DNA from: a virus | Length of the DNA: 50,001 nt | IMG/VR virus record: IMGVR_UViG_3300036845_000765 | Location: 1 to 50,001 of that record | Direction: 5' to 3' (one strand) | In this document: positions 1 through 50,001 of the stretch, in pieces | How the letters are laid out: every line of letters begins with the position of its first letter | Numbering within the stretch: position 1 is the first letter of the stretch | Notes under the pieces: generated by a model | The model's input: only the letters and a program-made list of their open reading frames with translations | Databases searched by the model: none | What the model was told of the DNA's origin: nothing | Translations under genes and position numbers: made by a program

Positions 1-182
1 TACTACAACTTCACCGGGGCGCTGCAAGGTGCCTTGGCCCAGTTCCAAGACAACGTCAAGCGTGCACCCAACGACAAGGAAATCAAGGAAATCGGCAATC
101 ACCTGATCCAAGAACAAACCGCTAACACCTGGTTCGGTGGCGCGTTCGGTGGGGAGCCGTTGTATAACATCTCCGTGCCTTC
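1..182. repeat. left copy of the repeated end
   Basis: Matches 49820-50001 with four substitutions clustered at 45, 48, 55 and 56. Two are silent; the pair at 55-56 changes Val (GTC) to Thr (ACC). The spacing gives a unit length of 49,819 bp. Confidence 0.9.
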
Positions 183-363
183 CGAAGACGTGGACCGAAT
201 CACTAAAGACAAATACTGGGAACAGCATAACATGCGGCCCAGTCCTCAGATGATTCACAATTACTATGTTCGCGAACAATACAACAAACTCTTCAAAGGC
301 TCTGCGTCCGCTGGGGAGGAGTCCATCGTCTCCGGCACATCTACAAGGCCATCCGCCGAATGA
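1..363 (+). CDS. internal virion protein, gp15-like, C-terminal 120 residues
   Basis: The open frame enters at base 1 with no start codon and ends at a TGA that overlaps the ATG of the next gene. It is the C-terminal part of the protein whose N-terminal part begins at 48380: bases 1-182 repeat at 49820-50001 in the same frame. Joining the two gives about 600 residues. By position (after a gp14-like gene and before a giant gp16-like gene) it is probably the middle component of an ejected internal core of the T7 type. No catalytic motif is visible. A TTG at 34 could be mistaken for a start, but the frame is open before it. Confidence 0.75.
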   Translation, partial: YYNFTGALQGALAQFQDNVKRAPNDKEIKEIGNHLIQEQTANTWFGGAFGGEPLYNISVPSEDVDRITKDKYWEQHNMRPSPQMIHNYYVREQYNKLFKGSASAGEESIVSGTSTRPSAE

Positions 364-3300
364 GTGACACTGACTATTCCGTCAACGACTTCATCGCCGA
401 TAACCAGCGTATGGCGAAGATGTTGACCTATGGTGCGATGGATGAAGACCCAGAGCAGGCCACCCGGGCGATCGAGCTTGGTGACTCCTCAGGGGTCCCG
501 GCGTCGGCGATCTATGGCAACGTCGACTCCTTCGAAAAGAAATACAAAGCCGCCCTCCAGTCCGATCTCATCCAACACAATCCACACCTCGCCAACTATC
601 TGGTCGGCGACCCAATGGCTGCGCGGGTGTCCAATGATGACTTGGGCAACCTGGACGAACTAACTCAACAGGTCAACAAAGGCACTGGCAAGTCCAGGCT
701 TCGCCAATGGTTGGATTCGACTTCCGTTTCCCAAACTGTATCCAAGTCCTTCATGGAAGGGTTTGGTGATGAGCCGGTCAGCCCAACTGGGTATCAGGAA
801 TTCTATCAAGGCTATTCTCGGCCCAACGATGTTGAATGGGCCTTGTCCCATCCAGCGCTGAGCTCAGTCCTCTCCCCGATCGGCCGAGCCGAGGGCCTTG
901 GCGAGATCGGGGTTGAAGCGCTCTCCCGAACCACCAACGGGTTGATCAACCTGGGCCACGATGCACTCAGCGCCATGTTCGGCAAAGGCTTCGCGGATGA
1001 GATGGCTGGGGAGGCACAGTATGCTATCACCCGTGGGGACATCGCGACCCCTGGGTTTGGTGGTGGCGCCAAAGGGCCCTTGGGCATAATCGAACAAAAC
1101 CAGCATTTGGTCAAAACCATATCCGATGTCTCCCATGCCTTGGACATTGCTGAACCTTGGTCCCGCATTGGCGAGGATCCACCGGTTGGCCTTCATCCGC
1201 TCATCGACAAAGCCAAGGAACTCCAAGCTAAGGAAGACGCGGATTGGATCGACAAGTCGCTGTCGGCCGCTGCCAAGTCCGCGACTAGGGAGCGTAGTCC
1301 AGAGCTATTTGCCCAGTTCCTCCGGGGCCAGGTAGGCAACCGGGAGATCGGGATCGACCCAGAGGCGATTGCTAAGCTGTACGGAGACAAACCTCCTGCT
1401 CCTGACGACAACATCCTTGGCTGGATACCTGGGTTGGCTGAGAGCCTTGAGGCTGCCAAAGCCACCGGCGCGGATGTCACAGTCCCGCTAGCTGACTACC
1501 TAGCCAAGGTTGATCCGGACATCGCCAAGGAACTCCACGACTTCATTCGGGTTCGGGACAAAGGGGTCACGATCGACGAGGCCAAGATCGAGGCCGAGCC
1601 GAAAACGGCCATTCCCGACCCAGTCGCCTCGATCCGTGCCTCGGCTGGGCTGGAGCCGATCTACGCAGCAGCTGGGGATCGGAAGGTCACACTATCCCGC
1701 AAGGACTACGTTGAGGAAAATGCCCGTGAGTTGGCGCAAGATACCGGTCGTGATTATGACCAGATGTCACCGGAAGACCAAGCTGAAATACGCCGAGATG
1801 CCAACCGAGGCTCCTACAACCTTGACATGCTCGATGAAACTGGAAAGCAGATCGGTTCAATCAAGCTCTCTGAACAGAAAGGGGGCAAGCAACTCTACAT
1901 ACAAATGATCCGCGCTGGTGGTACAGCCTCCATGTACGATCCGAATTTCCTTGGGCCGGCGTTGATCCGTGATCTCAAGCGCCAGCTCAAGTCTATGTTC
2001 CCCAATGCCGAGACCCTAACTGGCTATCGCGTTACCGGGGCTAGAGAAAAGGCTGGTGAGCAGGCATGGATGGCCAAGTCAGCTCTGTCAGTGGTCAAGC
2101 TTGATCTAGGTGAAGATCCCCAAGGGTTTAGGGATCTCCTAAGCCCCTACTGGACCCAAATCGGTCCTGAGTCCTTCGCCTACACCCGTCCAGAATGGTC
2201 CCCTCGCGAAACCCAAATCGCCAACGCGGTGGCACAGGAGGCGGAACGGTTGGCACCGGGGATTGACGTCCAAACCGTTCACAAACTCCTGTTCGAAGCT
2301 GCCGGGAATGGTGTTCGGGGACTATTCAATACCCAAACCAAACAGATGTTCATCTCCCTTGAATCCAAAGCTGGGCAGGTGGGGATTGTCAGACATGAGG
2401 TTGTTCACTGGCTTCGCAGTTCTGGGTTGTTCTCGGAGGGTGAATGGTTGACCTTGGCCAGGGCAGCGCATGACCAGAATTGGATTGAACGGTATAATAT
2501 CTCCGCGCGATACAAGAACTTCGACCCAGAAGCCCAGCTTGAAGAAGCCATCGCGGAAGGGTATCGGCATTGGGCTATGGGAGAGGGTGTAACCAAAGAC
2601 ACCGGGGTATTCCAGAAGATCAAGGATTTCTTCGAAGGGATCTATCGGCAGGTTAAGCAAGTCCTTGGCAAAGACTTCACCTGGGAGGAGCTGTTCAAGG
2701 AGATCGATGCTGGCAGGGTCGGACGGCGCGAAGGGGAGGATGAAGGCCTGGGCCAGCAGGTTTTGGCGAGCTCAGACTTAGCCAATGACATAGCAGGGCC
2801 CGAATCATTTCAGTCACCCCGACACGCTAAGATTAGACTCGATCAATTACTACGAGACAAAGCCCAGTCAAAGAAGCTGGGGGATGATGTGGAATCTACG
2901 GACTATATGCACTATAACGTGGCAATTAGAAGGCTTAGAGAGTATTTAAAGCAGAGTAGGGACGGTGGTTCAGGGCGGGTTTTGGCATCGGCTGGGGAAG
3001 GTGAAAAGCCATCTCGTGGACCAATGGCTCGGGAGGTTGCTCCCCAGCACCTTCCCTGGTATGACAAGGGCTTCCGCGGAGAGCCTCGTGGCGGCAACGA
3101 AGCTGAGCAAGCTGCTTGGGACCGCGGGAAGTTGGATGCGAGCAATGCTGAGCGTCAGGCTTTGGCCGGGCCCAGCAAGCCTGTTGAACAGCCAAGTCCT
3201 GGGCCCGCAGCTGAGCAGCCAACGGCCAAGTCTGGTGAAGCTGGCGAGGAAGAACCCTTCGGCCTATACTCCCGGGGCAAAGCTCTCGGCGTGACCGACG

Positions 3301-6300
3301 CTCACATGGAGCGCATGCACGATCTCATCCGCGAACGGAACGAGAAGGACTTCGAAGCTTCCCAACGCCGGGCCGAGGTTCGCCAACGGCGCCGGTCCAA
3401 TAAAGACTGGAAAGAACGTCGGACTGTTCTCCGCGATGAAGTCCGAGAGCAAATGTCCTCTCGGCCCGATCTGGCTCTAGACGCGGTCCTAACCAAATAC
3501 TCTGTGAAAATCGACCCGGCCTACCTTTCCGAAGACCAGCGTTCGCGCCTCCCCAAAGACTACCTCCAAAAGAAAAACGGAGTCAACCCAGATGACCTTG
3601 CTCCTTACTTTGGCTTTACCTCTGGCGATGCCATGGTCGAGCGCCTTGGTATGCTTACCGAAGAACGGCGACGAGCTGGTATGTCCCAGCGCGATTACCT
3701 CAATCGATCCATTGATGTGGAGACTGACCGAAGACTTAACCAGGAGTTCGGGGATCGGGATAAGCATATCTTGGATGAGGCCAAGGATCAGGCGTTGAGT
3801 GAGACTCAGCTTAGGTTGGTTCATGAGGAGACCATGCAATTCGCGGTCAAGGCTGGGCAGGAACCGCAGTTCACCTTGGATCAAACCCGGGCCATGGTTC
3901 GGCAAGCGTTCGATTCCGTCCCGGTCGGCCAGATCAAATCTGACAAACTCCTCCAGAACGCAGGCAAGCTGGGGAAGAAGATTGAGGAAGCCGGGTCCAA
4001 AGGTGACTGGGCCGAGGCTTATCGCCTGAGCCAGCAGCGGAATCACACCGTGATCGCCGCGAAGATGGCTAGGGATTATGAAAAGGCCCGGGCTAGCTTG
4101 GATCGAACCGCGAAGTCAATGGGCAAGCGGGAACCACCGTCGGTCACTGCGGAGTATGCTAATTGGATTCATGATATGCTTAGTAGGGTTGGGTATAGAA
4201 TCCAAAGGCTTCCCCAGGATCTCGCCGAGAACATTGGGCGCCAGAACGAAAAGACCATTGGGGATTTCAAATCCGCCAAGGAAGCTGAATGGTCATTGGG
4301 TGGCGGGGCGGCTCTGCGGGAACTCCCAATCGCTGGGTGGATCTTGGATGATCCGGCGTTTAAGAAGCCCATTGATGAACTAACCCATTCCGACTTCATG
4401 GCGTTCAAAGGTACCATCGATGGGCTGGTCAAAGCTGGCCGGGATGAAAAGAAGATCTACGCTGCTGGGGAGGTCGCGGATCGGGCAGCGGTGATGGGCC
4501 AGATGATGGGTCAGCTTGGTACCTTCAAGATGAGAGCTTACAAAGCCACCGTCGGAGCCGTGGACAAGTTCCTCAAGCTCCCCAGGTCCTTCTTCGCGGG
4601 CCAGACGGTTATGGAGACCTTGCTCAACCGTTGGGATCGTGGGGACGCCCTAGGCGTGTTCAACCGGTATATCACCTACCCGTTGGCCAAGGCGTCCAAC
4701 TACAAGAACGTTCTCGAGCGCGATGCGGCTGATCAGCTCAAAGCCCTAGGCCGACCCAAAGACCTGAACAAAACCGTGGCCTCCCCGTTCAATGATCATC
4801 TAACCCGAACCGAAGCCAACCCAGATGGGGAGCCTTATTCCAACTTCACGCGAAACAACGTCCTGGCTATGCTCCAGAACGCCGGGAATAAGTCCAACTG
4901 GACCGTGCTGGCCAAGGGGTTTGGGGAGGACCCGGCTAAGCTCTGGGCTTGGTTGGAGAAGAACGTTACCCAGGATGATATCGACCGAGCACAGAAGCTG
5001 GGTGGGATCTTCCAACACTATGTCAAACTGGCCGACAGTGTCTACGAACGTCTTACCGGCGCGACTGTCCAGAAGATCCCGCTGGAACCAGTCACCTTCA
5101 ACACCCGCGAAGGGCCAGTCACCATGCCGGGCTGGTACCATCCGTTGATCAAAGATTCCCGGCGCGAGGAGGTTTGGGAGAAGGATGACGACACCGGGAT
5201 CTGGACTCGGCGGCCAACCGGGAAGCGCGGGTCAGTGGATGATGGGGATTACTTTCATGCGTCGACGTCGAATGGGTATACCATGAAACGTACCGGTGCC
5301 ACCTACCCGCTCGAACTCAACTTTGACATGGTCCCAGCTCGGCTTCAACAGATGATCCATGATATTGCTTACCGCGAAGTGTTGCTGGAGACCAACAAGA
5401 TCTTCTCCAGCAAGGCCTTCCGCGCGGAGGTTCTCAAACACTATGGCGAGGAATACCGGGATCTGCTCGAACCATACCTCCATGGCATCGCCGGGGCAGA
5501 GTCAATACCGTCTAAGGCCTTGGCTGGCTGGGCCAACCTAGCCGAAGTGTTTCGTCAGAATGTAATCTCCAGCTTGATCGCGTTCAATCCCTACACCGCA
5601 CTCAAGCATGGGCCAACTGCGTTGGTTATGTCCAGTCGGGAAGTCGGACCGGTTAAGTTCGCCAACGCGCTGATGCACTACTACGGCAAATCCCCAGACC
5701 TAACCATGACCAATTCCAAGTTCGCGATGACCCATTCTGAAGAACTCCAACGTCGGGAGCGCCACTGGCAAGAAGCCATCCGTGGCCAACTCGACAAACT
5801 CGGTATCCAAACCAACCCGGCCCAGGCAGTTCGCAACTTCATGATGGAGAAGGGGGCTTGGCTGGTTGCCAAATCCGACATGATGTCGGCCAAACCCACT
5901 TGGACCGCGGCGTTTAATGAGGCTATCGCGGCTGGGAATGACTTTGGCACGGCTGTCCAACTCGGCGATCGCGCAGTCCGGCGAGCCCACGGGTCCACAG
6001 CAGCCACTAACCAGCCATTGTTCGTTTCCAACAAAGCCGGACTCCAGCGTTGGTTCACTTCGGTGTATGGGTTCTTCGGGACCAACATGCAGCGGAGGAT
6101 CGAGATCGCGCATGATCTGAATGACACATACCAGCTTGGCCGCCAGAAGCAATGGTCAGCAGCAGCAGCACATTTGCCTGGACTGTTAGCCGACGTGATG
6201 ACCTACGTGGTCTGGCCGACCATCGTCGAGGAAGCCGTCACCGGCCTAACCACTCAGGACAAAAAGGGCTGGGGACAACACCTCGCTGCGGGGGCATTCT

Positions 6301-6644
6301 TGGGCCTCTCGACTAGTGTTCTCTACCTCCGCGATCTGGTCCAGGCCGTTGTCCACGGTCGCGATGTCTCAGCGGGTCTCCTCGGTGCCCCGTTCCAGGA
6401 TGTCGCCAACGTGGCGAGGGACTTCGGCAAAGGGAACAAATCCTGGTCTCGCCAGAATGCTGGACGGACTGTGGGGCATATGCTAAACCTAATCGGTGAC
6501 GGAACCGGTATGGCCCCGCATACTCTCAACAACGCGGTTAAGTTCGGCATCGACCTTGTCAACCACCAAGCCCATCCCCACTCCCCAATGGAAGTCTTCC
6601 GCGGTGCTACCCGTGGGCAAACTCAACGAAAGGTTGAACGATGA
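360..6644 (+). CDS. giant internal virion (ejection) protein with zincin motif, gp16-like
   Basis: This 2094-residue protein is the largest in the unit. It sits after the gp14- and gp15-like genes, where T7-type phages encode the protein ejected into the cell envelope with the DNA. The N-terminal half looks polyvalent. Residues about 490-565 resemble an acetyltransferase-like fold. Residues 679-683 are HEVVH, an HExxH zinc-protease motif, with a candidate third ligand in EEAIAEG at about 728-733. A low-complexity linker follows at about 850-970, then a long charged helical region at about 980-1400. Two hydrophobic stretches lie near residues 1940-2000 and could span a membrane. The ATG overlaps the preceding stop (ATGA). 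The ejection role is inferred from order and size; the protease role from the motif alone. Confidence 0.82.
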   Translation: MSDTDYSVNDFIADNQRMAKMLTYGAMDEDPEQATRAIELGDSSGVPASAIYGNVDSFEKKYKAALQSDLIQHNPHLANYLVGDPMAARVSNDDLGNLDELTQQVNKGTGKSRLRQWLDSTSVSQTVSKSFMEGFGDEPVSPTGYQEFYQGYSRPNDVEWALSHPALSSVLSPIGRAEGLGEIGVEALSRTTNGLINLGHDALSAMFGKGFADEMAGEAQYAITRGDIATPGFGGGAKGPLGIIEQNQHLVKTISDVSHALDIAEPWSRIGEDPPVGLHPLIDKAKELQAKEDADWIDKSLSAAAKSATRERSPELFAQFLRGQVGNREIGIDPEAIAKLYGDKPPAPDDNILGWIPGLAESLEAAKATGADVTVPLADYLAKVDPDIAKELHDFIRVRDKGVTIDEAKIEAEPKTAIPDPVASIRASAGLEPIYAAAGDRKVTLSRKDYVEENARELAQDTGRDYDQMSPEDQAEIRRDANRGSYNLDMLDETGKQIGSIKLSEQKGGKQLYIQMIRAGGTASMYDPNFLGPALIRDLKRQLKSMFPNAETLTGYRVTGAREKAGEQAWMAKSALSVVKLDLGEDPQGFRDLLSPYWTQIGPESFAYTRPEWSPRETQIANAVAQEAERLAPGIDVQTVHKLLFEAAGNGVRGLFNTQTKQMFISLESKAGQVGIVRHEVVHWLRSSGLFSEGEWLTLARAAHDQNWIERYNISARYKNFDPEAQLEEAIAEGYRHWAMGEGVTKDTGVFQKIKDFFEGIYRQVKQVLGKDFTWEELFKEIDAGRVGRREGEDEGLGQQVLASSDLANDIAGPESFQSPRHAKIRLDQLLRDKAQSKKLGDDVESTDYMHYNVAIRRLREYLKQSRDGGSGRVLASAGEGEKPSRGPMAREVAPQHLPWYDKGFRGEPRGGNEAEQAAWDRGKLDASNAERQALAGPSKPVEQPSPGPAAEQPTAKSGEAGEEEPFGLYSRGKALGVTDAHMERMHDLIRERNEKDFEASQRRAEVRQRRRSNKDWKERRTVLRDEVREQMSSRPDLALDAVLTKYSVKIDPAYLSEDQRSRLPKDYLQKKNGVNPDDLAPYFGFTSGDAMVERLGMLTEERRRAGMSQRDYLNRSIDVETDRRLNQEFGDRDKHILDEAKDQALSETQLRLVHEETMQFAVKAGQEPQFTLDQTRAMVRQAFDSVPVGQIKSDKLLQNAGKLGKKIEEAGSKGDWAEAYRLSQQRNHTVIAAKMARDYEKARASLDRTAKSMGKREPPSVTAEYANWIHDMLSRVGYRIQRLPQDLAENIGRQNEKTIGDFKSAKEAEWSLGGGAALRELPIAGWILDDPAFKKPIDELTHSDFMAFKGTIDGLVKAGRDEKKIYAAGEVADRAAVMGQMMGQLGTFKMRAYKATVGAVDKFLKLPRSFFAGQTVMETLLNRWDRGDALGVFNRYITYPLAKASNYKNVLERDAADQLKALGRPKDLNKTVASPFNDHLTRTEANPDGEPYSNFTRNNVLAMLQNAGNKSNWTVLAKGFGEDPAKLWAWLEKNVTQDDIDRAQKLGGIFQHYVKLADSVYERLTGATVQKIPLEPVTFNTREGPVTMPGWYHPLIKDSRREEVWEKDDDTGIWTRRPTGKRGSVDDGDYFHASTSNGYTMKRTGATYPLELNFDMVPARLQQMIHDIAYREVLLETNKIFSSKAFRAEVLKHYGEEYRDLLEPYLHGIAGAESIPSKALAGWANLAEVFRQNVISSLIAFNPYTALKHGPTALVMSSREVGPVKFANALMHYYGKSPDLTMTNSKFAMTHSEELQRRERHWQEAIRGQLDKLGIQTNPAQAVRNFMMEKGAWLVAKSDMMSAKPTWTAAFNEAIAAGNDFGTAVQLGDRAVRRAHGSTAATNQPLFVSNKAGLQRWFTSVYGFFGTNMQRRIEIAHDLNDTYQLGRQKQWSAAAAHLPGLLADVMTYVVWPTIVEEAVTGLTTQDKKGWGQHLAAGAFLGLSTSVLYLRDLVQAVVHGRDVSAGLLGAPFQDVANVARDFGKGNKSWSRQNAGRTVGHMLNLIGDGTGMAPHTLNNAVKFGIDLVNHQAHPHSPMEVFRGATRGQTQRKVER

Positions 6645-7300
6645 GCCTAACCGAAGTAATGCCGTTACTAATCGCCGCGATGGCCGTGTTCGGTGGCGTT
6701 ACGCTGGGCTTGATGGCACTGGCTTGGCGAGCGCTGGGGATTGCTCATGATCTCGCCAAGCTGGCATTGAGTCAGGGGATCACCCCGCCACCCAAGCTCC
6801 CGGTCATTCTCAAATCCTCGTCAACCGAGGTGGTGCCACAGACCAAGCCCAGCGCTGTGCCGGTGCCTACCGCTCCAACCCCAGTGATCGACCCAGCGCT
6901 AGTCGCCGCTGTGAAGAAGTTCGAAGGGTTCTCGGCTAAGGCGTATGGGGATTTCAAGCAATACTCAATCGGGTATGGAACCAAAGCCACCGGGCCGGAT
7001 GAAACCATCACCGAGGCCGAAGCTGAAACCCGCCTGAACGAAGAACTCGCCAAGGCCGAGGCCGCTGTGGAGAGCTTCGCGCCTAATGCTCCCAAGGGCG
7101 TCAAGCAAGCCCTAACCGATCTGACCTACAATTCCGGCACTGCCTGGATGAAAGCCGGGCTTGGGCAACTCATCCAAGCTGGTGACTACACCAGTGCCAA
7201 AGAACGTATCCTGCAATACAACCATGCAGGTGGGGAGGTCAATTCTGGCCTAACCAAACGTCGGGAGGCAGAAGCTTCCTGGTTCGACAACCCTCTGTGA
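6641..7300 (+). CDS. GH24 lysozyme (endolysin) with N-terminal membrane segment
   Basis: This 219-residue protein should cleave the glycan backbone of peptidoglycan at lysis. The C-terminal part (about 85-216) is T4-type GH24: E95 in KFEGF, D104 in YGDFKQ, and the IGYGTKA signature at 110-116. The usual catalytic threonine position is a serine (S109), as in other GDxKQxSIGYG lysozymes. Residues 5-30 are strongly hydrophobic, suggesting a signal-arrest-release or membrane-anchored endolysin, followed by a Pro/Thr-rich linker at about 48-85. ATG overlaps the stop of the giant protein. It opens the lysis group. Confidence 0.92.
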   Translation: MSLTEVMPLLIAAMAVFGGVTLGLMALAWRALGIAHDLAKLALSQGITPPPKLPVILKSSSTEVVPQTKPSAVPVPTAPTPVIDPALVAAVKKFEGFSAKAYGDFKQYSIGYGTKATGPDETITEAEAETRLNEELAKAEAAVESFAPNAPKGVKQALTDLTYNSGTAWMKAGLGQLIQAGDYTSAKERILQYNHAGGEVNSGLTKRREAEASWFDNPL

Positions 7301-7314
7301 AAGGAAAGACGACT

Positions 7315-7572
7315 ATGCCGATTGATGAAGGAACTGTCAACGCTGTGGAAGGTGCCGTCAACGCGGTGGTGCCGATTGTGATTAGTCTCGTCCCCGGTGC
7401 CGGGGTCGCCAGCCCGTTCATCGCTGCTGGGCTGCCTGCGTTGGAGAAGATCCTCAACGCTGCGTTGTTCACTACCAGCTCGACGAAGAGCGGGTTCAAC
7501 TGGGAAGCTGGGTTTGCGGAATTGATGACCCATCTGAATCCGGGTGGTGCGAACTCGGCGAAGCTGAGCTAA
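7315..7572 (+). CDS. small hydrophobic protein in lysis group
   Basis: An 85-residue protein I do not recognise. Residues about 18-50 are rich in Val, Ile, Ala and Gly and could form one or two membrane helices, so a role in holin or antiholin function is possible. The start is ATG 7315, with an AAAGGAAAG Shine-Dalgarno just upstream. An in-frame GTG at 7297 overlapping the lysozyme stop is less likely. It lies between the lysozyme and a membrane/coiled-coil protein. Confidence 0.7.
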   Translation: MPIDEGTVNAVEGAVNAVVPIVISLVPGAGVASPFIAAGLPALEKILNAALFTTSSTKSGFNWEAGFAELMTHLNPGGANSAKLS

Positions 7573-7597
7573 CCCAACCAAACCCGGCGAGGACTCC

Positions 7598-8053
7598 ATG
7601 GCAGTGCAGGAAAACGGTTATGTCTCACGAGGCAATCTAATCGCCGTTACCACCGTTGCTGGGACTGTCCTCGCTGGGGCCGGTGGGTTCTTTACGTTTA
7701 GCTATAGCACACAACAGCTTCAGATCTCTGATTTGAAGCATACCATCGAAGGTGTGGAAGGTAGCTACCTGCGGAAAGAAGAACACGCAGAATTTCTTCG
7801 CCGGATCGAGGGTAGGATTGAGTTGATCGCGGCCCAGGTTCTCCGTGACGAACATGATATAGTCCCACGGTCCGAGCACGATCAACAATGGTCTGCAGAG
7901 AAAGATCGACAGACGAGGATGCAAGCGGATATCAAGGAGATACAAGCTCAGCTCGGAGGGAATTTTACATTGCATGATAAGCTGATCGAAATCCAAAATC
8001 ATCTTGACGCGTTGAGTGCTAGGCTGAATAAGGATAAGACCAATGCCAATTAG
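7598..8053 (+). CDS. membrane-anchored coiled-coil protein, possible i-spanin
   Basis: This 151-residue protein has one N-terminal membrane helix (about residues 12-32) and then a long charged helical region (about 40-145) with heptad-like hydrophobic spacing. That layout, next to an endolysin, fits an inner-membrane spanin, although no partner lipoprotein with a lipobox is obvious. A GGCGAGGA ribosome-binding site precedes ATG 7598. The end overlaps the amidase gene by 11 bp. The spanin assignment is inference from architecture. Confidence 0.72.
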   Translation: MAVQENGYVSRGNLIAVTTVAGTVLAGAGGFFTFSYSTQQLQISDLKHTIEGVEGSYLRKEEHAEFLRRIEGRIELIAAQVLRDEHDIVPRSEHDQQWSAEKDRQTRMQADIKEIQAQLGGNFTLHDKLIEIQNHLDALSARLNKDKTNAN

Positions 8054-8588
8054 ATTGCCAATTCCGGCTGGGCCGAAGATCACTATTCGCTTCGTCCTCC
8101 ATGAAGGCTGGGCCGCGGACGCCATCGCCATTAGCGAAGGAACGTTCATGCCGTTCGCGCCGGGGCACGCAGAAGGGATTACACCGGAGGGTACCCACAT
8201 CGGCCAGTTTGGGGAGGCCCATGTCAACGCGGTCAAAGCTGGGATGCAGGAGCTACCGGAAGGATATGACACCGGCCAGATCCGGACCCTTCCCAATGGC
8301 CGGCCCTGTGATCTCTGGGTTGATCTGGCCTGTACCCAAGCCCAGGCGGATGCCTTCTATTCCTACATGCGGGCCAGCCTTGGGGAGCCCTATGACTGGC
8401 GAGCGATTCTCGGCTTCGCCATTCCCTTCCACGCCCACGAGCTCAACCATGCTATCTGTTCCGCCAAGGTAGCGCTAGGCCTGCGCAAGGCTGGGATCTT
8501 CCCTTGGCCTCTGCCGGTGCCGGCCCATTTGATCAACCCAGGCCGATTGTTGCTTTTGCTCAGCGTACTCACCGAGGTTCCTCATTAA
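8043..8588 (+). CDS. permuted papain-like (YiiX/NlpC-P60 type) amidase
   Basis: This 181-residue protein resembles permuted papain-fold phage enzymes. A histidine lies in an early GHAEG motif (H42), a GEPYDW motif at 114-119 and the probable nucleophile in ICSAK (C139) come later, so the His-before-Cys order is the permuted one. Such enzymes act on amide or ester bonds, often in peptidoglycan or lipids. Its place between an endolysin and holin-like genes suggests a second wall-acting or virion-entry enzyme. The substrate cannot be read from sequence. Confidence 0.72.
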   Translation: MPIRLPIPAGPKITIRFVLHEGWAADAIAISEGTFMPFAPGHAEGITPEGTHIGQFGEAHVNAVKAGMQELPEGYDTGQIRTLPNGRPCDLWVDLACTQAQADAFYSYMRASLGEPYDWRAILGFAIPFHAHELNHAICSAKVALGLRKAGIFPWPLPVPAHLINPGRLLLLLSVLTEVPH

Positions 8589-8599
8589 GGCTGGGCCAT

Positions 8600-8908
8600 A
8601 TGGAAAACGACCCTGGGTTTTTCCACAACTTGGGTTTGCATATTCAAGCCATCATTGGGGGTGGTCTTGGCGGTGTCGCCAGTTCCTTCCTTCGCCGACT
8701 GGCTAAGCCTGTGGAGATCATTGGCACGGTGTACATCGGCATGTTCACAGCGAACTACTTCCATGAAGCTGTGGAACACTACCTAGGCGTTTCTGAGCAA
8801 ACCGCCGGGGCGATTCTCGGCATCACCGGAGTTATCTTCTGTCAGTTCATCGTTGACAAGGCAAAGGAATGGCGGTTGTTTCAAGCAAAGGGTCCCGCGA
8901 ATGATTGA
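8600..8908 (+). CDS. holin-like membrane protein
   Basis: A 102-residue protein with two or three predicted membrane stretches (about residues 15-32, 40-58 and 70-90) and a charged C-terminus. Size, topology and position beside the endolysin and amidase suggest a holin; no family-specific motif is seen. The start is ATG 8600; an upstream in-frame extension lies inside the amidase gene and is rejected. The stop overlaps the next ATG. Confidence 0.72.
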   Translation: MENDPGFFHNLGLHIQAIIGGGLGGVASSFLRRLAKPVEIIGTVYIGMFTANYFHEAVEHYLGVSEQTAGAILGITGVIFCQFIVDKAKEWRLFQAKGPAND

Positions 8909-9308
8909 CCAAGTCTTTGATCCGGCTATCGCGCTGGTTGTGTTTAGGGTAGCGAGTTTCTTCTGCATGACCCTATTGGTCTACGTGGCCCAGCAAACCG
9001 AGTTCGACCCGGTGAACTCGTGTGATCCACGGTGGCTGAGATGGGTTCGTAGGGGGTTGTTCTACATCGCGGCGCTGGCATCGGGGGCGCAGGCGTTGGT
9101 GCCGAGTATTTGGACTTTGGTTGTTCAACTGGTCGCTGCCGACTTCATGCTCTTGATCAACGCGGTGTCCCTCCATCTCCGCGCTCCCAGAGATCCGGGT
9201 AGCCATGCCCGATCCTCGCGACAGCCCAATGCTAATCCTCCCCACCGTCCATCCTTGGCTTCGCAGCCCGCCACATTCGCTGACCGGTCAGATAGTTCCC
9301 AGCGGTAG
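8901..9308 (+). CDS. small multi-helix membrane protein, last gene of the plus-strand arm
   Basis: A 135-residue protein with three likely membrane helices (about residues 6-25, 45-65 and 70-93), then a polar, Pro/Ser-rich tail. It could be a second holin or antiholin. The start overlaps the previous gene by 8 bp (ATGATTGA). Its last 77 bases overlap, in opposite orientation, the end of the minus-strand helicase gene, so the two arms of the phage meet inside coding sequence without a spacer. Confidence 0.7.
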   Translation: MIDQVFDPAIALVVFRVASFFCMTLLVYVAQQTEFDPVNSCDPRWLRWVRRGLFYIAALASGAQALVPSIWTLVVQLVAADFMLLINAVSLHLRAPRDPGSHARSSRQPNANPPHRPSLASQPATFADRSDSSQR

Positions 9309-10491
9309 TTGGGACTAGCATTCCCGCGTTTTCCATGTTTTTGAGAAGCCGGTCCAGGGAATGGGCGGGGACGAGGTCCTTCGCGAACATGATGATCTTG
9401 CCTTCGCGAATGGGTTTGCCGAAGGTTAGGACGTAGTGGTAGATTTCGTCCATGGCTCGGGCATCCGCGTTGCCGGCACCAGCCTTAAATATATCCGGCA
9501 TGGTTTGCTCGGCTTCGAGAAGCCAGCCTAGCGCTCGGTTGAAGTCGTCAACGGTGAGCAGAAGTACATCCGATCTTTCGATGGCCGACACCATGGCCAG
9601 TTTGTACAGGTGGACCCGTCTCCGAGTAGCGTAATGGATGAGCTTGGGATGGGTTGGCACATCAGGCTCCCCAAGTGATCTCCAATTGGTGATTGCATCA
9701 CGAAACTTCGTTGTGACCTCGAATTGGCCCACCAGCCCAGAGATACACAGCAAATCGTGTACAAGATCAGGGCTGAGGTCAGTGTTATGTGTTTCGCTGA
9801 AATCATCGCCAATGGTCCTTTCATCGCTGAAGACGAAGATGATCCGGGAACAGAATCCCTGGTCCCAGGCGGATGGGGGGAGGTAGTCCATTAATATACT
9901 TGGTTGGGCACCGACGATCATGTTGAGCTGGGGGCGTTTTATTTTGATATTGATCTGCCCAGTGCGCCGGGTTTGTCCGTAGGGTTCACAGAGGTGGCAG
10001 TGATTGATAAACCCCATGGCTTCTTCGCTGTACTTATGCATAAACGCGGTTAGCTCGTCCGCGGTTATGTACATTGTGTTGTATTCGATTTTCCCCTCGG
10101 GCATGTGGAGCATGGAACGCTTGGATTTGTCGAGGTCGTCAATCATTGACGAGGCTGACATTGAGGTTGGCGCGGGGAGGGGTTCTGGGATTTGCATGTA
10201 GTAGCGTTTGGCCCTGGAGATTGTTCGGGTTTTGCCGACACCTGGGTGGGCAACTAGTCCACAATAGATATTCGGATACAACCGGTCCCCCTGGCTGATC
10301 ATCCAGACCTTTTGCTCCACCACCGCGGCGACTACCGAGATCCCAGCCCAGAGACGGAAGATGTATGGGGATTCTAGCTGGGAGGTGCTATCTACGAATG
10401 ATTCGATCCAGGATTGACACTTCCGGAGTGCGTGACCGTTGGTCGTGGCCGGTGTAGTCGCGGAGTCCATCGGGGTTATCGGCACTTGCAT
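9232..10491 (-). CDS. DUF3987-like / replicative helicase-type ATPase
   Basis: A 419-residue P-loop ATPase. Walker A is AHPGVGKTRT (about 81-90) and a Walker B-like YITADEL lies at about 141-147. The YPN(I)YxxLV segment before the P-loop and the general layout recall DUF3987 proteins, which stand in for the replicative helicase in many phages. A winged-helix-like C-terminus follows (about 355-410). It lies directly after the DNA polymerase and overlaps it by about 100 bp; a later in-frame ATG at 10470 would only slightly reduce that overlap. It is the last gene of the minus-strand operon. Confidence 0.78.
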   Translation of the reverse strand: MQVPITPMDSATTPATTNGHALRKCQSWIESFVDSTSQLESPYIFRLWAGISVVAAVVEQKVWMISQGDRLYPNIYCGLVAHPGVGKTRTISRAKRYYMQIPEPLPAPTSMSASSMIDDLDKSKRSMLHMPEGKIEYNTMYITADELTAFMHKYSEEAMGFINHCHLCEPYGQTRRTGQINIKIKRPQLNMIVGAQPSILMDYLPPSAWDQGFCSRIIFVFSDERTIGDDFSETHNTDLSPDLVHDLLCISGLVGQFEVTTKFRDAITNWRSLGEPDVPTHPKLIHYATRRRVHLYKLAMVSAIERSDVLLLTVDDFNRALGWLLEAEQTMPDIFKAGAGNADARAMDEIYHYVLTFGKPIREGKIIMFAKDLVPAHSLDRLLKNMENAGMLVPTTAGNYLTGQRMWRAAKPRMDGGED

Positions 10492-11884
10492 CGCCTTTGT
10501 TCCAGCCAGTTTTGCAATCGTAGGGGATGGTCATGGTTCGGCCGTGCTGGAGAGGGATGGTCTCCGGCAAGGCCGCGGCGAGGATGGGGACAACGGTGTC
10601 TTCGGCCTCCTCCGGGTACATGAATGTCAACGCGTCGTGGTCTTGGAACATAACGACATATGGTGCCCGCCGACCCATCCACACTCTGAGCATCGCGCGG
10701 TTCACGATGTCTGCGAGACTTCCCTGGGGATCAAAAGCAATAGCTCCCCTGAGCGTCTCTGGATCTGAACGCCGGCCAAAGAACCATCGTTTTCTTCCAG
10801 CAAATGATACAAGCTTACCCGATCTTCGGAGTTCATTGTCAACGTGAATGTGCCATCTTGTATGTCCCGGAAATGCGCCAAAATACTTTGGCTGGAATCC
10901 GGCAACGATCCGAACTGGGAGCTTGGTTTGCTCAGCGAGCTCTTCTGGCTGGCCGAGGTAGTTGGATCCGTGACCAAGTTTCTTGCACATGAATCGGTAT
11001 GTATAATGACGATAGAAGGGTTGTTCCGCGATATGCTTATCTCTGACCAATTCTCCCGTCCACGGAAGACTTGGCCAGCACATTCGAGCAACTGCTGTAT
11101 GCACGTCTCCAGATTCAACTGCATCTAGGTATCTCCCATCTTTGAAAAGGTTCCACTCAATGGCTCCGACGATATAGGACTCCCCAGACTTCGCGTCGAA
11201 CTTGGCGAATTTGCATCCTGGGTCAGCAACGAATACACTTCTAAGGCTCTCCTCGATGTTCTGAAAGTTTCCGCCAGTGCCAAATTCAGAGAAGCTAGAA
11301 CTAAAACGGCCAGTGTTAGTTCCGGCGATGTTGTAGGATGTTCGCATTCTTCCGTCATGGTCTACTCCCATTTGGAGGGCATCGATTTTCTTGGAGATTT
11401 CGCGTAGGGCAATGATGTGAGCTACAATCGGCTTGGCGACGGTGTAGGCACGGAGCTTCTCCAGGGCTTCGCGATCACAGGTGGGCCGGCCTTGGCGGCG
11501 GATGGTGGGGATTTGGAGATGGTTGTAGAAGAGGTTCATTACATCTGGATTGGAGCGCCAACTGAACGTGGGCATCCCGACACCGTCGAGGACGATTCGG
11601 TTTAGCTGGCGTTCGAGATAGTCGATTTTGTCGTAGAAGTCCGCGACTACCTCGTTACTCCGGCGTTTATCGACTAGCGTTCCGCGAAGTCGCATTTCTA
11701 GGACTGGGCCTTGGAGGGCCCGGCTAAATGCGTAGGTCGCGGAGGTGAGAGGGTCGAGGTTCGGGAGGATTTCTTCCAGGACTTCGAGGGTGACGACGCA
11801 GTCCAGTCCGTTGTAGATTTGGTCCCGAAGCCATTGGTTGCCGATATCATTTGGATTGGTGGTTTCTGTGTGGATGATTTTCAT
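10388..11884 (-). CDS. family A DNA polymerase, polymerase half carrying the ExoIII motif
   Basis: This 498-residue protein is the polymerase half of a PolA-type replicase. Seen: TGR at 191-193; motif A D230-x4-E235 (the usual Arg after E is Ser/Tyr here); motif B R297-x3-K301-x3-H305-x3-Y309; motif C H416-D417. H305 falls where E. coli Pol I has Phe762 and T7 Tyr526, the residue that tunes sugar discrimination. Residues 24-28 (YNGLD) match the ExoIII motif of the 3'-5' exonuclease, whose ExoI and ExoII motifs are on the separate protein at 12107-13207. The start ATG 11884 overlaps the stop of the small ORF between them (ATGA). Confidence 0.9.
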   Translation of the reverse strand: MKIIHTETTNPNDIGNQWLRDQIYNGLDCVVTLEVLEEILPNLDPLTSATYAFSRALQGPVLEMRLRGTLVDKRRSNEVVADFYDKIDYLERQLNRIVLDGVGMPTFSWRSNPDVMNLFYNHLQIPTIRRQGRPTCDREALEKLRAYTVAKPIVAHIIALREISKKIDALQMGVDHDGRMRTSYNIAGTNTGRFSSSFSEFGTGGNFQNIEESLRSVFVADPGCKFAKFDAKSGESYIVGAIEWNLFKDGRYLDAVESGDVHTAVARMCWPSLPWTGELVRDKHIAEQPFYRHYTYRFMCKKLGHGSNYLGQPEELAEQTKLPVRIVAGFQPKYFGAFPGHTRWHIHVDNELRRSGKLVSFAGRKRWFFGRRSDPETLRGAIAFDPQGSLADIVNRAMLRVWMGRRAPYVVMFQDHDALTFMYPEEAEDTVVPILAAALPETIPLQHGRTMTIPYDCKTGWNKGDASADNPDGLRDYTGHDQRSRTPEVSILDRIIRR

Positions 11885-12105
11885 TGGTGGTTGATTGACC
11901 AATGAGCGACACATGCAAGCTCAGCGTCAGCTCTTGTGTTGTATTCTCCAATGTCATGGCGCTTTGTTGCATTGGGATACTCTTTTGAGCTTACATTCCA
12001 TTTCAGTGTTTGTTCGTCGTAGGAAATGACATACTGGAAAGGTTTGCGCACAGCCCCCCAGCATTTCATATCCGGGAATGGGGAAGGTAGGCTTATCCAT
12101 TGCAT
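11881..12105 (-). CDS. small ORF lodged between the exonuclease and polymerase genes
   Basis: A 74-residue protein (77 if ATG 12114 is used) that I do not recognise. It contains no HNH, GIY-YIG or LAGLIDADG motif. It fills the gap between the exonuclease-bearing and polymerase-bearing halves: its start follows the TAA of the upstream gene by one base, and its stop overlaps the ATG of the polymerase. An AAAAGGG site is well spaced for ATG 12105. Its frame differs from that of the two flanking genes, which share a frame with each other. Confidence 0.6.
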   Translation of the reverse strand: MQWISLPSPFPDMKCWGAVRKPFQYVISYDEQTLKWNVSSKEYPNATKRHDIGEYNTRADAELACVAHWSINHQ

Positions 12106-12106
12106 G

Positions 12107-13207
12107 TTATTCATCCCTTTTGATTGTATCCGATTTCTTCCGTTCGCTCTTCCATGGACCGTGGTTGGTATAGATACTCCCCAGGTATCCCAGGCTCTTC
12201 AAGCTTTCCGGTTGGAGCGCGTGGTGGAGGAGCATGGTGTCGTGGACTGCTCCAAGTACACGGATCCCATATGACCGGAGGAGGAAGGCAATGTCGTAGA
12301 GTCCGTTTTGGAAGACTTTGAGGACTGCTGGATCCTCAAGCACCGAACGTATAAGGCTCCAACATTGTCGTTCAAGGTCTTTAGTAGGCCAATAGTTTCC
12401 CGAGTCTGCACGTGAGTCATGGATTGGAATAACAATCGCAAGGTCTCGTCTGGGAGCGAAACCCAGGCAGGTAATCTGCGTCCCGCTTGTTTCAATGTCG
12501 ACCGAAACAAGGCGGCCTGGAATAATGTGTTGCTGGAAGAAGGTTTGGATGTCTTCGATGGTCGGTTCGATCCAGATTTCGACTTTGGGGCGGGAGACAT
12601 TCGGGGTTTCCTTTTCGGTGAGGATCTTGCTCAGGTCCGCGACTACTGTTGGTCGGAGTTGCCATTGTCGGTTGACCGCGGAAGGGTGGTAAGTAAGCAG
12701 GCATTTATAGTCAGCAACACAGTGAGAACTACTAGCAGTGGTGCCACGAAGCTTAGTAACGCCGGTGTTACCCAGGAGAGCCCAAATAGCAGCGTTGCCA
12801 AGGCACACAATGAGATTTGGATCCACATGAAGAATTTCATCACCAAGCCGTATGATTTCCGACTCATAACCCATCTGTGCATATCCCGCTTTGGTAAGTT
12901 TTCCATATCCTGGGATTCCTGTTGCTTTGGGCCCGCAGAGTTCGCTGAGATCATTCCCAGGTGGGCGAAGGTTGAAGACGTTGGTTCGATAGAGTTCTGG
13001 GTGGGCGGTCCAGATGCGGTCGAGGGGCCAAGGGTCTCGGGTGGCCCAGAAGGATTGGATGTTGGCGTGGTCGGCTGGGGTGAAGTCGATCACCCCAGCG
13101 TCGTTGAGCATACGGAGGAGTTCACAGCCGGTGGTGCCGCAGAAGCCGCGTTTGATCTTGGCTTCGTTTTCTCCCCAACACTCACCTATAAGGACTATCG
13201 GTTTCAC
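12107..13207 (-). CDS. uracil-DNA glycosylase domain fused to DnaQ-like 3'-5' exonuclease (ExoI and ExoII only)
   Basis: A 366-residue two-domain protein. Residues 1-200 look like a family 4/5-type uracil-DNA glycosylase: VLIGECWGENE near the start, YRTNVFNLRPPGN at 73-85, IVCLGNAA at 133-140 and LTYHPSAV at 171-178. Residues about 208-366 are the start of a PolA-type proofreading exonuclease: ExoI D237-x-E239 and ExoII N301-x3-D305. No ExoIII Tyr/Asp is present before the stop; it is on the polymerase gene. The GTG start at 13207 overlaps the previous stop (GTGA), better than the ORF-maximal start at 13372, which lies inside the upstream gene. Excising uracil next to the polymerase could couple repair to replication (inference). 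Confidence 0.82.
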   Translation of the reverse strand: MKPIVLIGECWGENEAKIKRGFCGTTGCELLRMLNDAGVIDFTPADHANIQSFWATRDPWPLDRIWTAHPELYRTNVFNLRPPGNDLSELCGPKATGIPGYGKLTKAGYAQMGYESEIIRLGDEILHVDPNLIVCLGNAAIWALLGNTGVTKLRGTTASSSHCVADYKCLLTYHPSAVNRQWQLRPTVVADLSKILTEKETPNVSRPKVEIWIEPTIEDIQTFFQQHIIPGRLVSVDIETSGTQITCLGFAPRRDLAIVIPIHDSRADSGNYWPTKDLERQCWSLIRSVLEDPAVLKVFQNGLYDIAFLLRSYGIRVLGAVHDTMLLHHALQPESLKSLGYLGSIYTNHGPWKSERKKSDTIKRDE

Positions 13208-13554
13208 TTGCAGAGATCTTCCACGAGCTTCCCATACCCAACCACGTCTTCCCAATGCTGGCGCTCCATGGACTTTCCGCTGAGGATCCTTGAGAACTTC
13301 AACGCGATCATGTCCATGGCTTCGCGTTCCACATCGGTCAACCGGTCCCAACCTGTGGATGCACGAAAGCATCGCTTGAGCATTTGGGAAACCAGGGCGT
13401 TCTCGGCGAAGTCGCCATGGGTGGATTGTCGGGTGGTTAGGAGGGGGTGGCGTTCTGGTTCTGTCACGTACGTAATACCTCCAGGGCGTAGTTCGGGAGA
13501 GTTGATCTCGGCTTCCATCGCGGACACATCAAACGCTTTCGGGTATTTGCTCAT
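13204..13554 (-). CDS. DUF6378-like protein
   Basis: A 116-residue protein with the features of a phage family usually listed as DUF6378: a THGDFxxNA segment near residues 45-52 and a long helix with EAMDMIALKFSRIL, then HWEDVVGY near the C-terminus. Acidic residues in the helices are reminiscent of MazG-like/all-alpha nucleotide hydrolases, but no activity is established. It sits at the head of the repair/replication genes, downstream of a probable terminator, and is coupled to the glycosylase-exonuclease gene. Confidence 0.72.
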   Translation of the reverse strand: MSKYPKAFDVSAMEAEINSPELRPGGITYVTEPERHPLLTTRQSTHGDFAENALVSQMLKRCFRASTGWDRLTDVEREAMDMIALKFSRILSGKSMERQHWEDVVGYGKLVEDLCK

Positions 13555-13566
13555 TCTCAGTTCTCC

Positions 13567-13598
13567 AAAAAGAAGGGTGTAGCATTCGCGCTACACCC
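13567..13598 (-). terminator. intrinsic terminator or attenuator before the replication genes
   Basis: A perfect 9-bp hairpin (GGGTGTAGC / GCTACACCC, 6-nt loop) at 13575-13598 is followed on the minus strand by TTCTTTTT. It lies between the SSB-like gene and the DUF6378-like gene. It would reduce read-through from the recombination genes into the polymerase genes unless transcription is made terminator-resistant. Confidence 0.65.
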
Positions 13599-13612
13599 AG
13601 GCTGGGGGAGGG

Positions 13613-14056
13613 TTAGTCTACGGCCGGCGCGGTTCGCTGGATCTTGGCGAAGACCCGGTCCGAGCCTTCTTGCTGATCATGCTTGATAAACGCCAACACC
13701 GACGCGTTCGGGGTATTGTCGATGCAGGTGGAGAGGGATGCCCCTTCCTCCAGGCATCCGCAGTGTTCGACGAACTGCTTCATCATGAACAGAGCATCCT
13801 CGGTTACCCAGAGATCATTGTTCAGGGTCTTGCCGTTGATTCCGCCTTCCAGCTTGGCGAGTTCTTCGGGGTCGACGTCTTCCAGGGGCTGGAGGACTTT
13901 GAGCTTGAAACGAAGGCCTGGAGTTTTCTTCTTGCTGGAGACGATTTGCTCAGGCAGGCCCATGACTGAGCAGAGATAGGTTCCTTCGGGGAGGAGCGGG
14001 GGAGGCTTGATTTCATCGACATTGCGGTTGAGGACGTCTTCGAAGTTGAAGGACAT
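13613..14056 (-). CDS. probable single-strand DNA-binding / DUF669-like protein
   Basis: A 147-residue protein with an N-terminal segment FxFEDVLxxNVDEIKPPPLLPEGTY, typical of small phage beta-barrel proteins that accompany Sak4-type ATPases and act as or like SSBs. The core alternates hydrophobic and charged residues (RFKLKVLQPL); the tail is not strongly acidic. Its position just after the Sak4-like ATPase supports a recombination role. Start ATG 14056 follows a GGAACC stretch, a modest ribosome-binding site. Function is inferred from neighbourhood and fold impression, not a catalytic motif. Confidence 0.6.
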   Translation of the reverse strand: MSFNFEDVLNRNVDEIKPPPLLPEGTYLCSVMGLPEQIVSSKKKTPGLRFKLKVLQPLEDVDPEELAKLEGGINGKTLNNDLWVTEDALFMMKQFVEHCGCLEEGASLSTCIDNTPNASVLAFIKHDQQEGSDRVFAKIQRTAPAVD

Positions 14057-14087
14057 TGGGGAGGGTTCCTTGAGGTTGGGTTGGGTG

Positions 14088-14939
14088 TTATACTCTACGC
14101 GTTAATGTAACCGTCTTGGGCTTAGCCTCCGCGGCGACGGTCGTGGGACCACGGAGGGTGGAGAAGAATTCTGCTAGGCCGGTTTCGATGGATAGGTCGG
14201 TACCGATCTCGAACGGCTTTGGGTTGGCGAGATCGATCATCGGGGTTGAGGAGGTTCGGATACCGATCTTGCCGGATTTGTTTTGGCAAAGCAGAACTGA
14301 AGAGAAGTATTGCGGGATCTTTGGGGAGAGTTTTTGGCCAACGCCTTGAGGGAAGCCTTTGAACGACCCATCGGGCTGGTTGAGATAAGCCACATGGGCG
14401 ATGACGATCACGTTGGTTTCGAAGGCTGCACTGGTTAGATTGGATAGGACCATCTCGATTGCGTCTTGGGCGTCTTTGTAGATTGACCGGTTGTCGACTT
14501 CGCCAGATTTCCCTGGCCGGGCGATTTGGTCGTGGAAGTCGTGAGCGGCGTCGCAGAGTCGGGAGAGGGAGTCGATGACGAGGATGTATTCTGGTCCCCA
14601 GTCGGTTGGGGGGCCGAGATCCACTTCGTCGTATTTCCAATGGTTGAGCATTTTCATGCAGTTGATGAAGGCGGTGGCTTTGCCATCGACTACCGGGCCG
14701 GTTGGGGATGGTTTATACATGTCGCGGAGAGTACGGAACTCCACATTGCCGATCTTGTCTGGGCAGGTCCGGAGGATTTGGTTCTTGAGTGGGTCGAGGA
14801 GGTTATCGAGATCGAGGATGCGCAGGTGGTAGCCGGCGGCGACGAGGGAGGCGAGGGAGGTTGTCTTGCGGGTTTTGGCATCGCCGATGAGGAGGAGTTT
14901 GGTGAGGGTGTTACTTTGATGGTCGGCCAGGGAGGGCAT
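14088..14939 (-). CDS. Sak4-like RecA-family ATPase with altered Walker A
   Basis: A 283-residue RecA-fold ATPase of the Sak4 type, used with phage SSBs for single-strand annealing. The P-loop (GDAKTRKTT, residues 19-27) has Arg where the second Gly of GxxxxGKT is expected. Walker B is YILVIDSLSRL near residues 118-128. A Gln/His-containing strand (VIVIAHVAYLN) lies near 180-190, as in RecA relatives. ATG 14939 overlaps the upstream stop (TGATG); the TTG one codon earlier is rejected. It lies between a small ORF and the SSB-like gene, with a RecB/Cas4-like nuclease farther upstream. Confidence 0.82.
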   Translation of the reverse strand: MPSLADHQSNTLTKLLLIGDAKTRKTTSLASLVAAGYHLRILDLDNLLDPLKNQILRTCPDKIGNVEFRTLRDMYKPSPTGPVVDGKATAFINCMKMLNHWKYDEVDLGPPTDWGPEYILVIDSLSRLCDAAHDFHDQIARPGKSGEVDNRSIYKDAQDAIEMVLSNLTSAAFETNVIVIAHVAYLNQPDGSFKGFPQGVGQKLSPKIPQYFSSVLLCQNKSGKIGIRTSSTPMIDLANPKPFEIGTDLSIETGLAEFFSTLRGPTTVAAEAKPKTVTLTRRV

Positions 14940-15130
14940 CAAGTTGGTCCTGGGGTTGAGGTGAAGCTAGCCCGGATGGCAGCGACTTCCCATTCGGATT
15001 TGTAGTTCTGTTTACTTTTGGTTTCGATCACAACGTCGGAAGGGTTGATTGTAATTTGTAAATGCTGTTCAATGTACTGATTGATTGCTTTGTAGATATC
15101 TTCTTGGCTAAGCTCTATCTGGGCTTTCAT
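14939..15130 (-). CDS. small conserved-looking hypothetical protein
   Basis: A 63-residue protein I do not recognise. It predicts an N-terminal helix (EDIYKAINQYIEQH) and a beta-rich remainder. Start and stop are coupled to both neighbours: its ATG touches the previous stop and its TGA overlaps the Sak4-like ATG. Position suggests an accessory role in recombination; nothing else is visible. Confidence 0.68.
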   Translation of the reverse strand: MKAQIELSQEDIYKAINQYIEQHLQITINPSDVVIETKSKQNYKSEWEVAAIRASFTSTPGPT

Positions 15131-15342
15131 TAGGATGTTCCTTTTGGTTGAGTGAGCAAGACCTCGGTGTAAAGGGTCAACAAATCCCCATCGCGGATGT
15201 CGTAGGCATCGAGAGTGGCTGGCAGGGATATGGTGATGGTTGTGGATCCGCCGATGGCGAGTTTGAAGGATCCGGTGGCTCGATCGATGTCGATGACACG
15301 GGCGCGGAGGAGTGGGAGGATAGCGCGGGGTTGGTTAGTCAT
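15130..15342 (-). CDS. small hypothetical beta-rich protein
   Basis: A 70-residue protein with alternating strands (RARVIDI, FKLAIGGSTTITISLP, DLLTLYTEVLL), suggesting a small barrel. Function unknown. The start is ATG 15342, which lies inside the end of the upstream gene; the longer frame to 15399 is rejected because it would overlap that gene further. Confidence 0.65.
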   Translation of the reverse strand: MTNQPRAILPLLRARVIDIDRATGSFKLAIGGSTTITISLPATLDAYDIRDGDLLTLYTEVLLTQPKGTS

Positions 15343-15505
15343 GATCCCATGCCCAGGCAGGGTACATGTCGATATCATACTTACTACACAGGTGTTCAAT
15401 GATCTCTCTGCGATCTTCTTGACTCACTGGGTCGAGTATGTGCTCCAAGATGTGCTTGACTGTGGTCTTGGCTTCGGGGTTTAGGTTGGCACAGGGTTGG
15501 GTCAT
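15335..15505 (-). CDS. small hypothetical protein
   Basis: A 56-residue mostly helical, acidic protein (KHILEHILDPVSQEDRREIIEH within). Function unknown. ATG 15505 forms an ATGA overlap with the zinc-ribbon gene upstream, after a GGAAGGAAAG ribosome-binding site. Confidence 0.6.
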   Translation of the reverse strand: MTQPCANLNPEAKTTVKHILEHILDPVSQEDRREIIEHLCSKYDIDMYPAWAWDHD

Positions 15506-15702
15506 ACCGGTCTTTCCTTCCATTCTGGATCGACCAACGGCCCGACTCCAGGCCGGCCAATCTCCAGGGCCCTGCCACAATCTGTGCAGGATAGTAGGCT
15601 CCAGCCTTCGATCGGTTCGTCGGGGGTTAGTGTTAGGTTGGTGGCGCCGCAGGTCGGGCAGTGTCGGGCCAAGGCTTTCACCGGCTTTTCAACGGGTTCC
15701 AT
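15502..15702 (-). CDS. small zinc-ribbon protein
   Basis: A 66-residue protein with two CxxC knuckles (CPTC near residue 15 and CTDC near 39), a rubredoxin-like zinc ribbon. Such proteins often bind nucleic acid or partner proteins. It overlaps the end of the nuclease gene by 25 bp. One of several zinc-ribbon ORFs in this arm. Confidence 0.68.
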   Translation of the reverse strand: MEPVEKPVKALARHCPTCGATNLTLTPDEPIEGWSLLSCTDCGRALEIGRPGVGPLVDPEWKERPV

Positions 15703-16730
15703 CGATCTTCCTCCGGTAATTGAACAAAATCTGCGTTTAGGTAATGCTTCCGTACTTCCGGGTTCTTGGAACAAACCTCTCGAAACTTACACCCTCCGTA
15801 CATCCCGCAGGCCATGTCATTCATGGGCCAGTAGTTGGCCCGGGCGTAGTCTTCGGCGCAGGTTAGGTGGTATTCGAGGTCGCCAAGCCATTCGTGGATG
15901 ATTTGGTCTGAGCGATAGGCGAAGCCACGAACAAACCGGTTGGGGACTTCGAGAAGCACCTGGGCCGCTTCGACGATCACCCCGCGGATTGGGGAACCAA
16001 GAACGACTTGGCCCGCTAGGGAGTACAAGGTCATTTGGTTGTTCGGCGAGAACCCGGAGAAGTAGTATTGGGTCGGTTCGGTTACGGTGGTTTTGTGGTC
16101 CAGGACGTAGGTGTCATCGTTGAAGGTGACTACTCGGTCGAGGTGGCCGCAGAGGAGGTAGGGTTGGGGAGGGCCTTCTAACTTTTGGCCTCCACAGTTC
16201 GAACACACACCATCATAGTTGTGTGGCCCAACAAAGCCTGTGCCACCACATACATGACATTCTATGGTGCCTGCTCTTGGCCCCCATTCCAGTTCAAACC
16301 GGAAGCTCTGCTCGACCATGGGCCGACCATCTTCCCGGATCACGGTTTTGCATGGGTCGTCGCGGAAGTGGTCAAGATAATCAACCACCAACTGCCGAAG
16401 GGTTTCCGGATTCTTATACCTACCCGCTTTGGTGGTCGGGTCCGGGTCGAAATCACGTGAGCGTTTAAGCAGATTCCCAACAGTCTCACGGATAGCGTCG
16501 TCGCGTGGAAGTCCATTGGCCCTTGCATTCTCGTAATCCTGAATAGCGGCATGATATTCGATCCCAAACCTGAGGTGAACGGACTCGTCCTTGGGTACCC
16601 AGCCTTCGAGGATGGTGAGCTGGTATAGCCTAGGGCAGAGTTTGATCGCGTTGATGGAGGTTGAGTCCCAGGCGAATTGGATCTTGGTGCCTGGGAGGAA
16701 TGGGGATGGTGGGAGGATTGGTTCGGTCAT
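15678..16730 (-). CDS. Cas4/RecB-like PD-(D/E)XK nuclease with zinc-ribbon insert
   Basis: A 350-residue nuclease of the RecB/Cas4 class. Motifs seen: SxxxxxxxCPRLY (C32), an FGxxYH helix (H60), GHLDRV (D198) and VLDHKTT (D211-x-K213). Three C-terminal cysteines (C308, C314, C320) with C32 match the four-cysteine Fe-S pattern of Cas4/AddB. An unusual insert at 158-179 adds two CxxC knuckles (C158/C161, C176/C179), a likely zinc ribbon. Such nucleases resect DNA ends to give single strands, fitting the Sak4- and SSB-like genes downstream. ATG 16730 overlaps the upstream stop. Confidence 0.86.
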   Translation of the reverse strand: MTEPILPPSPFLPGTKIQFAWDSTSINAIKLCPRLYQLTILEGWVPKDESVHLRFGIEYHAAIQDYENARANGLPRDDAIRETVGNLLKRSRDFDPDPTTKAGRYKNPETLRQLVVDYLDHFRDDPCKTVIREDGRPMVEQSFRFELEWGPRAGTIECHVCGGTGFVGPHNYDGVCSNCGGQKLEGPPQPYLLCGHLDRVVTFNDDTYVLDHKTTVTEPTQYYFSGFSPNNQMTLYSLAGQVVLGSPIRGVIVEAAQVLLEVPNRFVRGFAYRSDQIIHEWLGDLEYHLTCAEDYARANYWPMNDMACGMYGGCKFREVCSKNPEVRKHYLNADFVQLPEEDRWNPLKSR

Positions 16731-16936
16731 GAGCAAGCCCGAACCAGCGCTGTGGTTAGGATTACCTGACCCATGGTGGTGTATTCCGGATTGTGGTTCT
16801 CGGCTATGAGTGTCTTTATCTCATTCCCGGCCGCGGTGGCGAAGATGTAGCCCCAGCGTTGCCGGGGAATGTCTTGGGATTGGAGCCAGTAGTGCAGGGC
16901 AGTGATGATTTCGTCGGTGTCGTCGTTTTGGGTCAT
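16727..16936 (-). CDS. small hypothetical protein
   Basis: A 69-residue acidic/helical protein, unknown function. Its stop overlaps the nuclease start (ATGA) and a GGAGG site lies upstream, so it is probably translated with the nuclease. Confidence 0.65.
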   Translation of the reverse strand: MTQNDDTDEIITALHYWLQSQDIPRQRWGYIFATAAGNEIKTLIAENHNPEYTTMGQVILTTALVRACS

Positions 16937-16937
16937 G

Positions 16938-17237
16938 TCAAAACCTCCTGTTGATTTTCACGATCGGTTTGTTCAACAAAGCAGTCACATCCAACGCTGG
17001 GCCTTCGCTGGGAGCCTTCTTGGTTCGACCACCGGACATTCGCTTGGCCCGCTGTTGGCGTTGGTAGGCGATCACCGCATCGATGTACTTGGGCTGGACG
17101 ATACCGGAGCCAAATGCGATTTCCTCGTCGATGCGGGCCATGAGTTCGTCGATGGTGGAGGGTTCGTCGGAAGGGGGCTCAGGCTCATGGTTGGTATCAC
17201 TGTTGGTATCACTGTTGGTATCGGGTTCGTTAGTCAT
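16938..17237 (-). CDS. hypothetical protein with in-frame DTNS repeats at its N-terminus
   Basis: A 99-residue protein. Residues 5-17 are PDTNSDTNSDTNH, encoded by three tandem copies of the 12-bp unit GATACCAACAGT, the dispersed repeat described separately. The remainder is acidic (residues 18-45), then helical and basic (KYIDAVIAYQRQQRAKRMSGGRTKK). Function unknown. The start overlaps the upstream stop. The N-terminal extension looks like repeat DNA absorbed into a reading frame. Confidence 0.68.
   Translation of the reverse strand: MTNEPDTNSDTNSDTNHEPEPPSDEPSTIDELMARIDEEIAFGSGIVQPKYIDAVIAYQRQQRAKRMSGGRTKKAPSEGPALDVTALLNKPIVKINRRF
17190..17223 (-). repeat. dispersed GATACCAAC repeat: three tandem 12-bp units in a coding region
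   Basis: Minus-strand sense: GATACCAACAGT, GATACCAACAGT, GATACCAAC. Read as DTNSDTNSDTN within the gene at 16938-17237. Confidence 0.75.
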
Positions 17238-17515
17238 TCTACTTCCCTCATAGCATATATCTTCCTTTGCTCCTCGGTTAGCTCGTCGACATTGCTTCTT
17301 TCCACGGACACGCAGGGACCTTCACCTTCCTCGAAGCCAGAACAGTCAATGGCAAAGTGCATTCTTAGGTCTTCCCCATAGAATTGATCGAAGTCTCCGG
17401 CTGGATGGAGTTTCTTCGCGCAGAACAAGGTTGTCCCTTCGGTTGTGTAGTCGGAATAACCAAAATCCGCGTGGATGGCAAATTTACAGTTCATGCAGTT
17501 GGGTTCGTTAGTCAT
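17234..17515 (-). CDS. hypothetical protein with cysteine motif
   Basis: A 93-residue protein beginning MTNEPNCMNCKF, with a CxxC near the N-terminus, a third Cys in LFCAKK and a fourth in IDCSGF: possibly one metal site. Function unknown. The start is ATG 17515; a frame to 17548 overlaps the upstream gene more. Its first residues (MTNEP) match those of the next gene downstream, hinting at a duplicated initiation region. Confidence 0.62.
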   Translation of the reverse strand: MTNEPNCMNCKFAIHADFGYSDYTTEGTTLFCAKKLHPAGDFDQFYGEDLRMHFAIDCSGFEEGEGPCVSVERSNVDELTEEQRKIYAMREVE

Positions 17516-17696
17516 TGACAGCCCTCGGGTAGATGGTGAAGTGGCCACTGGTGCGATCCCAGCCTACTTGATGCAGGGTTTTGTGTTCGATGTAGCTGCC
17601 AAGCATGTGCATGAAATGGTTGACGTCTTCGGGCTCACCTTCGAAGATCACCTTCACCGGCTTGGGCTGGCGGCCGAATGGTTCGTTGGTGCTCAT
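17508..17696 (-). CDS. small hypothetical protein
   Basis: A 62-residue protein (KPVKVIFEGEPEDVNHFMHML core) with an alpha/beta pattern. Function unknown. ATG 17696 overlaps the upstream stop (ATGA). Confidence 0.62.
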   Translation of the reverse strand: MSTNEPFGRQPKPVKVIFEGEPEDVNHFMHMLGSYIEHKTLHQVGWDRTSGHFTIYPRAVND

Positions 17697-17857
17697 TCCG
17701 GTACCTCCCGACGAAGAGCGTCGTCAATACGTGACCAGAGCAATGCTACCAAACCGCCCAGACCGATTACGACTGATCTTGGGGTCTCAATCGGTAAGGC
17801 GATGTCCAAGAAGGCCTGCATTGCACCCGCCGTGAGCACAGATAAAATCCATTTCAT
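17693..17857 (-). CDS. small membrane protein
   Basis: A 54-residue ORF starting MKWILSVL, with a hydrophobic N-terminus and a second hydrophobic stretch (SVVIGLGGLVALLW). It probably has one or two membrane helices. Both ends overlap their neighbours by an ATGA junction, good evidence that it is translated. Function unknown. Confidence 0.6.
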   Translation of the reverse strand: MKWILSVLTAGAMQAFLDIALPIETPRSVVIGLGGLVALLWSRIDDALRREVPE

Positions 17858-18081
17858 TCCGGTACCTCCGTTGTCTCGTGAATAATAAACACCGTTCCTG
17901 GTGGCATGGGTTGCATGATCATCATATGGTCGAACCCGCCGAACTCTTCCCTGGCGAGGTAGAGATCGGCAACGAACTTTCGCCGGTCGTCATCGTTGAC
18001 GGTGATCTTGAGCCCGATTTCCTCCCGGTCCGCGGCTTGCCAGAGGGCTAGGTAGCTGGTGGATGGGGGTTTGGTGGCCAT
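17854..18081 (-). CDS. small hypothetical protein
   Basis: A 75-residue alpha/beta protein with no recognised motif. Coupled at both ends to its neighbours. Function unknown. Confidence 0.62.
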   Translation of the reverse strand: MATKPPSTSYLALWQAADREEIGLKITVNDDDRRKFVADLYLAREEFGGFDHMMIMQPMPPGTVFIIHETTEVPE

Positions 18082-18473
18082 TAGTCACGTTCCGTTTTGG
18101 TTAGGTTCTCAATCATCAACCTCGGAGCCGGACCGGCCAACTGCGGAGTGTCATCGATCTCGCTCAGGAGTTCGATCTCCCCAACCGCCAATGCCAACCG
18201 CTCCGCATAGACCCAGTAGTTGCCTTCATCATCTTCCTTGATCCGCAGACACATGTGGTCGTATTCACTGCTCCCGTGCATTTTGTGACCCTTCTCATAC
18301 ACGGTTTTGTTGAACTCGCGATGGAGCTTTCGCGCGTAGTTGCATCGATGGCGGAACTCGAAGGCTTTTTCGTAGGTGCCCATCGGGATCCGGCCACCTT
18401 TGGGGTCGTCGGATACTCGTTCGAAGAAGTCAATGCAGTCCGGGTAGGACTGTAGGGAGTTAGACATTGCCAT
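18081..18473 (-). CDS. hypothetical protein
   Basis: A 130-residue (or 128, from ATG 18467) mostly helical protein with many charged residues and conserved-looking KAFEFRHRCNYARKLH and YDHMCLRIKEDDEG segments. I do not recognise it. The start overlaps the end of the winged-helix gene upstream. Confidence 0.65.
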   Translation of the reverse strand: MAMSNSLQSYPDCIDFFERVSDDPKGGRIPMGTYEKAFEFRHRCNYARKLHREFNKTVYEKGHKMHGSSEYDHMCLRIKEDDEGNYWVYAERLALAVGEIELLSEIDDTPQLAGPAPRLMIENLTKTERD

Positions 18474-18789
18474 GGAAGGTGCTTTCAGTTGCTGGGGACT
18501 CAGGGATTGTTGTTGGTTTTGTAGCTATGGCGTACATGACAAGACGGGCTTTGCCGTTGGAGTAGTTGTGTTTGATTAGAGTATAGCGGGTGGGGACTAG
18601 GGCGGTTACCAACCGGTTGACGTTGCTTAGGGTAGCGGACTTCGCGTAGACGGTGTATCCGCTACCGTAGATTGCGCTGGTTATGTCGGAAGGTCCACAG
18701 CCGGGGTGGGTGAGGATGTATTCGAACACCCGTTGGAGGGTTGGGGTGAGCTGGAGGATGTGGTGGCCGCACTGGGGGCAGGTGGTCAT
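18460..18789 (-). CDS. zinc-knuckle plus winged-helix protein, possible regulator
   Basis: A 109-residue protein with an N-terminal CPQCGHH knuckle and then a winged-helix-like domain (LTPTLQRVFEYILTHPGCGPSDITSAIYG, then a variable second helix and a basic wing, YTLIKHNYSNGKARLVMY). The layout fits a small DNA-binding regulator of the early operon. Whether it binds the palindromes upstream of the early promoters is untested. The ORF is well bounded and follows a gene whose start is close to a copy of the dispersed repeat. Confidence 0.66.
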   Translation of the reverse strand: MTTCPQCGHHILQLTPTLQRVFEYILTHPGCGPSDITSAIYGSGYTVYAKSATLSNVNRLVTALVPTRYTLIKHNYSNGKARLVMYAIATKPTTIPESPATESTFHGNV

Positions 18790-18791
18790 GG

Positions 18792-19025
18792 TTAGTTCAT
18801 CCTTCCCTGGGCTAGGGCAGTAATGATCCGCTCATTCATCTTGTAGTTCTCGGAAATGGTCAGCCAGCCCATCGCCAGACGAGTGTTGCGATCCCCACCC
18901 TCGGCTTGGAGTAGGTGGGCCATCATGGCTGCGTCTTCTTGGAGTTCGCGGAGTCGGTCGAGCATTTTGAGATAAGTGATCCCGATGGTGGGGAGACCTG
19001 CGGTGGTTTCGTAGTGGAAGGGCAT
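18792..19025 (-). CDS. small helical hypothetical protein
   Basis: A 77-residue helical protein (LKMLDRLRELQEDAAMMAHLL). Function unknown. Its first 103 bases overlap the 3' end of the gene upstream in another frame. A copy of the dispersed repeat (19041-19065) lies 16-40 bp before its ATG, with an ACAGGAAG ribosome-binding site in between. Confidence 0.6.
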   Translation of the reverse strand: MPFHYETTAGLPTIGITYLKMLDRLRELQEDAAMMAHLLQAEGGDRNTRLAMGWLTISENYKMNERIITALAQGRMN

Positions 19026-19411
19026 AGGGCAGCTTCCTGTGGTTGGTATAATGAGGACAGACTAGCTTGGTCAGAGTAGGTGGCGATGATTTCTGGGATG
19101 AGCAAAGCTTCGATCCGCGCTGACTCCGCTTTCATTCGAACTTCGGTGATGGCCCAGGCACGGTTGACTGCGGAGCGGAGTTGGTCGGCAGAGCCAGAGG
19201 TTTGCATTTGGTAGATGAGTTGGTCGAGTTCGCGGAGGGAGCGGACTAGCTTGGTGATGTTGTCTTCTCGAGCTTTGGCTATGCTATTATGCTCTGAGTT
19301 GCTTAATGCCCACTGTTCACTCAACTTACGATTCAGTATGTGCAGATAAGCGTTGTCTTCCTCGAGCTTAGCTATCCTCGCCTTCGCCTTTCGGCCGAAC
19401 CAGTCGATCAT
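18923..19411 (-). CDS. coiled-coil protein with C-terminal extension through the dispersed repeat
   Basis: A 162-residue protein. Residues about 8-110 are a charged helical, probably coiled-coil region; the last 45 residues are Ser/Pro/Thr-rich. The change in character coincides with the dispersed repeat, which encodes ASLSSLYQPQ here, and the tail then overlaps the next gene by 103 bp. The tail may be read-through sequence acquired when the repeat arrived. Function unknown. Confidence 0.58.
   Translation of the reverse strand: MIDWFGRKAKARIAKLEEDNAYLHILNRKLSEQWALSNSEHNSIAKAREDNITKLVRSLRELDQLIYQMQTSGSADQLRSAVNRAWAITEVRMKAESARIEALLIPEIIATYSDQASLSSLYQPQEAALCPSTTKPPQVSPPSGSLISKCSTDSANSKKTQP
19041..19065 (-). 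repeat. dispersed repeat copy (TAGTCTGTC with TATACCAACC)
   Basis: Minus-strand sense: TAGTCTGTCCTCATTATACC then AACC. It lies in the 3' part of the gene at 18923-19411 and 16-40 bp before the start of the next gene. Same 18-base start as the copy at 28544. Confidence 0.72.
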
Positions 19412-19590
19412 CGGTCATCTCCGTGTAGAACCACAACCTCAAACCAACGTCCTTGGGCAAACATACAAACCAGCCCAGGGAAGTTGCCATACTTCCCTTC
19501 GTTGCGAAGTATCAACGCTCCGTTCTCGATCTTTGCGTAGTCGGCGATGACGGTGCGGGTGCCTTTGACAAGGATGACTTTGAATTTCAT
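19408..19590 (-). CDS. small beta-rich hypothetical protein
   Basis: A 60-residue protein with strands KFKVILVKGTRTVIADY and FEVVVLHG, perhaps an SH3-like barrel. Function unknown. ATG 19590 abuts the upstream stop and the end overlaps the next ATG. Confidence 0.62.
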   Translation of the reverse strand: MKFKVILVKGTRTVIADYAKIENGALILRNEGKYGNFPGLVCMFAQGRWFEVVVLHGDDR

Positions 19591-19898
19591 CAGAACCTCC
19601 GTTGGATGGTTATCTTCTGGGTCAGGGTGGATAGGTCGAGTTTGGGTCGGGAGATGTCAATACTCCACTCTACTGAACTCGGCTCCAGCTTCTCGGCCAT
19701 GGCGTGCATGGCGTCTTCGATGGCGCTGGCGAGGGTTGGGGCGTCGGCGCAGGATTTGAGGAGGTGGCTGTCGGAGTCGGGATCAGCGGCGGGACAGACG
19801 AGGGAACACCGCCAGTGGTCTGGGGCGAATTGGAACAGCCAGGAGATTTGCCAACCGGTTTCGGAGAGTTCGGTTAGCAGGTCGTCCACGCTGGTCAT
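19590..19898 (-). CDS. hypothetical protein
   Basis: A 102-residue alpha/beta protein starting MTSVDDLLTEL. It includes a WRCSLVCP strand and an Ala-rich helix (ALASAIEDAMHAMAEKL); the form recalls small phage proteins with a double-stranded-RNA-binding-like alpha/beta fold, but no motif settles this. The start is ATG 19898, overlapping the previous stop; the longer frame to 20111 is rejected. Confidence 0.62.
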   Translation of the reverse strand: MTSVDDLLTELSETGWQISWLFQFAPDHWRCSLVCPAADPDSDSHLLKSCADAPTLASAIEDAMHAMAEKLEPSSVEWSIDISRPKLDLSTLTQKITIQRRF

Positions 19899-20104
19899 TG
19901 GAATAACCTTCCCATGGTTGCTAGGCACAAACCAAAGAAAGCACCGCGCTGGTGGATTGTTAGACGGATGACGTCTTCCAGGGTTGCTCGTGCAAGGAAC
20001 TCCTCGATTGTGGCTGGGCCAGCTTGGTCCCCGAAGTATTTTTTGAAGAGTCTCCAAATACCGATGATTTCTAGGATGAATATGGCTAGGCCGGCTTTGG
20101 TCAT
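19895..20104 (-). CDS. small membrane protein
   Basis: A 69-residue protein with an N-terminal hydrophobic helix (LAIFILEIIGIWRLF) and a weaker C-terminal one (GAFFGLCLATM). Function unknown. ATG 20104 overlaps the upstream stop (ATGA). Confidence 0.58.
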   Translation of the reverse strand: MTKAGLAIFILEIIGIWRLFKKYFGDQAGPATIEEFLARATLEDVIRLTIHQRGAFFGLCLATMGRLFQ

Positions 20105-20400
20105 TTCCCAACTCCGATCCGCTTCAACGTGCTCGTCGCGATATCCATATCCGCCTGGGTCACCCCTGCGGCCATGAGTTTCTGGCTGGTTGCGGGGCGG
20201 GAGTTGTAGATCGGGCCAGAGTGTTCCACGGACCGGTGGGCGCCGAGGATGGCTAGGCATTTGGAGAGCCCGCCTTCGGAGATGGGGAAGCGGAGGATGC
20301 ACGGGGAATGGATGCTGGGGACCTCAGCATACACGTTGTTGTCATCCATCCAACAGCGGATGGCGTTGGGTGGGGCGAAGGATTGGAGGGTGGTGGTCAT
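20101..20400 (-). CDS. hypothetical protein
   Basis: A 99-residue alpha/beta protein (RFPISEGGLSKCLAILG core; C-terminal helix ADMDIATSTLKRIG). Not recognised. Coupled to neighbours on both sides. Confidence 0.62.
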   Translation of the reverse strand: MTTTLQSFAPPNAIRCWMDDNNVYAEVPSIHSPCILRFPISEGGLSKCLAILGAHRSVEHSGPIYNSRPATSQKLMAAGVTQADMDIATSTLKRIGVGK

Positions 20401-20582
20401 AGAAAGCCTCCGAGCTCAGCAAGTTTGTCCTGCATTTCGTTGTACAGCGCATCCACCCGTTTGTATTCGGCATATTCCTCGTCTGTGATTTCTACAACTG
20501 AGGTGCCCATCATGAAGCCTGTGGTGTGCTCAAGTATGCAATAGTCTGGGTAGCGTTCGTCTTTGCAGATCTCGACTTTCAT
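20397..20582 (-). CDS. small acidic hypothetical protein
   Basis: A 61-residue acidic protein (MKVEICKDERYPD start) with a helical C-terminal half. Function unknown. A GGAAAGCAAGG site precedes ATG 20582; the longer frame to 20855 is rejected as it overlaps two genes. Confidence 0.62.
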   Translation of the reverse strand: MKVEICKDERYPDYCILEHTTGFMMGTSVVEITDEEYAEYKRVDALYNEMQDKLAELGGFL

Positions 20583-20764
20583 CCTTGCTTTCCTTTCCAG
20601 ATTGCCATGTGCTTCCCAGCATCCCGCACGTTTTCGTAGATTTGGAGCATGCGGTCGGCCATGGCGATTTCGGCTGGGGTGGCTAGGTCGGGGTTGATGT
20701 TGGCTTTGAGTAGCACGGTGGAGATATCGTCGGTGGGTTGTGGAACGCTCAAAACCGCCTCCAT
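20579..20764 (-). CDS. small hypothetical protein
   Basis: A 61-residue helical protein (PAEIAMADRMLQIYENVRDAGK). Function unknown. Its ATG lies inside the end of the upstream gene, and a double copy of the dispersed repeat lies 28-76 bp upstream of it. Confidence 0.6.
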   Translation of the reverse strand: MEAVLSVPQPTDDISTVLLKANINPDLATPAEIAMADRMLQIYENVRDAGKHMAIWKGKQG

Positions 20765-21183
20765 GGTTTGGGTTTCGCGGGGAGTGGTTGGTGGTTGGTA
20801 TCAGGCCTATGGTTGGTATCACTGCTACTGGACAGACGAGCCTCTGGTTCACCAACGGCCTCTGCGATGGCGTTGTGGAGAGCTATTGGGTCGTCTAGGG
20901 ACATCACGGTAAAGCCTAGGCCTGGGTCCTCCCCAACCATATCCCGATTATCCACCCAACCACCGCGGTCATGGTCCCAATGCCAGCCAGTGTTGACTGC
21001 TCCACGATCGATGAACCTGGGGAGCATCTCGCGATGGCGACAGGTTGAGCGCGAACCAGCGGGGCAGTCACATTCGGTGGTGGTGCAGAGGTAGGTGGTG
21101 ATGGGTTCGTTGTCGTCCCATTTGGTGATGCGGAAGTTGCCGCCGTCACTAGTGACTGATTTGCAGGAATAGAGGATGGTCAT
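20749..21183 (-). CDS. SWIM-type zinc-finger protein with repeat-derived tail
   Basis: A 144-residue protein with a SWIM-like metal motif: C38-x-C40-x7-C48-x-H50. SWIM fingers bind DNA or protein. A conserved-looking region follows (MSLDDPIALHNAIAEAVGEPEAR), then a low-complexity tail in which two copies of the dispersed repeat are read as SSSSDTNHRPDTNH before the stop. The tail therefore appears to be read-through into repeat sequence. Function unknown. Confidence 0.66.
   Translation of the reverse strand: MTILYSCKSVTSDGGNFRITKWDDNEPITTYLCTTTECDCPAGSRSTCRHREMLPRFIDRGAVNTGWHWDHDRGGWVDNRDMVGEDPGLGFTVMSLDDPIALHNAIAEAVGEPEARLSSSSDTNHRPDTNHQPLPAKPKPWRRF
20792..20840 (-). repeat. dispersed repeat, double copy
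   Basis: Minus-strand sense: CTCGTCTGTC, then CAGTGATACCAACCATAGG, then CTGATACCAACCAC. The first position of TAG is altered here (TCG). It is in coding sequence (SSSSDTNHRPDTNH). Confidence 0.72.
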
Positions 21184-21407
21184 ACGAATAAGCCTTCCCG
21201 ATCTTTCTTGTATACGTACACATCTTCACAGGTCTCACTATCGATTATTTCTATACCTCCACAATACTCGATATCGAACTTGTCCGCTTCTCTGAAGGCT
21301 TCATCACAAGAATCATACGACCCTTTGTAATCAGACCATCCACCCCCTGGATAGTATGCTTCGTAAGCGAATACGATGTATCGCTTTAGTTTGATTGTAT
21401 TGGTCAT
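21180..21407 (-). CDS. small hypothetical protein
   Basis: A 75-residue protein rich in aromatic and acidic residues (AYEAYYPGGGWSDYKGSYDS). It resembles short phage proteins of unknown role with an alpha/beta fold. Base composition is more AT-rich than most neighbours. Overlaps neighbours by ATGA junctions. Confidence 0.62.
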   Translation of the reverse strand: MTNTIKLKRYIVFAYEAYYPGGGWSDYKGSYDSCDEAFREADKFDIEYCGGIEIIDSETCEDVYVYKKDREGLFV

Positions 21408-21619
21408 GGCTTAGGGAGCCCTTTCGGGTTGTGGCAGGTAATGCACGCGATGTGCTCATGCGCAGGTGCCCAAGGTGCCCTGAGCCATCCTATGTCTAGG
21501 CAAGACCAACATGGCTCGGGCTGCTCAGGCTTGGCCGTAGTCTGATACCAGCTCCGATCAATAAACTCTCGCTGGTTGCTGGCTGGGGTGCAGTCTGGGT
21601 CGAAGCCGAGATCGATCAT
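21404..21619 (-). CDS. small zinc-binding hypothetical protein
   Basis: A 71-residue protein with two CxxC pairs (CWSC and CITC) about 20 residues apart with a His-rich segment between, probably one zinc site. Function unknown. The start is ATG 21619, overlapping the stop of the upstream gene. Confidence 0.6.
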   Translation of the reverse strand: MIDLGFDPDCTPASNQREFIDRSWYQTTAKPEQPEPCWSCLDIGWLRAPWAPAHEHIACITCHNPKGLPKP

Positions 21620-21834
21620 GTCTCGTCCTCCCAAGGCATCTTTGGCATGGAGGGTTTGATACGGTTGGCACGTCGTGTGGTCTCCGCTCGGACACGGACC
21701 AATGCAATCGGGGTGTCGGTTAGGGATCTGAGCTTTGGGTTAATACCTACTCGTGTGGGTTGTGGGTTGTGGGTCGCTGCACGGCTATAAGCAGCCTTCT
21801 GTCTACGCCATCTGTCGATCAGATCAGTCACCAT
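21616..21834 (-). CDS. small basic hypothetical protein
   Basis: A 72-residue basic protein (DRWRRQKAAYSRAA; RVRAETTRRANRIK) that may bind nucleic acid. Function unknown. The start is ATG 21834, after AAGGATGGGC. Confidence 0.58.
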   Translation of the reverse strand: MVTDLIDRWRRQKAAYSRAATHNPQPTRVGINPKLRSLTDTPIALVRVRAETTRRANRIKPSMPKMPWEDET

Positions 21835-21997
21835 AAGCCCATCCTTCCTTGCGTTCGTCGTCGATGTCGCGTTGGATTGCAGAGCGGGTGTCACGTTGAG
21901 GTTCTAGGCAGTATTGGTCCCACTGGGCTTGGGTCATTGGGAATTGGTAACCGTAGTGTTGAAGGAACCATTCCGAGTATATGGTATAGGTGTTCAC
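21824..21997 (-). CDS. small hypothetical protein, GTG start
   Basis: A 57-residue protein rich in Tyr, Trp and Gln. GTG 21997 is chosen because it forms a GTGA overlap with the upstream stop and has a GGAG site 6 bases before it; the maximal frame to 22111 would bury the upstream gene. Function unknown. Confidence 0.55.
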   Translation of the reverse strand: MNTYTIYSEWFLQHYGYQFPMTQAQWDQYCLEPQRDTRSAIQRDIDDERKEGWAYGD

Positions 21998-22161
21998 CGA
22001 TTGCTCCGTTTTTGCTTGCGTAGTTCGCTGTTGGCGTTGGCTGGGGAATATCCAAGCCGGTCCAGGCATTGGAGGTAGAACCCTTCGCTGATCAGGCCAT
22101 GGCGAAGCCAAGCATCACAGGTTGGTTTGGCGTTGGAGGGATCTAGCAGATCGATTGACAT
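21994..22161 (-). CDS. small hypothetical protein
   Basis: A 55-residue ORF starting MSIDLLDPSN and ending with a basic tail (ELRKQKRSNR). It contains a helical, Leu/Cys-bearing segment (LISEGFYLQCLDRLG). Function unknown. Coupling to the downstream GTG start and a 6-bp gap to the upstream gene support translation. Confidence 0.55.
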   Translation of the reverse strand: MSIDLLDPSNAKPTCDAWLRHGLISEGFYLQCLDRLGYSPANANSELRKQKRSNR

Positions 22162-22167
22162 TGGGGA

Positions 22168-22347
22168 TCACTCCGAGCCTGGGGCACGTTTGCGATACAA
22201 GTCGATATCGTGCAATCGCCAATCGGTATCCAAGTCTTGTTCGTATTCCTTGTGCCCGCACTTGGGACAGACTAGGCCGGAGACTAGTCGAACCTGGACT
22301 TGGCAGCGCGGGCATTTCACCAATGGTGCTGGGTATGGGCGTTTCAT
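22168..22347 (-). CDS. small zinc-ribbon protein, first gene after a strong promoter
   Basis: A 59-residue ORF with CPRC and CPKC pairs 15 residues apart: a zinc ribbon. It is the first gene downstream of a consensus sigma-70 promoter at 22405-22433. The segment coding GLVCP contains CTAGTCTGTCC, the leading half of the dispersed repeat, with GATACC 36 bp further on. Function unknown; small zinc ribbons in early operons often bind host RNA polymerase or nucleic acid. Confidence 0.62.
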   Translation of the reverse strand: MKRPYPAPLVKCPRCQVQVRLVSGLVCPKCGHKEYEQDLDTDWRLHDIDLYRKRAPGSE

Positions 22348-22367
22348 TCTTGGGACCCCAAAACGAA

Positions 22368-22407
22368 AATGGACGGACAGCGTGATTTCTCACATTGTCC
22401 GTCCATT
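22368..22407 (-). promoter_or_regulatory. operator or 5'-leader stem-loop overlapping the promoter
   Basis: A 12-bp perfect inverted repeat, AATGGACGGACA / TGTCCGTCCATT, encloses a second inverted repeat GTGA / TCAC. It overlaps the -10 box and the expected start of transcription, so it could be a repressor site in DNA or a hairpin at the 5' end of the message. It is followed by 20 bases and then ATG 22347. Confidence 0.7.
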
Positions 22408-22433
22408 ATATCACATTATCGCGTCTTTGTCAA
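22405..22433 (-). promoter_or_regulatory. consensus sigma-70 promoter, minus strand
   Basis: On the minus strand: TTGACA (22433-22428), a 17-bp spacer, TATAAT (22410-22405), matching the sigma-70 consensus at all twelve positions. It faces the genes from 22347 down to the replication module and probably drives the early operon with host RNA polymerase. Confidence 0.85.
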
Positions 22434-22462
22434 GCCTTATTTTCCCTGGTCAGGGCTGGTGA

Positions 22463-23386
22463 TTAGGAATACCAGCCTTCGAGGGAACCGCCACCGGCGA
22501 ACCATTCATCTCGGTTGATGGTTGGGTAGTCGAGGGCGGAGTAGGATAGACCGGCGTAGGGCTTAGGCTGCCCTTGTTCGATGCCAGCCGTGGCAGATGG
22601 CGCAGAACCAGGGGGCTCCCCAACGAAAGGGGGTGGGGATGCCTGTTCGTGGTTGGTATCACTGTTGGTATCACTGCTGCTTGGCACGGATCCGATCGGC
22701 GCAGAGTCCTGTGAGCCAACAGATTGGGATTGGACAGTTGGCAATGGGGAGCCAGTTTGCGGTTCGACAATAGGGTCCACCGGTTCCCTATCCTCCCGAA
22801 CAGACACCAAGGGTTCGACAGATGGGGACGACGAGACAGGCTCCGAGGCGACAGGCTGGGAGAGGGGAGGGCTCTGAGGGTCGAGATAGGTAAACGCGGC
22901 GGGGTCTGGGGGGACCGTCGAAGGCTCGCTTGACGGCTTCTGCCAAGTCCCCCCAACGTCCGGATAGGTCGTAGGGAGAGGGGCACTCTCACCCTCGATT
23001 GGGCCAGACACGGCCTGGGTTGGCTGACCAGCGGCCAACGACTGGGGGTCCATACTGGTACCAGCCTGTGGCTCCCCCAACGTTGTGGGCTCTGCAGGCT
23101 TCACCGGCTCCAACGTCGCCAGAGCAGCCTTGATATGCCCAATCGCGTCATTCGCCACCAGTTCGCGAAAGGATGCTTGGTCCCTCTCCTCCCGAAGCGA
23201 GACCACTTCCCCAGCCAACTCGCTGATCTTGGCTTGGAGACTGTCAATAATCGACTGGCGATCATCAATTGTATCCTTCAGCCGACCAACATTGGCTTCA
23301 TGGTCGGCAATGGTCCGCAGATATTCCGGTTCGGCCTGCTGGGCGCGATAGGCTTCGGCAAGCTGGGCAATGAAATCTTGTGACAT
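22463..23386 (-). CDS. coiled-coil protein with long disordered Pro/Ser-rich region
   Basis: A 307-residue protein. Residues about 15-90 are a heptad-like coiled coil (DTIDDRQSIIDSLQAKISELAGEV), residues about 95-270 are Pro/Ser/Glu-rich and disordered, and a short ordered C-terminus ends GGGSLEGWYS. Two tandem copies of the dispersed repeat are read in frame as SSSDTNSDTNHE near residues 236-247. I do not recognise the family. It resembles scaffold- or linker-type proteins, but it lies in the early arm. Confidence 0.68.
   Translation of the reverse strand: MSQDFIAQLAEAYRAQQAEPEYLRTIADHEANVGRLKDTIDDRQSIIDSLQAKISELAGEVVSLREERDQASFRELVANDAIGHIKAALATLEPVKPAEPTTLGEPQAGTSMDPQSLAAGQPTQAVSGPIEGESAPLPTTYPDVGGTWQKPSSEPSTVPPDPAAFTYLDPQSPPLSQPVASEPVSSSPSVEPLVSVREDREPVDPIVEPQTGSPLPTVQSQSVGSQDSAPIGSVPSSSDTNSDTNHEQASPPPFVGEPPGSAPSATAGIEQGQPKPYAGLSYSALDYPTINRDEWFAGGGSLEGWYS
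22651..22676 (-). repeat. dispersed repeat, two tandem units in coding region
   Basis: Minus-strand sense: CAGTGATACCAAC then AGTGATACCAACC, read as SDTNSDTN in the gene at 22463-23386. Confidence 0.72.
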
Positions 23387-23464
23387 TCGGGTCTACTCCT
23401 GGGTTAAGTGGACTTTGCCTTTCGGGTCTTGGCGTTTTCCACTTCTTGGGGATGGGGTGCGCGG

Positions 23465-23623
23465 TTACTTGGAGAACTCCTCGGTAGCCTGGGCTATGAT
23501 CTCGTTGATCAAGAGTTGTAGTACAAACACGCTGTCGGGAGGTGTCAGTACTGGGAACTCAGTGACCAGCACCTCCGCAATCCGGTCAGCACAACGCTTG
23601 ACTTCTTTTGGATGATCGTTCAT
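23465..23623 (-). CDS. small helical hypothetical protein
   Basis: A 52-residue helical, acidic protein starting MNDHPKEVKR. Function unknown. The start is ATG 23623, preceded by a GGAGCGA site; the upstream in-frame extension would run through the dispersed repeat at 23696-23725. Confidence 0.58.
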   Translation of the reverse strand: MNDHPKEVKRCADRIAEVLVTEFPVLTPPDSVFVLQLLINEIIAQATEEFSK

Positions 23624-23747
23624 TGGTTCGCTCCTGTTTGAAAGAGAAAAGCTGGGGAGATCCTGAGGATGTGTAGTGGATCGGCTGTGTGCTAGGGTTG
23701 GTATCACTGCTCCCCGACAGACTAGCTTCTTCGCACCGTTCCCTCAT
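23586..23747 (-). CDS. possible small ORF carrying the dispersed repeat
   Basis: A 53-residue frame (MRERCEEASLSGSSDTN at its start) with a GGGGAGAG site before ATG 23747. The dispersed repeat is read as ASLSGSSDTN. It overlaps the next ORF by 38 bp and has low-complexity composition, so it may be a leader frame rather than a functional protein. Confidence 0.32.
   Translation of the reverse strand: MRERCEEASLSGSSDTNPSTQPIHYTSSGSPQLFSFKQERTNERSSKRSQALC
23696..23725 (-). repeat. dispersed repeat copy
   Basis: Minus-strand sense: TAGTCTGTCGGGGAGCAGTG then ATACCAACCC. Lies in the gap upstream of ATG 23623. Confidence 0.72.
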
Positions 23748-23795
23748 TGCTCTCCCCAGTTGGCACTGCTGGCGCCGGGTTCAGTTCAGGTCATT

Positions 23796-23843
23796 CCCCC
23801 AGTGATACGCGGTTCGGATAGGCGTTCCGTTTCTCACTGGGGG
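23796..23843 (-). ncRNA. long-loop stem, possible structured intercistronic RNA
   Basis: A perfect 10-bp inverted repeat, CCCCCAGTGA / TCACTGGGGG, encloses a 28-nt loop in the 155-bp gap between genes. On the minus strand it is not followed by a U-run, so it is not a classical terminator. It could be a processing site or a protein-binding element. Confidence 0.4.
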
Positions 23844-23870
23844 TAGGGGGAAGGGGAGGCATGGGCCTAG

Positions 23871-23906
23871 GGTTGGTATCACACCTATGCCTCCCCGACA
23901 GACTAG
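23871..23906 (-). repeat. dispersed repeat copy starting at a stop codon
   Basis: Minus-strand sense: CTAGTCTGTCGGGGAGGC, a short spacer, then GTGATACCAACC. Its TAG is the stop of the gene at 23903-24622. Confidence 0.72.
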
Positions 23907-24622
23907 TGCGCAGTATGCCCGTGGCTCACCGCTTCCGTCTTCGGCTTGGCCCTGGAAGCCACCTTGCCAGACTGCTTGGCAGAGAGAGGAGCACCCTCCC
24001 CGTCAGCCTTGGCTTTGCGGCCTCCCTTCGGCTTGGACTTGACATCCGCACCACTTTCCTCTTTGGCCTTGAACAAGTCCTTGAGGTTCAGCGGAATGCT
24101 GGTCTTGGCATCGGCAGCGCGCTCGTCAAGATTGGCTTGCGCCTGCTTGAGCAACCGCGGATTGCCGGCAAGGACTTCCTTGGCATACGCTGTGATCTCA
24201 GAGGCTTTGTAGGCGTTTTGCTTATGGCCGATGGACCGGATGTGGTCCTTGACCATTTCCTTGGCGAGACGCATCGCCTCGGTCTGCAACGCCCCGGTGA
24301 CTTTGTCGGCGCCGCTGGCTTTCTTGCCTTTCAGAGACCCGGCCTTGAGATCGGCAAGGTTCTTCTTGGCTTGGGTAACCACTGCGGCTTCGATCTTCAC
24401 CTTCTCTTCCGGTGAGGCTTTGGTATGGCCGGTGATTTTGGACATCCCAACCGTGTTGATGATTGCTTCCAGGCCTTTCTGGAAGATATACGCACAGGCT
24501 TCGTCGGACAGGGAGGTTGAGTCAACCTCGATCGTCCCTGCTTTGAACTTCAGCTCGATAGTGTAAGTGGTTTTCTGAACCACCTCCGGGGAGCTGTCTT
24601 CGCTAACCGTCACGTCTGACAT
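23903..24622 (-). CDS. hypothetical protein with lysine-rich tail
   Basis: A 239-residue protein. Residues about 15-40 are beta-rich, the middle is helical, and the C-terminal 70 residues are Lys/Ala/Gly-rich, histone-like. DNA binding is plausible but unproven. The start is ATG 24622 (MSDVTVSEDSS); the longer frame to 24679 lacks a ribosome-binding site. The TAG stop codon is the first part of a CTAGTCTGTC repeat copy. Confidence 0.68.
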   Translation of the reverse strand: MSDVTVSEDSSPEVVQKTTYTIELKFKAGTIEVDSTSLSDEACAYIFQKGLEAIINTVGMSKITGHTKASPEEKVKIEAAVVTQAKKNLADLKAGSLKGKKASGADKVTGALQTEAMRLAKEMVKDHIRSIGHKQNAYKASEITAYAKEVLAGNPRLLKQAQANLDERAADAKTSIPLNLKDLFKAKEESGADVKSKPKGGRKAKADGEGAPLSAKQSGKVASRAKPKTEAVSHGHTAH

Positions 24623-24724
24623 TCGATGCATTCCTTTGTTGGACGTCTTTGGGTTTGAGATGGCGCTATCGGGAAGCATTGGCTAGGCCACACCGCTTGG
24701 CCCGATCTTTGGTCTTCTCACTGG

Positions 24725-24766
24725 CTTAAGCCGGGTAAGGGATTGTTGGTCCCTGCCCGGCGTAAG
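24725..24766 (-). ncRNA. conserved intercistronic hairpin, copy 1
   Basis: CTTA, one mismatch, GCCGGG, then AGGGA pair with TCCCT, CCCGGC and TAAG to form a long stem with a 7-nt loop. A second copy at 25009-25048 has the same plan with compensatory base changes. No U-run follows on the minus strand, so termination is unlikely. Confidence 0.62.
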
Positions 24767-24780
24767 CGTGATTGGGTTGG

Positions 24781-24960
24781 TTAGGAGATGGTATACCCAA
24801 CCTTAGCGAACTCGCGCTTGAAGTATTCGCGGTCATCCTCGGTCAGCGCCTTGATCTCGGCGGCGAACTCCTGCATGGTCTGGCTGGGCTTGAAGCCGAA
24901 GTAATCCTTGCACGCAGCGATGAAACCCATGGTCTTCGTGGAATTGCTGGCATTGTACAT
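24781..24960 (-). CDS. small hypothetical protein
   Basis: A 59-residue helical protein (SQTMQEFAAEIKALTEDDREYFKREFAKVG) resembling small phage early proteins of unknown role. The start is ATG 24960, preceded by GAGGAG; the in-frame extension to 25005 would run into the hairpin region. It lies between the two conserved hairpins. Confidence 0.65.
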   Translation of the reverse strand: MYNASNSTKTMGFIAACKDYFGFKPSQTMQEFAAEIKALTEDDREYFKREFAKVGYTIS

Positions 24961-25008
24961 AGCGTTGCTCCTCGGTTTGCGAGACGGACCGGGTTGTCCT
25001 CTCAACGC

Positions 25009-25048
25009 CTTAAGGCGGGTAAGAGGGAATGTCTCTGCCCGCCGTAAG
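25009..25048 (-). ncRNA. conserved intercistronic hairpin, copy 2
   Basis: Same architecture as the hairpin at 24725-24766: CTTA, mismatch, GGCGGG, AGAG, loop, CTCT, CCCGCC, mismatch, TAAG. Stem positions differ from copy 1 by paired substitutions (GCCGGG/CCCGGC against GGCGGG/CCCGCC). Confidence 0.62.
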
Positions 25049-25062
25049 GGAATGATGGTTGG

Positions 25063-25233
25063 TTACTCTGGATCGACCACCACTGTGAAGACGAATGACG
25101 TTGCGCCTTCGTGCTTGTGAATTGCAAAGCTGATTGCCTCAAGCAATTCCTTGCCTGAGCGATCTTTGCTGTCGTGTTCGTCAATTTCCCTGTCGGGATA
25201 GTTGACTGTCAAATCAAGACCATATTTTGTCAT
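25063..25233 (-). CDS. small hypothetical protein
   Basis: A 56-residue alpha/beta protein (MTKYGLDLTVNYPDREIDEH start; SFVFTVVVDPE end). A GGAG site 7 bases before ATG 25233 supports it over the overlapping frame at 25002-25184. A double copy of the dispersed repeat lies just upstream. Function unknown. Confidence 0.62.
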   Translation of the reverse strand: MTKYGLDLTVNYPDREIDEHDSKDRSGKELLEAISFAIHKHEGATSFVFTVVVDPE

Positions 25234-25249
25234 CTTATCGCTCCGTTTG

Positions 25250-25296
25250 GTTGGTATCGTGGGGGACCTATGGTTGGTATCGTGGGGACAGACTAG
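25250..25296 (-). repeat. dispersed repeat, double copy starting at a stop codon
   Basis: Minus-strand sense: CTAGTCTGTCCCCACGATAC, CAACCATAGG, then a second CACGATACCAACC. Its TAG is the stop of the gene at 25293-25505. Lies just before ATG 25233. Confidence 0.72.
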
Positions 25297-25505
25297 CTCT
25301 CAGTTTTGGTCTTGGGTAGCACGCGCTTCACGTTCGCATAGGGGTTGAAGTTCTCCTCGAAGCGTTTCTCGTCAGGAATCACCTGACCTGTCCTGCCTAC
25401 TGTCTTGTGCACCACTATGTTGTCGTCTTCTTGCCTGACCACGACATAGCTTTCGCAAGCCCAATTAAACGACTCACCAACGTCAAAGTCTAAAGCTTGT
25501 GGCAT
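25293..25505 (-). CDS. small hypothetical protein
   Basis: A 70-residue beta-rich protein (SYVVVRQEDDNIVVHKTV). Function unknown. It has its own promoter-operator unit upstream (25540-25583) and a GAGAGGAGA ribosome-binding site; the leader resembles that of the gene at 26144-26329. Its TAG stop is part of a dispersed repeat copy. Confidence 0.65.
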   Translation of the reverse strand: MPQALDFDVGESFNWACESYVVVRQEDDNIVVHKTVGRTGQVIPDEKRFEENFNPYANVKRVLPKTKTES

Positions 25506-25539
25506 AGTCTCATTCTCCTCTCAGGTTCACCGTCCGACC

Positions 25540-25583
25540 ATTCTGCGCCGTTCCGAGGCGGTTGTCAAGTCACGATTTCGTGA
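25540..25583 (-). promoter_or_regulatory. operator-linked promoter, copy A
   Basis: On the minus strand: palindrome TCACGAAATCGTGA (25583-25570), 1 bp, TTGACA (25568-25563), 17 bp, CAGAAT (25545-25540). The -10 matches consensus at only four positions. The palindrome centre falls near -43, the range used by class II activators. It faces the gene at 25293-25505. Confidence 0.7.
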
Positions 25584-25725
25584 GGCGCTCCAGCTTCCTC
25601 GCCAGCCTTGTCTGTTGTCTTTCACTGGAATATGGATAAACCCTCCGTGGCTTGAACCATCGCCTGGGGATGGCTGACTGGGCAGCACGGAGTTTTTGCT
25701 CTAGGATGGTTGGGAGGGGTTTCAT
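25570..25725 (-). CDS. small basic hypothetical protein
   Basis: A 51-residue, strongly basic protein (MKPLPTILEQKLRAAQ start; RQQTRLARKLERLTKS end), possibly nucleic acid-binding. ATG 25725 follows a GGAGG site. Its stop codon lies inside the palindrome of the next promoter. Confidence 0.58.
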   Translation of the reverse strand: MKPLPTILEQKLRAAQSAIPRRWFKPRRVYPYSSERQQTRLARKLERLTKS

Positions 25726-25729
25726 TGGC

Positions 25730-25921
25730 TCAGCCCTCCACATGATAACGGCTAAGCACGCCTTGGGCTTCATCATAGGGAATGGCAGGGGAGATGTTCT
25801 CCCAAGGATCTCTGGTCTTGGACTTCCCTACCGCCCGCTCCTGCACTCGCCAGAGCCCATTAGGCACACTGACGATCCGATACCCTTCGTTCTTCTTCGC
25901 ATACACTGGGGATCTATTCAT
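25730..25921 (-). CDS. small hypothetical protein
   Basis: A 63-residue beta-rich protein (GYRIVSVPNGLWRVQERAVGK). Its strand pattern suggests a small barrel. Function unknown. Confidence 0.6.
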   Translation of the reverse strand: MNRSPVYAKKNEGYRIVSVPNGLWRVQERAVGKSKTRDPWENISPAIPYDEAQGVLSRYHVEG

Positions 25922-25940
25922 GGCTCATCGCTCCTAGGTT

Positions 25941-26126
25941 TCACCGATACAGACAATCAATAGCCTGACCTACTGCTTGTCTCTGCCCCTTAGGCAATTC
26001 CCCTAACAACACAACCAGCCTTTCACCGTGGTAGGTCACCCGGCAAATCTTAACGCTATCCTCAAACACATCCCAGAGATTACCCACTGGGCAGTGCAGG
26101 ACTTCAACAGGTTTGGCTGTCAACAT
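25941..26126 (-). CDS. small hypothetical protein
   Basis: A 61-residue protein (MLTAKPVEVLHCPVGNLWDVF start). The start is ATG 26126, with an AGGGA site nine bases before it; a GTG at 26147 that overlaps the upstream stop would add seven residues. Function unknown. Confidence 0.58.
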   Translation of the reverse strand: MLTAKPVEVLHCPVGNLWDVFEDSVKICRVTYHGERLVVLLGELPKGQRQAVGQAIDCLYR

Positions 26127-26143
26127 TTGGCTATTCCCTTGTT

Positions 26144-26329
26144 TCACAGCTTCTGCACACCCATTGTTGTACCACAGTTATCACAGTGATACCAATCAAA
26201 GCTCTTGTTGATCTCATTGAGATAAGCATGTGGATGGACAGGCTTGGAGCAATGGGGGCATTCCCCGCTCAGGATCTTGCTGCGCCTGATCTCTCGATCT
26301 TCCAGCTCTTTGGTCTGCCGATAGTTCAT
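26144..26329 (-). CDS. small zinc-ribbon protein
   Basis: A 61-residue protein with CPHC and CDNC pairs about 25 residues apart and a basic N-terminal helix (RQTKELEDREIRRSK). Likely a zinc ribbon in a regulator or adaptor. ATG 26329 is better spaced from GAGGAG than ATG 26335. It is expressed from the operator-linked promoter at 26368-26411. Confidence 0.64.
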   Translation of the reverse strand: MNYRQTKELEDREIRRSKILSGECPHCSKPVHPHAYLNEINKSFDWYHCDNCGTTMGVQKL

Positions 26330-26367
26330 ACCCATTCTCCTCTCAGGCCTAATCGCCCAATCCGTCC

Positions 26368-26411
26368 ATCCTACACCGCCCCGCCGCCGGCGTCAAATCA
26401 CATTTTCGTGA
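26368..26411 (-). promoter_or_regulatory. operator-linked promoter, copy B
   Basis: On the minus strand: imperfect palindrome TCACGAAAATGTGA (26411-26398), 1 bp, TTGACG (26396-26391), 17 bp, TAGGAT (26373-26368), then GGACGGA as after the other early promoters. Faces the zinc-ribbon gene at 26144-26329. Confidence 0.64.
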
Positions 26412-26430
26412 TGCGGAATGGGATTGGGCC

Positions 26431-26464
26431 TATGGTTGGTGGTTGGTATCACTGCGACAGACTA
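26431..26464 (-). repeat. dispersed repeat copy starting at a stop codon
   Basis: Minus-strand sense: TAGTCTGTCGCAGTGATACC, AACC, ACCAACCATA. Its TAG is the stop of the membrane peptide at 26462-26563. Confidence 0.72.
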
Positions 26465-26563
26465 CCAATACTTGATCACAAAGTGCAAGATCCCGAGAGT
26501 CACAGCCCCGGCCGCCATAGCCCAGATAATCAACATCACTCCCATCAGCACAGCCTTGCCCAT
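26462..26563 (-). CDS. very small membrane peptide, first gene of the minus-strand arm
   Basis: A 33-residue ORF that is almost entirely one membrane helix (VLMGVMLIIWAMAAGAVTLGIL). A GGAGAGCGGGA site precedes ATG 26563, and the promoter at 26595-26623 lies just upstream, so the long frame to 26722 is rejected: it would run through the promoter. The TAG stop is part of a dispersed repeat copy. Possible superinfection-exclusion or envelope role (inference). Confidence 0.58.
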   Translation of the reverse strand: MGKAVLMGVMLIIWAMAAGAVTLGILHFVIKYW

Positions 26564-26594
26564 TCCCGCTCTCCATTGTTTCACCAACGCCTCC

Positions 26595-26623
26595 ATCATA
26601 TCACATCCCGCCGCCATTGTCAA
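26595..26623 (-). promoter_or_regulatory. sigma-70 promoter at the head of the minus-strand arm
   Basis: On the minus strand: TTGACA (26623-26618), 17 bp, TATGAT (26600-26595). The spacer ends GATGTGA, like the other phage promoters. The sequence upstream (GAAATTGTGC) is a degenerate form of the palindrome found at the operator-linked promoters. Confidence 0.8.
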
Positions 26624-27076
26624 GCACAATTTCATCCCATTTCCAGGCCTGACCAGACCAACCAAGGATGGAGATTGCCCTTGGCCCGCTATGTGCCCCC
26701 CACTTGGTTCAGGTAGGCCCAAGGTGATACCAACATGATACCAAGGTCAGTGAGCCCTCCAGCCTACCCCTTATCCGGGCCTAGGCCTTAGAGTCATCAA
26801 AAAAACCAAAAAAAAAATCGACCCTACGGTATGTACCCCCCCCCCCTCCGGGTACGGGGTAGCTGGGAGATCCCACGAACCTTGGTATGATCTTGGGCTG
26901 ATCTTGGTACCACCTGGGCGGGAAGGGTGGAGATGGGTGGTTGGTGGATTGGTGAGGCAGCTATCCAGCTCATGGGGATCGGTGCAGGTGGAGCTTGGGG
27001 CAATTGGGGAAGGGGCGAGGAATGCCCGATTGTGCGTTGCAATGACAAACTAGTCCCATATTGCTGCACCGCATCA
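26624..27076. other. divergent intergenic region with homopolymers and short repeats
   Basis: No convincing gene. It contains A-rich runs at about 26799-26818, a run of about 12 C at about 26838-26849 flanked by GTACCC and GGGTAC (a potential hairpin), two GATCTTGG repeats at about 26890-26907, and a plus-oriented pair of GATACC motifs at 26724-26745. An ORF at 26927-27169 is not supported. The region separates the two divergent transcription units and may hold origin or regulatory sequences. Confidence 0.5.
26724..26745 (+). repeat. pair of GATACCAA motifs in the divergent region
   Basis: Plus-strand GTGATACCAAC then ATGATACCAAGG, 11 bp apart. Lacks the TAGTCTGTC half. Confidence 0.5.
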
Positions 27077-27120
27077 TCACGAAATCGTGACTGGACACAG
27101 CCCGACCGATGTGAGATGCT
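27077..27120 (+). promoter_or_regulatory. operator-linked promoter, copy C (plus strand)
   Basis: Perfect palindrome TCACGAAATCGTGA (27077-27090), 1 bp, TGGACA (27092-27097), 17 bp ending GATGTGA, then GATGCT (27115-27120), a poor -10. The geometry equals the two minus-strand copies, here facing the gene at 27166. Confidence 0.6.
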
Positions 27121-27165
27121 CCCTCCCGTCGGCAACCCGCCGTCGCTGTCCAAAGGACCAAGCAC

Positions 27166-27426
27166 ATGACCCAAGCCTCCCAGCTTTCCCCGACCGAACT
27201 CGCCCTCGTCAAACAGATCGCTGAACTGAAAGCCCAGCTTGAGCAAGCCAACAAGCCCAAGGCGATCACGCTCAAGGTCTCCGAGAAAGGCGCGCTGTCC
27301 ATCTACGGCCTTGGCCGCTTCCCGATCACGCTGTACCTCTCCCAGATCGAGCGCCTGATCGGCCATGTTGACCAGATCAAGGCCTTCATCGCCACCAACC
27401 GCTCCCTGTTCGCCACCAAGGCCTAG
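27166..27426 (+). CDS. small conserved phage protein
   Basis: An 86-residue protein: an N-terminal coiled-coil helix, then a beta-rich segment (AITLKVSEKGALSIYGLGRFPITLYLSQIERLI) that I have seen in many phage early proteins without a known role, and a C-terminal helix. An AAAGGA site precedes ATG 27166. It is the first gene of the plus-strand arm, apart from the terminase group, and has its own promoter. Confidence 0.72.
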   Translation: MTQASQLSPTELALVKQIAELKAQLEQANKPKAITLKVSEKGALSIYGLGRFPITLYLSQIERLIGHVDQIKAFIATNRSLFATKA

Positions 27427-27735
27427 CCTCCCTGGTGCACGCTGCACTGCGGTAGCTGCACCGCACCACCACCCCAGGCCTCTCGCCCATCCCGGGCGGG
27501 GGGCCAAAATTTGGCGTCTGCGCGGGCCCCAGTGAAGCTCTCCGCTAAAAATATAATTTTCCGGCGCGTGGATGGGCCGCAGTGTTGCTCCCAGACAAAA
27601 ATATATTTTTCTCATCTCCCCATATAAAATATTTTTTCAAAGTGGTTCTCACCTAGGTCCCTCGTAGCGTCTGGTAGGGGAGATAACTTTGGTTATGGAA
27701 GTTATGAGATTGATAAGAAAAGTTATTGGGGAGGG
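27427..27735. other. non-coding region before the terminase genes
   Basis: No gene seen. It contains GC-rich inverted repeats at about 27435-27475, a perfect palindrome GCCAAAATTTGGC (27503-27515) and AT-rich direct repeats (listed separately). This is a plausible replication origin or packaging (pac) region, since it lies immediately upstream of the small terminase gene. Confidence 0.5.
27524..27638. repeat. two 38-bp direct repeats plus a partial third, with AT-rich cores
   Basis: Unit A 27524-27561 and unit B 27574-27611 are 50 bp apart and agree at most positions: GGGCC-x-CAGTG-xx-GCTC, then AAAAATATA-x-TTTTC. A partial third AT core lies at 27623-27638. The unit B core is a palindrome (AAAAATATATTTTT). 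The pattern resembles origin iterons with unwinding elements, or a packaging initiation site. Confidence 0.65.
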
Positions 27736-27764
27736 TTGATTTGTGGAGCGAAGTGTGGTATAAT
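27736..27764 (+). promoter_or_regulatory. sigma-70 promoter for the terminase operon
   Basis: TTGATT (27736-27741), 17-bp spacer, TATAAT (27759-27764). It lies 39 bp before the GTG of the small terminase gene and should drive the late genes with host RNA polymerase. Confidence 0.78.
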
Positions 27765-27802
27765 GCGCAGGTAGAGTTGGAATTTGGCGAAGGTTTGAAG
27801 TT

Positions 27803-28480
27803 GTGAACTACGCGCTCCACAGAGGTAGACTGGCTACTGCGCCGAGGATACTAGAGGTTCGCCCGTTGGTTCGGGAGGACCTCGCTGTCCTGCGGCAGAG
27901 GCGTGCGCCGTCGGGAAGGATCAAAGCGTTCCGGAATCATCACCATCGTCTGGCGAAGCTGGTCGCGGCTGGGTTGAAGCGGGCGCAGATTTGTGAAGTC
28001 ATGGGGATCAGCTACTCCCGGCTGAGCCAGTATGAGTCCGATCCGGCTTTCCAGAACTTGGTTGCCCAGTATCGTCCCGAGATCGACGCGGAAGATCAGA
28101 AAGAGATTGACGAGTATCGATCTCTCAAACTCGACAACATGATCCGGGCCGAGCGCCAGATCGGCGAACAGCTCGAGCGAGCGGAGGAAGAGGACGAACC
28201 AATCGCTCTCCGCTCGCTCCTTGCCATTTCCTCCGACGGCGCGGATCGCCTGGGCTATTCCAAGCATTCTCGCCAAACCACTGAAATCCTAGACTTCGCC
28301 AAGATCATGGAACAGAAAATGTCCCTGCTTGGCAAAGGCGTTGTGATTGATGCTGACCGACAGCCCACGGTTGAATCAATCACCGGCGATGGAGGCTCAC
28401 CCACCGGCTCCTCTCCTCCATCGCCGCCCAAACTCACTGGTGAGACGACGCGCCAGCGGGTCCGGGGAGGGGAGACATGA
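27803..28480 (+). CDS. terS: small terminase subunit
   Basis: A 225-residue protein with an N-terminal helix-turn-helix (RLAKLVAAGLKRAQICEVMGISYSRLSQY, about residues 49-77), a central acidic helical region and a Pro/Ser-rich tail. Small terminases recognise packaging sites and feed DNA to the large subunit. The large terminase follows after one small ORF. The GTG start at 27803 lies 39 bp after a consensus promoter, with a GAAGG site. Confidence 0.8.
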   Translation: MNYALHRGRLATAPRILEVRPLVREDLAVLRQRRAPSGRIKAFRNHHHRLAKLVAAGLKRAQICEVMGISYSRLSQYESDPAFQNLVAQYRPEIDAEDQKEIDEYRSLKLDNMIRAERQIGEQLERAEEEDEPIALRSLLAISSDGADRLGYSKHSRQTTEILDFAKIMEQKMSLLGKGVVIDADRQPTVESITGDGGSPTGSSPPSPPKLTGETTRQRVRGGET

Positions 28481-28596
28481 TCGCGCGATGTGGTTATTCG
28501 GGTCATCACATTTCGCTCGCCGATCTGTTTCCCCTTTTCGGTTTAGTCTGTCCTCATTATACCAAGCTTGATACCAACCATAGGTCCCAATCATAA
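28477..28596 (+). CDS. 39-residue ORF between the terminase genes, built on the dispersed repeat
   Basis: The ATG overlaps the stop of the small terminase gene (ATGA) after a strong GGGGAGGGGAG site, and its TAA overlaps the ATG of the large subunit (TAATG). The second half is the dispersed repeat, read as LVCPHYTKLDTNH. Coupling suggests it is translated; it may act mainly as a coupling leader for the large terminase. Function unknown. Confidence 0.5.
   Translation: MIARCGYSGHHISLADLFPLFGLVCPHYTKLDTNHRSQS
28544..28587 (+). repeat. dispersed repeat copy between terminase genes (plus-strand sense)
   Basis: TAGTCTGTCCTCATTATACC, AAGCTT, then GATACCAACCATAGG. The same sense relative to transcription as the minus-arm copies. 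It is inside the 39-residue ORF before the large terminase. Confidence 0.75.
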
Positions 28597-30113
28597 TGGA
28601 CCCCCGCCTCGCAGAATGGCTAGTCTCCGTCCGCGACGATCCTGAAGCCTTCGTCATGGGCGCCTTCCCCTGGGGCGAGAAGGGATCTCAGCTCGAAGGC
28701 TACACCGGCCCGATGCCTTGGGCCGTCAACCAAATGCGCCGAATCAAAGCCGGTCTGATCAACGTCAACGACGCGATCATGGAAGCAGTCGCCTCCGGTC
28801 ACGGCATCGCCAAGTCCACAACCGTCGCCCATCTCATCCTCTGGGCATTCATGACCTACCCAGACACCCGAGGAGTCATCACCGCCAATACCGAAACCCA
28901 ACTCAAAACCAAAACCTGGGCCGAACTCGGCAAATGGTTCAACCTCTGCTGGTTCGCGAGGGAATACTTCTCCCTCAACGCCACATCCCTCCTCTCCAAA
29001 GACCCAACCCGAGAACGAACCTGGCGGATCGATATGATCCCCTGGTCCAAAACCAATCCCCAAGCATTCGCTGGCCTCCACAACAAAGGCAAGCGAATGC
29101 TACTAGTCTTCGACGAAGCCTCGGAAATCGAAGACATCATCTGGGAAACCGCAGAAGGTGCCTTCTCCGACCGTGACACCCAGCTCATCTGGCTAGTCTA
29201 CGGCAACCCAACCCGCAACTTCGGCCGGTTCCGAGAATGCTTCGACGGTGGCAAGCACAATTCCTTCTGGCACTGCACCCAGATCGATTCCCGCGATGTC
29301 CCAATCACCAACCAAAAGCGCATCGCCAAACTAATCGCCACCTACGGTGAAGACACCGATTACACCCGCATCCGCATCCTGGGACAGTTCCCGCGCCTGG
29401 GCATGATGGAGTTCTTCTCTGCAATGGACATCGACGCAGCCATGTCCACCGAGCGCGAGGTTTATGTAGATGCCCTCACCCCGTTGGCTCTCGGTGTCGA
29501 CGTTGCCCGGTACGGCAAGAACAACTCGGTCATCTATCCGCGTAAAGGCCGAGACGCCCGTTCCCTCCCAGCCAAGGTCTTCTCTGGCATCAACACCGTC
29601 GCCCTATCCAACCAAGTCTATTCCGCCTGGGAACTCTGGCATCCCGACGGAATCTTCATCGACGGCGGCGGTGTCGGCGGCGGTGTCGTCGATTCCTGCC
29701 GGGCCAAGTCCCTCTACGTCACCGAAGTCCAGTTCGGCGCCAAAGATTCCATAACCGGCCTGATCTTCAACAACACCGGTGAAAAATACGCCAACATGCG
29801 CGCAGCCATGTACGGCGCCGCCCGAGCTTGGCTCCCCAACGGCATGCTCCCGGCCAACCCAGAACTCCGAACTGCGATGTTGGCGATCACCTACACCTTC
29901 AACAAGCAGGATGAAATCATCCTCACTCCGAAAGAAGACATCCTCGCCGACCATCCCGATATCGACCTCGACACCCTCGACGCCTTCTGCCTAACCTTCG
30001 GCGGTCCCTTGGTCCCGAACGCCAACGCCGGTGGCGAACGCCCCGACTCCACCAAACCCCTCCACCAAACAGAGTACAACCCATTCGACCCAGCCTTCAT
30101 GGATGCAGCATGA
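28596..30113 (+). CDS. terL: large terminase subunit
   Basis: A 505-residue packaging motor. The ATPase N-terminus has a P-loop SGHGIAKST (67-75) in which the usual Gly before Lys is Ala, and Walker B LLVFDE (169-174). The nuclease domain has GVDVARYG (D302), an IFIDGGGVGGGVVD segment at about 352-365 and a final Asp in DLDTLDAF. It uses ATP to move DNA into the prohead and cuts the concatemer. It sits between the small terminase and the portal. Confidence 0.93.
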   Translation: MDPRLAEWLVSVRDDPEAFVMGAFPWGEKGSQLEGYTGPMPWAVNQMRRIKAGLINVNDAIMEAVASGHGIAKSTTVAHLILWAFMTYPDTRGVITANTETQLKTKTWAELGKWFNLCWFAREYFSLNATSLLSKDPTRERTWRIDMIPWSKTNPQAFAGLHNKGKRMLLVFDEASEIEDIIWETAEGAFSDRDTQLIWLVYGNPTRNFGRFRECFDGGKHNSFWHCTQIDSRDVPITNQKRIAKLIATYGEDTDYTRIRILGQFPRLGMMEFFSAMDIDAAMSTEREVYVDALTPLALGVDVARYGKNNSVIYPRKGRDARSLPAKVFSGINTVALSNQVYSAWELWHPDGIFIDGGGVGGGVVDSCRAKSLYVTEVQFGAKDSITGLIFNNTGEKYANMRAAMYGAARAWLPNGMLPANPELRTAMLAITYTFNKQDEIILTPKEDILADHPDIDLDTLDAFCLTFGGPLVPNANAGGERPDSTKPLHQTEYNPFDPAFMDAA

Positions 30114-30301
30114 AAATCTCCCAACCCGACCAACCAACTCCGGCCTTACCCCAACTCCCCAAGGCCATCCCTCCCCCGCCAATCCCAACCAGCACCCCGG
30201 GAGCCAAGCCCCAGGCCAAGTCAATGAACCAATCCTACCTCAACGCCGGGGCAGCGCCAAGCAAGGATAACATCGGCACCAAACAACTGGTCGGCCAGTG
30301 A
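30110..30301 (+). CDS. small proline-rich linker ORF
   Basis: A 63-residue, Pro-rich protein (PALPQLPKAIPPPPIPTSTPG) coupled to the large terminase (ATGA). No recognised function; such short ORFs between terminase and portal are common. Confidence 0.6.
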   Translation: MKISQPDQPTPALPQLPKAIPPPPIPTSTPGAKPQAKSMNQSYLNAGAAPSKDNIGTKQLVGQ

Positions 30302-30426
30302 TGTTTGAAAACTGGGTCCCTCCCGAATTCTACTGGATGATTTTGTTAATTGTCATCCTCGGAGGCTCATGGATTGTATTTGGTCTGTGGCATCTGTTTG
30401 CCCACCTTTCAATTGGATGGCTGTGA
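30301..30426 (+). CDS. 41-residue membrane peptide
   Basis: MFENWVPPEFYWMILLIVIL and a hydrophobic continuation: one membrane helix. It overlaps both neighbours by TGATG-type junctions, which favours real translation. Its codons are more AT-rich than those around it. Function unknown. Confidence 0.55.
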   Translation: MFENWVPPEFYWMILLIVILGGSWIVFGLWHLFAHLSIGWL

Positions 30427-30821
30427 TGCCCCAAGCCCCATCCCTCCCTCCCGACCAAATGGCCTCGGCCCAGGCCAACGCAGGCATGAACCCGATTAAC
30501 TTCATTATAGCGGCTGCGGACCTTAACAACTCTGGGCAATCTCCTTGGGAACCAGGAACCAAAGAGTCCGATTCCGCATTCATGAAGAACATCAACCCGA
30601 AATCCTACGATAGCCTCCACCCATCCCCCAGCGTAGAAGACCGCCGCGACCAACCATACAAAACCCCCTCTCCCGAGGAAACATCGCGGAACGCTAAGTA
30701 CGCTCTCCAAGATCAAGAACAACGGGAAGCTGGGATCTACTCACCTGACCAAGACTCTTCCCTGGCTAAGCAACTCGGCGCTGCCCAACTCGACAAAGCC
30801 CTAGCCAAAAAGAAACGCTAA
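30426..30821 (+). CDS. hypothetical protein, paralogue of the next ORF
   Basis: A 131-residue protein whose residues 1-40 match the next gene (MPxAP..PP; NAGxNPxNFxxAAADLxxSGQ). The rest is charged and disordered with a Lys-rich end. Function unknown; position before the portal suggests a connector or scaffold accessory. The start is ATG 30426, overlapping the upstream stop. Confidence 0.64.
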   Translation: MPQAPSLPPDQMASAQANAGMNPINFIIAAADLNNSGQSPWEPGTKESDSAFMKNINPKSYDSLHPSPSVEDRRDQPYKTPSPEETSRNAKYALQDQEQREAGIYSPDQDSSLAKQLGAAQLDKALAKKKR

Positions 30822-31012
30822 TGCCAATGGCCCCAGCAGCACCCCCACTCGACCCATCCACAGACGCTAACGCTGGGCTAAATCCAGTCAACTTCCTAAT
30901 GGCCGCTGCCGACCTCCACAAATCCGGCCAACTGTCGGCTCCCGTCCCAACCGGCACCCCACTCCAAACCGGCAAGCGCGCATCCCGCAAGCCGATCAAG
31001 GTCATTAAGTGA
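30821..31012 (+). CDS. hypothetical protein, short paralogue
   Basis: A 63-residue protein similar to the N-terminus of the previous gene, with a basic tail (GKRASRKPIKVIK). The pair is probably a tandem duplication. Coupled to the portal gene through a GTG overlap. Confidence 0.62.
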   Translation: MPMAPAAPPLDPSTDANAGLNPVNFLMAAADLHKSGQLSAPVPTGTPLQTGKRASRKPIKVIK

Positions 31013-32766
31013 ACGCCCCAATCGCCAACCCGTTCTCAGGCATCTACTCGGAATATGTCACCGAGCAAGACATGCTCTTGCGGAAATTCCAACAAGGGCG
31101 TTTGCTTGGTCTGCGGAACAACCGATACTCGTGGTGGACCCACGCGAGGGAGTTGGCTGATTTCATCCTTCCCCGGAGATATAAATGGCTAATTACCCAA
31201 AATCAACAGAACCGTGGTTCTCCAATCAACCAGCACATATTGGATTCTACTGGCACTATCGCGGCCCGCAACCTGTCTGCCGGAATGATGTCGGGGATAT
31301 CTTCCCCTACTCGACCTTGGTTCAAACTCAAGATTGGACGTTTAGACTCCACGCAAACCAGCCCCACGAGCTTGTGGTTAGCTGAATGCGAACGCCTGAT
31401 GTACCTCGTCTTCGCCGAATCCAACTTCTACACCTCCATGGCGATCTTCTACTTCGACCTCGTCGTCTTCGGCACCGCAGTCCTCCTCATCTACGAAGAC
31501 TTCGACAACGTCCTCAACTGCATCAACCCATGCTTTGGCGAATACTACGTCGACATCGACGGGAAATACCGCCCAGTCATCTTCTATCGCGAGTTCACCT
31601 TCACCATCGCCCAAGTCGTCGCGGAGTTCGGTTACGAGAACTGCTCCCCAATGATCCGCCAGTTCTACGATCTCCAAGACGGCGCGAACCTAACCCGAGA
31701 GGTCATCATCGCCCATGCCATCGAACCGAACACGGATGCGAAGAAGTATGGCATCCCTACCCATTTCGAATATCGTGAGACTTATTGGGAATGGGGAGGT
31801 GCTACAAATCCTCAGGGGGGAACTACTGCGCGCGGCTTCCTCCGAAAGCGTGGGTTCACTGAACGTGCAGCTATCATTGGGCGATGGGATTTGGTCGCCA
31901 ACGATCCGTATGGCCGATCTCCCGGCATGGATGCTCTCCCGGACATCAAACAACTCCAACAGCAAAGCCGACGCAAAGCCCAAGGCATCGACAAAGGCAT
32001 CAACCCTCCTCTAGTCGCCGACGCCCAACTCAAAAACCAACCCGCATCCCTCCTCCCCGGCGGCATCACCTTCCTCCAAGGAATGATGTCCACCGGCCAA
32101 GACGGAATGAAACCAGTCTACGGTTCCTGGCGGCCCGATATCACCGCGATCTCCGAAGATCTCCAAGAAGTCCGCCAGCGAATCAAAGACACCTTCTTCA
32201 ATTCCCTATTCCAAGTCGCATCCCAATTCGAAACCCGATCCAACATCACCGCTGTCGAATGGGACATGCGGAAATCCGAATCCTTGATGATGCTGACCCC
32301 AGTCATCGAGCGTCTCCAATCCGAAGTCCTAGCCCCAGTGATCGACCGGGTCTGGGGAATCATGGATCGCGCTGGCATCCTTCCTCCACCCCCACCCGAA
32401 GCCGCAGGGAAGTTCATCAATGTCGAATACACTTCTATGCTCATGCTCAGTCAGCGAGCCGCCACCGCTGGCTCGATTGAACGTGTACTTCAAATGGCCG
32501 GTCAGCTCGCTGGCATTGACCCATCCGTCGTTGACAATATCGACTTTGATATGGCCATCGACCTCTACGCCAACCTCCTCAACCTCGACCCCCGAATCAT
32601 CCGCTCCCCAGCTTCCCTAGCCCAGATCCGCCAACAGCGCCAAGCCCAGCAGCAACAAGCCGCCCAGTCCCAGCAAATCGAAGCCCTCTCCAAAGCCGGC
32701 GCCAACGCTTCCCAAATCGACGTCGGCGGTGGCCAGAACCTCGTACAGAAGATGCTCCAAGGATGA
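31009..32766 (+). CDS. portal (head-tail connector) protein, T7-like
   Basis: A 585-residue portal of the short-tail phage family: the N-terminal RNxRYxWWxxARELADFILPRR segment, then the long central wing and a Gln/Ala-rich C-terminus (RQQRQAQQQQAAQSQQ). It forms the dodecameric channel through which DNA enters and leaves. The GTG start overlaps the previous stop (GTGA). Parts of the gene (about 31170-31380 and 31740-31870) use more A/T-ending codons than the rest. Confidence 0.9.
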   Translation: MNAPIANPFSGIYSEYVTEQDMLLRKFQQGRLLGLRNNRYSWWTHARELADFILPRRYKWLITQNQQNRGSPINQHILDSTGTIAARNLSAGMMSGISSPTRPWFKLKIGRLDSTQTSPTSLWLAECERLMYLVFAESNFYTSMAIFYFDLVVFGTAVLLIYEDFDNVLNCINPCFGEYYVDIDGKYRPVIFYREFTFTIAQVVAEFGYENCSPMIRQFYDLQDGANLTREVIIAHAIEPNTDAKKYGIPTHFEYRETYWEWGGATNPQGGTTARGFLRKRGFTERAAIIGRWDLVANDPYGRSPGMDALPDIKQLQQQSRRKAQGIDKGINPPLVADAQLKNQPASLLPGGITFLQGMMSTGQDGMKPVYGSWRPDITAISEDLQEVRQRIKDTFFNSLFQVASQFETRSNITAVEWDMRKSESLMMLTPVIERLQSEVLAPVIDRVWGIMDRAGILPPPPPEAAGKFINVEYTSMLMLSQRAATAGSIERVLQMAGQLAGIDPSVVDNIDFDMAIDLYANLLNLDPRIIRSPASLAQIRQQRQAQQQQAAQSQQIEALSKAGANASQIDVGGGQNLVQKMLQG

Positions 32767-32972
32767 CCAAAGCCCCCATCGCCCAGCACTCAATGATCTT
32801 CGAAGTCACCGGCAAGGATGAACGTGGTCGGTCCACAACCAAAGACATCACCATGTACGCACCACCATTCCTTTCCCTGGCCCAACTCGAAGCCCACCTC
32901 GCCGAAGCCATCCGTCTCAACCCGGATCTGAAATTCGTCCACAAATCCTGGGCAGGGCTACCCAATGACTAG
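32763..32972 (+). CDS. small hypothetical protein
   Basis: A 69-residue protein between the portal and Bbp19-like genes (MTKAPIAQHSMIFEVTGKDE start). Coupled to the portal stop by ATGA. Its own TAG stop is the beginning of a CTAGTCTGTT copy of the dispersed repeat. Function unknown. Confidence 0.65.
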   Translation: MTKAPIAQHSMIFEVTGKDERGRSTTKDITMYAPPFLSLAQLEAHLAEAIRLNPDLKFVHKSWAGLPND

Positions 32973-32999
32973 TCTGTTATTCCGGCAGTGATACCAACC
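32969..32999 (+). repeat. dispersed repeat copy starting at a stop codon (plus-strand sense)
   Basis: CTAGTCTGTTATTCCGGC then AGTGATACCAACC, immediately before ATG 33000. Its TAG is the stop of the gene at 32763-32972. Confidence 0.75.
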
Positions 33000-33446
33000 A
33001 TGACCCGCGATGGTACCGACCGCAAATCCCTAGCCCGCTTAGCTAAGCAAGCCAAGCAGTCCGAAGCGAACCGGATTGCCTACACCCGAACCATCCTATC
33101 CGACCGCTTCGGCCGCGAATGGATGTGGAACCTCCTAACCCGCTGCCATTGTTTCCACACCTCTTTCGTCGCCGGCCACCCAGATATCACCGCGTTCCAA
33201 CTAGGCGAACAGTCCATCGGTCTCCAACTCCTCGCCGATGTCACCCTCGCCTCCCCAGCCGACTACACTCTCATGTCCAACGAAGCTCTAACCCGGGAAC
33301 TAGCCAATGCCAGCCGAGAATCCAACCCCGACCAACAATCCGCAGACCCAGCCGGGAATCCGGGATCCCTCGGGAACGATCCTGGACAGCCCATCGACGA
33401 CGGCTCCGGATTCCTCGACCCAGACGACCCAGCCAGCTACCACTGA
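33000..33446 (+). CDS. Bbp19-like protein
   Basis: A 148-residue protein with the helical core RxxxxxxWxxLLxRCHxFHTSFVAGHPDITAFQLGEQSIGLQLLADV, as in the Bbp19-type proteins that lie between portal and scaffold in BPP-1-like phages. The C-terminus is acidic/Pro-rich. The start is ATG 33000; an in-frame GTG at 32988 would put the dispersed repeat (IPT) in the protein. The last 140 bases overlap the next gene in another frame. Confidence 0.75.
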   Translation: MTRDGTDRKSLARLAKQAKQSEANRIAYTRTILSDRFGREWMWNLLTRCHCFHTSFVAGHPDITAFQLGEQSIGLQLLADVTLASPADYTLMSNEALTRELANASRESNPDQQSADPAGNPGSLGNDPGQPIDDGSGFLDPDDPASYH

Positions 33447-34080
33447 GCAGCCTGGGACATCGTTCCTTACCGGGAAGAAGGTCGAAGGTGACGGTAGCAG
33501 TGATACCAACAGTGATACCAAGCCCGACCCTGCCAAACCCGACACTCCAGTCCTCCCCGCTGGCGCGCCCGAGAAATACACCGACTTCAAACTCCCCGAT
33601 GGCGTCTCCATGGACCCCAAGGCCAAAACCGATTTCGAAACCTTCGCGAAATCCACCGGCCTATCCCAAGACCAAGCCCAAGCCGCTGTGGACGTCTACA
33701 CCAAGCACGCCATCGCCGCGGCCAAAGCCCCTTACGACCTCTGGGCCAACACCCAAAAAGAATGGCAAACCGAAATCCTCTCCCGCTTCGGTGGCGAGTC
33801 CGGAGCCGACCGTATGCGCGCTGATGTCAACTCCGTCATCTCCCGAACCCTTCCCCCGTCCCTCCAGAAATCCTTCCGGGCCGCTCTGGACTTCACCGGC
33901 GCCGGCACCAACCCAGACATCCTCGAAGCCTTCTCCATCATGTTGAAGCCCCTCATGGAAGGCAAACCAGTCCTTGGCAACGGCCCAGTGACCCCGGCCG
34001 ACCCAGCCAAACCCGGCGCAGGCCAGCAAGTCGACCTAGCGGCGGCAATGTACCCCCATCTCGTGCCCAATCGGCGCTAA
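33307..34080 (+). CDS. capsid assembly scaffolding protein
   Basis: A 257-residue protein just before the coat gene, with a disordered Thr/Pro-rich N-terminus (about 1-95) and a helical body (FETFAKSTGLSQDQAQAAVDVYTKHAI). Scaffolds with this composition guide prohead assembly and then leave. Two copies of the dispersed repeat are read as SSDTNSDTK near residues 64-72. The first 140 bases overlap the preceding gene; no later start is attractive. Confidence 0.8.
   Translation: MPAENPTPTNNPQTQPGIRDPSGTILDSPSTTAPDSSTQTTQPATTEQPGTSFLTGKKVEGDGSSDTNSDTKPDPAKPDTPVLPAGAPEKYTDFKLPDGVSMDPKAKTDFETFAKSTGLSQDQAQAAVDVYTKHAIAAAKAPYDLWANTQKEWQTEILSRFGGESGADRMRADVNSVISRTLPPSLQKSFRAALDFTGAGTNPDILEAFSIMLKPLMEGKPVLGNGPVTPADPAKPGAGQQVDLAAAMYPHLVPNRR
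33498..33522 (+). repeat. dispersed repeat, two tandem units in the scaffold gene (plus-strand sense)
   Basis: GCAGTGATACCAAC then AGTGATACCAA, read as SDTNSDTK in the scaffold protein. Confidence 0.72.
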
Positions 34081-34178
34081 CCCAATCCAACGTCCACCGC
34101 GGAGCGGTAGAACGGCCCAGCCCAGAGGACCATAGGATGCTCACCAACCCCCACCAACCCTTAACCTAGGTAACTCCT

Positions 34179-35222
34179 ATGGCAATTATCGGCTCGACCG
34201 CCCTAACGTACGCTGACTGGGCCAAACGCCTTGATGACGGCTATCGCGTAGCCTCCATCATCGAACTCCTATCCCAGACCAACGAGATCCTCGATGACAT
34301 GATGGTCGTCGAAGGCAATCTCCCCACCGGCCACAAAACAACCGTCCGGACCGGCCTTCCCCAGGCCACTTGGCGATTGCTCAACACCGGTGTCCCCAAC
34401 GCCAAGTCCACCACGGCCCAGATCGTTGACACCTGCGGGAACCTCGAAACCTACTCGGTCATCGACAAAGACATCGCGGATCTCAACGGCAACACGCCAG
34501 AGTTTCGTCTGTCAGAGTCCCGCGCCTTCCTCGAGGGTATGTCCCAGCAAGTCGCCGCTACCCTCATCTACGGCAACCAGTTCCTCAACCCAGAACGCTT
34601 CACTGGCTTCGCCCCTCGCTACTCCACCCTCACCACCGCGAACTCCCAAACCGCCAACAACGTCCTCTCCGGCGGTGGCGCGGCCTCCACCAACACCTCA
34701 GTCTGGATCATGACCTGGGGAACCGATACCAACCACGCCACCTTCCCCAAAGGCAAGCTCACCGGTCTCCAACAGCGCGACATGGGCGAATGGCCGGTCA
34801 CCGATTCCCTCGGCAACACCTACCAAGCCTACCGCGAACACTTCAAATGGGAAATCGGGTTCGTCCAGCGCGACTGGCGCTACATGGTCCGCGTTGCCAA
34901 CGTCGACGTCACCCAGCTCACCGGCGTCTCCGCGGCCAACCTGATCAACCTGCTCATCCGCGGCCTCTACCGCCTGCCCACCGCGCCAGTCTCAGCTACC
35001 ACGATCCAAACCTCCGACTCCCCAATGGTTCGGGCCGATATGGGTCGAACGGTGATCTATTGCAACCGCATTCTGAGGACGTATTTGGACCTCCAGGCAA
35101 TGAATAAGACTAACGTGCTTTTACGCCTGGAGGAATTTAACGGTCGGCCTATTACAACTTTCCGGGGAGTTCCTGTAAGAACCGTAGACGCTATCTTGAG
35201 CAACGAGGCAACGGTATCATGA
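34179..35222 (+). CDS. major capsid protein (Bbp17-like)
   Basis: A 347-residue coat protein. The start MAIIGSTALTYADWAKRLDD and the segments LLSQTNEILDDM, EGNLPTGHKTTVRTGLP, WGTDTNHATFPKG and ILRTYLDL are typical of coat proteins from BPP-1-like podoviruses. It follows the scaffold gene after a 98-bp gap. From about 35085 to the stop, codons shift from C-ending to A/T-ending forms (for example TTA, AGA, GTA), exactly next to the inserted HNH gene. Confidence 0.92.
   Translation: MAIIGSTALTYADWAKRLDDGYRVASIIELLSQTNEILDDMMVVEGNLPTGHKTTVRTGLPQATWRLLNTGVPNAKSTTAQIVDTCGNLETYSVIDKDIADLNGNTPEFRLSESRAFLEGMSQQVAATLIYGNQFLNPERFTGFAPRYSTLTTANSQTANNVLSGGGAASTNTSVWIMTWGTDTNHATFPKGKLTGLQQRDMGEWPVTDSLGNTYQAYREHFKWEIGFVQRDWRYMVRVANVDVTQLTGVSAANLINLLIRGLYRLPTAPVSATTIQTSDSPMVRADMGRTVIYCNRILRTYLDLQAMNKTNVLLRLEEFNGRPITTFRGVPVRTVDAILSNEATVS
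35214..35222 (+). repeat. GTATCATGA, left copy at the HNH insertion boundary
   Basis: The nine bases GTATCATGA contain the coat protein's last codon and stop and the HNH start. The same nine bases occur at 35711-35719, spanning the HNH stop and the start of the cement gene. The copies are 497 bp apart, so deleting one unit would restore a direct coat-cement junction. Confidence 0.72.
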
Positions 35223-35719
35223 CTCCAGATCTATTAACACAGGATTTAGTCAAAAGATTCCTTCGCTACGATCCTGAGACAGGCGATTGGACTTGGATTG
35301 AGCAGATAAACTCTCGTGTTGAGGTTGGAGATGCTGCTGGAACCATCAGTGTGCATGGTTATCGTATCATCACATTCTTTGGTTACAAGTATCGCTCAGC
35401 AAGGCTAGCTTTCCTATACATGACAGGAAGATGGCCTGACAAGGAAGTTGATCACGAGAATCGTTGCAAGACAGATGACCGCTGGGTTAATCTACGAGAT
35501 GTGACTCGTTCAGATAACCAAATCAATCGGGACTTGCAAGGAAACAACACATCTGGCGAGCGAGGTATTCACTGGGACACTAACAGGAACAAATGGTTTG
35601 CACAGGTCAAAAGAGACAATGTCACTTTCTCTGTAGGCCGATACGATACCATGGAAGAAGCTGTAAGTGCCAGAGATGCCTTCATTGAAACCTACGATTC
35701 GAAAAGGAATGTATCATGA
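35219..35719 (+). CDS. HNH homing endonuclease with AP2 domain
   Basis: A 166-residue protein with HNH-type residues in EVDHENRCKTDDRWVNLRDV (D78-H79, N91) and N100, and an AP2 DNA-binding domain at about 111-155 (SGERGIHWDTNRNKWFAQV). It cuts intron- or gene-less alleles to promote its own copying. It lies precisely between the coat and cement genes with overlapping starts and stops at both ends, and its base use is clearly more AT-rich than its neighbours. This is an inserted free-standing element. Confidence 0.88.
   Translation: MTPDLLTQDLVKRFLRYDPETGDWTWIEQINSRVEVGDAAGTISVHGYRIITFFGYKYRSARLAFLYMTGRWPDKEVDHENRCKTDDRWVNLRDVTRSDNQINRDLQGNNTSGERGIHWDTNRNKWFAQVKRDNVTFSVGRYDTMEEAVSARDAFIETYDSKRNVS
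35711..35719 (+). repeat. GTATCATGA, right copy at the HNH insertion boundary
   Basis: Second copy of the 9-bp sequence at 35214-35222; it holds the HNH stop codon and the ATG of the cement gene. Confidence 0.72.
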
Positions 35720-36273
35720 TCCTCGATGGCTACTTAATGTTCACCAACTTCATCGGCGGAGGCACCGGCACTGGCGACTCCCCAACCACTGGTACCCAGG
35801 TCTCCACCAACCAGCTCGACCTCGGCATCATCGGTCTCCCACTCTCGGCCTCTGGCGGCGGTGCTCGCGATATCGGTATCGGCGACGACCCAGCGATGAA
35901 AATCGCAGTGATCGTCACCACCACCTTCACCGGCGGGACCTCGCTCCAGGTCAACATCCAGGGAGCTCCCGACAACGGTTCCGGTGCCCCAGGCTCCTAC
36001 ACCACCATGCTCTCCGGCCCAGTGGTAGTCGAAGCCAACCTGCTCGGCGCGACCTCGACCAGCTTCGCCGGCACCCGCGTCCTCGATGTCGACATGCCTA
36101 GACCCGCTCCGGCCCAGGCACTCCCACGCTTCATCCAACTCCAATACATCACCGTCGGCACCCACACCGCCGGCGCAGTCAAAGGCTTCCTAGTCCTTGA
36201 CCGCAACGACATCCCACTCGGCACCACCGCTGCCCTTTCCGGCTATCCCGCCGGTATCACCATCGCGAACTGA
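35716..36273 (+). CDS. capsid cement/decoration protein (Bbp16-like)
   Basis: A 185-residue protein matching the layout of Bbp16-type capsid cement proteins: an N-terminal MILDGYLMFT and a GGGARDIGIGDDPAMKIAVIVTTTF strand region. It should bind the outer capsid after the coat protein. In the ancestral order it directly followed the coat gene; the HNH gene now separates them. Confidence 0.82.
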   Translation: MILDGYLMFTNFIGGGTGTGDSPTTGTQVSTNQLDLGIIGLPLSASGGGARDIGIGDDPAMKIAVIVTTTFTGGTSLQVNIQGAPDNGSGAPGSYTTMLSGPVVVEANLLGATSTSFAGTRVLDVDMPRPAPAQALPRFIQLQYITVGTHTAGAVKGFLVLDRNDIPLGTTAALSGYPAGITIAN

Positions 36274-36283
36274 GGAGGGCACA

Positions 36284-36925
36284 ATGAAGCGTATCCTCCT
36301 CGCAACCGGTCTGTTCCTGGGGTTGGCTCTACCAGCCTCGGCCCAGATCAACCTAGTCCCCCAAATCGGCCTAACCACCGGCTACCTGCCCCACACCACA
36401 TATTCCTCAGCCTTCTTCGGCCTTGTCCCCCCAGCATCCGCAACCGATATGGTCTGCATTGCTGGGTCAACCTCCAAAACCGTCCGGGTACAACGAATCG
36501 TCATCGGCGGCACTGCCGCCACTCTCGTCGGCCTACCCATCCAAGTAGTCCGCCGGGCCTCCCTTGACACCGGCGGTACCATTGGCACAACCACTGCCAA
36601 CCCAGGTATCACCACCCAAATCGCCAAGCGCGACACCACAACCGGTGCCGCGACCGCAACCTTGGTCTCCTACACCGCAGTCCCAACCATCAACGATACC
36701 GCGCCGACCTACCTCGACTCAAGCCTGCTCCTACTCAACACCACAGCAGCAGCGACCAACCCACTAATGACCATCTTTGACTGGTCGCGCGACATCGAAA
36801 ACCAACTACAAGTCCCTTCGATCCAACCGGCCGCCACAGTCGTTCAGCAAATCTGTGTCAACTTCGGTGCGGTCTCGATCACCACCGGTGCCCTGAATGG
36901 TCAAATTACCTGGACAGAGGAATAA
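36284..36925 (+). CDS. exported beta-rich virion-region protein 1
   Basis: A 213-residue protein starting at ATG 36284 after a GAGGAGGG site. Residues 1-20 are a Sec signal peptide (MKRILLATGLFLGLALPASA) with cleavage before Gln21. The mature part is Thr/Ala/Val-rich, beta-type, with two cysteines (CIAG; QICVNF). It resembles phage fibre- or decoration-type beta domains, but the signal peptide is unexpected for a virion part. First of five such proteins. The longer frame to 36197 is rejected. Confidence 0.74.
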   Translation: MKRILLATGLFLGLALPASAQINLVPQIGLTTGYLPHTTYSSAFFGLVPPASATDMVCIAGSTSKTVRVQRIVIGGTAATLVGLPIQVVRRASLDTGGTIGTTTANPGITTQIAKRDTTTGAATATLVSYTAVPTINDTAPTYLDSSLLLLNTTAAATNPLMTIFDWSRDIENQLQVPSIQPAATVVQQICVNFGAVSITTGALNGQITWTEE

Positions 36926-36928
36926 CCA

Positions 36929-37369
36929 ATGAAACGCCTAGTCATCAACGCAGCCCTGATCCTTGGTTTGGCCGGAGGCCTTGCCTTTGCTCAGACCATC
37001 AACTCGGCACTACAGGTATCTCAAGACGGTCGAGGGATCTTCGGGGTTGACACTAACAACAACCTGTACATCCAGTCCAACCGACACTTGTTGGCTACTT
37101 CCAACGTCTCCCCTGCCCCAGTCCTAACCTCCTGTGGTACCTCCCCAACTATTACCGGTTCGGACTTTAGCTTCAAGCTAGTGACCGGTTCGGCAGCGAC
37201 CACCTGTACCATTACCTTTGGACAGGCATTCGTGACCGCTCCCCAATGCTTCCTTCAAGCAAACGGCGGTGCAACCCAACCAACCTACACAACCTCAACC
37301 ACAGCGCTCACAGTAACCGTGGACATCGCTTCCACGACCTACTCTGGTCTCTGCATGAGCATATCGTAA
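36929..37369 (+). CDS. exported small fibre-domain protein 2
   Basis: A 146-residue protein with a signal peptide at 1-21 (hydrophobic, ending AFA before Gln22). The mature part contains a domain common at the C-terminus of tail fibres: SCGTSPTITGSDFSF...TTCTITFGQAFVTAPQCF. Four cysteines would suit an oxidising compartment. It follows the previous gene by three bases. Confidence 0.74.
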   Translation: MKRLVINAALILGLAGGLAFAQTINSALQVSQDGRGIFGVDTNNNLYIQSNRHLLATSNVSPAPVLTSCGTSPTITGSDFSFKLVTGSAATTCTITFGQAFVTAPQCFLQANGGATQPTYTTSTTALTVTVDIASTTYSGLCMSIS

Positions 37370-37379
37370 GGAACCTCCA

Positions 37380-38600
37380 ATGAAACTTCCCGCACTCGCG
37401 CTAGCCGCACTCCTCGCTCTCAGCGCGAGTGCGTTCGCCCAAGGTGTCGACTCCACCCTCCAAACCCCAGCCATCTACCCTGGCATCGACGGAGGTTCCC
37501 AGTTCGTCCGGCTCGAGCCCACCCAGATCTTCTGGGACGACTACGGCGCGACCCTGGACACCACCAATCGCTGGACCACCCCAACCACCGGAGGCGGGGG
37601 TAACGCTACCGCCGCTACCAACTCCGGTGGCTCGTCTGTCCTAGGTTCCGGCACCACCGCCTCCGGCTGGTCCATCCTCCAGTCCCAAACCACCTTCGCC
37701 GGGCGCAACCCGGGATACATCACCTTCCAGGAACAAAACAACATCGAGTTCCCGGTCATCACCGGAGCCTACCGCTTCTGGGGATTCGCGACCATCCCGG
37801 GCTCGCCAACCGTAGCCGCCCCACTCACCGACGCGGTTGGCTTTGCCGTCCACTCCAACGGCCATCTCTTTGCGGAAACCTGGGCTGCGGGATCCCTAGC
37901 CCTAGCCATTGACCTCTCCATCCCCGCCACCGGCTATCAACTCTGCCAGTGCATCGGCCAGCCCCCCGATTCCGGAGTCCACAAATACCAAATCAACTTC
38001 CGGGGAGACAACATCCTATGGTGGGTGGACGGCCGACTAGTCTACCGCACCCTCTCCGGCGCGCCCGGCCCAGTAGTCAACACCCTCCCAGTCGCCCACC
38101 TCGCGGTAGCCGGCCTATCCAACATCTCCGCTTCCGCAACCATCACCCTGAACGGTACAACCATCGGCGACTCCTCCCGCAACGCAGTCCAGATCTCCGA
38201 CGGTACCTTCCCCTGGCGCAAGGTCGTTGTGGATGCCAATGGATCACTCCAGACCACAAAGCCGTTCACCCAAATCACTGGCAACGCAGCCGGATCCACA
38301 GCAGCCGTGGTCGGCACCCTAGCCGCAGCCACGGGCAAGCTAACCTACATCTGCGGCTTCAACGTTTCAGCCATTGGCGGCACCGCCTCCGTCTGCCCTG
38401 TCACCGTTGCCGGTACCACAGGCTCGTCTCAGGTCTACCAGTGCGCAGCCAACACCGCCGCCGGTGCAGTTATTGTACCAACCAACGTGTTCACTCCATG
38501 CATCCCGTCCTCCGCAGTCAACACCGCGATCACTATAACCACCACTGCAGACGCCACTGCCACCGCGGTTGACGTCAACTCCTGGGGCTACCAACAGTGA
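37380..38600 (+). CDS. exported lectin-like protein 3
   Basis: A 406-residue protein with a Sec signal peptide at 1-20 (ending SAFA before Gln21). Residues about 50-265 look like a concanavalin A/LamG-type sandwich (WDDYGATLDTTNRW; YRFWGFATIPGS; HKYQINFRGDNILWWVDGRLVYR). A C-terminal Cys-bearing beta domain follows (YICGFNVSAIGGT...). It probably binds glycans. The signal peptide would place it in the periplasm or cell surface unless cleaved or ignored. Confidence 0.76.
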   Translation: MKLPALALAALLALSASAFAQGVDSTLQTPAIYPGIDGGSQFVRLEPTQIFWDDYGATLDTTNRWTTPTTGGGGNATAATNSGGSSVLGSGTTASGWSILQSQTTFAGRNPGYITFQEQNNIEFPVITGAYRFWGFATIPGSPTVAAPLTDAVGFAVHSNGHLFAETWAAGSLALAIDLSIPATGYQLCQCIGQPPDSGVHKYQINFRGDNILWWVDGRLVYRTLSGAPGPVVNTLPVAHLAVAGLSNISASATITLNGTTIGDSSRNAVQISDGTFPWRKVVVDANGSLQTTKPFTQITGNAAGSTAAVVGTLAAATGKLTYICGFNVSAIGGTASVCPVTVAGTTGSSQVYQCAANTAAGAVIVPTNVFTPCIPSSAVNTAITITTTADATATAVDVNSWGYQQ

Positions 38601-39445
38601 GACGCCTTCTCTTAGCCCTACCCACCCTCCTATCGCTGAGCAGCCCCTCCCATGCCCAGCTATTCCAATGCGCGCCTGGAATCTGTCCCTGGGCTATCTT
38701 CACCGGCTTTGCCTCTGCCATCGCTACCCCAACCCAAACCCTCGATGGCACTGCCACCGGCACCAGCCATGCCTCAACAACCGTTACATCCGCCGGCCTA
38801 ACCACCGCCGGCACAAACGATATCCTCGTCGCCTATGTCTTCAACAACCGAACTGCGGCCCAGGCCAGTGCCACGTCCGTATCCGGCATCACCGATTCTA
38901 GCACCCTAACCTGGGCCCGTCGAGGCTCAGCCTGTTCCTTCCAATCAGGCGCCGCTGGCACTCCGTTCATCACCGCAGAAATATGGTGGGCCTTAGCCCC
39001 AACCGCGCAAGCCTCAAACGTCCTCACCATAACCTTCTCCGCAGTAACCGACAACGCCATCGTCATCGTCTCCGGCGTAACCGGAAGCAAAACCGCAACC
39101 CCATTCGACACCAACGCATCCTTACCCAAATGCGTCACTTCCAGCGCCACCACCGCGCCAACCGCAACCGCGGTCTCCACAACCTGCAACCACACCTTCA
39201 TGCTCGCCGGGACCACCTCAGCCAACACCGCTTCCGACCCAGGAACCCAAACCATCGGCAACTCCCCAGCGATGTTCACAGCAATCAGCCTCAACAACCT
39301 CGCCGCAGCTGGGATCAACTTCCTTCGCGGGGCCAACGAATACCTAGCCAACTCCTCAGCCCAATCCTCGGTCAGTCCAGGCTTCTCCACATCCTGGGCC
39401 GGTTGGGCCATCCTCGTCGATGCACTTCAAGCAACCACCTGCTAA
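38597..39445 (+). CDS. exported Thr/Ala-rich protein 4
   Basis: A 282-residue protein with a signal peptide at 1-20 (ending PSHA before Gln21) and a Thr/Ser/Ala-rich beta-type mature region with seven cysteines, one at the very C-terminus. No enzyme motif. It overlaps the previous stop by an ATGA-type junction (GTGAGAC region). Function unknown; adhesin- or fibre-like. Confidence 0.7.
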   Translation: MRRLLLALPTLLSLSSPSHAQLFQCAPGICPWAIFTGFASAIATPTQTLDGTATGTSHASTTVTSAGLTTAGTNDILVAYVFNNRTAAQASATSVSGITDSSTLTWARRGSACSFQSGAAGTPFITAEIWWALAPTAQASNVLTITFSAVTDNAIVIVSGVTGSKTATPFDTNASLPKCVTSSATTAPTATAVSTTCNHTFMLAGTTSANTASDPGTQTIGNSPAMFTAISLNNLAAAGINFLRGANEYLANSSAQSSVSPGFSTSWAGWAILVDALQATTC

Positions 39446-39465
39446 CCAGAAAGGAACTCCCTCCC

Positions 39466-40176
39466 ATGGCCCGTTGGAAACTTACCGAGCCCCACTACCT
39501 TAACGTCCCAGGAACCAAATGGGAACAAACCATAACCGATCGCGCCACCGGCAAACAGATCCGCAAGATCTACAACGTCCCAACCCATTTCCACCCAGAT
39601 GTGGATGCCGACTGCAACCGCCGCGATGGCTTCGATCAGTTCATCATCGTCTGTCACGAAGGCAAAGGCCACCCCGATGGCAAGGACATTGTCTTCGTTG
39701 GCGACCCAACACCGGGAATGCTCCCCATCGACGACGAAGCCCGCGAGCTCTCATCCAAGTTCGCGTGGAAACCAACCCAGGGAACCGACGATATCTCACA
39801 AAGCAACAGCTTCTCTTCCCAGCTTCTCGGCGGTCTCCTCGACCAAATGTCCGAACTCCAAACCAAAGTCGTCGCAGTCCAAAGCCCAGGCATGGACAAG
39901 TTCATGGAAACCATGGCTGCGATGATGCTTCAGCAAACCCAGATCCTCGCCGCGATTGCCGGGAAGCAGGCTGTGGTCGAGCCCCCGGCCGAGCAAAAAG
40001 CTGAACAGCAAATGGTTGAAGAGCTCGATCTCGAACCGGTCATCGACGAAGAGCCTCCCTTGGACGATGCTCCCATAACCAAGCGCGAGATCGACCAAGC
40101 CTCCAAGGCCGCGGCTGCCAAGGACAAGGCTTCCGTGGAACGTGCCATGGAACGTGTCTCCTCCAGGCGAGTCTAA
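39466..40176 (+). CDS. hypothetical virion-associated protein
   Basis: A 236-residue protein without a signal peptide. Residues 1-100 are compact (MARWKLTEPHYLNVPGTKWE; NVPTHFHPDVDADCNRRDG), then helical regions and a Glu/Pro-rich stretch (about 170-205), and a basic end. It is a common kind of short-tail phage protein of unknown role. The start is ATG 39466, after AAAGGAAC; the longer frame from 38983 lies in the preceding gene and is rejected. Confidence 0.7.
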   Translation: MARWKLTEPHYLNVPGTKWEQTITDRATGKQIRKIYNVPTHFHPDVDADCNRRDGFDQFIIVCHEGKGHPDGKDIVFVGDPTPGMLPIDDEARELSSKFAWKPTQGTDDISQSNSFSSQLLGGLLDQMSELQTKVVAVQSPGMDKFMETMAAMMLQQTQILAAIAGKQAVVEPPAEQKAEQQMVEELDLEPVIDEEPPLDDAPITKREIDQASKAAAAKDKASVERAMERVSSRRV

Positions 40177-40179
40177 CTC

Positions 40180-40605
40180 ATGCCCAGCCAGCTCGACTTG
40201 GACCAAGGCGGTACCGTTCGCCAAACCCAGCTGGTCAACCTAGGACCCTCCGTTGGCTGGGTCCTAGCTCCCTACGCATGGTACTGGGCAATAACCACAG
40301 CCGGTACCACCAATATCCTCCGAGGAACCTCTGTGGTCACAATCAATGTCAACGGAAATGTCAACGTTCAACTACCATCCGCCAAGCAAAACCCAGCCGG
40401 CCCACAAGCCGTCCCTGGATCCTTCATTGGCGCGCCAGTTACCATTCTAGACCTTGGAGGCTTCGCACCTGGGGCAGTCTATACCATCCTCCCATTCGGT
40501 GCCGAACTCATCGATGGCCTAGCCTCAATCGTGATCTCTTCCCAATACGGTCTCTATCAGCTCCAACCCAACCTCATCTCCGGTGGATGGAATCTTCGAC
40601 AATGA
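40180..40605 (+). CDS. hypothetical beta-rich structural protein
   Basis: A 141-residue protein (MPSQLDLDQGGTVRQTQLVN start) with beta-type repeats and no signal peptide. Probably a small tail or fibre part, judged from position between exported proteins. Overlaps the tailspike ATG. Confidence 0.65.
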   Translation: MPSQLDLDQGGTVRQTQLVNLGPSVGWVLAPYAWYWAITTAGTTNILRGTSVVTINVNGNVNVQLPSAKQNPAGPQAVPGSFIGAPVTILDLGGFAPGAVYTILPFGAELIDGLASIVISSQYGLYQLQPNLISGGWNLRQ

Positions 40606-41939
40606 GAAAGCTCATCCTAGCTCTGGTCATCGCGCTGTTCCCGACCCTGGCGATGGCCCAATGCAACGGCGTCTTCGCTCCACATACCGCCTGTGGCAAC
40701 GGCACCAACAACCCAGCTATCCCAGGCCAAGTGGTTATCACCGCTCTCGGTGCCAATACCTTTGCCAACATCGCAGCACTCCGGGCCAACACTCAGGCAT
40801 TCCCAACTGTCTATGTCCAAGGCTACACGACAGTCGCTGATGGTGGGGAAGGTGTATTCAACTACGTCGCTTCCGACACAACCACCACAGACAACAACTG
40901 CACAATCTTCGTTGATGCCTCAGGCCATCGCTACTACCGGCCACTTCAATTAGATCTATCCGTCAAGTGGTGTGGCGCTAAAGGTAATAGCTCAACCGAT
41001 GACACGACAGCAATTCAGGGTGCTATAAACACTGCCAAAGCCTACACCAACGGAGCTTTGTGCGTTATCTTCCCGCCAGGGAACTATGTCATAAGCTCGC
41101 TAAACGCGACTCACTGGACCGGTGGCTGCATGCGGGGTGCTCCTGGGTCGCAGGGTTCTGTCATCTATGCGGCTAATCAAGTATCGCCCGCACCCATCTT
41201 GGATATAACGTCTTCTCCCGGCACGTACTTCGCCAATCTTCTATTCTTCGGAACGACGGCCGGGGGTGCAGCCCCGGCCGTGTTTCCCAATGTAGGTGTA
41301 CTCATTGCTGCCGGACCTGGCTTATCTGACACCGATCTTATCCGTTTCGATTTCGTGCAGTTCGCTGGGTTTTTCAGCACAGCGGCCTGCTACGTCTATT
41401 CGGTCTCGGACCTCCGGTTCGATTCAGTCAACTGTGTCAACGACAATACGTCCGTCGGCTATGGATTTGTTGCTGGAGGGGTAAATGTCTTTTCGGTGAC
41501 GTCTCCGTATACCACAATCGGAACTGGCACAGGAGTGTCTGGTGATCTTACTTGGTATGGTGGATCCGGGGGTATTGGCGAACTTGCACCTAGTCAATCA
41601 ACCATTCTCCTCGTCGGGGTACAAGGCTATCGGTTCCGCGATGGCGTGATTGGCGCCGGTGCTACATCACATTTCATCCAAATCCAAGGTACGTGTAGCT
41701 CGTGCACATTTGAGTCTATCGAGCTTAACACTACTTCAGGTACTCTTCCAACCGATCTATTCTTCTTCAGCGGTGCAACCATCACTGGTATGTTCATTGC
41801 CAATCTACAATCCGGAGGACAATATTCTGGAAACATGTTGAACGGTGGCAGTTCGACAATAACCGGCGGGGCCATCGTCGGCATGGTTCCTGCTTCCATC
41901 ACTGGGCCGTTCGCGGCTAGTTTCAGCCATCTGCCGTAA
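40602..41939 (+). CDS. beta-helix tailspike-like protein with signal peptide
   Basis: A 445-residue protein with a Sec signal at 1-19 (ending AMA before Gln20). Residues about 40-110 carry a tailspike-type VYVQGYTTVADGGEGVFNYV segment; residues about 120-160 have the pectate-lyase-like VKWCGAKGNSSTDDTTAIQGAIN motif, followed by a right-handed beta-helix. Such spikes bind or cleave surface polysaccharide. Around ten cysteines are present. A signal peptide on a tailspike is unusual. The start overlaps the previous stop (AATGA); the longer frame from 40278 is rejected. Confidence 0.78.
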   Translation: MRKLILALVIALFPTLAMAQCNGVFAPHTACGNGTNNPAIPGQVVITALGANTFANIAALRANTQAFPTVYVQGYTTVADGGEGVFNYVASDTTTTDNNCTIFVDASGHRYYRPLQLDLSVKWCGAKGNSSTDDTTAIQGAINTAKAYTNGALCVIFPPGNYVISSLNATHWTGGCMRGAPGSQGSVIYAANQVSPAPILDITSSPGTYFANLLFFGTTAGGAAPAVFPNVGVLIAAGPGLSDTDLIRFDFVQFAGFFSTAACYVYSVSDLRFDSVNCVNDNTSVGYGFVAGGVNVFSVTSPYTTIGTGTGVSGDLTWYGGSGGIGELAPSQSTILLVGVQGYRFRDGVIGAGATSHFIQIQGTCSSCTFESIELNTTSGTLPTDLFFFSGATITGMFIANLQSGGQYSGNMLNGGSSTITGGAIVGMVPASITGPFAASFSHLP

Positions 41940-41949
41940 GGACTCTCTC

Positions 41950-42333
41950 ATGACCGACTCCCCAACCGACAACGACCGTCTCGATCGCATCGCGCGCGAA
42001 CTCAAAGACATCCGGGTCATGATGACCAAGGTCATCTTCTACATGACCGAAGCAGAAGCCGAAGTCTCTGAGAAGATGCGTCGGTTCATCATGTACTTCC
42101 ACGACATCCATGACATCCGCAACCTCTATCACGAAGGCGGCCAAGAAGCTCCCGACTGGGTCCGTATGGAACTCCAACGCTGTGACGATCGCTTTCGCCA
42201 ACTGGTCCGCGAAGCCCACACAGACGGCGGGGTGTTCGAAAAGGTCCGCCGCGAAATGGCTGCGGATGAAGAGAACCGCTGGGACCACACTCGCCAACTC
42301 CACGCTCCACCAAAGAAGGAACCATCCCAATGA
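41950..42333 (+). CDS. hypothetical charged helical protein
   Basis: A 127-residue protein, acidic to mixed charge, helical throughout (DRLDRIARELKDIRVMMTKVIFYM). Function unknown; likely a small virion or assembly factor. Confidence 0.64.
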   Translation: MTDSPTDNDRLDRIARELKDIRVMMTKVIFYMTEAEAEVSEKMRRFIMYFHDIHDIRNLYHEGGQEAPDWVRMELQRCDDRFRQLVREAHTDGGVFEKVRREMAADEENRWDHTRQLHAPPKKEPSQ

Positions 42334-42557
42334 AACAAGGACGCGTTACCACCACCGGCAATGACTCCAAAGTCGAACCATCCCCACACGCCAAGAACCC
42401 AGGCTATGTCTCCTACCTAGGCAACAAACTCGGCAACCACGCAACCGACTCCGGAGACTTCGCGCCGAACTTCACTCCGGAGACCTCGGGGCGGGGGTAT
42501 AAGGCTCCGGGGATCGGAGCGAGTTCACACAAATCAGGCAGCCAAGGGAAACACTAG
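42330..42557 (+). CDS. small Gly/Ser-rich hypothetical protein
   Basis: A 75-residue low-complexity protein (NPGYVSYLGNKLGNHATDSG). Overlaps the previous stop. Function unknown. Confidence 0.58.
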   Translation: MKQGRVTTTGNDSKVEPSPHAKNPGYVSYLGNKLGNHATDSGDFAPNFTPETSGRGYKAPGIGASSHKSGSQGKH

Positions 42558-42559
42558 CC

Positions 42560-42850
42560 ATGATCTACACCGACGAAATCGCTACCCTACTCCACATCCA
42601 CGACAAAGCCTTCGCGCTGGGCACCCCAACACTGAACATCGCCAACGCCGCGATGGCTAGGCTTAGGCAGATCAATGATCAGATCAAGGTGGACGCCTTC
42701 GAGCCTCCGAAGCTTTCCACCCCTGTTGCTGAGCCTGAACCGGTCGAGCCCAAGAAGGAACCAGAGCTAGTCATCATCCCGGAGCCGGAACCAACCGTCC
42801 ACGAAGACGAACCCCAAACCCACGTAGAGGAAACCCACGACCATGACTGA
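42560..42850 (+). CDS. hypothetical protein with acidic Pro/Glu tail
   Basis: A 96-residue protein: a helical N-terminus (about 1-45), then repeated Pro-Glu segments (PEPVEPKKEPELV, PEPEPTVHEDEP) ending in an acidic His tail. Function unknown. It is coupled to the next gene. Confidence 0.6.
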   Translation: MIYTDEIATLLHIHDKAFALGTPTLNIANAAMARLRQINDQIKVDAFEPPKLSTPVAEPEPVEPKKEPELVIIPEPEPTVHEDEPQTHVEETHDHD

Positions 42851-43115
42851 CATTCTTTCCCAATACGGTCCCGGCACCAGCCAGCCCCAGCGACCAGTCT
42901 CCAAGTGCGGAGGCGTGCTTCCGGGTGACACCAAGGACGTGCGGAACTACTCCCCACCGATGGGTCCCAAAGGCATCACTCAGTCCCAATCCCCTGGGCT
43001 CCATGGATCCAATGCTGGCAACACCAACGGCCCGGACAATGGTGGGTCACACGGTGGATCTCCTGGATTGGGCGGAACCAATCACGGGTGCTGTGGCTCC
43101 CAAGGCAAATACTAA
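42843..43115 (+). CDS. small Gly/Ser/Pro-rich hypothetical protein
   Basis: A 90-residue low-complexity protein (HGSNAGNTNGPDNGGSHGG) with paired cysteines near the end. Function unknown. Overlaps the previous gene by 8 bp. Confidence 0.58.
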   Translation: MTDILSQYGPGTSQPQRPVSKCGGVLPGDTKDVRNYSPPMGPKGITQSQSPGLHGSNAGNTNGPDNGGSHGGSPGLGGTNHGCCGSQGKY

Positions 43116-43130
43116 TCATAGGAGAGTGAA

Positions 43131-43355
43131 ATGACGATTCGGTGTAAGATGAATCTCGAGAATGTGATCGCACAGCAGTGGGGTGGGGTGAAAGCCATCT
43201 ATCGTTGTACATACGACTCAAAGGTTGCTGAAGATGTGAGCTTTCAAAAAGCCACACCATCTGGCTTTGCTGAGTTCCAAGTCGACAATCCAAAAGCCAT
43301 CGAGCAAATGGTTATTGGCAAAAGCTACTACGTCGACTTTACCCCTGCTGACTAA
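43131..43355 (+). CDS. small conserved phage protein
   Basis: A 74-residue protein with the pattern VxFxxATPSGFAEFQVDNPKAI...GKSYYVDFTPAD. Short phage proteins with this sequence are widespread and uncharacterised. It has a GGAGAG site and more A/T-ending codons than its neighbours, suggesting a separate origin. Confidence 0.72.
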   Translation: MTIRCKMNLENVIAQQWGGVKAIYRCTYDSKVAEDVSFQKATPSGFAEFQVDNPKAIEQMVIGKSYYVDFTPAD

Positions 43356-43370
43356 CCCAGAGAGTCTCCG

Positions 43371-44510
43371 ATGGCTGACCAAATCTCAATCTACAACCGT
43401 GCCCTCGCCAGCTTCGGCGCGCGCACGACTGTTCAGGCATCGGAGATTACCTCGCCAGTCTCCAACGAAGCCATCCAAGCCAACCTCATCTACATCCCCT
43501 ATCTCCGTCGCCTCCTCCGCATGGCCCCTTGGCAATGTGCCTTCAACGCGGCCCAGCTAACCTACATCACCTCCGTCTACGGAACTCCCGAGAACGTCAC
43601 CGCGGCGCAGACCATCTGGGCCAAGGGCCAGCCCATGCCGCCCTATGCCTATGAATACCAATACCCAGCGGACTGCGTCATGGCCCGCTGGGTCACTCCC
43701 CAGACCGCCACCGGGTTCGCCTCAGGCATCCCAATCACCACAGCCGTCACCGGGGGAGCTCCAACCTTCTGGCAAGGCCCACCGGTGAAGTTCACAACCG
43801 GTGTGGATCAGTTCTTCAACGTGACCGGTGTAACTGTCCCCGTTGGAGGGGGCGGGTATGCGGTTGGGGACCTTGTGACTTTGGCCCTAGTCCCCAACAC
43901 CTCCATCCTCACCAACCAACTCTCCACCTTCCCAGTCGGCTCTCCCCAAGGCGCTGCACCAGTTGTCACCGTCACATCCATCCAAGGCCCCGGTCCCACC
44001 GGCCCGATCTCCACAGTCGCCCCATTCTCCATCCTCCCAACCGAGGACACTCCATTCACCGGATCGTTGTTCTACCAATACGCTACCCTCCCAGTTCCAC
44101 AAGGCTCCTCAACCGGCGGCGGAACCGGAGCGTCCTTCAACCTCGTCTACGGCGGACCTTCCGACCAGCGCGTCATCCTCTGTAACCAAGAATTCGCAAT
44201 CCTCAACTACGTCAAACTTGTCCTCGACCCCAACGCCTGGGATGATTCCTTCCAAGAAGCTTTCGTCCTCATCCTCGGTGGCGCCCTCTGCAAGGCCCTA
44301 ACCGGCGACACCAAGCGCGCTAACCTCGCCATCGCCCAGGCTAACGCGATGATAATGGAAGCTCGAGGCAATGATGGGAATGAAGGCTTGCGAGTCAACG
44401 ACGTCACCCCAGACTGGTTAAGAACTAGAGGAATTGATTATGTAGAAGACTACAGTGGTCCCTACAATACGGGTTTTAATTATGGGGCTATCTGGCCAGG
44501 ATTCACATGA
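43371..44510 (+). CDS. tail tubular protein A-like / head-tail adaptor
   Basis: A 379-residue protein starting MADQISIYNRALASFGARTTV, typical of gp11-like adaptors that join portal and nozzle. A Gly/Pro-rich insertion lies at about 130-240. From about 44405 to the end the codons change to A/T-rich forms (TTA AGA ACT AGA GGA), as in the last part of the coat gene. Followed directly by the nozzle-like gene (ATGA). Confidence 0.8.
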   Translation: MADQISIYNRALASFGARTTVQASEITSPVSNEAIQANLIYIPYLRRLLRMAPWQCAFNAAQLTYITSVYGTPENVTAAQTIWAKGQPMPPYAYEYQYPADCVMARWVTPQTATGFASGIPITTAVTGGAPTFWQGPPVKFTTGVDQFFNVTGVTVPVGGGGYAVGDLVTLALVPNTSILTNQLSTFPVGSPQGAAPVVTVTSIQGPGPTGPISTVAPFSILPTEDTPFTGSLFYQYATLPVPQGSSTGGGTGASFNLVYGGPSDQRVILCNQEFAILNYVKLVLDPNAWDDSFQEAFVLILGGALCKALTGDTKRANLAIAQANAMIMEARGNDGNEGLRVNDVTPDWLRTRGIDYVEDYSGPYNTGFNYGAIWPGFT

Positions 44511-47407
44511 GCAAGCCAGTCATCCAAACCTCCTTCAACGCTGGCGAATGGGCCCCGGCCCTGAACGCTCGTGTCGATCTTGCCAAGTACCATAGTGGAG
44601 CTGCTCTCCTCCGCAACTTCTTCGTGGACTACCGCGGAGGCGCCACCACCCGCCCAGGGACCAAATACATCGCCTCAGTCATCAACCCCGGCTCAGCATT
44701 CCCGGCTCGGCTGATCCCGTTCCAGGCATCGTCCAGTATCGCCTATGCCCTGGAGTTCGGCCAGAATTACATTGGGTTCTATTTCAACGGCGCCCCGGTT
44801 GTGGAGAACGCAACTACCATCAACACAATCTCCAATGCCAACCCTGGGGTGGTCAGTGACACTGCCCATGGGTATTCCACCCTTGACAGGGTACTCATCA
44901 CCGGCGTCGGCGGGATGACCCAAGTCAATGGGCAGGTATACAGAATAACCGTAATTGACGTCAACCGCTACACACTCAAAGACATCTTCGGCAATGTTGT
45001 TGACACGACCAGCTTTGGCACTTACACTTCCGGAGGTACCGCTCAGCGGGTCTATATCATCTCGTCCCCATACCTATCCAGCGAAGTATTTCAGATCAAA
45101 TATACCCAGAACGTAAGCACTCTCATCCTAACCCACCCAAACCATCCTCCGTACGTCCTGACCCTAATCACCGCGACCAACTGGACCTTGGCCGCTATTG
45201 TCTTCGGCTCAACCGCGCCAGTACCAAGCCCGAGCGCCACCTCCACCCTCGGTGCTGGATCGGTCAACTACTCCTACTGCGTCACCGCCGTCGACGTAAC
45301 CGGCCAAGAAAGCGCACCTGGATTCGGTTCGGCCACGCTAGCGGGTCTGCTAGATCTCAGAACCACTCCCGGGACCAACACAATCTCCTGGATAGCCACA
45401 GCCAACACAGCCAGCTACAATGTTTACAAAGCAGAACTTAGGTATGGCACCCCAGTTCCCAGCGGTGCCCAGTTTGGATTCATAGGCAATTGCACAGGCG
45501 TGTCATTTATCGATAGCAACATCGCGCCAGACTTTGCCACAACCCCTCCTGTGGTTCAAAACCCATTCTCCGGATCCGGAGTCCAGAATGTAACCGTAAA
45601 CTTCTCAGGCAATAACTACCCGGCGGTACCATCTGTCACATTCACCGCTGCACCAGCCGGTGGATCCACCGCTACCGGCTTTGCCGTGATGACCGGGATT
45701 GCCTTCTCAATCGCCTCGGCCGGATCCTTCTACATCGTTGGCGATGTTATAAACTTCGCCCAGGGTGTTGTTGGGCAGGTTGCTTCTGCTACCCCTATAA
45801 TACCCGGAGGTGGGGGTTCGCCCGGATCCGGAGGGAACGTAACCGGCATTACCATCATAAACTCCGGTGCGGTGATTGGTCCTGGGGTAGCGTTGACCAA
45901 CCCACTAGGGCAGGTCACGACCACCAGTGCTAGGGGGACCGGGTTTATTATGAACGCAAACTGGGCTGTGATCTCGGTATCGCTAACCTCAGCCGGGGCG
46001 GGGTATCTAGTAGCCCCAACTATCACATTCAGCGGAAGCTTCGGTGCCGTGGCCACAGCTACGCTCGGTGGCGCTTCCCAGGGTAGTGGGATCGCGGTAG
46101 GGAACTCCACAGTCGCGGGATACTTCCAACAGCGTTTGGTCCTCGCTGGGCCGGTTAGCAATCCCCAGCAATTCAACATGTCCCAGCCTGGACAATACTA
46201 CAATTTCAACATCAGCAACCCTCCCCAGGCTGATGACGCTATCTCTGGAACCCTGGTCTCTGGGCAGTTAAACACAATCAAATCCATGATCGCTATGCCA
46301 ACAGGCCTGATCGTGTTTAGCGATCGCCAAGCTTGGCTGATCAACGGAGGGTTCAACGCTGCGCCGGTGTCAGCATTGGCCACTACCGCGAACTCCCAAG
46401 CCTACAATGGCTCATCCGATCTCCAGCCGATAGTGGCTAACTATGATATCTTGTACGTCCAAGCCAAGGGTTCGGTTGTCCGGGATCTGACCTATAACTT
46501 CTACACCAACATCTTCACGGGTAGCGACATCTCAGTCCTGTCCAGCCATCTATTCTACGGCTACAAAATCGTCCAATGGGCCTGGGCCGAGGAGCCATTC
46601 CGCCTTGTCTGGGCTGTCCGCAGCGATGGTGCCCTGCTATCCCTGACCTTTCTAAAAGAACAAGAAATGCTTGCTTGGTCCCACCATGATACCGGGTTTG
46701 GAACATTCCGGTCGATTTGTACCATCACCGAGTCAACGCCCACCGGCACCGTTGATGCTATTTATGTCATCGTCCAGCGTCAGATAAACGGCCAAGCGAT
46801 GAACTATGTGGAAAGGCTTGTGGAATTACCACAGCCTACCAGTTACAGATTCTCTTGGCAAGTCGATGCTGGGATACAGTATAGCGGAGCCGCAGCCTCA
46901 ACCTTCTCCGGGGCACAGCATCTAGCCGGCATGCCCGTCACCGGATTGGCTGATGGTGTTGTTATCAATTTCACCATGCCAACTTCCGGGACGTTTGTGT
47001 TTGGCAACGGCGGGACCGCTGGCCTAACCAACATCGCACCTTCGTCGGTGGTCACGGTTGGTCTAGCCTTCACTCCCCAGATCCAAACCCTGGCCCTGGA
47101 CCTTGGCGAACCAACCGTTCAGGGCAAGCGCAAGAAGGTTTCTGCAGTGACCGTCCGGGTTGCCAATGCTCTAGGCTTGTACGCAGGCAAAACCCTAACC
47201 ACTACCCAGCCAATAAAGGATCTCATCATCGGCCAAACCGGAACCATGTCCAACGCGCCGGTTACCGATCTCCAAACCACAGATTGCCGACTCTACATCG
47301 ACCCAGCCTGGGACGTGTTTGGGCAATATTTCATCACCCAACCAAACCCATACCCGGCGTCCGTGCTCGGCGTGATCCCAGAGATTGAAATTGGGGATGA
47401 CCCATGA
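44507..47407 (+). CDS. tail tubular protein B-like (nozzle) protein with FCCH-like domain
   Basis: A 966-residue protein. The start (KPVIQTSFNAGEWAPALNARVDLAKYHSG) is typical of gp12-like nozzle proteins of short-tail phages. Residues about 110-190 resemble an FCCH-type beta domain (VVSDTAHGYSTLDRVLITGVGG). A fibronectin-like part (SATSTLGAGSVNYSYCVTAVDVTGQESAPG) follows, then long beta-rich regions. It should form the end of the tail and hold fibres or spikes. Coupled at both ends. Confidence 0.82.
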   Translation: MSKPVIQTSFNAGEWAPALNARVDLAKYHSGAALLRNFFVDYRGGATTRPGTKYIASVINPGSAFPARLIPFQASSSIAYALEFGQNYIGFYFNGAPVVENATTINTISNANPGVVSDTAHGYSTLDRVLITGVGGMTQVNGQVYRITVIDVNRYTLKDIFGNVVDTTSFGTYTSGGTAQRVYIISSPYLSSEVFQIKYTQNVSTLILTHPNHPPYVLTLITATNWTLAAIVFGSTAPVPSPSATSTLGAGSVNYSYCVTAVDVTGQESAPGFGSATLAGLLDLRTTPGTNTISWIATANTASYNVYKAELRYGTPVPSGAQFGFIGNCTGVSFIDSNIAPDFATTPPVVQNPFSGSGVQNVTVNFSGNNYPAVPSVTFTAAPAGGSTATGFAVMTGIAFSIASAGSFYIVGDVINFAQGVVGQVASATPIIPGGGGSPGSGGNVTGITIINSGAVIGPGVALTNPLGQVTTTSARGTGFIMNANWAVISVSLTSAGAGYLVAPTITFSGSFGAVATATLGGASQGSGIAVGNSTVAGYFQQRLVLAGPVSNPQQFNMSQPGQYYNFNISNPPQADDAISGTLVSGQLNTIKSMIAMPTGLIVFSDRQAWLINGGFNAAPVSALATTANSQAYNGSSDLQPIVANYDILYVQAKGSVVRDLTYNFYTNIFTGSDISVLSSHLFYGYKIVQWAWAEEPFRLVWAVRSDGALLSLTFLKEQEMLAWSHHDTGFGTFRSICTITESTPTGTVDAIYVIVQRQINGQAMNYVERLVELPQPTSYRFSWQVDAGIQYSGAAASTFSGAQHLAGMPVTGLADGVVINFTMPTSGTFVFGNGGTAGLTNIAPSSVVTVGLAFTPQIQTLALDLGEPTVQGKRKKVSAVTVRVANALGLYAGKTLTTTQPIKDLIIGQTGTMSNAPVTDLQTTDCRLYIDPAWDVFGQYFITQPNPYPASVLGVIPEIEIGDDP

Positions 47408-47820
47408 TCCAGATCATTGACCTTGTCGATATGCCCGTTTCCCAGTACATCGCAACCAACTGTTCCCACGTCCTCTCTGAGCACGATGCGGCCATGCTCG
47501 ACTACTGCCACAAGCTCGGCAAGGTCTACCTGGGCCTAGTCGACTCCACATTCGTCTGTTGCTGGGGACTGATCCCCGGATCCTTCCTTTCCGACCAAGC
47601 CTATCTCTGGATGTGGGCACCTGGGCCAATCGCGCATCAATTCATCTTCATCCGCCAAAGCCAGATCCAAGTTCGCAAGATGCTGGATCGCTACCCTGTT
47701 ATCATTGGCCATTGCAAGCGATCATCGCGCTCGGCCCAGCGTTGGCTGAAATGGCTTGGCGCGGAGTTTGAGAAGACCACAGCGGATATCATCCCGTTCA
47801 CAATCCAAAGGGCTCCGTGA
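47404..47820 (+). CDS. gp13-like internal virion protein (GNAT-like)
   Basis: A 138-residue protein with strand-helix order of small GNAT-like phage proteins (FVCCWGLIPGSF..., RYPVIIGHCKRSSRSAQRWLKWLGAEF). The ending, RWLKWLGAEF, is common to gp13-type proteins of T7-like phages. It precedes the gp14- and gp15-like genes, as in T7. No catalytic proof. Confidence 0.74.
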   Translation: MIQIIDLVDMPVSQYIATNCSHVLSEHDAAMLDYCHKLGKVYLGLVDSTFVCCWGLIPGSFLSDQAYLWMWAPGPIAHQFIFIRQSQIQVRKMLDRYPVIIGHCKRSSRSAQRWLKWLGAEFEKTTADIIPFTIQRAP

Positions 47821-48371
47821 TGGCCGATCCGATGACAGCGATGGCTGCGGTCAGCATTGGCGGAACCATCGCTGGTGGGTTGGTCCAAGCCCAAGGCCAA
47901 CAAGATTCCGCCGACGCCCAGGCTGCGGCACTCAATTACAAAGCCGGGGTTGCTGGTCTCAACAAACAAATCGCCGACCAAAACGCCAACTGGGCCATGG
48001 AAGCTGGCGATACCAAAGCCGCCATCTCCGGAATGAAAACCAAAGCCGAGATTGGCAAGACCCTGACCGAGCAATCCTCGTCCGGCATCGATGTCAACTC
48101 CGGCTCAGGTTCCCGAGTGCGCGAAGCCCAGGACACCATCGGCGCGTTTGATCAAAACGTCATCCGCTGGGATGCCAGCAAAACCGCTTACGGCTATGAG
48201 ACCAAAGCTATGACCGATGTCGCCGAAGCCAATCTCGACACCATGGCGGCTGCGGATGTCAAGCGGGCTGGGGATATCCAAGCCCTGGGTTCTTATCTCA
48301 ACATGGGAACCCAGGTTGCATCCAAGTGGACGCAGGGTAAGTCTAGCGGTTTGTTTGGTTCTAGCTCTTAG
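47820..48371 (+). CDS. gp14-like internal virion protein
   Basis: A 183-residue Ala/Gly-rich, helical protein (MADPMTAMAAVSIGGTIAGG start; SGIDVNSGSGSRVREAQDTIG) resembling the smallest ejected core protein of T7-like phages, which goes to the outer membrane. The start is ATG 47820; the GTG one codon earlier is less likely. A hydrophobic N-terminal segment could insert into a membrane. Confidence 0.76.
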   Translation: MADPMTAMAAVSIGGTIAGGLVQAQGQQDSADAQAAALNYKAGVAGLNKQIADQNANWAMEAGDTKAAISGMKTKAEIGKTLTEQSSSGIDVNSGSGSRVREAQDTIGAFDQNVIRWDASKTAYGYETKAMTDVAEANLDTMAAADVKRAGDIQALGSYLNMGTQVASKWTQGKSSGLFGSSS

Positions 48372-48379
48372 GATCGCCA

Positions 48380-50001
48380 ATGCCCCAAGCTCCCCAAGGC
48401 CTGCTCCCAGATGTCTCGCCCTCCGGCCAGGGAACTCCGGATATCTCCCTCCCAGTCCCGACCGAAGCCTTCGGTGGCGCGGTCGGACAGGCTCTGCAAA
48501 CCCTTGGTGGGGATATCACCAAAAGCTCGGACACGATCTGGTCTCGGGCTATGGAGATGCAGGGACTGGCCAATGAAACCGCGGCGAAGGATGCGGACGC
48601 TAAGTACATGATGCAGTCCGGCGTGATGCATGCTAAGTTTATCAATCTCGAAGGCCAGAACGCTAGTCCCGAAGCCTTGGCCAAGCACATTCAAGATCTC
48701 CAAGATCTCCGGACCAACCTTCGCCAAGGGCTGAACCCAGCCGCAGCGAGGATGTACGACGGCTCCTCCCTATCCTTCATGGCGCGGAATATCTTCAACG
48801 CAGCCGGGCACGCTGGGCAACAGCAGAATGTGGCTGCCAATCAAGCAGATCAATCGCGGATCCAGGCCATCGACAATCACATTGGCGACAACCCCCAAGA
48901 CGAAATCGCCTTCAAGCGCGGTATCGCTGCCAAGTCCGCTGCGATCGAGGATATGGGTTCCCGGTCCGGCTGGTCTCCCCAGAAGGTGGATGAAACCAAA
49001 CAAGAATCCATCTCGACCTCGTATGCTCATCGTATCGAAGGCATCGCCAAGACAAACGCTATCGCCGCGCAGAGGATGTTGGATAGCGGAACCAAGGATG
49101 GGTCGATCACAGACAATGATTCGCTAAAACTCCAAGCAACCATCAACACTCGGTTTCGAGACCAGGGCTCCCGAATCATCACCGACCAGGTCCTCGCCAA
49201 TCGCCGGGATGGCAAAGAACGCGACCAACCAGAACAATACTACATCGACAAGGCCGAAGCCCAGGCCGATCAAACGATGAAAGACAACAACATCACCGAT
49301 CCGTTTTTTAAGGATGCGGTGAGGAAGACTATCCAAACCCAGTTTGGGCACCAAATGACTGTCGAACGCAGTCAGGAGTTCCAAGACAAGCAGACCTTGA
49401 CCAACGCTCTCCAACACACCAACGCGGAAGGGTTTCATCCGCGGTCTGTGGATGAACTGAAATCCGTCGACCCAGCCACCTCCGCAGCCTGGGACCGGAT
49501 GCAGCCGACTGATCAAGATCGGTTCCGAGGGATCCTTCGGGATATCGCGGCGGGCAAGCGGATTGAACCAACCGATGAAAACCAAAAGCGTTATACAACC
49601 CTTCTAGGCATGGCCGGCCCAACCGGTGATCGCAATGCGTTTATGAACACGGACATCTGGAAAGAGAACATCCCTCTGGCCCAGCGCAACCAACTCCTAT
49701 CCCTCCAGCGCTCGGCCGTTCTCCAGTCCGCCCAGGACCCGCGGGTTGGTCACGCTATCGGCATCCTCAAACAAGACGCGTCCTTCGCCGGGATCGACAA
49801 AAAGCAAGACGCGGATTCATACTACAACTTCACCGGGGCGCTGCAAGGTGCCTTGGCCCAGTTTCAGGACAACACCAAGCGTGCACCCAACGACAAGGAA
49901 ATCAAGGAAATCGGCAATCACCTGATCCAAGAACAAACCGCTAACACCTGGTTCGGTGGCGCGTTCGGTGGGGAGCCGTTGTATAACATCTCCGTGCCTT
50001 C
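48380..50001 (+). CDS. gp15-like internal virion protein, N-terminal 540 residues (runs off the window)
   Basis: Starts at ATG 48380 (MPQAPQGLLPDVSPS) and stays open to the window edge. It is a charged helical protein without recognised catalytic residues. Its last 182 bases match bases 1-182, so the rest of the gene (to 363) is at the left edge, giving about 600 residues. Position supports a gp15-like ejected core protein. Confidence 0.76.
   Translation, partial: MPQAPQGLLPDVSPSGQGTPDISLPVPTEAFGGAVGQALQTLGGDITKSSDTIWSRAMEMQGLANETAAKDADAKYMMQSGVMHAKFINLEGQNASPEALAKHIQDLQDLRTNLRQGLNPAAARMYDGSSLSFMARNIFNAAGHAGQQQNVAANQADQSRIQAIDNHIGDNPQDEIAFKRGIAAKSAAIEDMGSRSGWSPQKVDETKQESISTSYAHRIEGIAKTNAIAAQRMLDSGTKDGSITDNDSLKLQATINTRFRDQGSRIITDQVLANRRDGKERDQPEQYYIDKAEAQADQTMKDNNITDPFFKDAVRKTIQTQFGHQMTVERSQEFQDKQTLTNALQHTNAEGFHPRSVDELKSVDPATSAAWDRMQPTDQDRFRGILRDIAAGKRIEPTDENQKRYTTLLGMAGPTGDRNAFMNTDIWKENIPLAQRNQLLSLQRSAVLQSAQDPRVGHAIGILKQDASFAGIDKKQDADSYYNFTGALQGALAQFQDNTKRAPNDKEIKEIGNHLIQEQTANTWFGGAFGGEPLYNISVP
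49820..50001. repeat. right copy of the repeated end
   Basis: Second copy of bases 1-182, ending at the window edge. It shows circularity or concatenation rather than a real physical terminus, because it lies inside a gene far from the terminase. Confidence 0.9.

Follow-up and report, generated by a model that had tools for sequence, protein, structure and literature searches.

Phage enzymes encoded in pieces, polymerases among them, are already known. In the T4-like Aeromonas phages 25 and 44RR, the replicative polymerase is carried by two genes, 43A and 43B, separated either by an intercistronic sequence or by a seg homing endonuclease gene, and the split products co-purify and are active as a polymerase (reviewed in PMC2988022). 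Similarly, nrdA of Aeromonas phage Aeh1, coding for an essential enzyme, is split through a functional region by mobE, the gene of a free-standing homing endonuclease, and the enzyme is active in trans (PMC2988022). In the OM43 phages MEP401 and MEP402, PolA is again divided into two ORFs with a small ORF of unknown function between them; most relatives are split too, and the authors suggest an intron (PMC10580990).

The DNA analyzed here (the window) is a stretch of 50,001 nucleotides, positions 1 to 50,001 of the IMG/VR virus record IMGVR_UViG_3300036845_000765. It carries terminase, head-tail adaptor, major head and tail genes, and from its virion genes we read the virus as podovirus-like. 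A 2094-aa protein encoded at 360-6644 matches phrog_9880 (function unknown; E 7e-120) and is possibly a large internal virion protein. The genes around the split polymerase are as follows.

9232-10491, minus strand: downstream gene, DUF3987/PHROG primase-helicase-like, of the same replication operon (Pfam, PHROG)
10388-11884, minus strand: gene B, 498 aa, N-terminus MKIIHTE, with ExoIII (Y24, D28) and the thumb/palm/fingers of a family A DNA polymerase
11881-12114 including the stop, minus strand: slot ORF, 77 aa, an orphan; variable cargo, no polymerase part
12107-12121, minus strand: last codons of gene A, aaaagggatgaataa, the C-terminus doubling as a Shine-Dalgarno (SD)-like stretch for the next cistron
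12107-13207, minus strand: gene A, 366 aa, GTG start, TAA stop, C-terminal end ...TIKRDE, with a uracil-DNA glycosylase (UDG) domain and the N-terminal part of a DEDDy 3'-5' exonuclease (ExoI D237/E239, ExoII N301/D305, plus D323)
13204-13554, minus strand: DUF6378-like gene directly upstream of A, with a 4-nt overlap (Pfam, PHROG)

The first start listed for the primase-helicase-like gene overlaps gene B by 104 nt, and its true start is probably further inside. Gene A matches PF03167 (UDG, E 2.4e-9, above the curated cut-off) and PF01612 (DNA_pol_A_exo1, E 5e-8), family 4 UDG structures being the best PDB matches; by the PF03167 match it is classed as a putative, family 4-like member of the uracil-DNA glycosylase superfamily. 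Gene B matches PF00476 (E 3.9e-27), and by this match, its palm residues and its Klenow/T7 fold it is a family A DNA polymerase. Since consecutive stretches of PHROG 17 (phage DNA polymerase) are matched by A (556-783) and then by B (809-1232), they represent successive parts of a single family.

The preliminary description of this DNA had placed ExoI and ExoII on the glycosylase fusion and ExoIII at the start of the polymerase protein, with the break falling inside one catalytic domain, and the residue numbers and the place of the break both hold. The motifs of a DEDDy exonuclease (ExoI D-x-E, ExoII N-x3-D, ExoIII Y-x3-D) are all present, in two chains and not in one. Likewise, A and B do lie in one frame 222 bp apart, around a small ORF (74-77 residues in that description, 77 here) that shares 8 nt with A and 4 nt (ATGA) with B. 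Between the genes, their frame contains four stops, namely A's TAA and three TGA. We consider it likely, at a probability of about 0.82, that A and B are two translationally coupled subunits of one proofreading family A polymerase assembled in trans; their co-translation, physical association and proofreading activity are what we infer from sequence comparison and structural models. Among the outcomes proposed earlier, the meeting of the halves in trans is favored by an invariant active site, clade-wide conservation and a joint fold, and RNA splicing and loss of proofreading find no support.

IMG/VR, the GTDB genome set and phage GenBank were searched with A, with B and with profiles of both; of the 184 distinct loci found to hold both halves, 181 are split and 3 are fused outgroups. 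The split loci are found on IMG/VR contigs, on three bacterial-MAG contigs (binned as Terriglobia, Phycisphaerae and Actinomycetes, the host assignment of such contigs being uncertain) and in the cultured Caulobacter phage Kuura; a DNA-level search of phage records gave no match. All 181 clade members are broken in one loop, between ExoII and ExoIII, and the split is found among relatives down to ~40% identity. A sequencing error, once considered as the source of the stop, is excluded by the identical break at 181 distinct loci. Kuura (OQ067476; PMC9959647) has the identical domain order and break, with two other small genes in its slot between A and B. In its annotation, only the polymerase half is labeled as a polymerase and A is a "hypothetical protein," and the word "split" is absent from the paper (PMC9959647); a clade-wide split explains how annotation, as in Kuura, fails to recognize the first half as belonging to a polymerase.

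When two fused relatives, Mel-JY34 and MW202489, were used as queries, a sister group was found. In this group, Microcystis phage Mel-JY34 and its relatives, UDG-exo-pol is mostly a single gene; Mel-JY34 and the isolate ctMlz233 carry these three domains in an identical order in one gene, and the loop is continuous at the break point. The fused loop reads WKDEGKxWD...xxW-YN, whereas in the split clade A ends with ...WK....TIKRDE-stop and B begins, from a conserved start of its own, with M(K/R)II.T....YNGLD; this comparison makes the loop before the ExoIII helix the break site. Beyond the WK motif, A continues for 13 residues, and in B, 23 residues precede Y24 of ExoIII. A split intein was rejected because the ends of A and B leave no room for intein halves.

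In a tree of A+B (FastTree, 144 rows), the difference between split and fused takes one change and the split loci are monophyletic with support 99; in a tree of B alone (IQ-TREE, 57 rows), it also takes one change, and they are monophyletic with support 100. Since the tree needs one origin, the split of this clade appears to have arisen once. Presence of an insert takes at least 19 changes among 100 split rows by parsimony on a quick tree, suggesting that inserts were lost and regained many times after fission. By the same quick-tree parsimony, the reconstructed root state of the split clade is insert present, so that fission may have come together with an insertion; all 27 insert-free rows are confined to one subclade of 58.

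Breaks and insertions are also seen inside the fused clade. One contig only, L258 (IMGVR_UViG_3300038408_000101, about 3150-3300), has UDG-exo-pol split a second time, independently, in the loop where the large clade is broken: its A ends with ...WKAGG-TAA, followed by CCC-ATG as the start of B, with GGAGG just upstream. In the fused-clade relatives L303, L311, L315 and L320, the polymerase is broken at another recurrent point, after ...N(L/Q)QN(I/L)..G.. and before ...(L/V)PN(I/V/L)R.(M/V)(F/L).P (palm), with overlapping or gene-holding junctions; the loop is that of the low-confidence stretch 627-650 of the window model described below. Phage PolA thus seems subject to recurrent fission at flexible loops. 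The polymerase of L310 (3971-7318) has an in-frame insertion of ~310 aa (residues ~645-954) at KMFVHG/SNYGG, which begins CVTAGHEVLTPEGW, ends VTGN and looks from its sequence like an intein; no library match was obtained for the insertion itself, and the fused-clade polymerases of L306-L309 gave matches of a span similar to L310.

Residues of both halves are strictly kept. In A, D237, E239, N301, D305 and D323 are invariant in 73/73 complete copies, and in B, Y24 and D28 are invariant in 72/72; among the palm residues of B, D230 is found in 72/72 and H416 and D417 in 71/72. The same exonuclease columns are also invariant in 37-row alignments, and the catalytic residues of both halves stay invariant across relatives down to ~50% identity. 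Were the exonuclease dispensable, conservation of its active site in both halves would not be expected, so the exonuclease appears to be retained. The invariant residues of A could instead be kept for a role of A complexed with something else. It is very unlikely that proofreading was lost and that A is a decaying UDG-exo remnant beside an exonuclease-free polymerase B: a split exonuclease fold would indeed be non-functional if its halves never met, but neither half has lost its invariant residues, and A is open and upstream of B in all 181 split loci. Distances of A and B correlate at 0.88, or 0.56 as a partial correlation given the primase gene; B and the primase gene correlate just as strongly (partial 0.55), and shared genome history accounts for some of the A-B correlation.

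As A and B are in one frame in the window, the region could be folded read through, with the four stops as residues and an alignment of the A and B proteins of relatives. The AlphaFold2 model has a pTM of 0.81 and a mean pLDDT of 84.7; the regions under 50 are the artificial linker 359-436, which is disordered, and the polymerase loop 627-650, and the N-terminal strand of B stands at ~93. On Klenow 1kln, VIA-align aligned 554/595 residues (model 206-916, Z 27.6, rmsd 4.2), with a Z of 24.9 against T7 polymerase, and Foldseek ranked Klenow-type enzymes first. Both halves are thus predicted to fold into one Klenow-like exo+pol body, their closeness being partly imposed by the linker of the single read-through chain. 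Folded alone, A keeps the UDG and most of the exo domain, and its residues 321-350 have a pLDDT of 73/67/69 vs 91/81/88 with B, the alignment make-up differing between the runs. If the helices at 321-350 pack on B and ExoIII in the way modeled, a drop of confidence without B is as expected.

At 44 of the 181 loci, A and B meet with no insert, in contacts of the ATGA or TAATG stop/start type: 28 overlap by 4 nt (ATGA, GTGA type) and 10 by 1 nt. Translational coupling is the established reading of ATGA/GTGA-type stop/start overlaps. In 73% of the 181 loci, an SD-like core lies within the final 14 nt of A, compared with 19% at random positions of A; it is supplied by the codons of a conserved A C-terminus, KRD(E/A). 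These junction sequences suggest that A and B are translationally coupled. Three relatives have a gap of 3, and in L042 (contig IMGVR_UViG_3300036801_000108, locus 1933-1938), a TAG of A directly precedes the in-frame ATG of B, the genes abutting in one frame. The ATGA overlaps, the gaps of 3 and the single TAG of L042 would also suit a full-length A-B fusion produced by stop read-through or by programmed frameshifting at the overlap. We give this little chance, because four stops would have to be read through in the window, the junction stops (TAA, TAG, TGA) and the sequence upstream vary, and no slippery heptamer is shared among the junctions as judged by eye; in addition, many copies have the frame of B closed immediately upstream, and inserts of all lengths are tolerated.

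The earlier statement that the domain is divided by a small ORF is true of the window genome only, as other relatives have no ORF there or unrelated ones; the split predates the 77-aa ORF. The length of this ORF is above chance for its slot (p = 0.0024, 5000 dinucleotide shuffles); no relative of it turned up in IMG/VR, and it matches no Pfam or PHROG family. Even the nearest relative of the window, L084 (72% identical), has an unrelated 76-aa ORF in a slot of the same 222-bp length. Slots of at least 60 bp (n = 134) contain 166 ORFs, which single-linkage clustering groups into 92 families, including 71 singletons; a conserved function of the 77-aa ORF was rejected, given this diversity and its lack of relatives or family. 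In 112 slots tested, the longest ORF exceeds chance (p<=0.05) in 69%, the longest ORF fills a median 99% of the slot on the coding strand vs 39% on the other strand, and slot GC is below polymerase GC in 85%. Pfam matches of slot ORFs include the nucleases HNH_3, Endonuclease_7 and LAGLIDADG_3, and also GH25, an NrdR-type zinc ribbon, nucleoside deoxyribosyltransferase, YfbR-like nucleotidase and FkbM methyltransferase. The largest slot family has 24 copies (L196 5106-5624 and 23 further ORFs), its representative matching DUF7768.

Homing endonucleases are found in 21/134 slots and not in that of the window. Among 30 HNH_3 matches in 50 whole records, only 3 lie inside the A/B slot by coordinates that we mapped, and the slot was rejected as the homing-endonuclease site; a density estimate from slot-derived queries was biased and set aside. 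Inserts of at least 90 bp occur in the window clade at 61% of A|B, 62% of K|S, 38% of S|P, 36% of P|A and 7% of B|D boundaries, the tight contact of gene B with the downstream gene (B|D) being conserved. The A/B slot is thus not supported as a unique insertion hotspot, other operon boundaries showing similar traffic, and looks like an ordinary gene boundary and not like a special device. It is also improbable that the slot ORF acts as a third subunit or as a clamp joining the halves. It does lie exactly between them, and in 72 of the 134 slots the start of the first ORF and the end of the last are ~10 nt or less from A's stop and B's start; however, a partner of this kind would be missing at all insert-free loci, unrelated between the window and L084, drawn elsewhere from many unrelated families, and matched by inserts at K|S and P|A.

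Least credible of all is that a single full-length polymerase results because the 222-bp stretch splices itself out as an intron or is bypassed, even though A and B share a frame in the window, some slots hold homing endonuclease genes and group I introns are often carried by phage polymerase genes (phages cited in PMC10580990): 44 of the 181 relatives have nothing to splice, yet keep two genes with overlapping or abutting ends, Rfam finds no intron at the window junction (a sub-threshold leader match only) or at 11 loci with an insert, slot lengths are spread over all three frames with the slot nearly filled by an ORF, and B has its own conserved start (M-K/R-I-I). The shared frame of A and B is a coincidence of the 222-bp insert; the frames differ in ATGA copies.

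If A and B are subunits assembled in trans, an ancestral single-gene UDG-exo-pol would have undergone a single break, located between ExoII and ExoIII in a surface loop of the exonuclease fold, and this break would then have been fixed in a large phage clade. A would contribute the UDG and the ExoI/ExoII carboxylates, and B the ExoIII tyrosine/aspartate helix and the polymerase; coupled translation of a single mRNA would yield both, and docking would re-form the composite active site. Like other boundaries of the operon, the new one would take up and lose small genes unrelated to one another, homing endonucleases among them; the 77-aa ORF would be one such small gene. More tentatively, and with rather less confidence than doubt, we envisage a clade with an obligate two-subunit proofreading polymerase whose exonuclease site is built from two polypeptides, A also carrying UDG, with a module that is detachable if B works alone and a boundary that serves as a landing site. 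If this is true and B polymerizes without A, proofreading and uracil surveillance would form a detachable module separately dosed by the phage, and the boundary between subunits would receive mobile and orphan genes with the enzyme unbroken. The fused sister clade, the second split in L258 and the cultured Kuura make survival of a fission through an active site testable, together with separate regulation of the pieces and homing endonucleases as starters of fission.

Described split phage enzymes are mostly isolated cases, whereas here a break in a catalytic fold is fixed across at least 181 sampled loci. The nrdA of Aeh1 is a different enzyme, for which a single insertion is described (PMC2988022). 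In MEP401 and MEP402, the first ORF comprises the exo domain and the N-terminal part of pol, so that the break is in the pol domain, unlike in the window clade, and the accessible part of the report mentions no UDG (PMC10580990). No description of this clade-wide split was found in the open-access literature, such absence being weak evidence. The 43A/43B polymerase is of family B and split in few phages, while that of the window clade is of family A and split clade-wide, with a highly variable slot; what is new here is that the enzyme is PolA, that the break is inside the exonuclease fold, and that it is fixed across the clade.

Follow-up and report, generated by a model that had tools for sequence, protein, structure and literature searches.

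The window analyzed here is a 50,001-bp IMG/VR virus record of 56% GC representing a soil phage. It is a podovirus, with the head-tail connector PF12236 (31009-32766), the terminase large subunit (28596-30113) and the major head protein (34179-35222). Other genes encode a DNA polymerase A (10388-11914), a DUF3987 primase-like protein (9232-10491), a PD-(D/E)XK nuclease (15678-16736) and an endolysin (6641-7300). Named phages are distant: portal identity remains below 60% and the nearest polymerase, that of Caulobacter phage Kuura, is 35% identical. The genes form two arms diverging near 26.7-27.1 kb, and the GC skew changes sign at about 25 kb, near this divergence. A minus-strand protein (12107-13372) combines a uracil-DNA glycosylase domain and a 3'-5' exonuclease domain, apart from the polymerase A gene. 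Gene-start sequences were also seen by eye to recur between neighbouring small genes, at 17514/17237 (ATGACTAACGAACCC), 17860/17705 (GGAGGTACCGGAATGA) and 26345/25517 (CTGAGAGGAGAATG).

Two short sequences recur on both sides of the arm divergence. The 12-mer GATACCAAC, hereafter box B, is found in 17 exact copies in the window where 0.17 are expected, and TAGTCTGTC, hereafter box A, in 7 exact copies where 0.13 are expected. The boxes group into 11 loci, M1-M8 in the minus arm and P1-P3 in the plus arm (Table 1). The original prediction of a dispersed two-part repeat is borne out, since all eleven positions that it listed were re-found and the exact counts are far above expectation. Eight loci carry both boxes when up to one mismatch is allowed. 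Box A is exact in six of these, the variants being TCGTCTGTC at 20831 and TAGTCTGTT at 32970, and a box B variant, TATACCAAC, occurs at 19042. The gaps from box A to box B at the eight loci measure 5, 5, 5, 10, 10, 11, 16 and 17 bp; the longest belongs to the locus at 28544 and contains a degenerate TATACCAAG after 5 bp. Helical phasing of this gap was rejected because it varies by about half turns. Tandem 12-bp units are present at 17190 (three), 22652 (two) and 33502 (two, the second with one mismatch), and tandem box B units are spaced by 11-13 bp, about one helical turn, at four loci and in the region between the divergent arms, which we call the hub. Several copies have an ATAGG end, which is absent from the tandem coding copies.

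All 11 loci are in transcription sense (two-sided p about 0.001). They are also clustered (circular test, p about 1.5e-4), all falling in a part of the genome, about 33%, that surrounds the hub. The uniform orientation originally reported holds for the loci, but one antisense 12-mer at 26184 had been missed; when it is counted, 11 of 12 are in sense (p about 0.006). Several other matches were rejected as dispersed copies: a site at 34725, lacking box A and a matching flank and located in the major capsid gene, was taken as chance, as was a box A without box B at 22266 in a zinc-ribbon gene, and the plus-strand copies at 26726 and 26737 both fall within the hub inverted repeat.

Table 1. Positions of the two-box loci and of the hub in the window
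Feature	Position	Strand	Composition and setting
M1, box A	26456..26464	-	TAGTCTGTC; its TAG terminates the small ORF upstream
M1, box B region	26431..26450	-	GATACCAACCACCAACCATA
M2	25250..25295	-	Box A (25287-25295), supplying the stop of ORF 25293-25505, with box B at 25273 and at 25250
M3	23866..23905	-	Box A (stop of gene 23903-24679) and box B, separated by 16 bp; box B occupies the loop of a strong hairpin in the RNA
M4	23693..23724	-	Boxes A and B, 10 bp apart; in a structured intergenic region, where a loop is predicted
M5	22652..22675	-	Two tandem 12-bp box B, in frame (SDTNSDTN); low-complexity linker of gene 22463-23386
M6	20794..20839	-	Box A (1 mismatch) and two box B; in-frame insertion near the C terminus of gene 20749-21183
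M7	19036..19064	-	Boxes A and B (TATACCAAC) with a 5-bp gap; just 5' of gene 18792-19025
M8	17190..17222	-	Three tandem 12-bp box B, in frame; N terminus of gene 16938-17237
P1	28544..28584	+	One box A and two box B, the first of them degenerate, then CATAGG; 5' of the terminase large subunit gene
P2	32970..33001	+	Box A TAGTCTGTT (TAG is the stop of ORF 32763-32972), 11-bp spacer, box B
P3	33498..33524	+	Two tandem 12-bp units, in frame (SDTNSDTK); linker of gene 33307-34080
Sole antisense exact match	26184..26195	+	CAGTGATACCAA; within minus-strand gene 26144-26335
Hub left arm	26710..26778	+	Holds GTGATACCAAC and ATGATACCAAG (26726, 26737)
Hub loop	26779..26847	.	A-rich and C-run tracts; possible unwinding region
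Hub right arm	26848..26916	-	Inverted partial copies CTTGGTAT (26881) and CTTGGTACC (26903), span 26881-26911

The loci M1, M2, M7, P1 and P2 lie at gene junctions, M3 and M4 are found after a stop codon and in a structured intergenic region, and the coding loci M5, M6, M8 and P3 fall in protein linkers or termini and are read in one shared frame (SDTN). Only P2, M7 and M2 are within about 20 bp of a start, box B of P2 being directly 5' of the ATG of gene 33000-33446. Box A acts as a stop codon at four loci; its TAG is a stop in 4/7 cases versus 12/71, an enrichment too modest for box A to be retained as a designed stop codon.

The 508-bp hub contains an imperfect inverted repeat (score 46 versus at most 38 in shuffles) whose repeat GTGATACCAAC is box B (p 1.5e-4, order-1 Markov shuffles); box A is represented there only by a one-mismatch near-match (27044). 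The direct repeats at 26726 and 26737 are 11 bp apart and the loop includes an A tract. A significant hub inverted repeat was found in seven of the ten relatives examined (G002, G004, G006, G007, G009, G010 and G014); it was marginal in G003 and not significant in G015 and G017, for which the stretch chosen may not correspond to the hub. Despite the similar architecture, the arm sequence differs in each relative. None of them was seen to disperse its own hub repeat, so that the link between hub and dispersed copies is drawn from one genome. Judged by its anatomy only, the hub is likely an origin of replication and/or an operator. A C run next to GGTATGTACC is common to the window hub (26830-26850) and to the G014 hub (about 15.8 kb), the arms being different.

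Among the relatives examined, the element is private to this genome. It is absent from the loci recovered by portal/capsid searches, from 26 loci recovered by polymerase searches and from whole or partial records of 20 relatives, collections that may leave out very near records; the element-free relatives include some whose portal is 88-89% identical and whose sequence spans the P1 or P2 site. In gene 20749-21183, the homologs of G005 and G002 pass from GEPEA directly to a short C terminus, whereas box A and two box B add about 19 residues to the window protein (GEPEA-RLSSSSDTNHRPDTNHQPL-PAKPKPWRRF versus GEPEA-MISPAPKSWRRF); the protein is alignable elsewhere, and the insertion is clean. In gene 23903-24679, several relatives end in TAH and a stop codon (CACTAAC) where the window uses the TAG of box A; the IMG/VR search returned no close relative of this gene. 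Neither the insertion in coding sequence nor the fact that the central inverted repeat has box B as its unit had been noticed in the original prediction. Pattern scans of IMG/VR gave, among the matches listed, only single matches per contig, at chance level. A host-derived element was rejected, as an 18-base pattern had two single matches, about chance, in the genomes of 84,980 bacterial and archaeal species. Nothing relevant on dispersed repeats of other podoviruses emerged from the literature searched. The element appears recent: the closest relatives lack it, the empty site can be seen in nucleotide sequence, and its likely source or partner, the central inverted repeat, belongs to the same genome. 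The origin and spread of a site network thereby become questions that can be asked.

Between pairs of the eight two-box loci, box A differs on average by 5.6% and box B by 2.8%; spacer positions differ by 55-76% and flanks by 66-77%, 75% being the random value. Near-invariant boxes amid divergent spacers and flanks point to selection on two modules rather than to neutral copying of one block, and it is mainly from this conservation that we infer a function, although some excess of box over spacer similarity is expected because the loci were recognized by their boxes. M7 and P1 have 22 bp in common, spacer included, and the M3 and M4 spacers begin alike, which argues that copying took place and that the boxes outlast the spacer.

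The search for a candidate binding protein had no positive result: no tyrosine integrase, resolvase or clear repressor was found in the window, where small ORFs were searched in part. The only HTH, in a terminase-small-like protein (27803-28480), scores below cut-off. The 86-aa protein Z (27166-27426, plus strand) adjoins the hub and is conserved in ten relatives (LKVSEKGALSVYGLGRFPVTLY); it has no Pfam, PHROG, PDB or fold match, and with a fair AlphaFold model (mean pLDDT 83, pTM 0.50) it was not retained as the element binder. The minus strand at 23630-23905 forms a structured intergenic region (MFE z -2.9) whose motifs GAGAAACGGAACG, CCAGTAGTCCCAA and CTCAGGAT are also found in relatives downstream of the same gene; Rfam gave no hit at gathering scores in the window and none relevant at 23400-25200, and this region is possibly a new RNA.

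The leading explanation, which we hold tentatively, treats the copies as scattered, directional sites to which a protein of the phage (or its host) binds; the main target of this protein would be the hub inverted repeat between the divergent arms. The explanation is based on the sequence itself: polarity is near-complete, the two boxes alone are conserved, the element is inserted relative to relatives, box B is identical to the hub repeat and the loci cluster around the hub. A sequence-specific protein would bind box B (and box A) in a polar manner, and the bound sites may act on passing transcription as roadblocks or in read-through control, as stoperators do; alternatively, the bound protein may link the dispersed sites to the hub in the manner of dispersed iterons. 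A rigid single complex is not favored, because box spacing shifts in steps of about half a helical turn. Short-sequence copying in this lineage would have generated the copies, which gene junctions, RNA loops and protein linkers would have accommodated and which selection on the boxes would then have kept; the retention of in-frame coding copies might have protein-level reasons. It seems unlikely that the site belongs to the replication initiator or to a central regulator and is dispersed over about 16 kb with fixed polarity in both arms and fast turnover per lineage. If true, one protein would couple origin use to the transcription of each gene block and each lineage would invent its own site.

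It is also possible, with a lesser probability than protein binding, that the element is a selfish or neutral micro-repeat devoid of function, produced as replication proceeded from the hub, through template switching or slippage confined to one strand. Orientation would then reflect fork polarity, both arms running outward from the hub, and since the polarities of replication and transcription are confounded in this genome, neutral strand-biased copying is a serious rival. It accounts well for the restriction to a single genome, the tolerant locations (after stop codons, in RNA loops and in protein linkers), the tandem 12-bp runs and the spacer sharing of M7/P1 and M3/M4, but poorly for boxes that are nearly invariant between nearly random spacers and flanks, or for the match of box B to the hub arms. 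More doubtful is an RNA-level junction element, in which unstructured GAUACCAACC in mRNA would either be bound by a phage RNA-binding protein or pair with an antisense transcript from the hub, with control of translation or stability as the outcome. All loci are sense, most copies are unstructured as RNA, many are located between a stop and a start codon, box A supplies a stop codon at four loci, the complementary TTGGTATC is present in the hub and similar start-associated repeats exist in the relative G014; on the other hand, four loci are within coding sequences, no hub transcript is known and the enrichment of TAG as a stop is modest, as given above.

Folding and promoter searches bear on two further readings. 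The RNA of 10 of the 11 copies folds no better than shuffles (z -0.9 to +1.9), the M3 copy (23866) being the sole strong hairpin (z -2.2). The nut/put-like antitermination or RNA processing role proposed in the original prediction is not supported by this result: two boxes, polarity and presence in both arms recall such sites, but most copies lack a hairpin beside the box, box spacing ranges from 5 to 17 bp, no N- or Q-like protein was found and terminator matches are not above those of shuffles, which makes this role very unlikely. Promoters of a phage single-subunit RNA polymerase are hardly credible at all. The copies are short, polar and mostly upstream of genes, several have the ATAGG end, and we take ACCAACCATAGG to resemble the T7 sequence ACTCACTATAGG; against this, the tandem coding copies are without that end, Pfam and PHROGs revealed no phage RNA polymerase among the large proteins of the window, and a further search was negative, with a control that gave no signal. 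The statement that the copies are not sigma-70 promoters was upheld: the two best matches (22433-22405 and 26623-26595) are located away from the copies, which have no strong -35/-10 hexamers and too variable a box spacing. A weak 10/12 match overlapping P1 at 28568 is within chance numbers.

The best-known polar dispersed sites are those of mycobacteriophages, in which relatives have them in common. The stoperators of Cluster A phages (L5, TipsytheTRex) consist of a single 13-bp asymmetric site bound by one protein and, as in the window, are short, numerous, placed at gene junctions and in a control region, and oriented with transcription (PMC9283540). All 11 loci agree with this polarity, the one antisense exception lying outside them, and box B is present in the hub between the divergent arms, a presumed promoter/operator region. 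Unlike stoperators, the element has two boxes, variable spacing, tandem copies and several copies in coding sequence, its control-region copies form an inverted repeat, and neither a repressor nor an integrase was found. A stoperator system further includes a phage-encoded repressor of the HTH plus stoperator-domain type that, once bound, blocks elongation in one orientation. Stoperators are its closest working analog; the element is not assigned to them, since no repressor turned up and protein binding is a prediction. The SAS of Cluster K, located 3-7 bp before start codons with partial 16S rRNA pairing, are likewise short asymmetric repeats mostly in one orientation, there in the non-structural half, and ESAS add a second part with a variable spacer (PMC3203893). 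Unlike SAS, which are common to several phages, few copies here are near starts, M5, M6, M8 and P3 being coding. The 17-bp repeats of Cluster O are dispersed in the absence of an integrase, with about a third coding, but they are palindromes without meaningful orientation and occur in all five phages (PMC4351075). Iterons of phage and plasmid origins resemble the element in their units about one helical turn apart and in a central inverted repeat beside a low-complexity tract; direct repeats so spaced near an AT-rich tract are found here for the hub copies only. Iterons are normally confined to the origin, and dispersed polar copies in transcribed genes are unusual.

Lack of conservation in related phages had been named at the outset as grounds for abandoning the proposed role. 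Taken literally, this is what was found, but three relatives possess different private repeats of similar style, so that being private need not mean being non-functional. None of them is a hub iteron and their sequences differ; they hint, short of proof, that private repeats tend to arise repeatedly in this phage group, and it can be asked whether those of G002, G014 and G017 are parallel inventions. G017 (L410-L412) carries CTAGCACAGTCAT at about nine loci (for example 410, 1707, 5737, 16236, 49932 and 51387), mostly in one orientation, with the early arm, and with two inverted pairs. G014 (L401) carries GGAAATCTCAAATG at gene starts: as GG(C/A)AATCTCAA, it occurs at 14302-15432 and 17154-17172, several copies ending at the start codon, with two antisense copies in the terminase-small-like gene. 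An inexact 12-mer scan (two mismatches) returned mostly GC-rich coding-word noise but did detect the G014 repeat. In G002, TTGCACTGTGCGTTTAACC is found three times, twice ending at ATG.

Follow-up and report, generated by a model that had tools for sequence, protein, structure and literature searches.

The soil phage examined here, an epsilon15-like podovirus, probably assembles its tailspike from two pieces that are made in different compartments. The window, meaning the whole stretch of DNA analysed (IMGVR_UViG_3300036845_000765, 50,001 nt), encodes five proteins, S1 to S5, with features of host export. We favour, with somewhat better than even confidence, an overall reading of Sec export, periplasmic disulfide bonds, a spike split into S5 and its anchor p141, and docking at lysis. 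S1-S5 would be exported by the host Sec system, cut by signal peptidase I and folded in the periplasm with disulfide bonds. The p141 anchor would remain in the cytoplasm and be built onto the tail, while the S5 body, translated from the overlapping gene, would be exported and oxidised. Lysis would then mix the compartments and allow S5 to dock on p141 via its mature N-terminal peptide QCxGVFxxNTxCGN. In this phage and nearly all its close relatives, tail spikes and related binding proteins carry ordinary bacterial export signals, so that these components of the virion probably form outside the cytoplasm and reach the particle at lysis. The usual assembly of tailed-phage parts in the cytoplasm weighs against this proposal, as does the risk that spikes arriving from another compartment are diluted at lysis.

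Export signals between capsid and tail genes

All five genes lie on the plus strand. The N-terminus of S1 (36284-36925) consists of MKRILLATGLFLGLALPASA followed by QINL, with the signal peptide at 36284-36343 and a predicted mature start at Gln21. For S2 (36929-37369; signal peptide 36929-36991), the predicted cut separates MKRLVINAALILGLAGGLAFA from QTIN, giving a mature start at Gln22. The corresponding predicted cuts lie between MKLPALALAALLALSASAFA and QGVD in S3 (37380-38600; signal 37380-37439), between MRRLLLALPTLLSLSSPSHA and QLFQ in S4 (38597-39445; signal 38597-38656), which has a GTG start and a 4-bp overlap with the S3 stop, and between MRKLILALVIALFPTLAMA and QCNG in S5 (40602-41939; signal peptide 40602-40658). 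In every case a positive n-region leads into a hydrophobic core and a small-x-Ala site, which has Ser at -3 in S4. The first 40 residues of S1-S5 contain no lipobox, and the Cys of S5 is at +2, not +1. RR is absent from four of the proteins; S4 starts with MRRLLLAL and has no clear Tat motif. The five genes with Sec signal peptides described in the initial annotation exist as reported, with textbook Sec and signal peptidase I features throughout. All five are positive under a home-made prediction rule, not SignalP, that recovered 8 of 9 E. coli signal peptides, and the pattern across the clade is far beyond chance.

Gln follows the predicted cut in all five proteins, as had been noted, but the background rate of this residue is high: it occupies +1 in 15 of 32 signal peptides of a Terriglobia genome and in 0 of 7 of an alphaproteobacterium. 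We therefore reject a special code of Gln at +1 as the main point; the regularity is largely a habit of the host signal peptidase and not a phage specialty. The residue is invariant in the S1, S2 and S5 alignments, where some selection on it is possible.

Among 74 dereplicated loci from relatives of the window phage, signals are concentrated between capsid and tail, with 117 signal-bearing genes out of 423 in this interval compared with 1/370 upstream genes, 0/26 tail genes and 0/159 minus-strand ORFs. Despite divergence of the signal sequences themselves, a signal is retained in 42/44 homologues of S1 and 45/46 of S2. The neighbouring anchor and tail-adaptor genes give just a few weak, low-scoring calls across the relatives. 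Five relatives at first scored zero signals. For L036, a signal-bearing spike is present and had been overlooked by the greedy gene caller; L005 is incomplete, and its signal-bearing spike is found on L202, another stretch of the same contig. Signal-like N-termini are visible in the sequences of L047 and L068. L048, which has a one-piece fibre, is the only one of the five that seems truly signal-free on its available sequence. Some relatives also encode unexported, Cys-poor fibres (a 426-aa gene in L004 and a 927-aa gene in L047), so export is not required for every fibre. We conclude that the exported-protein pattern is a trait of the whole clade and may extend more widely among acidobacterial phages. 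In the more distant relatives, signals are few (2 of 90 genes).

The cysteines argue for export independently of the signals. Mature S1-S5 contain 2, 4, 6, 6 and 10 Cys, all even numbers; the description of several of these proteins as Cys-rich fits S2-S5 and does not extend to S1. An even count is found in 42/47 mature signal-bearing families versus 22/42 upstream and 4/8 tail proteins, and the host control shows the same contrast (20/26 signal-bearing versus 200/438 other proteins). In S1 and S2, Cys columns come and go two at a time, the S1 pair being Cys58/Cys191. Such pairing fits folding under oxidising conditions. Because the signals are retained and the cysteines are paired, export is strongly supported, and we strongly infer that S1-S5 leave the cytoplasm via the host Sec system.

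Two alternatives would remove cleavage or the signals altogether. If the hydrophobic N-termini stayed uncleaved, they would act as membrane anchors or virion-insertion helices. The AF2 models do show a helix at the N-terminus, as for most signal peptides, and cleavage itself is predicted; yet conservation of the small-x-Ala site and the Gln contrasts with a drifting core sequence, conserved sequence starts at the mature start, the +1 residue tracks the host's own signal peptides and the Cys pattern fits oxidising folding, which together make this reading very unlikely. That the signals reflect chance or wrong start codons, with the true start downstream of the hydrophobic stretch, is hardly credible. 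The GTG start of S4, with no clear Shine-Dalgarno site, would suit it, but purine-rich, Shine-Dalgarno-like sites precede S1-S3, and conservation already contradicts it, since dozens of independent sequences show the same pattern.

A proposed tailspike split between S5 and p141

S5 matches phrog_4250 (EPS depolymerase) and PF12708 (35.5 bits versus a cut-off of 27, covering only the start of the profile), in agreement with its earlier designation as a beta-helix tailspike. Its gene overlaps that of p141 (40180-40605, plus strand; 141 aa) by 4 bp (ATGA). p141 has no signal and carries the N-terminal motif MxSQLDLDQGGTFRQxxRxYLGPSVGW. In most relatives the anchor is directly preceded by the conserved p237, which also lacks a signal (39466-40176 in the window, plus strand). 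The mature S5 chain, with its predicted start at Gln20, opens with QCNGVFAPHTACGNG (40659-40703, plus strand), a proposed docking motif in which Q, C, G, F, C and G are invariant. C21 and C31 within it are predicted to form a disulfide. This peptide is conserved, and the remainder of the spike is swapped among relatives.

We surveyed 58 non-redundant loci with the anchor as a separate gene. In 50 of them a signal-bearing gene follows directly, nearly always an SP-QCxGVFxxNTxCGN spike, and most of the rest are truncated. The ATGA overlap contains the start of 45 of these 50 genes, and spike Cys counts are even in 44/49. A few relatives (L079/L081 and L257) have the anchor and a beta-helix-like spike fused in one protein. 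The fused proteins of L079 and L257 contain neither a signal nor the docking motif, and the C-terminus of L079 matches annotated tail fiber proteins. Terriglobia chromosomes gave nothing convincing for the S5 N-terminal motif, the weak matches having no relation to it (one is a host signal peptide in L187), and p141 found no match there in a search run without a positive control. Strong comparative evidence points to S5 as the body of a two-piece tailspike split from p141. Physical binding of S5 to p141 on the virion would be supported indirectly by the anchor-spike fusions; docking and its timing at lysis are suggested less firmly. Of the functions proposed in the initial annotation, addition to virions after lysis fits S5 best, because an unexported anchor is encoded by a gene of its own and one-piece fusions exist.

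P22-type tailspikes share the right-handed beta-helix body and can join finished heads in vitro. The P22 tailspike is made in the cytoplasm, lacks a signal and carries the head-binding domain within its own chain. A closer likeness is found in the K1-5, K1E, SP6, G7C and KP32/KP34 groups, where a virion adaptor or anchor carries separate receptor-binding proteins docked through a short N-terminal peptide that stays conserved as the remainder of the spike is exchanged (PMC6872550). The window phage likewise has a separate conserved anchor beside the spike and a short conserved N-terminal peptide on a variable spike. It differs by the Sec signal before the docking peptide, the two Cys within it and a stand-alone anchor overlapping the spike gene. 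The passages on adaptor-docked receptor-binding proteins in that source make no mention of export (PMC6872550). Searches of the open-access literature turned up no account of tail spikes exported by Sec.

Well-supported export would also suit proteins that never join the virion and act in the periplasm, on the surface or in the medium, where they could block superinfection, mask receptors, bind released particles or degrade polysaccharide. The fold of S3 is carbohydrate-active or carbohydrate-binding in type, and signal-bearing phage envelope proteins are known, for example lambda Lom (PMC12309495). Like the Rz1 spanin lipoproteins, which use a lipoprotein signal (PMC9144972), Lom is a phage protein using host export; both differ from S5 as envelope or lysis proteins and not receptor-binding parts (PMC12309495, PMC9144972). 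What makes us judge this reading rather unlikely is that the same anchor is fused to the spike in one-piece proteins, that the overlap of spike and anchor genes is near-universal, and that the modular C-termini, which change quickly, and the fibre motifs are what virion receptor-binding proteins typically show. In addition, no second spike gene was recognised in this terminally repeated genome. The direct repeat at 1-182 (plus strand) has a 98% identical second copy at 49820-50001, and the gene at 48380 continues across it as far as 363, which indicates an essentially complete genome.

The probable accessory proteins S1-S4

S1 is a predicted exported jelly-roll protein of 213 aa (AF2 model pLDDT 82). 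Its placement on the virion is tentative because its matches to solved folds are weak (Z about 8 or less). The small protein S2 corresponds to a fibre C-terminal domain that stands alone; the same domain terminates long fibre-like proteins in Terriglobia prophages. For S3, the lectin-like sandwich seen earlier is confirmed as a GH16/concanavalin-type sandwich at residues 43-267 (37506-38180), with Z 18.2 to lichenase and an rmsd of 2.9 over 172 residues for a model of pLDDT 68.5. The catalytic ExDxxE motif of GH16 is absent from S3, and the Pfam GH16 score is under the cut-off. The C-terminal domain of S3 (38247-38594) is common to many exported proteins of the clade. S4 is an orphan, with no homologues found among the loci of the relatives. 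Comparison of S1 and S2 with PHROGs gave nothing convincing, and the isolate phages in INPHARED contain no match to S1, S2, full-length S3, the S3 C-terminal domain, the S5 N-terminus, p141 or the L037 fibre. We regard S1-S4 as probable accessory proteins, for binding or decoration, that would follow the same route as S5. Their membership of the virion is suggested more weakly, and display or blocking roles may apply, especially to these four.

The signals are host-like and a small number of Terriglobia genomes encode domains resembling S1 or S2, as would be expected of host secreted proteins that were acquired as cargo and play no part in the virion cycle. Of 299 genomes, only 5 and 13 have such matches, several of these adjoin phage portal, capsid, terminase or protease genes, and the position between capsid and tail genes is conserved, which renders a cargo origin highly improbable.

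Affiliation, host and wider significance

If Sec-dependent spike assembly holds, final virion assembly would depend on the host Sec system, signal peptidase, disulfide enzymes and the moment of lysis. Textbook assembly of tailed phages is cytoplasmic, and separate compartments for a receptor-binding protein and its anchor depart from it. The proposal would account for disulfide-stabilised spikes suited to soil, would open a new route to receptor-binding proteins in phages of a little-cultured phylum, and predicts that spikes on the virion start with Gln or pyroglutamate at their mature N-terminus. Unrelated Terriglobia prophages likewise encode tail-fibre-like proteins whose N-termini bear hydrophobic signals, and the habit may therefore have arisen in more than one phage lineage. 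More tentatively, and with slightly less than even confidence, we propose that the virions of tailed Acidobacteriota phages are completed outside the cytoplasm, with spikes and probably decoration proteins routinely exported by Sec, disulfide-bonded in the periplasm and mounted at lysis on anchors of particles assembled in the cytoplasm, and with an origin in more than one lineage. Assignment of the host to Acidobacteriota calls for caution: its basis is a single MAG contig (L084, with 82% identity in the capsid) together with the Gln habit at +1, and a partial Telmatospirillum MAG contig (L085, 84%) urges restraint.

The window phage has homologous capsid, portal and tail genes in epsilon15 order, and shares with Uetakevirus (epsilon15/phiV10-like) the succession of portal, protease, capsid, cement, tail adaptor and nozzle genes. 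In epsilon15, only gp9 and gp10 are found at the place of the exported cassette, and its spike, gp20, has its gene at another place, downstream of gp17. In the window, the genes after the 2094-aa gene, where a spike in gp20 position was sought, begin with an endolysin, and the spike sits between capsid and tail adaptor. With its spike outside the gp20 position, the phage is a relative of epsilon15 and not epsilon15 in the strict sense. All flanking structural genes are on the plus strand. The major capsid protein (34179-35222) is epsilon15 gp7-like (phrog_212, E 1e-78) and about 50% identical to that of phiV10 and relatives. The tail adaptor (43371-44510; phrog_394) is in the position of epsilon15 gp11 and is followed by the tail nozzle protein (44507-47407; phrog_376); neither has a signal. 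A putative cement protein (35716-36273; phrog_427), also without a signal, occupies the position of epsilon15 gp8. This syntenic gp8 is annotated as BPP-1 cementing-protein-like.

Genes with export signals between capsid and tail

The 50,001-base contig carries a 182-bp terminal repeat, and because the gene at 48380 continues across this repeat, the genome is essentially complete. The portal is of the T7 type (PF12236) and the capsid protein is ~50% identical to those of phiV10 and its relatives. The gene order portal–protease–capsid–cement–adaptor–nozzle is the same as in epsilon15, but from cement protein to tail adaptor epsilon15 has just gp9 and gp10, where the window has S1–S5, the five signal-bearing plus-strand genes at 36284, 36929, 37380, 38597 and 40602. 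The near relatives are uncultured, one being located in a Terriglobia (Acidobacteriota) MAG, and no cultured relative was found in the collections searched. A homing-type HNH gene directly follows the capsid gene (35219–35719). Elsewhere, the family-A DNA polymerase is encoded by two ORFs (10388–13372), with the exonuclease part fused to a uracil-DNA glycosylase domain, and the endolysin (6641–7300) has a phage lysozyme domain preceded by a SAR-like N-terminal hydrophobic segment.

The initial annotation had assigned Sec signals to all five genes, and this is borne out: all are standard Sec signal peptides without a lipobox. For 74 dereplicated clade loci (capsid identity >75%), a rule predictor rather than SignalP, applied to a crude gene caller that misses some starts, called signals in 117/423 interval genes, 1/370 upstream genes, 0/159 minus-strand ORFs and 0/26 tail genes. 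Of the 74, 63 loci extend 4 kb or more past the capsid gene, and automatic calling finds one or more signal genes in 58 of them; among the remaining five, L048 alone looks truly signal-free on the available DNA. The 118 signal-bearing proteins fall into 38 sequence clusters and therefore do not represent a single inherited gene. The signal is conserved in 42/44 homologues of S1, at identities as low as 28%, and in 45/46 homologues of S2.

The cassettes of relatives hold further protein types. A 922-aa protein (L025:14302–17070; start MKISRRELLAGASAMS...APLHAW) has a signal that is Tat-like rather than Sec-like. A very hydrophobic, probably polytopic membrane protein of ~350 aa, possibly a surface-polysaccharide modifier, lies among the exported genes at a corresponding position of the cassette in several relatives (L124:9403–10464, L177:2176–3222). 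Exported and unexported fibres coexist in some relatives, since large fibre-like proteins with few or no Cys and without signals are also present (L004:8707–9987, L047:5531–8314, L036:15778–17775).

Cysteine pairing and the residue at +1

Even Cys numbers are a typical tendency of periplasmic proteins. With each 30%-identity family represented by one protein, the Cys count is even in 42/47 mature signal-bearing proteins, 22/42 upstream proteins and 4/8 tail proteins. In a null with matched length and Cys frequency, even counts averaged 48% and peaked at 72%. The same contrast is seen in a Terriglobia genome between its own signal-bearing proteins (20/26) and the remaining proteins (200/438). 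Cysteines are also gained and lost in pairs: two S2 alignment columns are both occupied in 16 sequences, both empty in 5 and split in 1, and in S1 one pair is present in 22 and missing from 3, another present in 4 and missing from 21. Relatedness of the sequences inflates the p-values, and the direction is uniform throughout. Mature S1–S5 contain 2, 4, 6, 6 and 10 Cys. This pattern is independent evidence of export, and we strongly infer that the five proteins are exported by Sec, cleaved and disulfide-bonded.

Cleavage before Gln had also been proposed for all five. Gln does follow every predicted site, but the coincidence is not very remarkable, since Gln occupies +1 in 15/32 strong signal peptides of the Terriglobia genome (0/7 in Bombella), which gives 0.47^5, ~2%, with repetition among related phages in addition. 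The residue supports an acidobacterial host and real recognition by signal peptidase. Because it is invariant across the S1, S2 and S5 alignments, a functional role such as pyroglutamate formation is possible.

The S5 spike and its candidate anchor

Homologues of S5 (40602–41939), the proposed beta-helix spike body, share the signal and ~25 mature residues (QCNGVFxxNTxCGN) and diverge beyond, as docking peptides typically do. The gene ahead of it, p141 (40180–40605), lacks a signal, and its N-terminus, MxSQLDLDQGGTFRQxxRxYLGPSVGW, is near-invariant. In 58 non-redundant p141 loci from an IMG/VR scan, the following gene is signal-bearing in 50, with a shared 4-bp ATGA overlap in 45 of these; most of the remaining loci are cut short. 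In L238 a homing-type HNH gene (6414–6890) is inserted between p141 and the signal-bearing spike. Cys counts are even in 44/49 spikes of these loci.

In L079 and L081, a single 803-aa protein joins p141 (48% identical along its length) to a beta-helix-like spike; the protein has five Cys and neither a signal nor the docking motif. The C-terminal domain of this fusion has matches among annotated tail fiber proteins, from Klebsiella phage KpV74 and Burkholderia phage BcepC6B. L257 carries a second such fusion, and the one-piece fibre of L048 includes a Peptidase_S74 chaperone and weakly matches the anchor motif. Mainly because these one-piece fusions exist, S5 is probably the virion spike and p141 its anchor.

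Gene arrangement, retained signals, paired cysteines and the fusions themselves are directly observed. In the mechanism that we propose, p141 would be put on the tail in the cytoplasm while oxidised S5 would wait in the periplasm, and lysis would mix the compartments so that the two could join. Short-peptide docking onto a virion adaptor is described for K1-5, SP6, G7C and KP32-type phages (PMC6872550). Docking of the spike by a short peptide would be the common element, whereas the signal ahead of the docking peptide is new in the window clade and would place the two spike halves in different compartments.

S1–S4 and fibre-like proteins of Terriglobia prophages

S1 is a predicted jelly roll (pLDDT 82); its BFVD matches are uncharacterised phage proteins (E 1.5e-12), and it resembles viral jelly rolls, phage cement proteins and C1q-like domains only weakly. 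A GH16-type sandwich (Z 18.2) forms part of S3, which lacks the GH16 catalytic motif and has a C-terminal domain common to many exported clade proteins. S4 is an orphan. From position and fold, our guess is that S1–S4 are virion members.

S2 is a free-standing form of the C-terminal domain of long fibre-like proteins in Terriglobia prophages. These prophages are unrelated to the window phage and carry portal phrog_113, capsid phrog_1005, terminase phrog_5909 and protease phrog_328. Their tail-fibre-like proteins of 1250–1280 aa (L308:2308–6066, L310:4477–8328, L315:6866–10669) combine S2-type C-terminal domains with hydrophobic N-terminal signals or stretches, judged by eye in few loci and called in none of the three by the rule predictor. 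The genes adjoin those for portal, capsid, terminase or protease.
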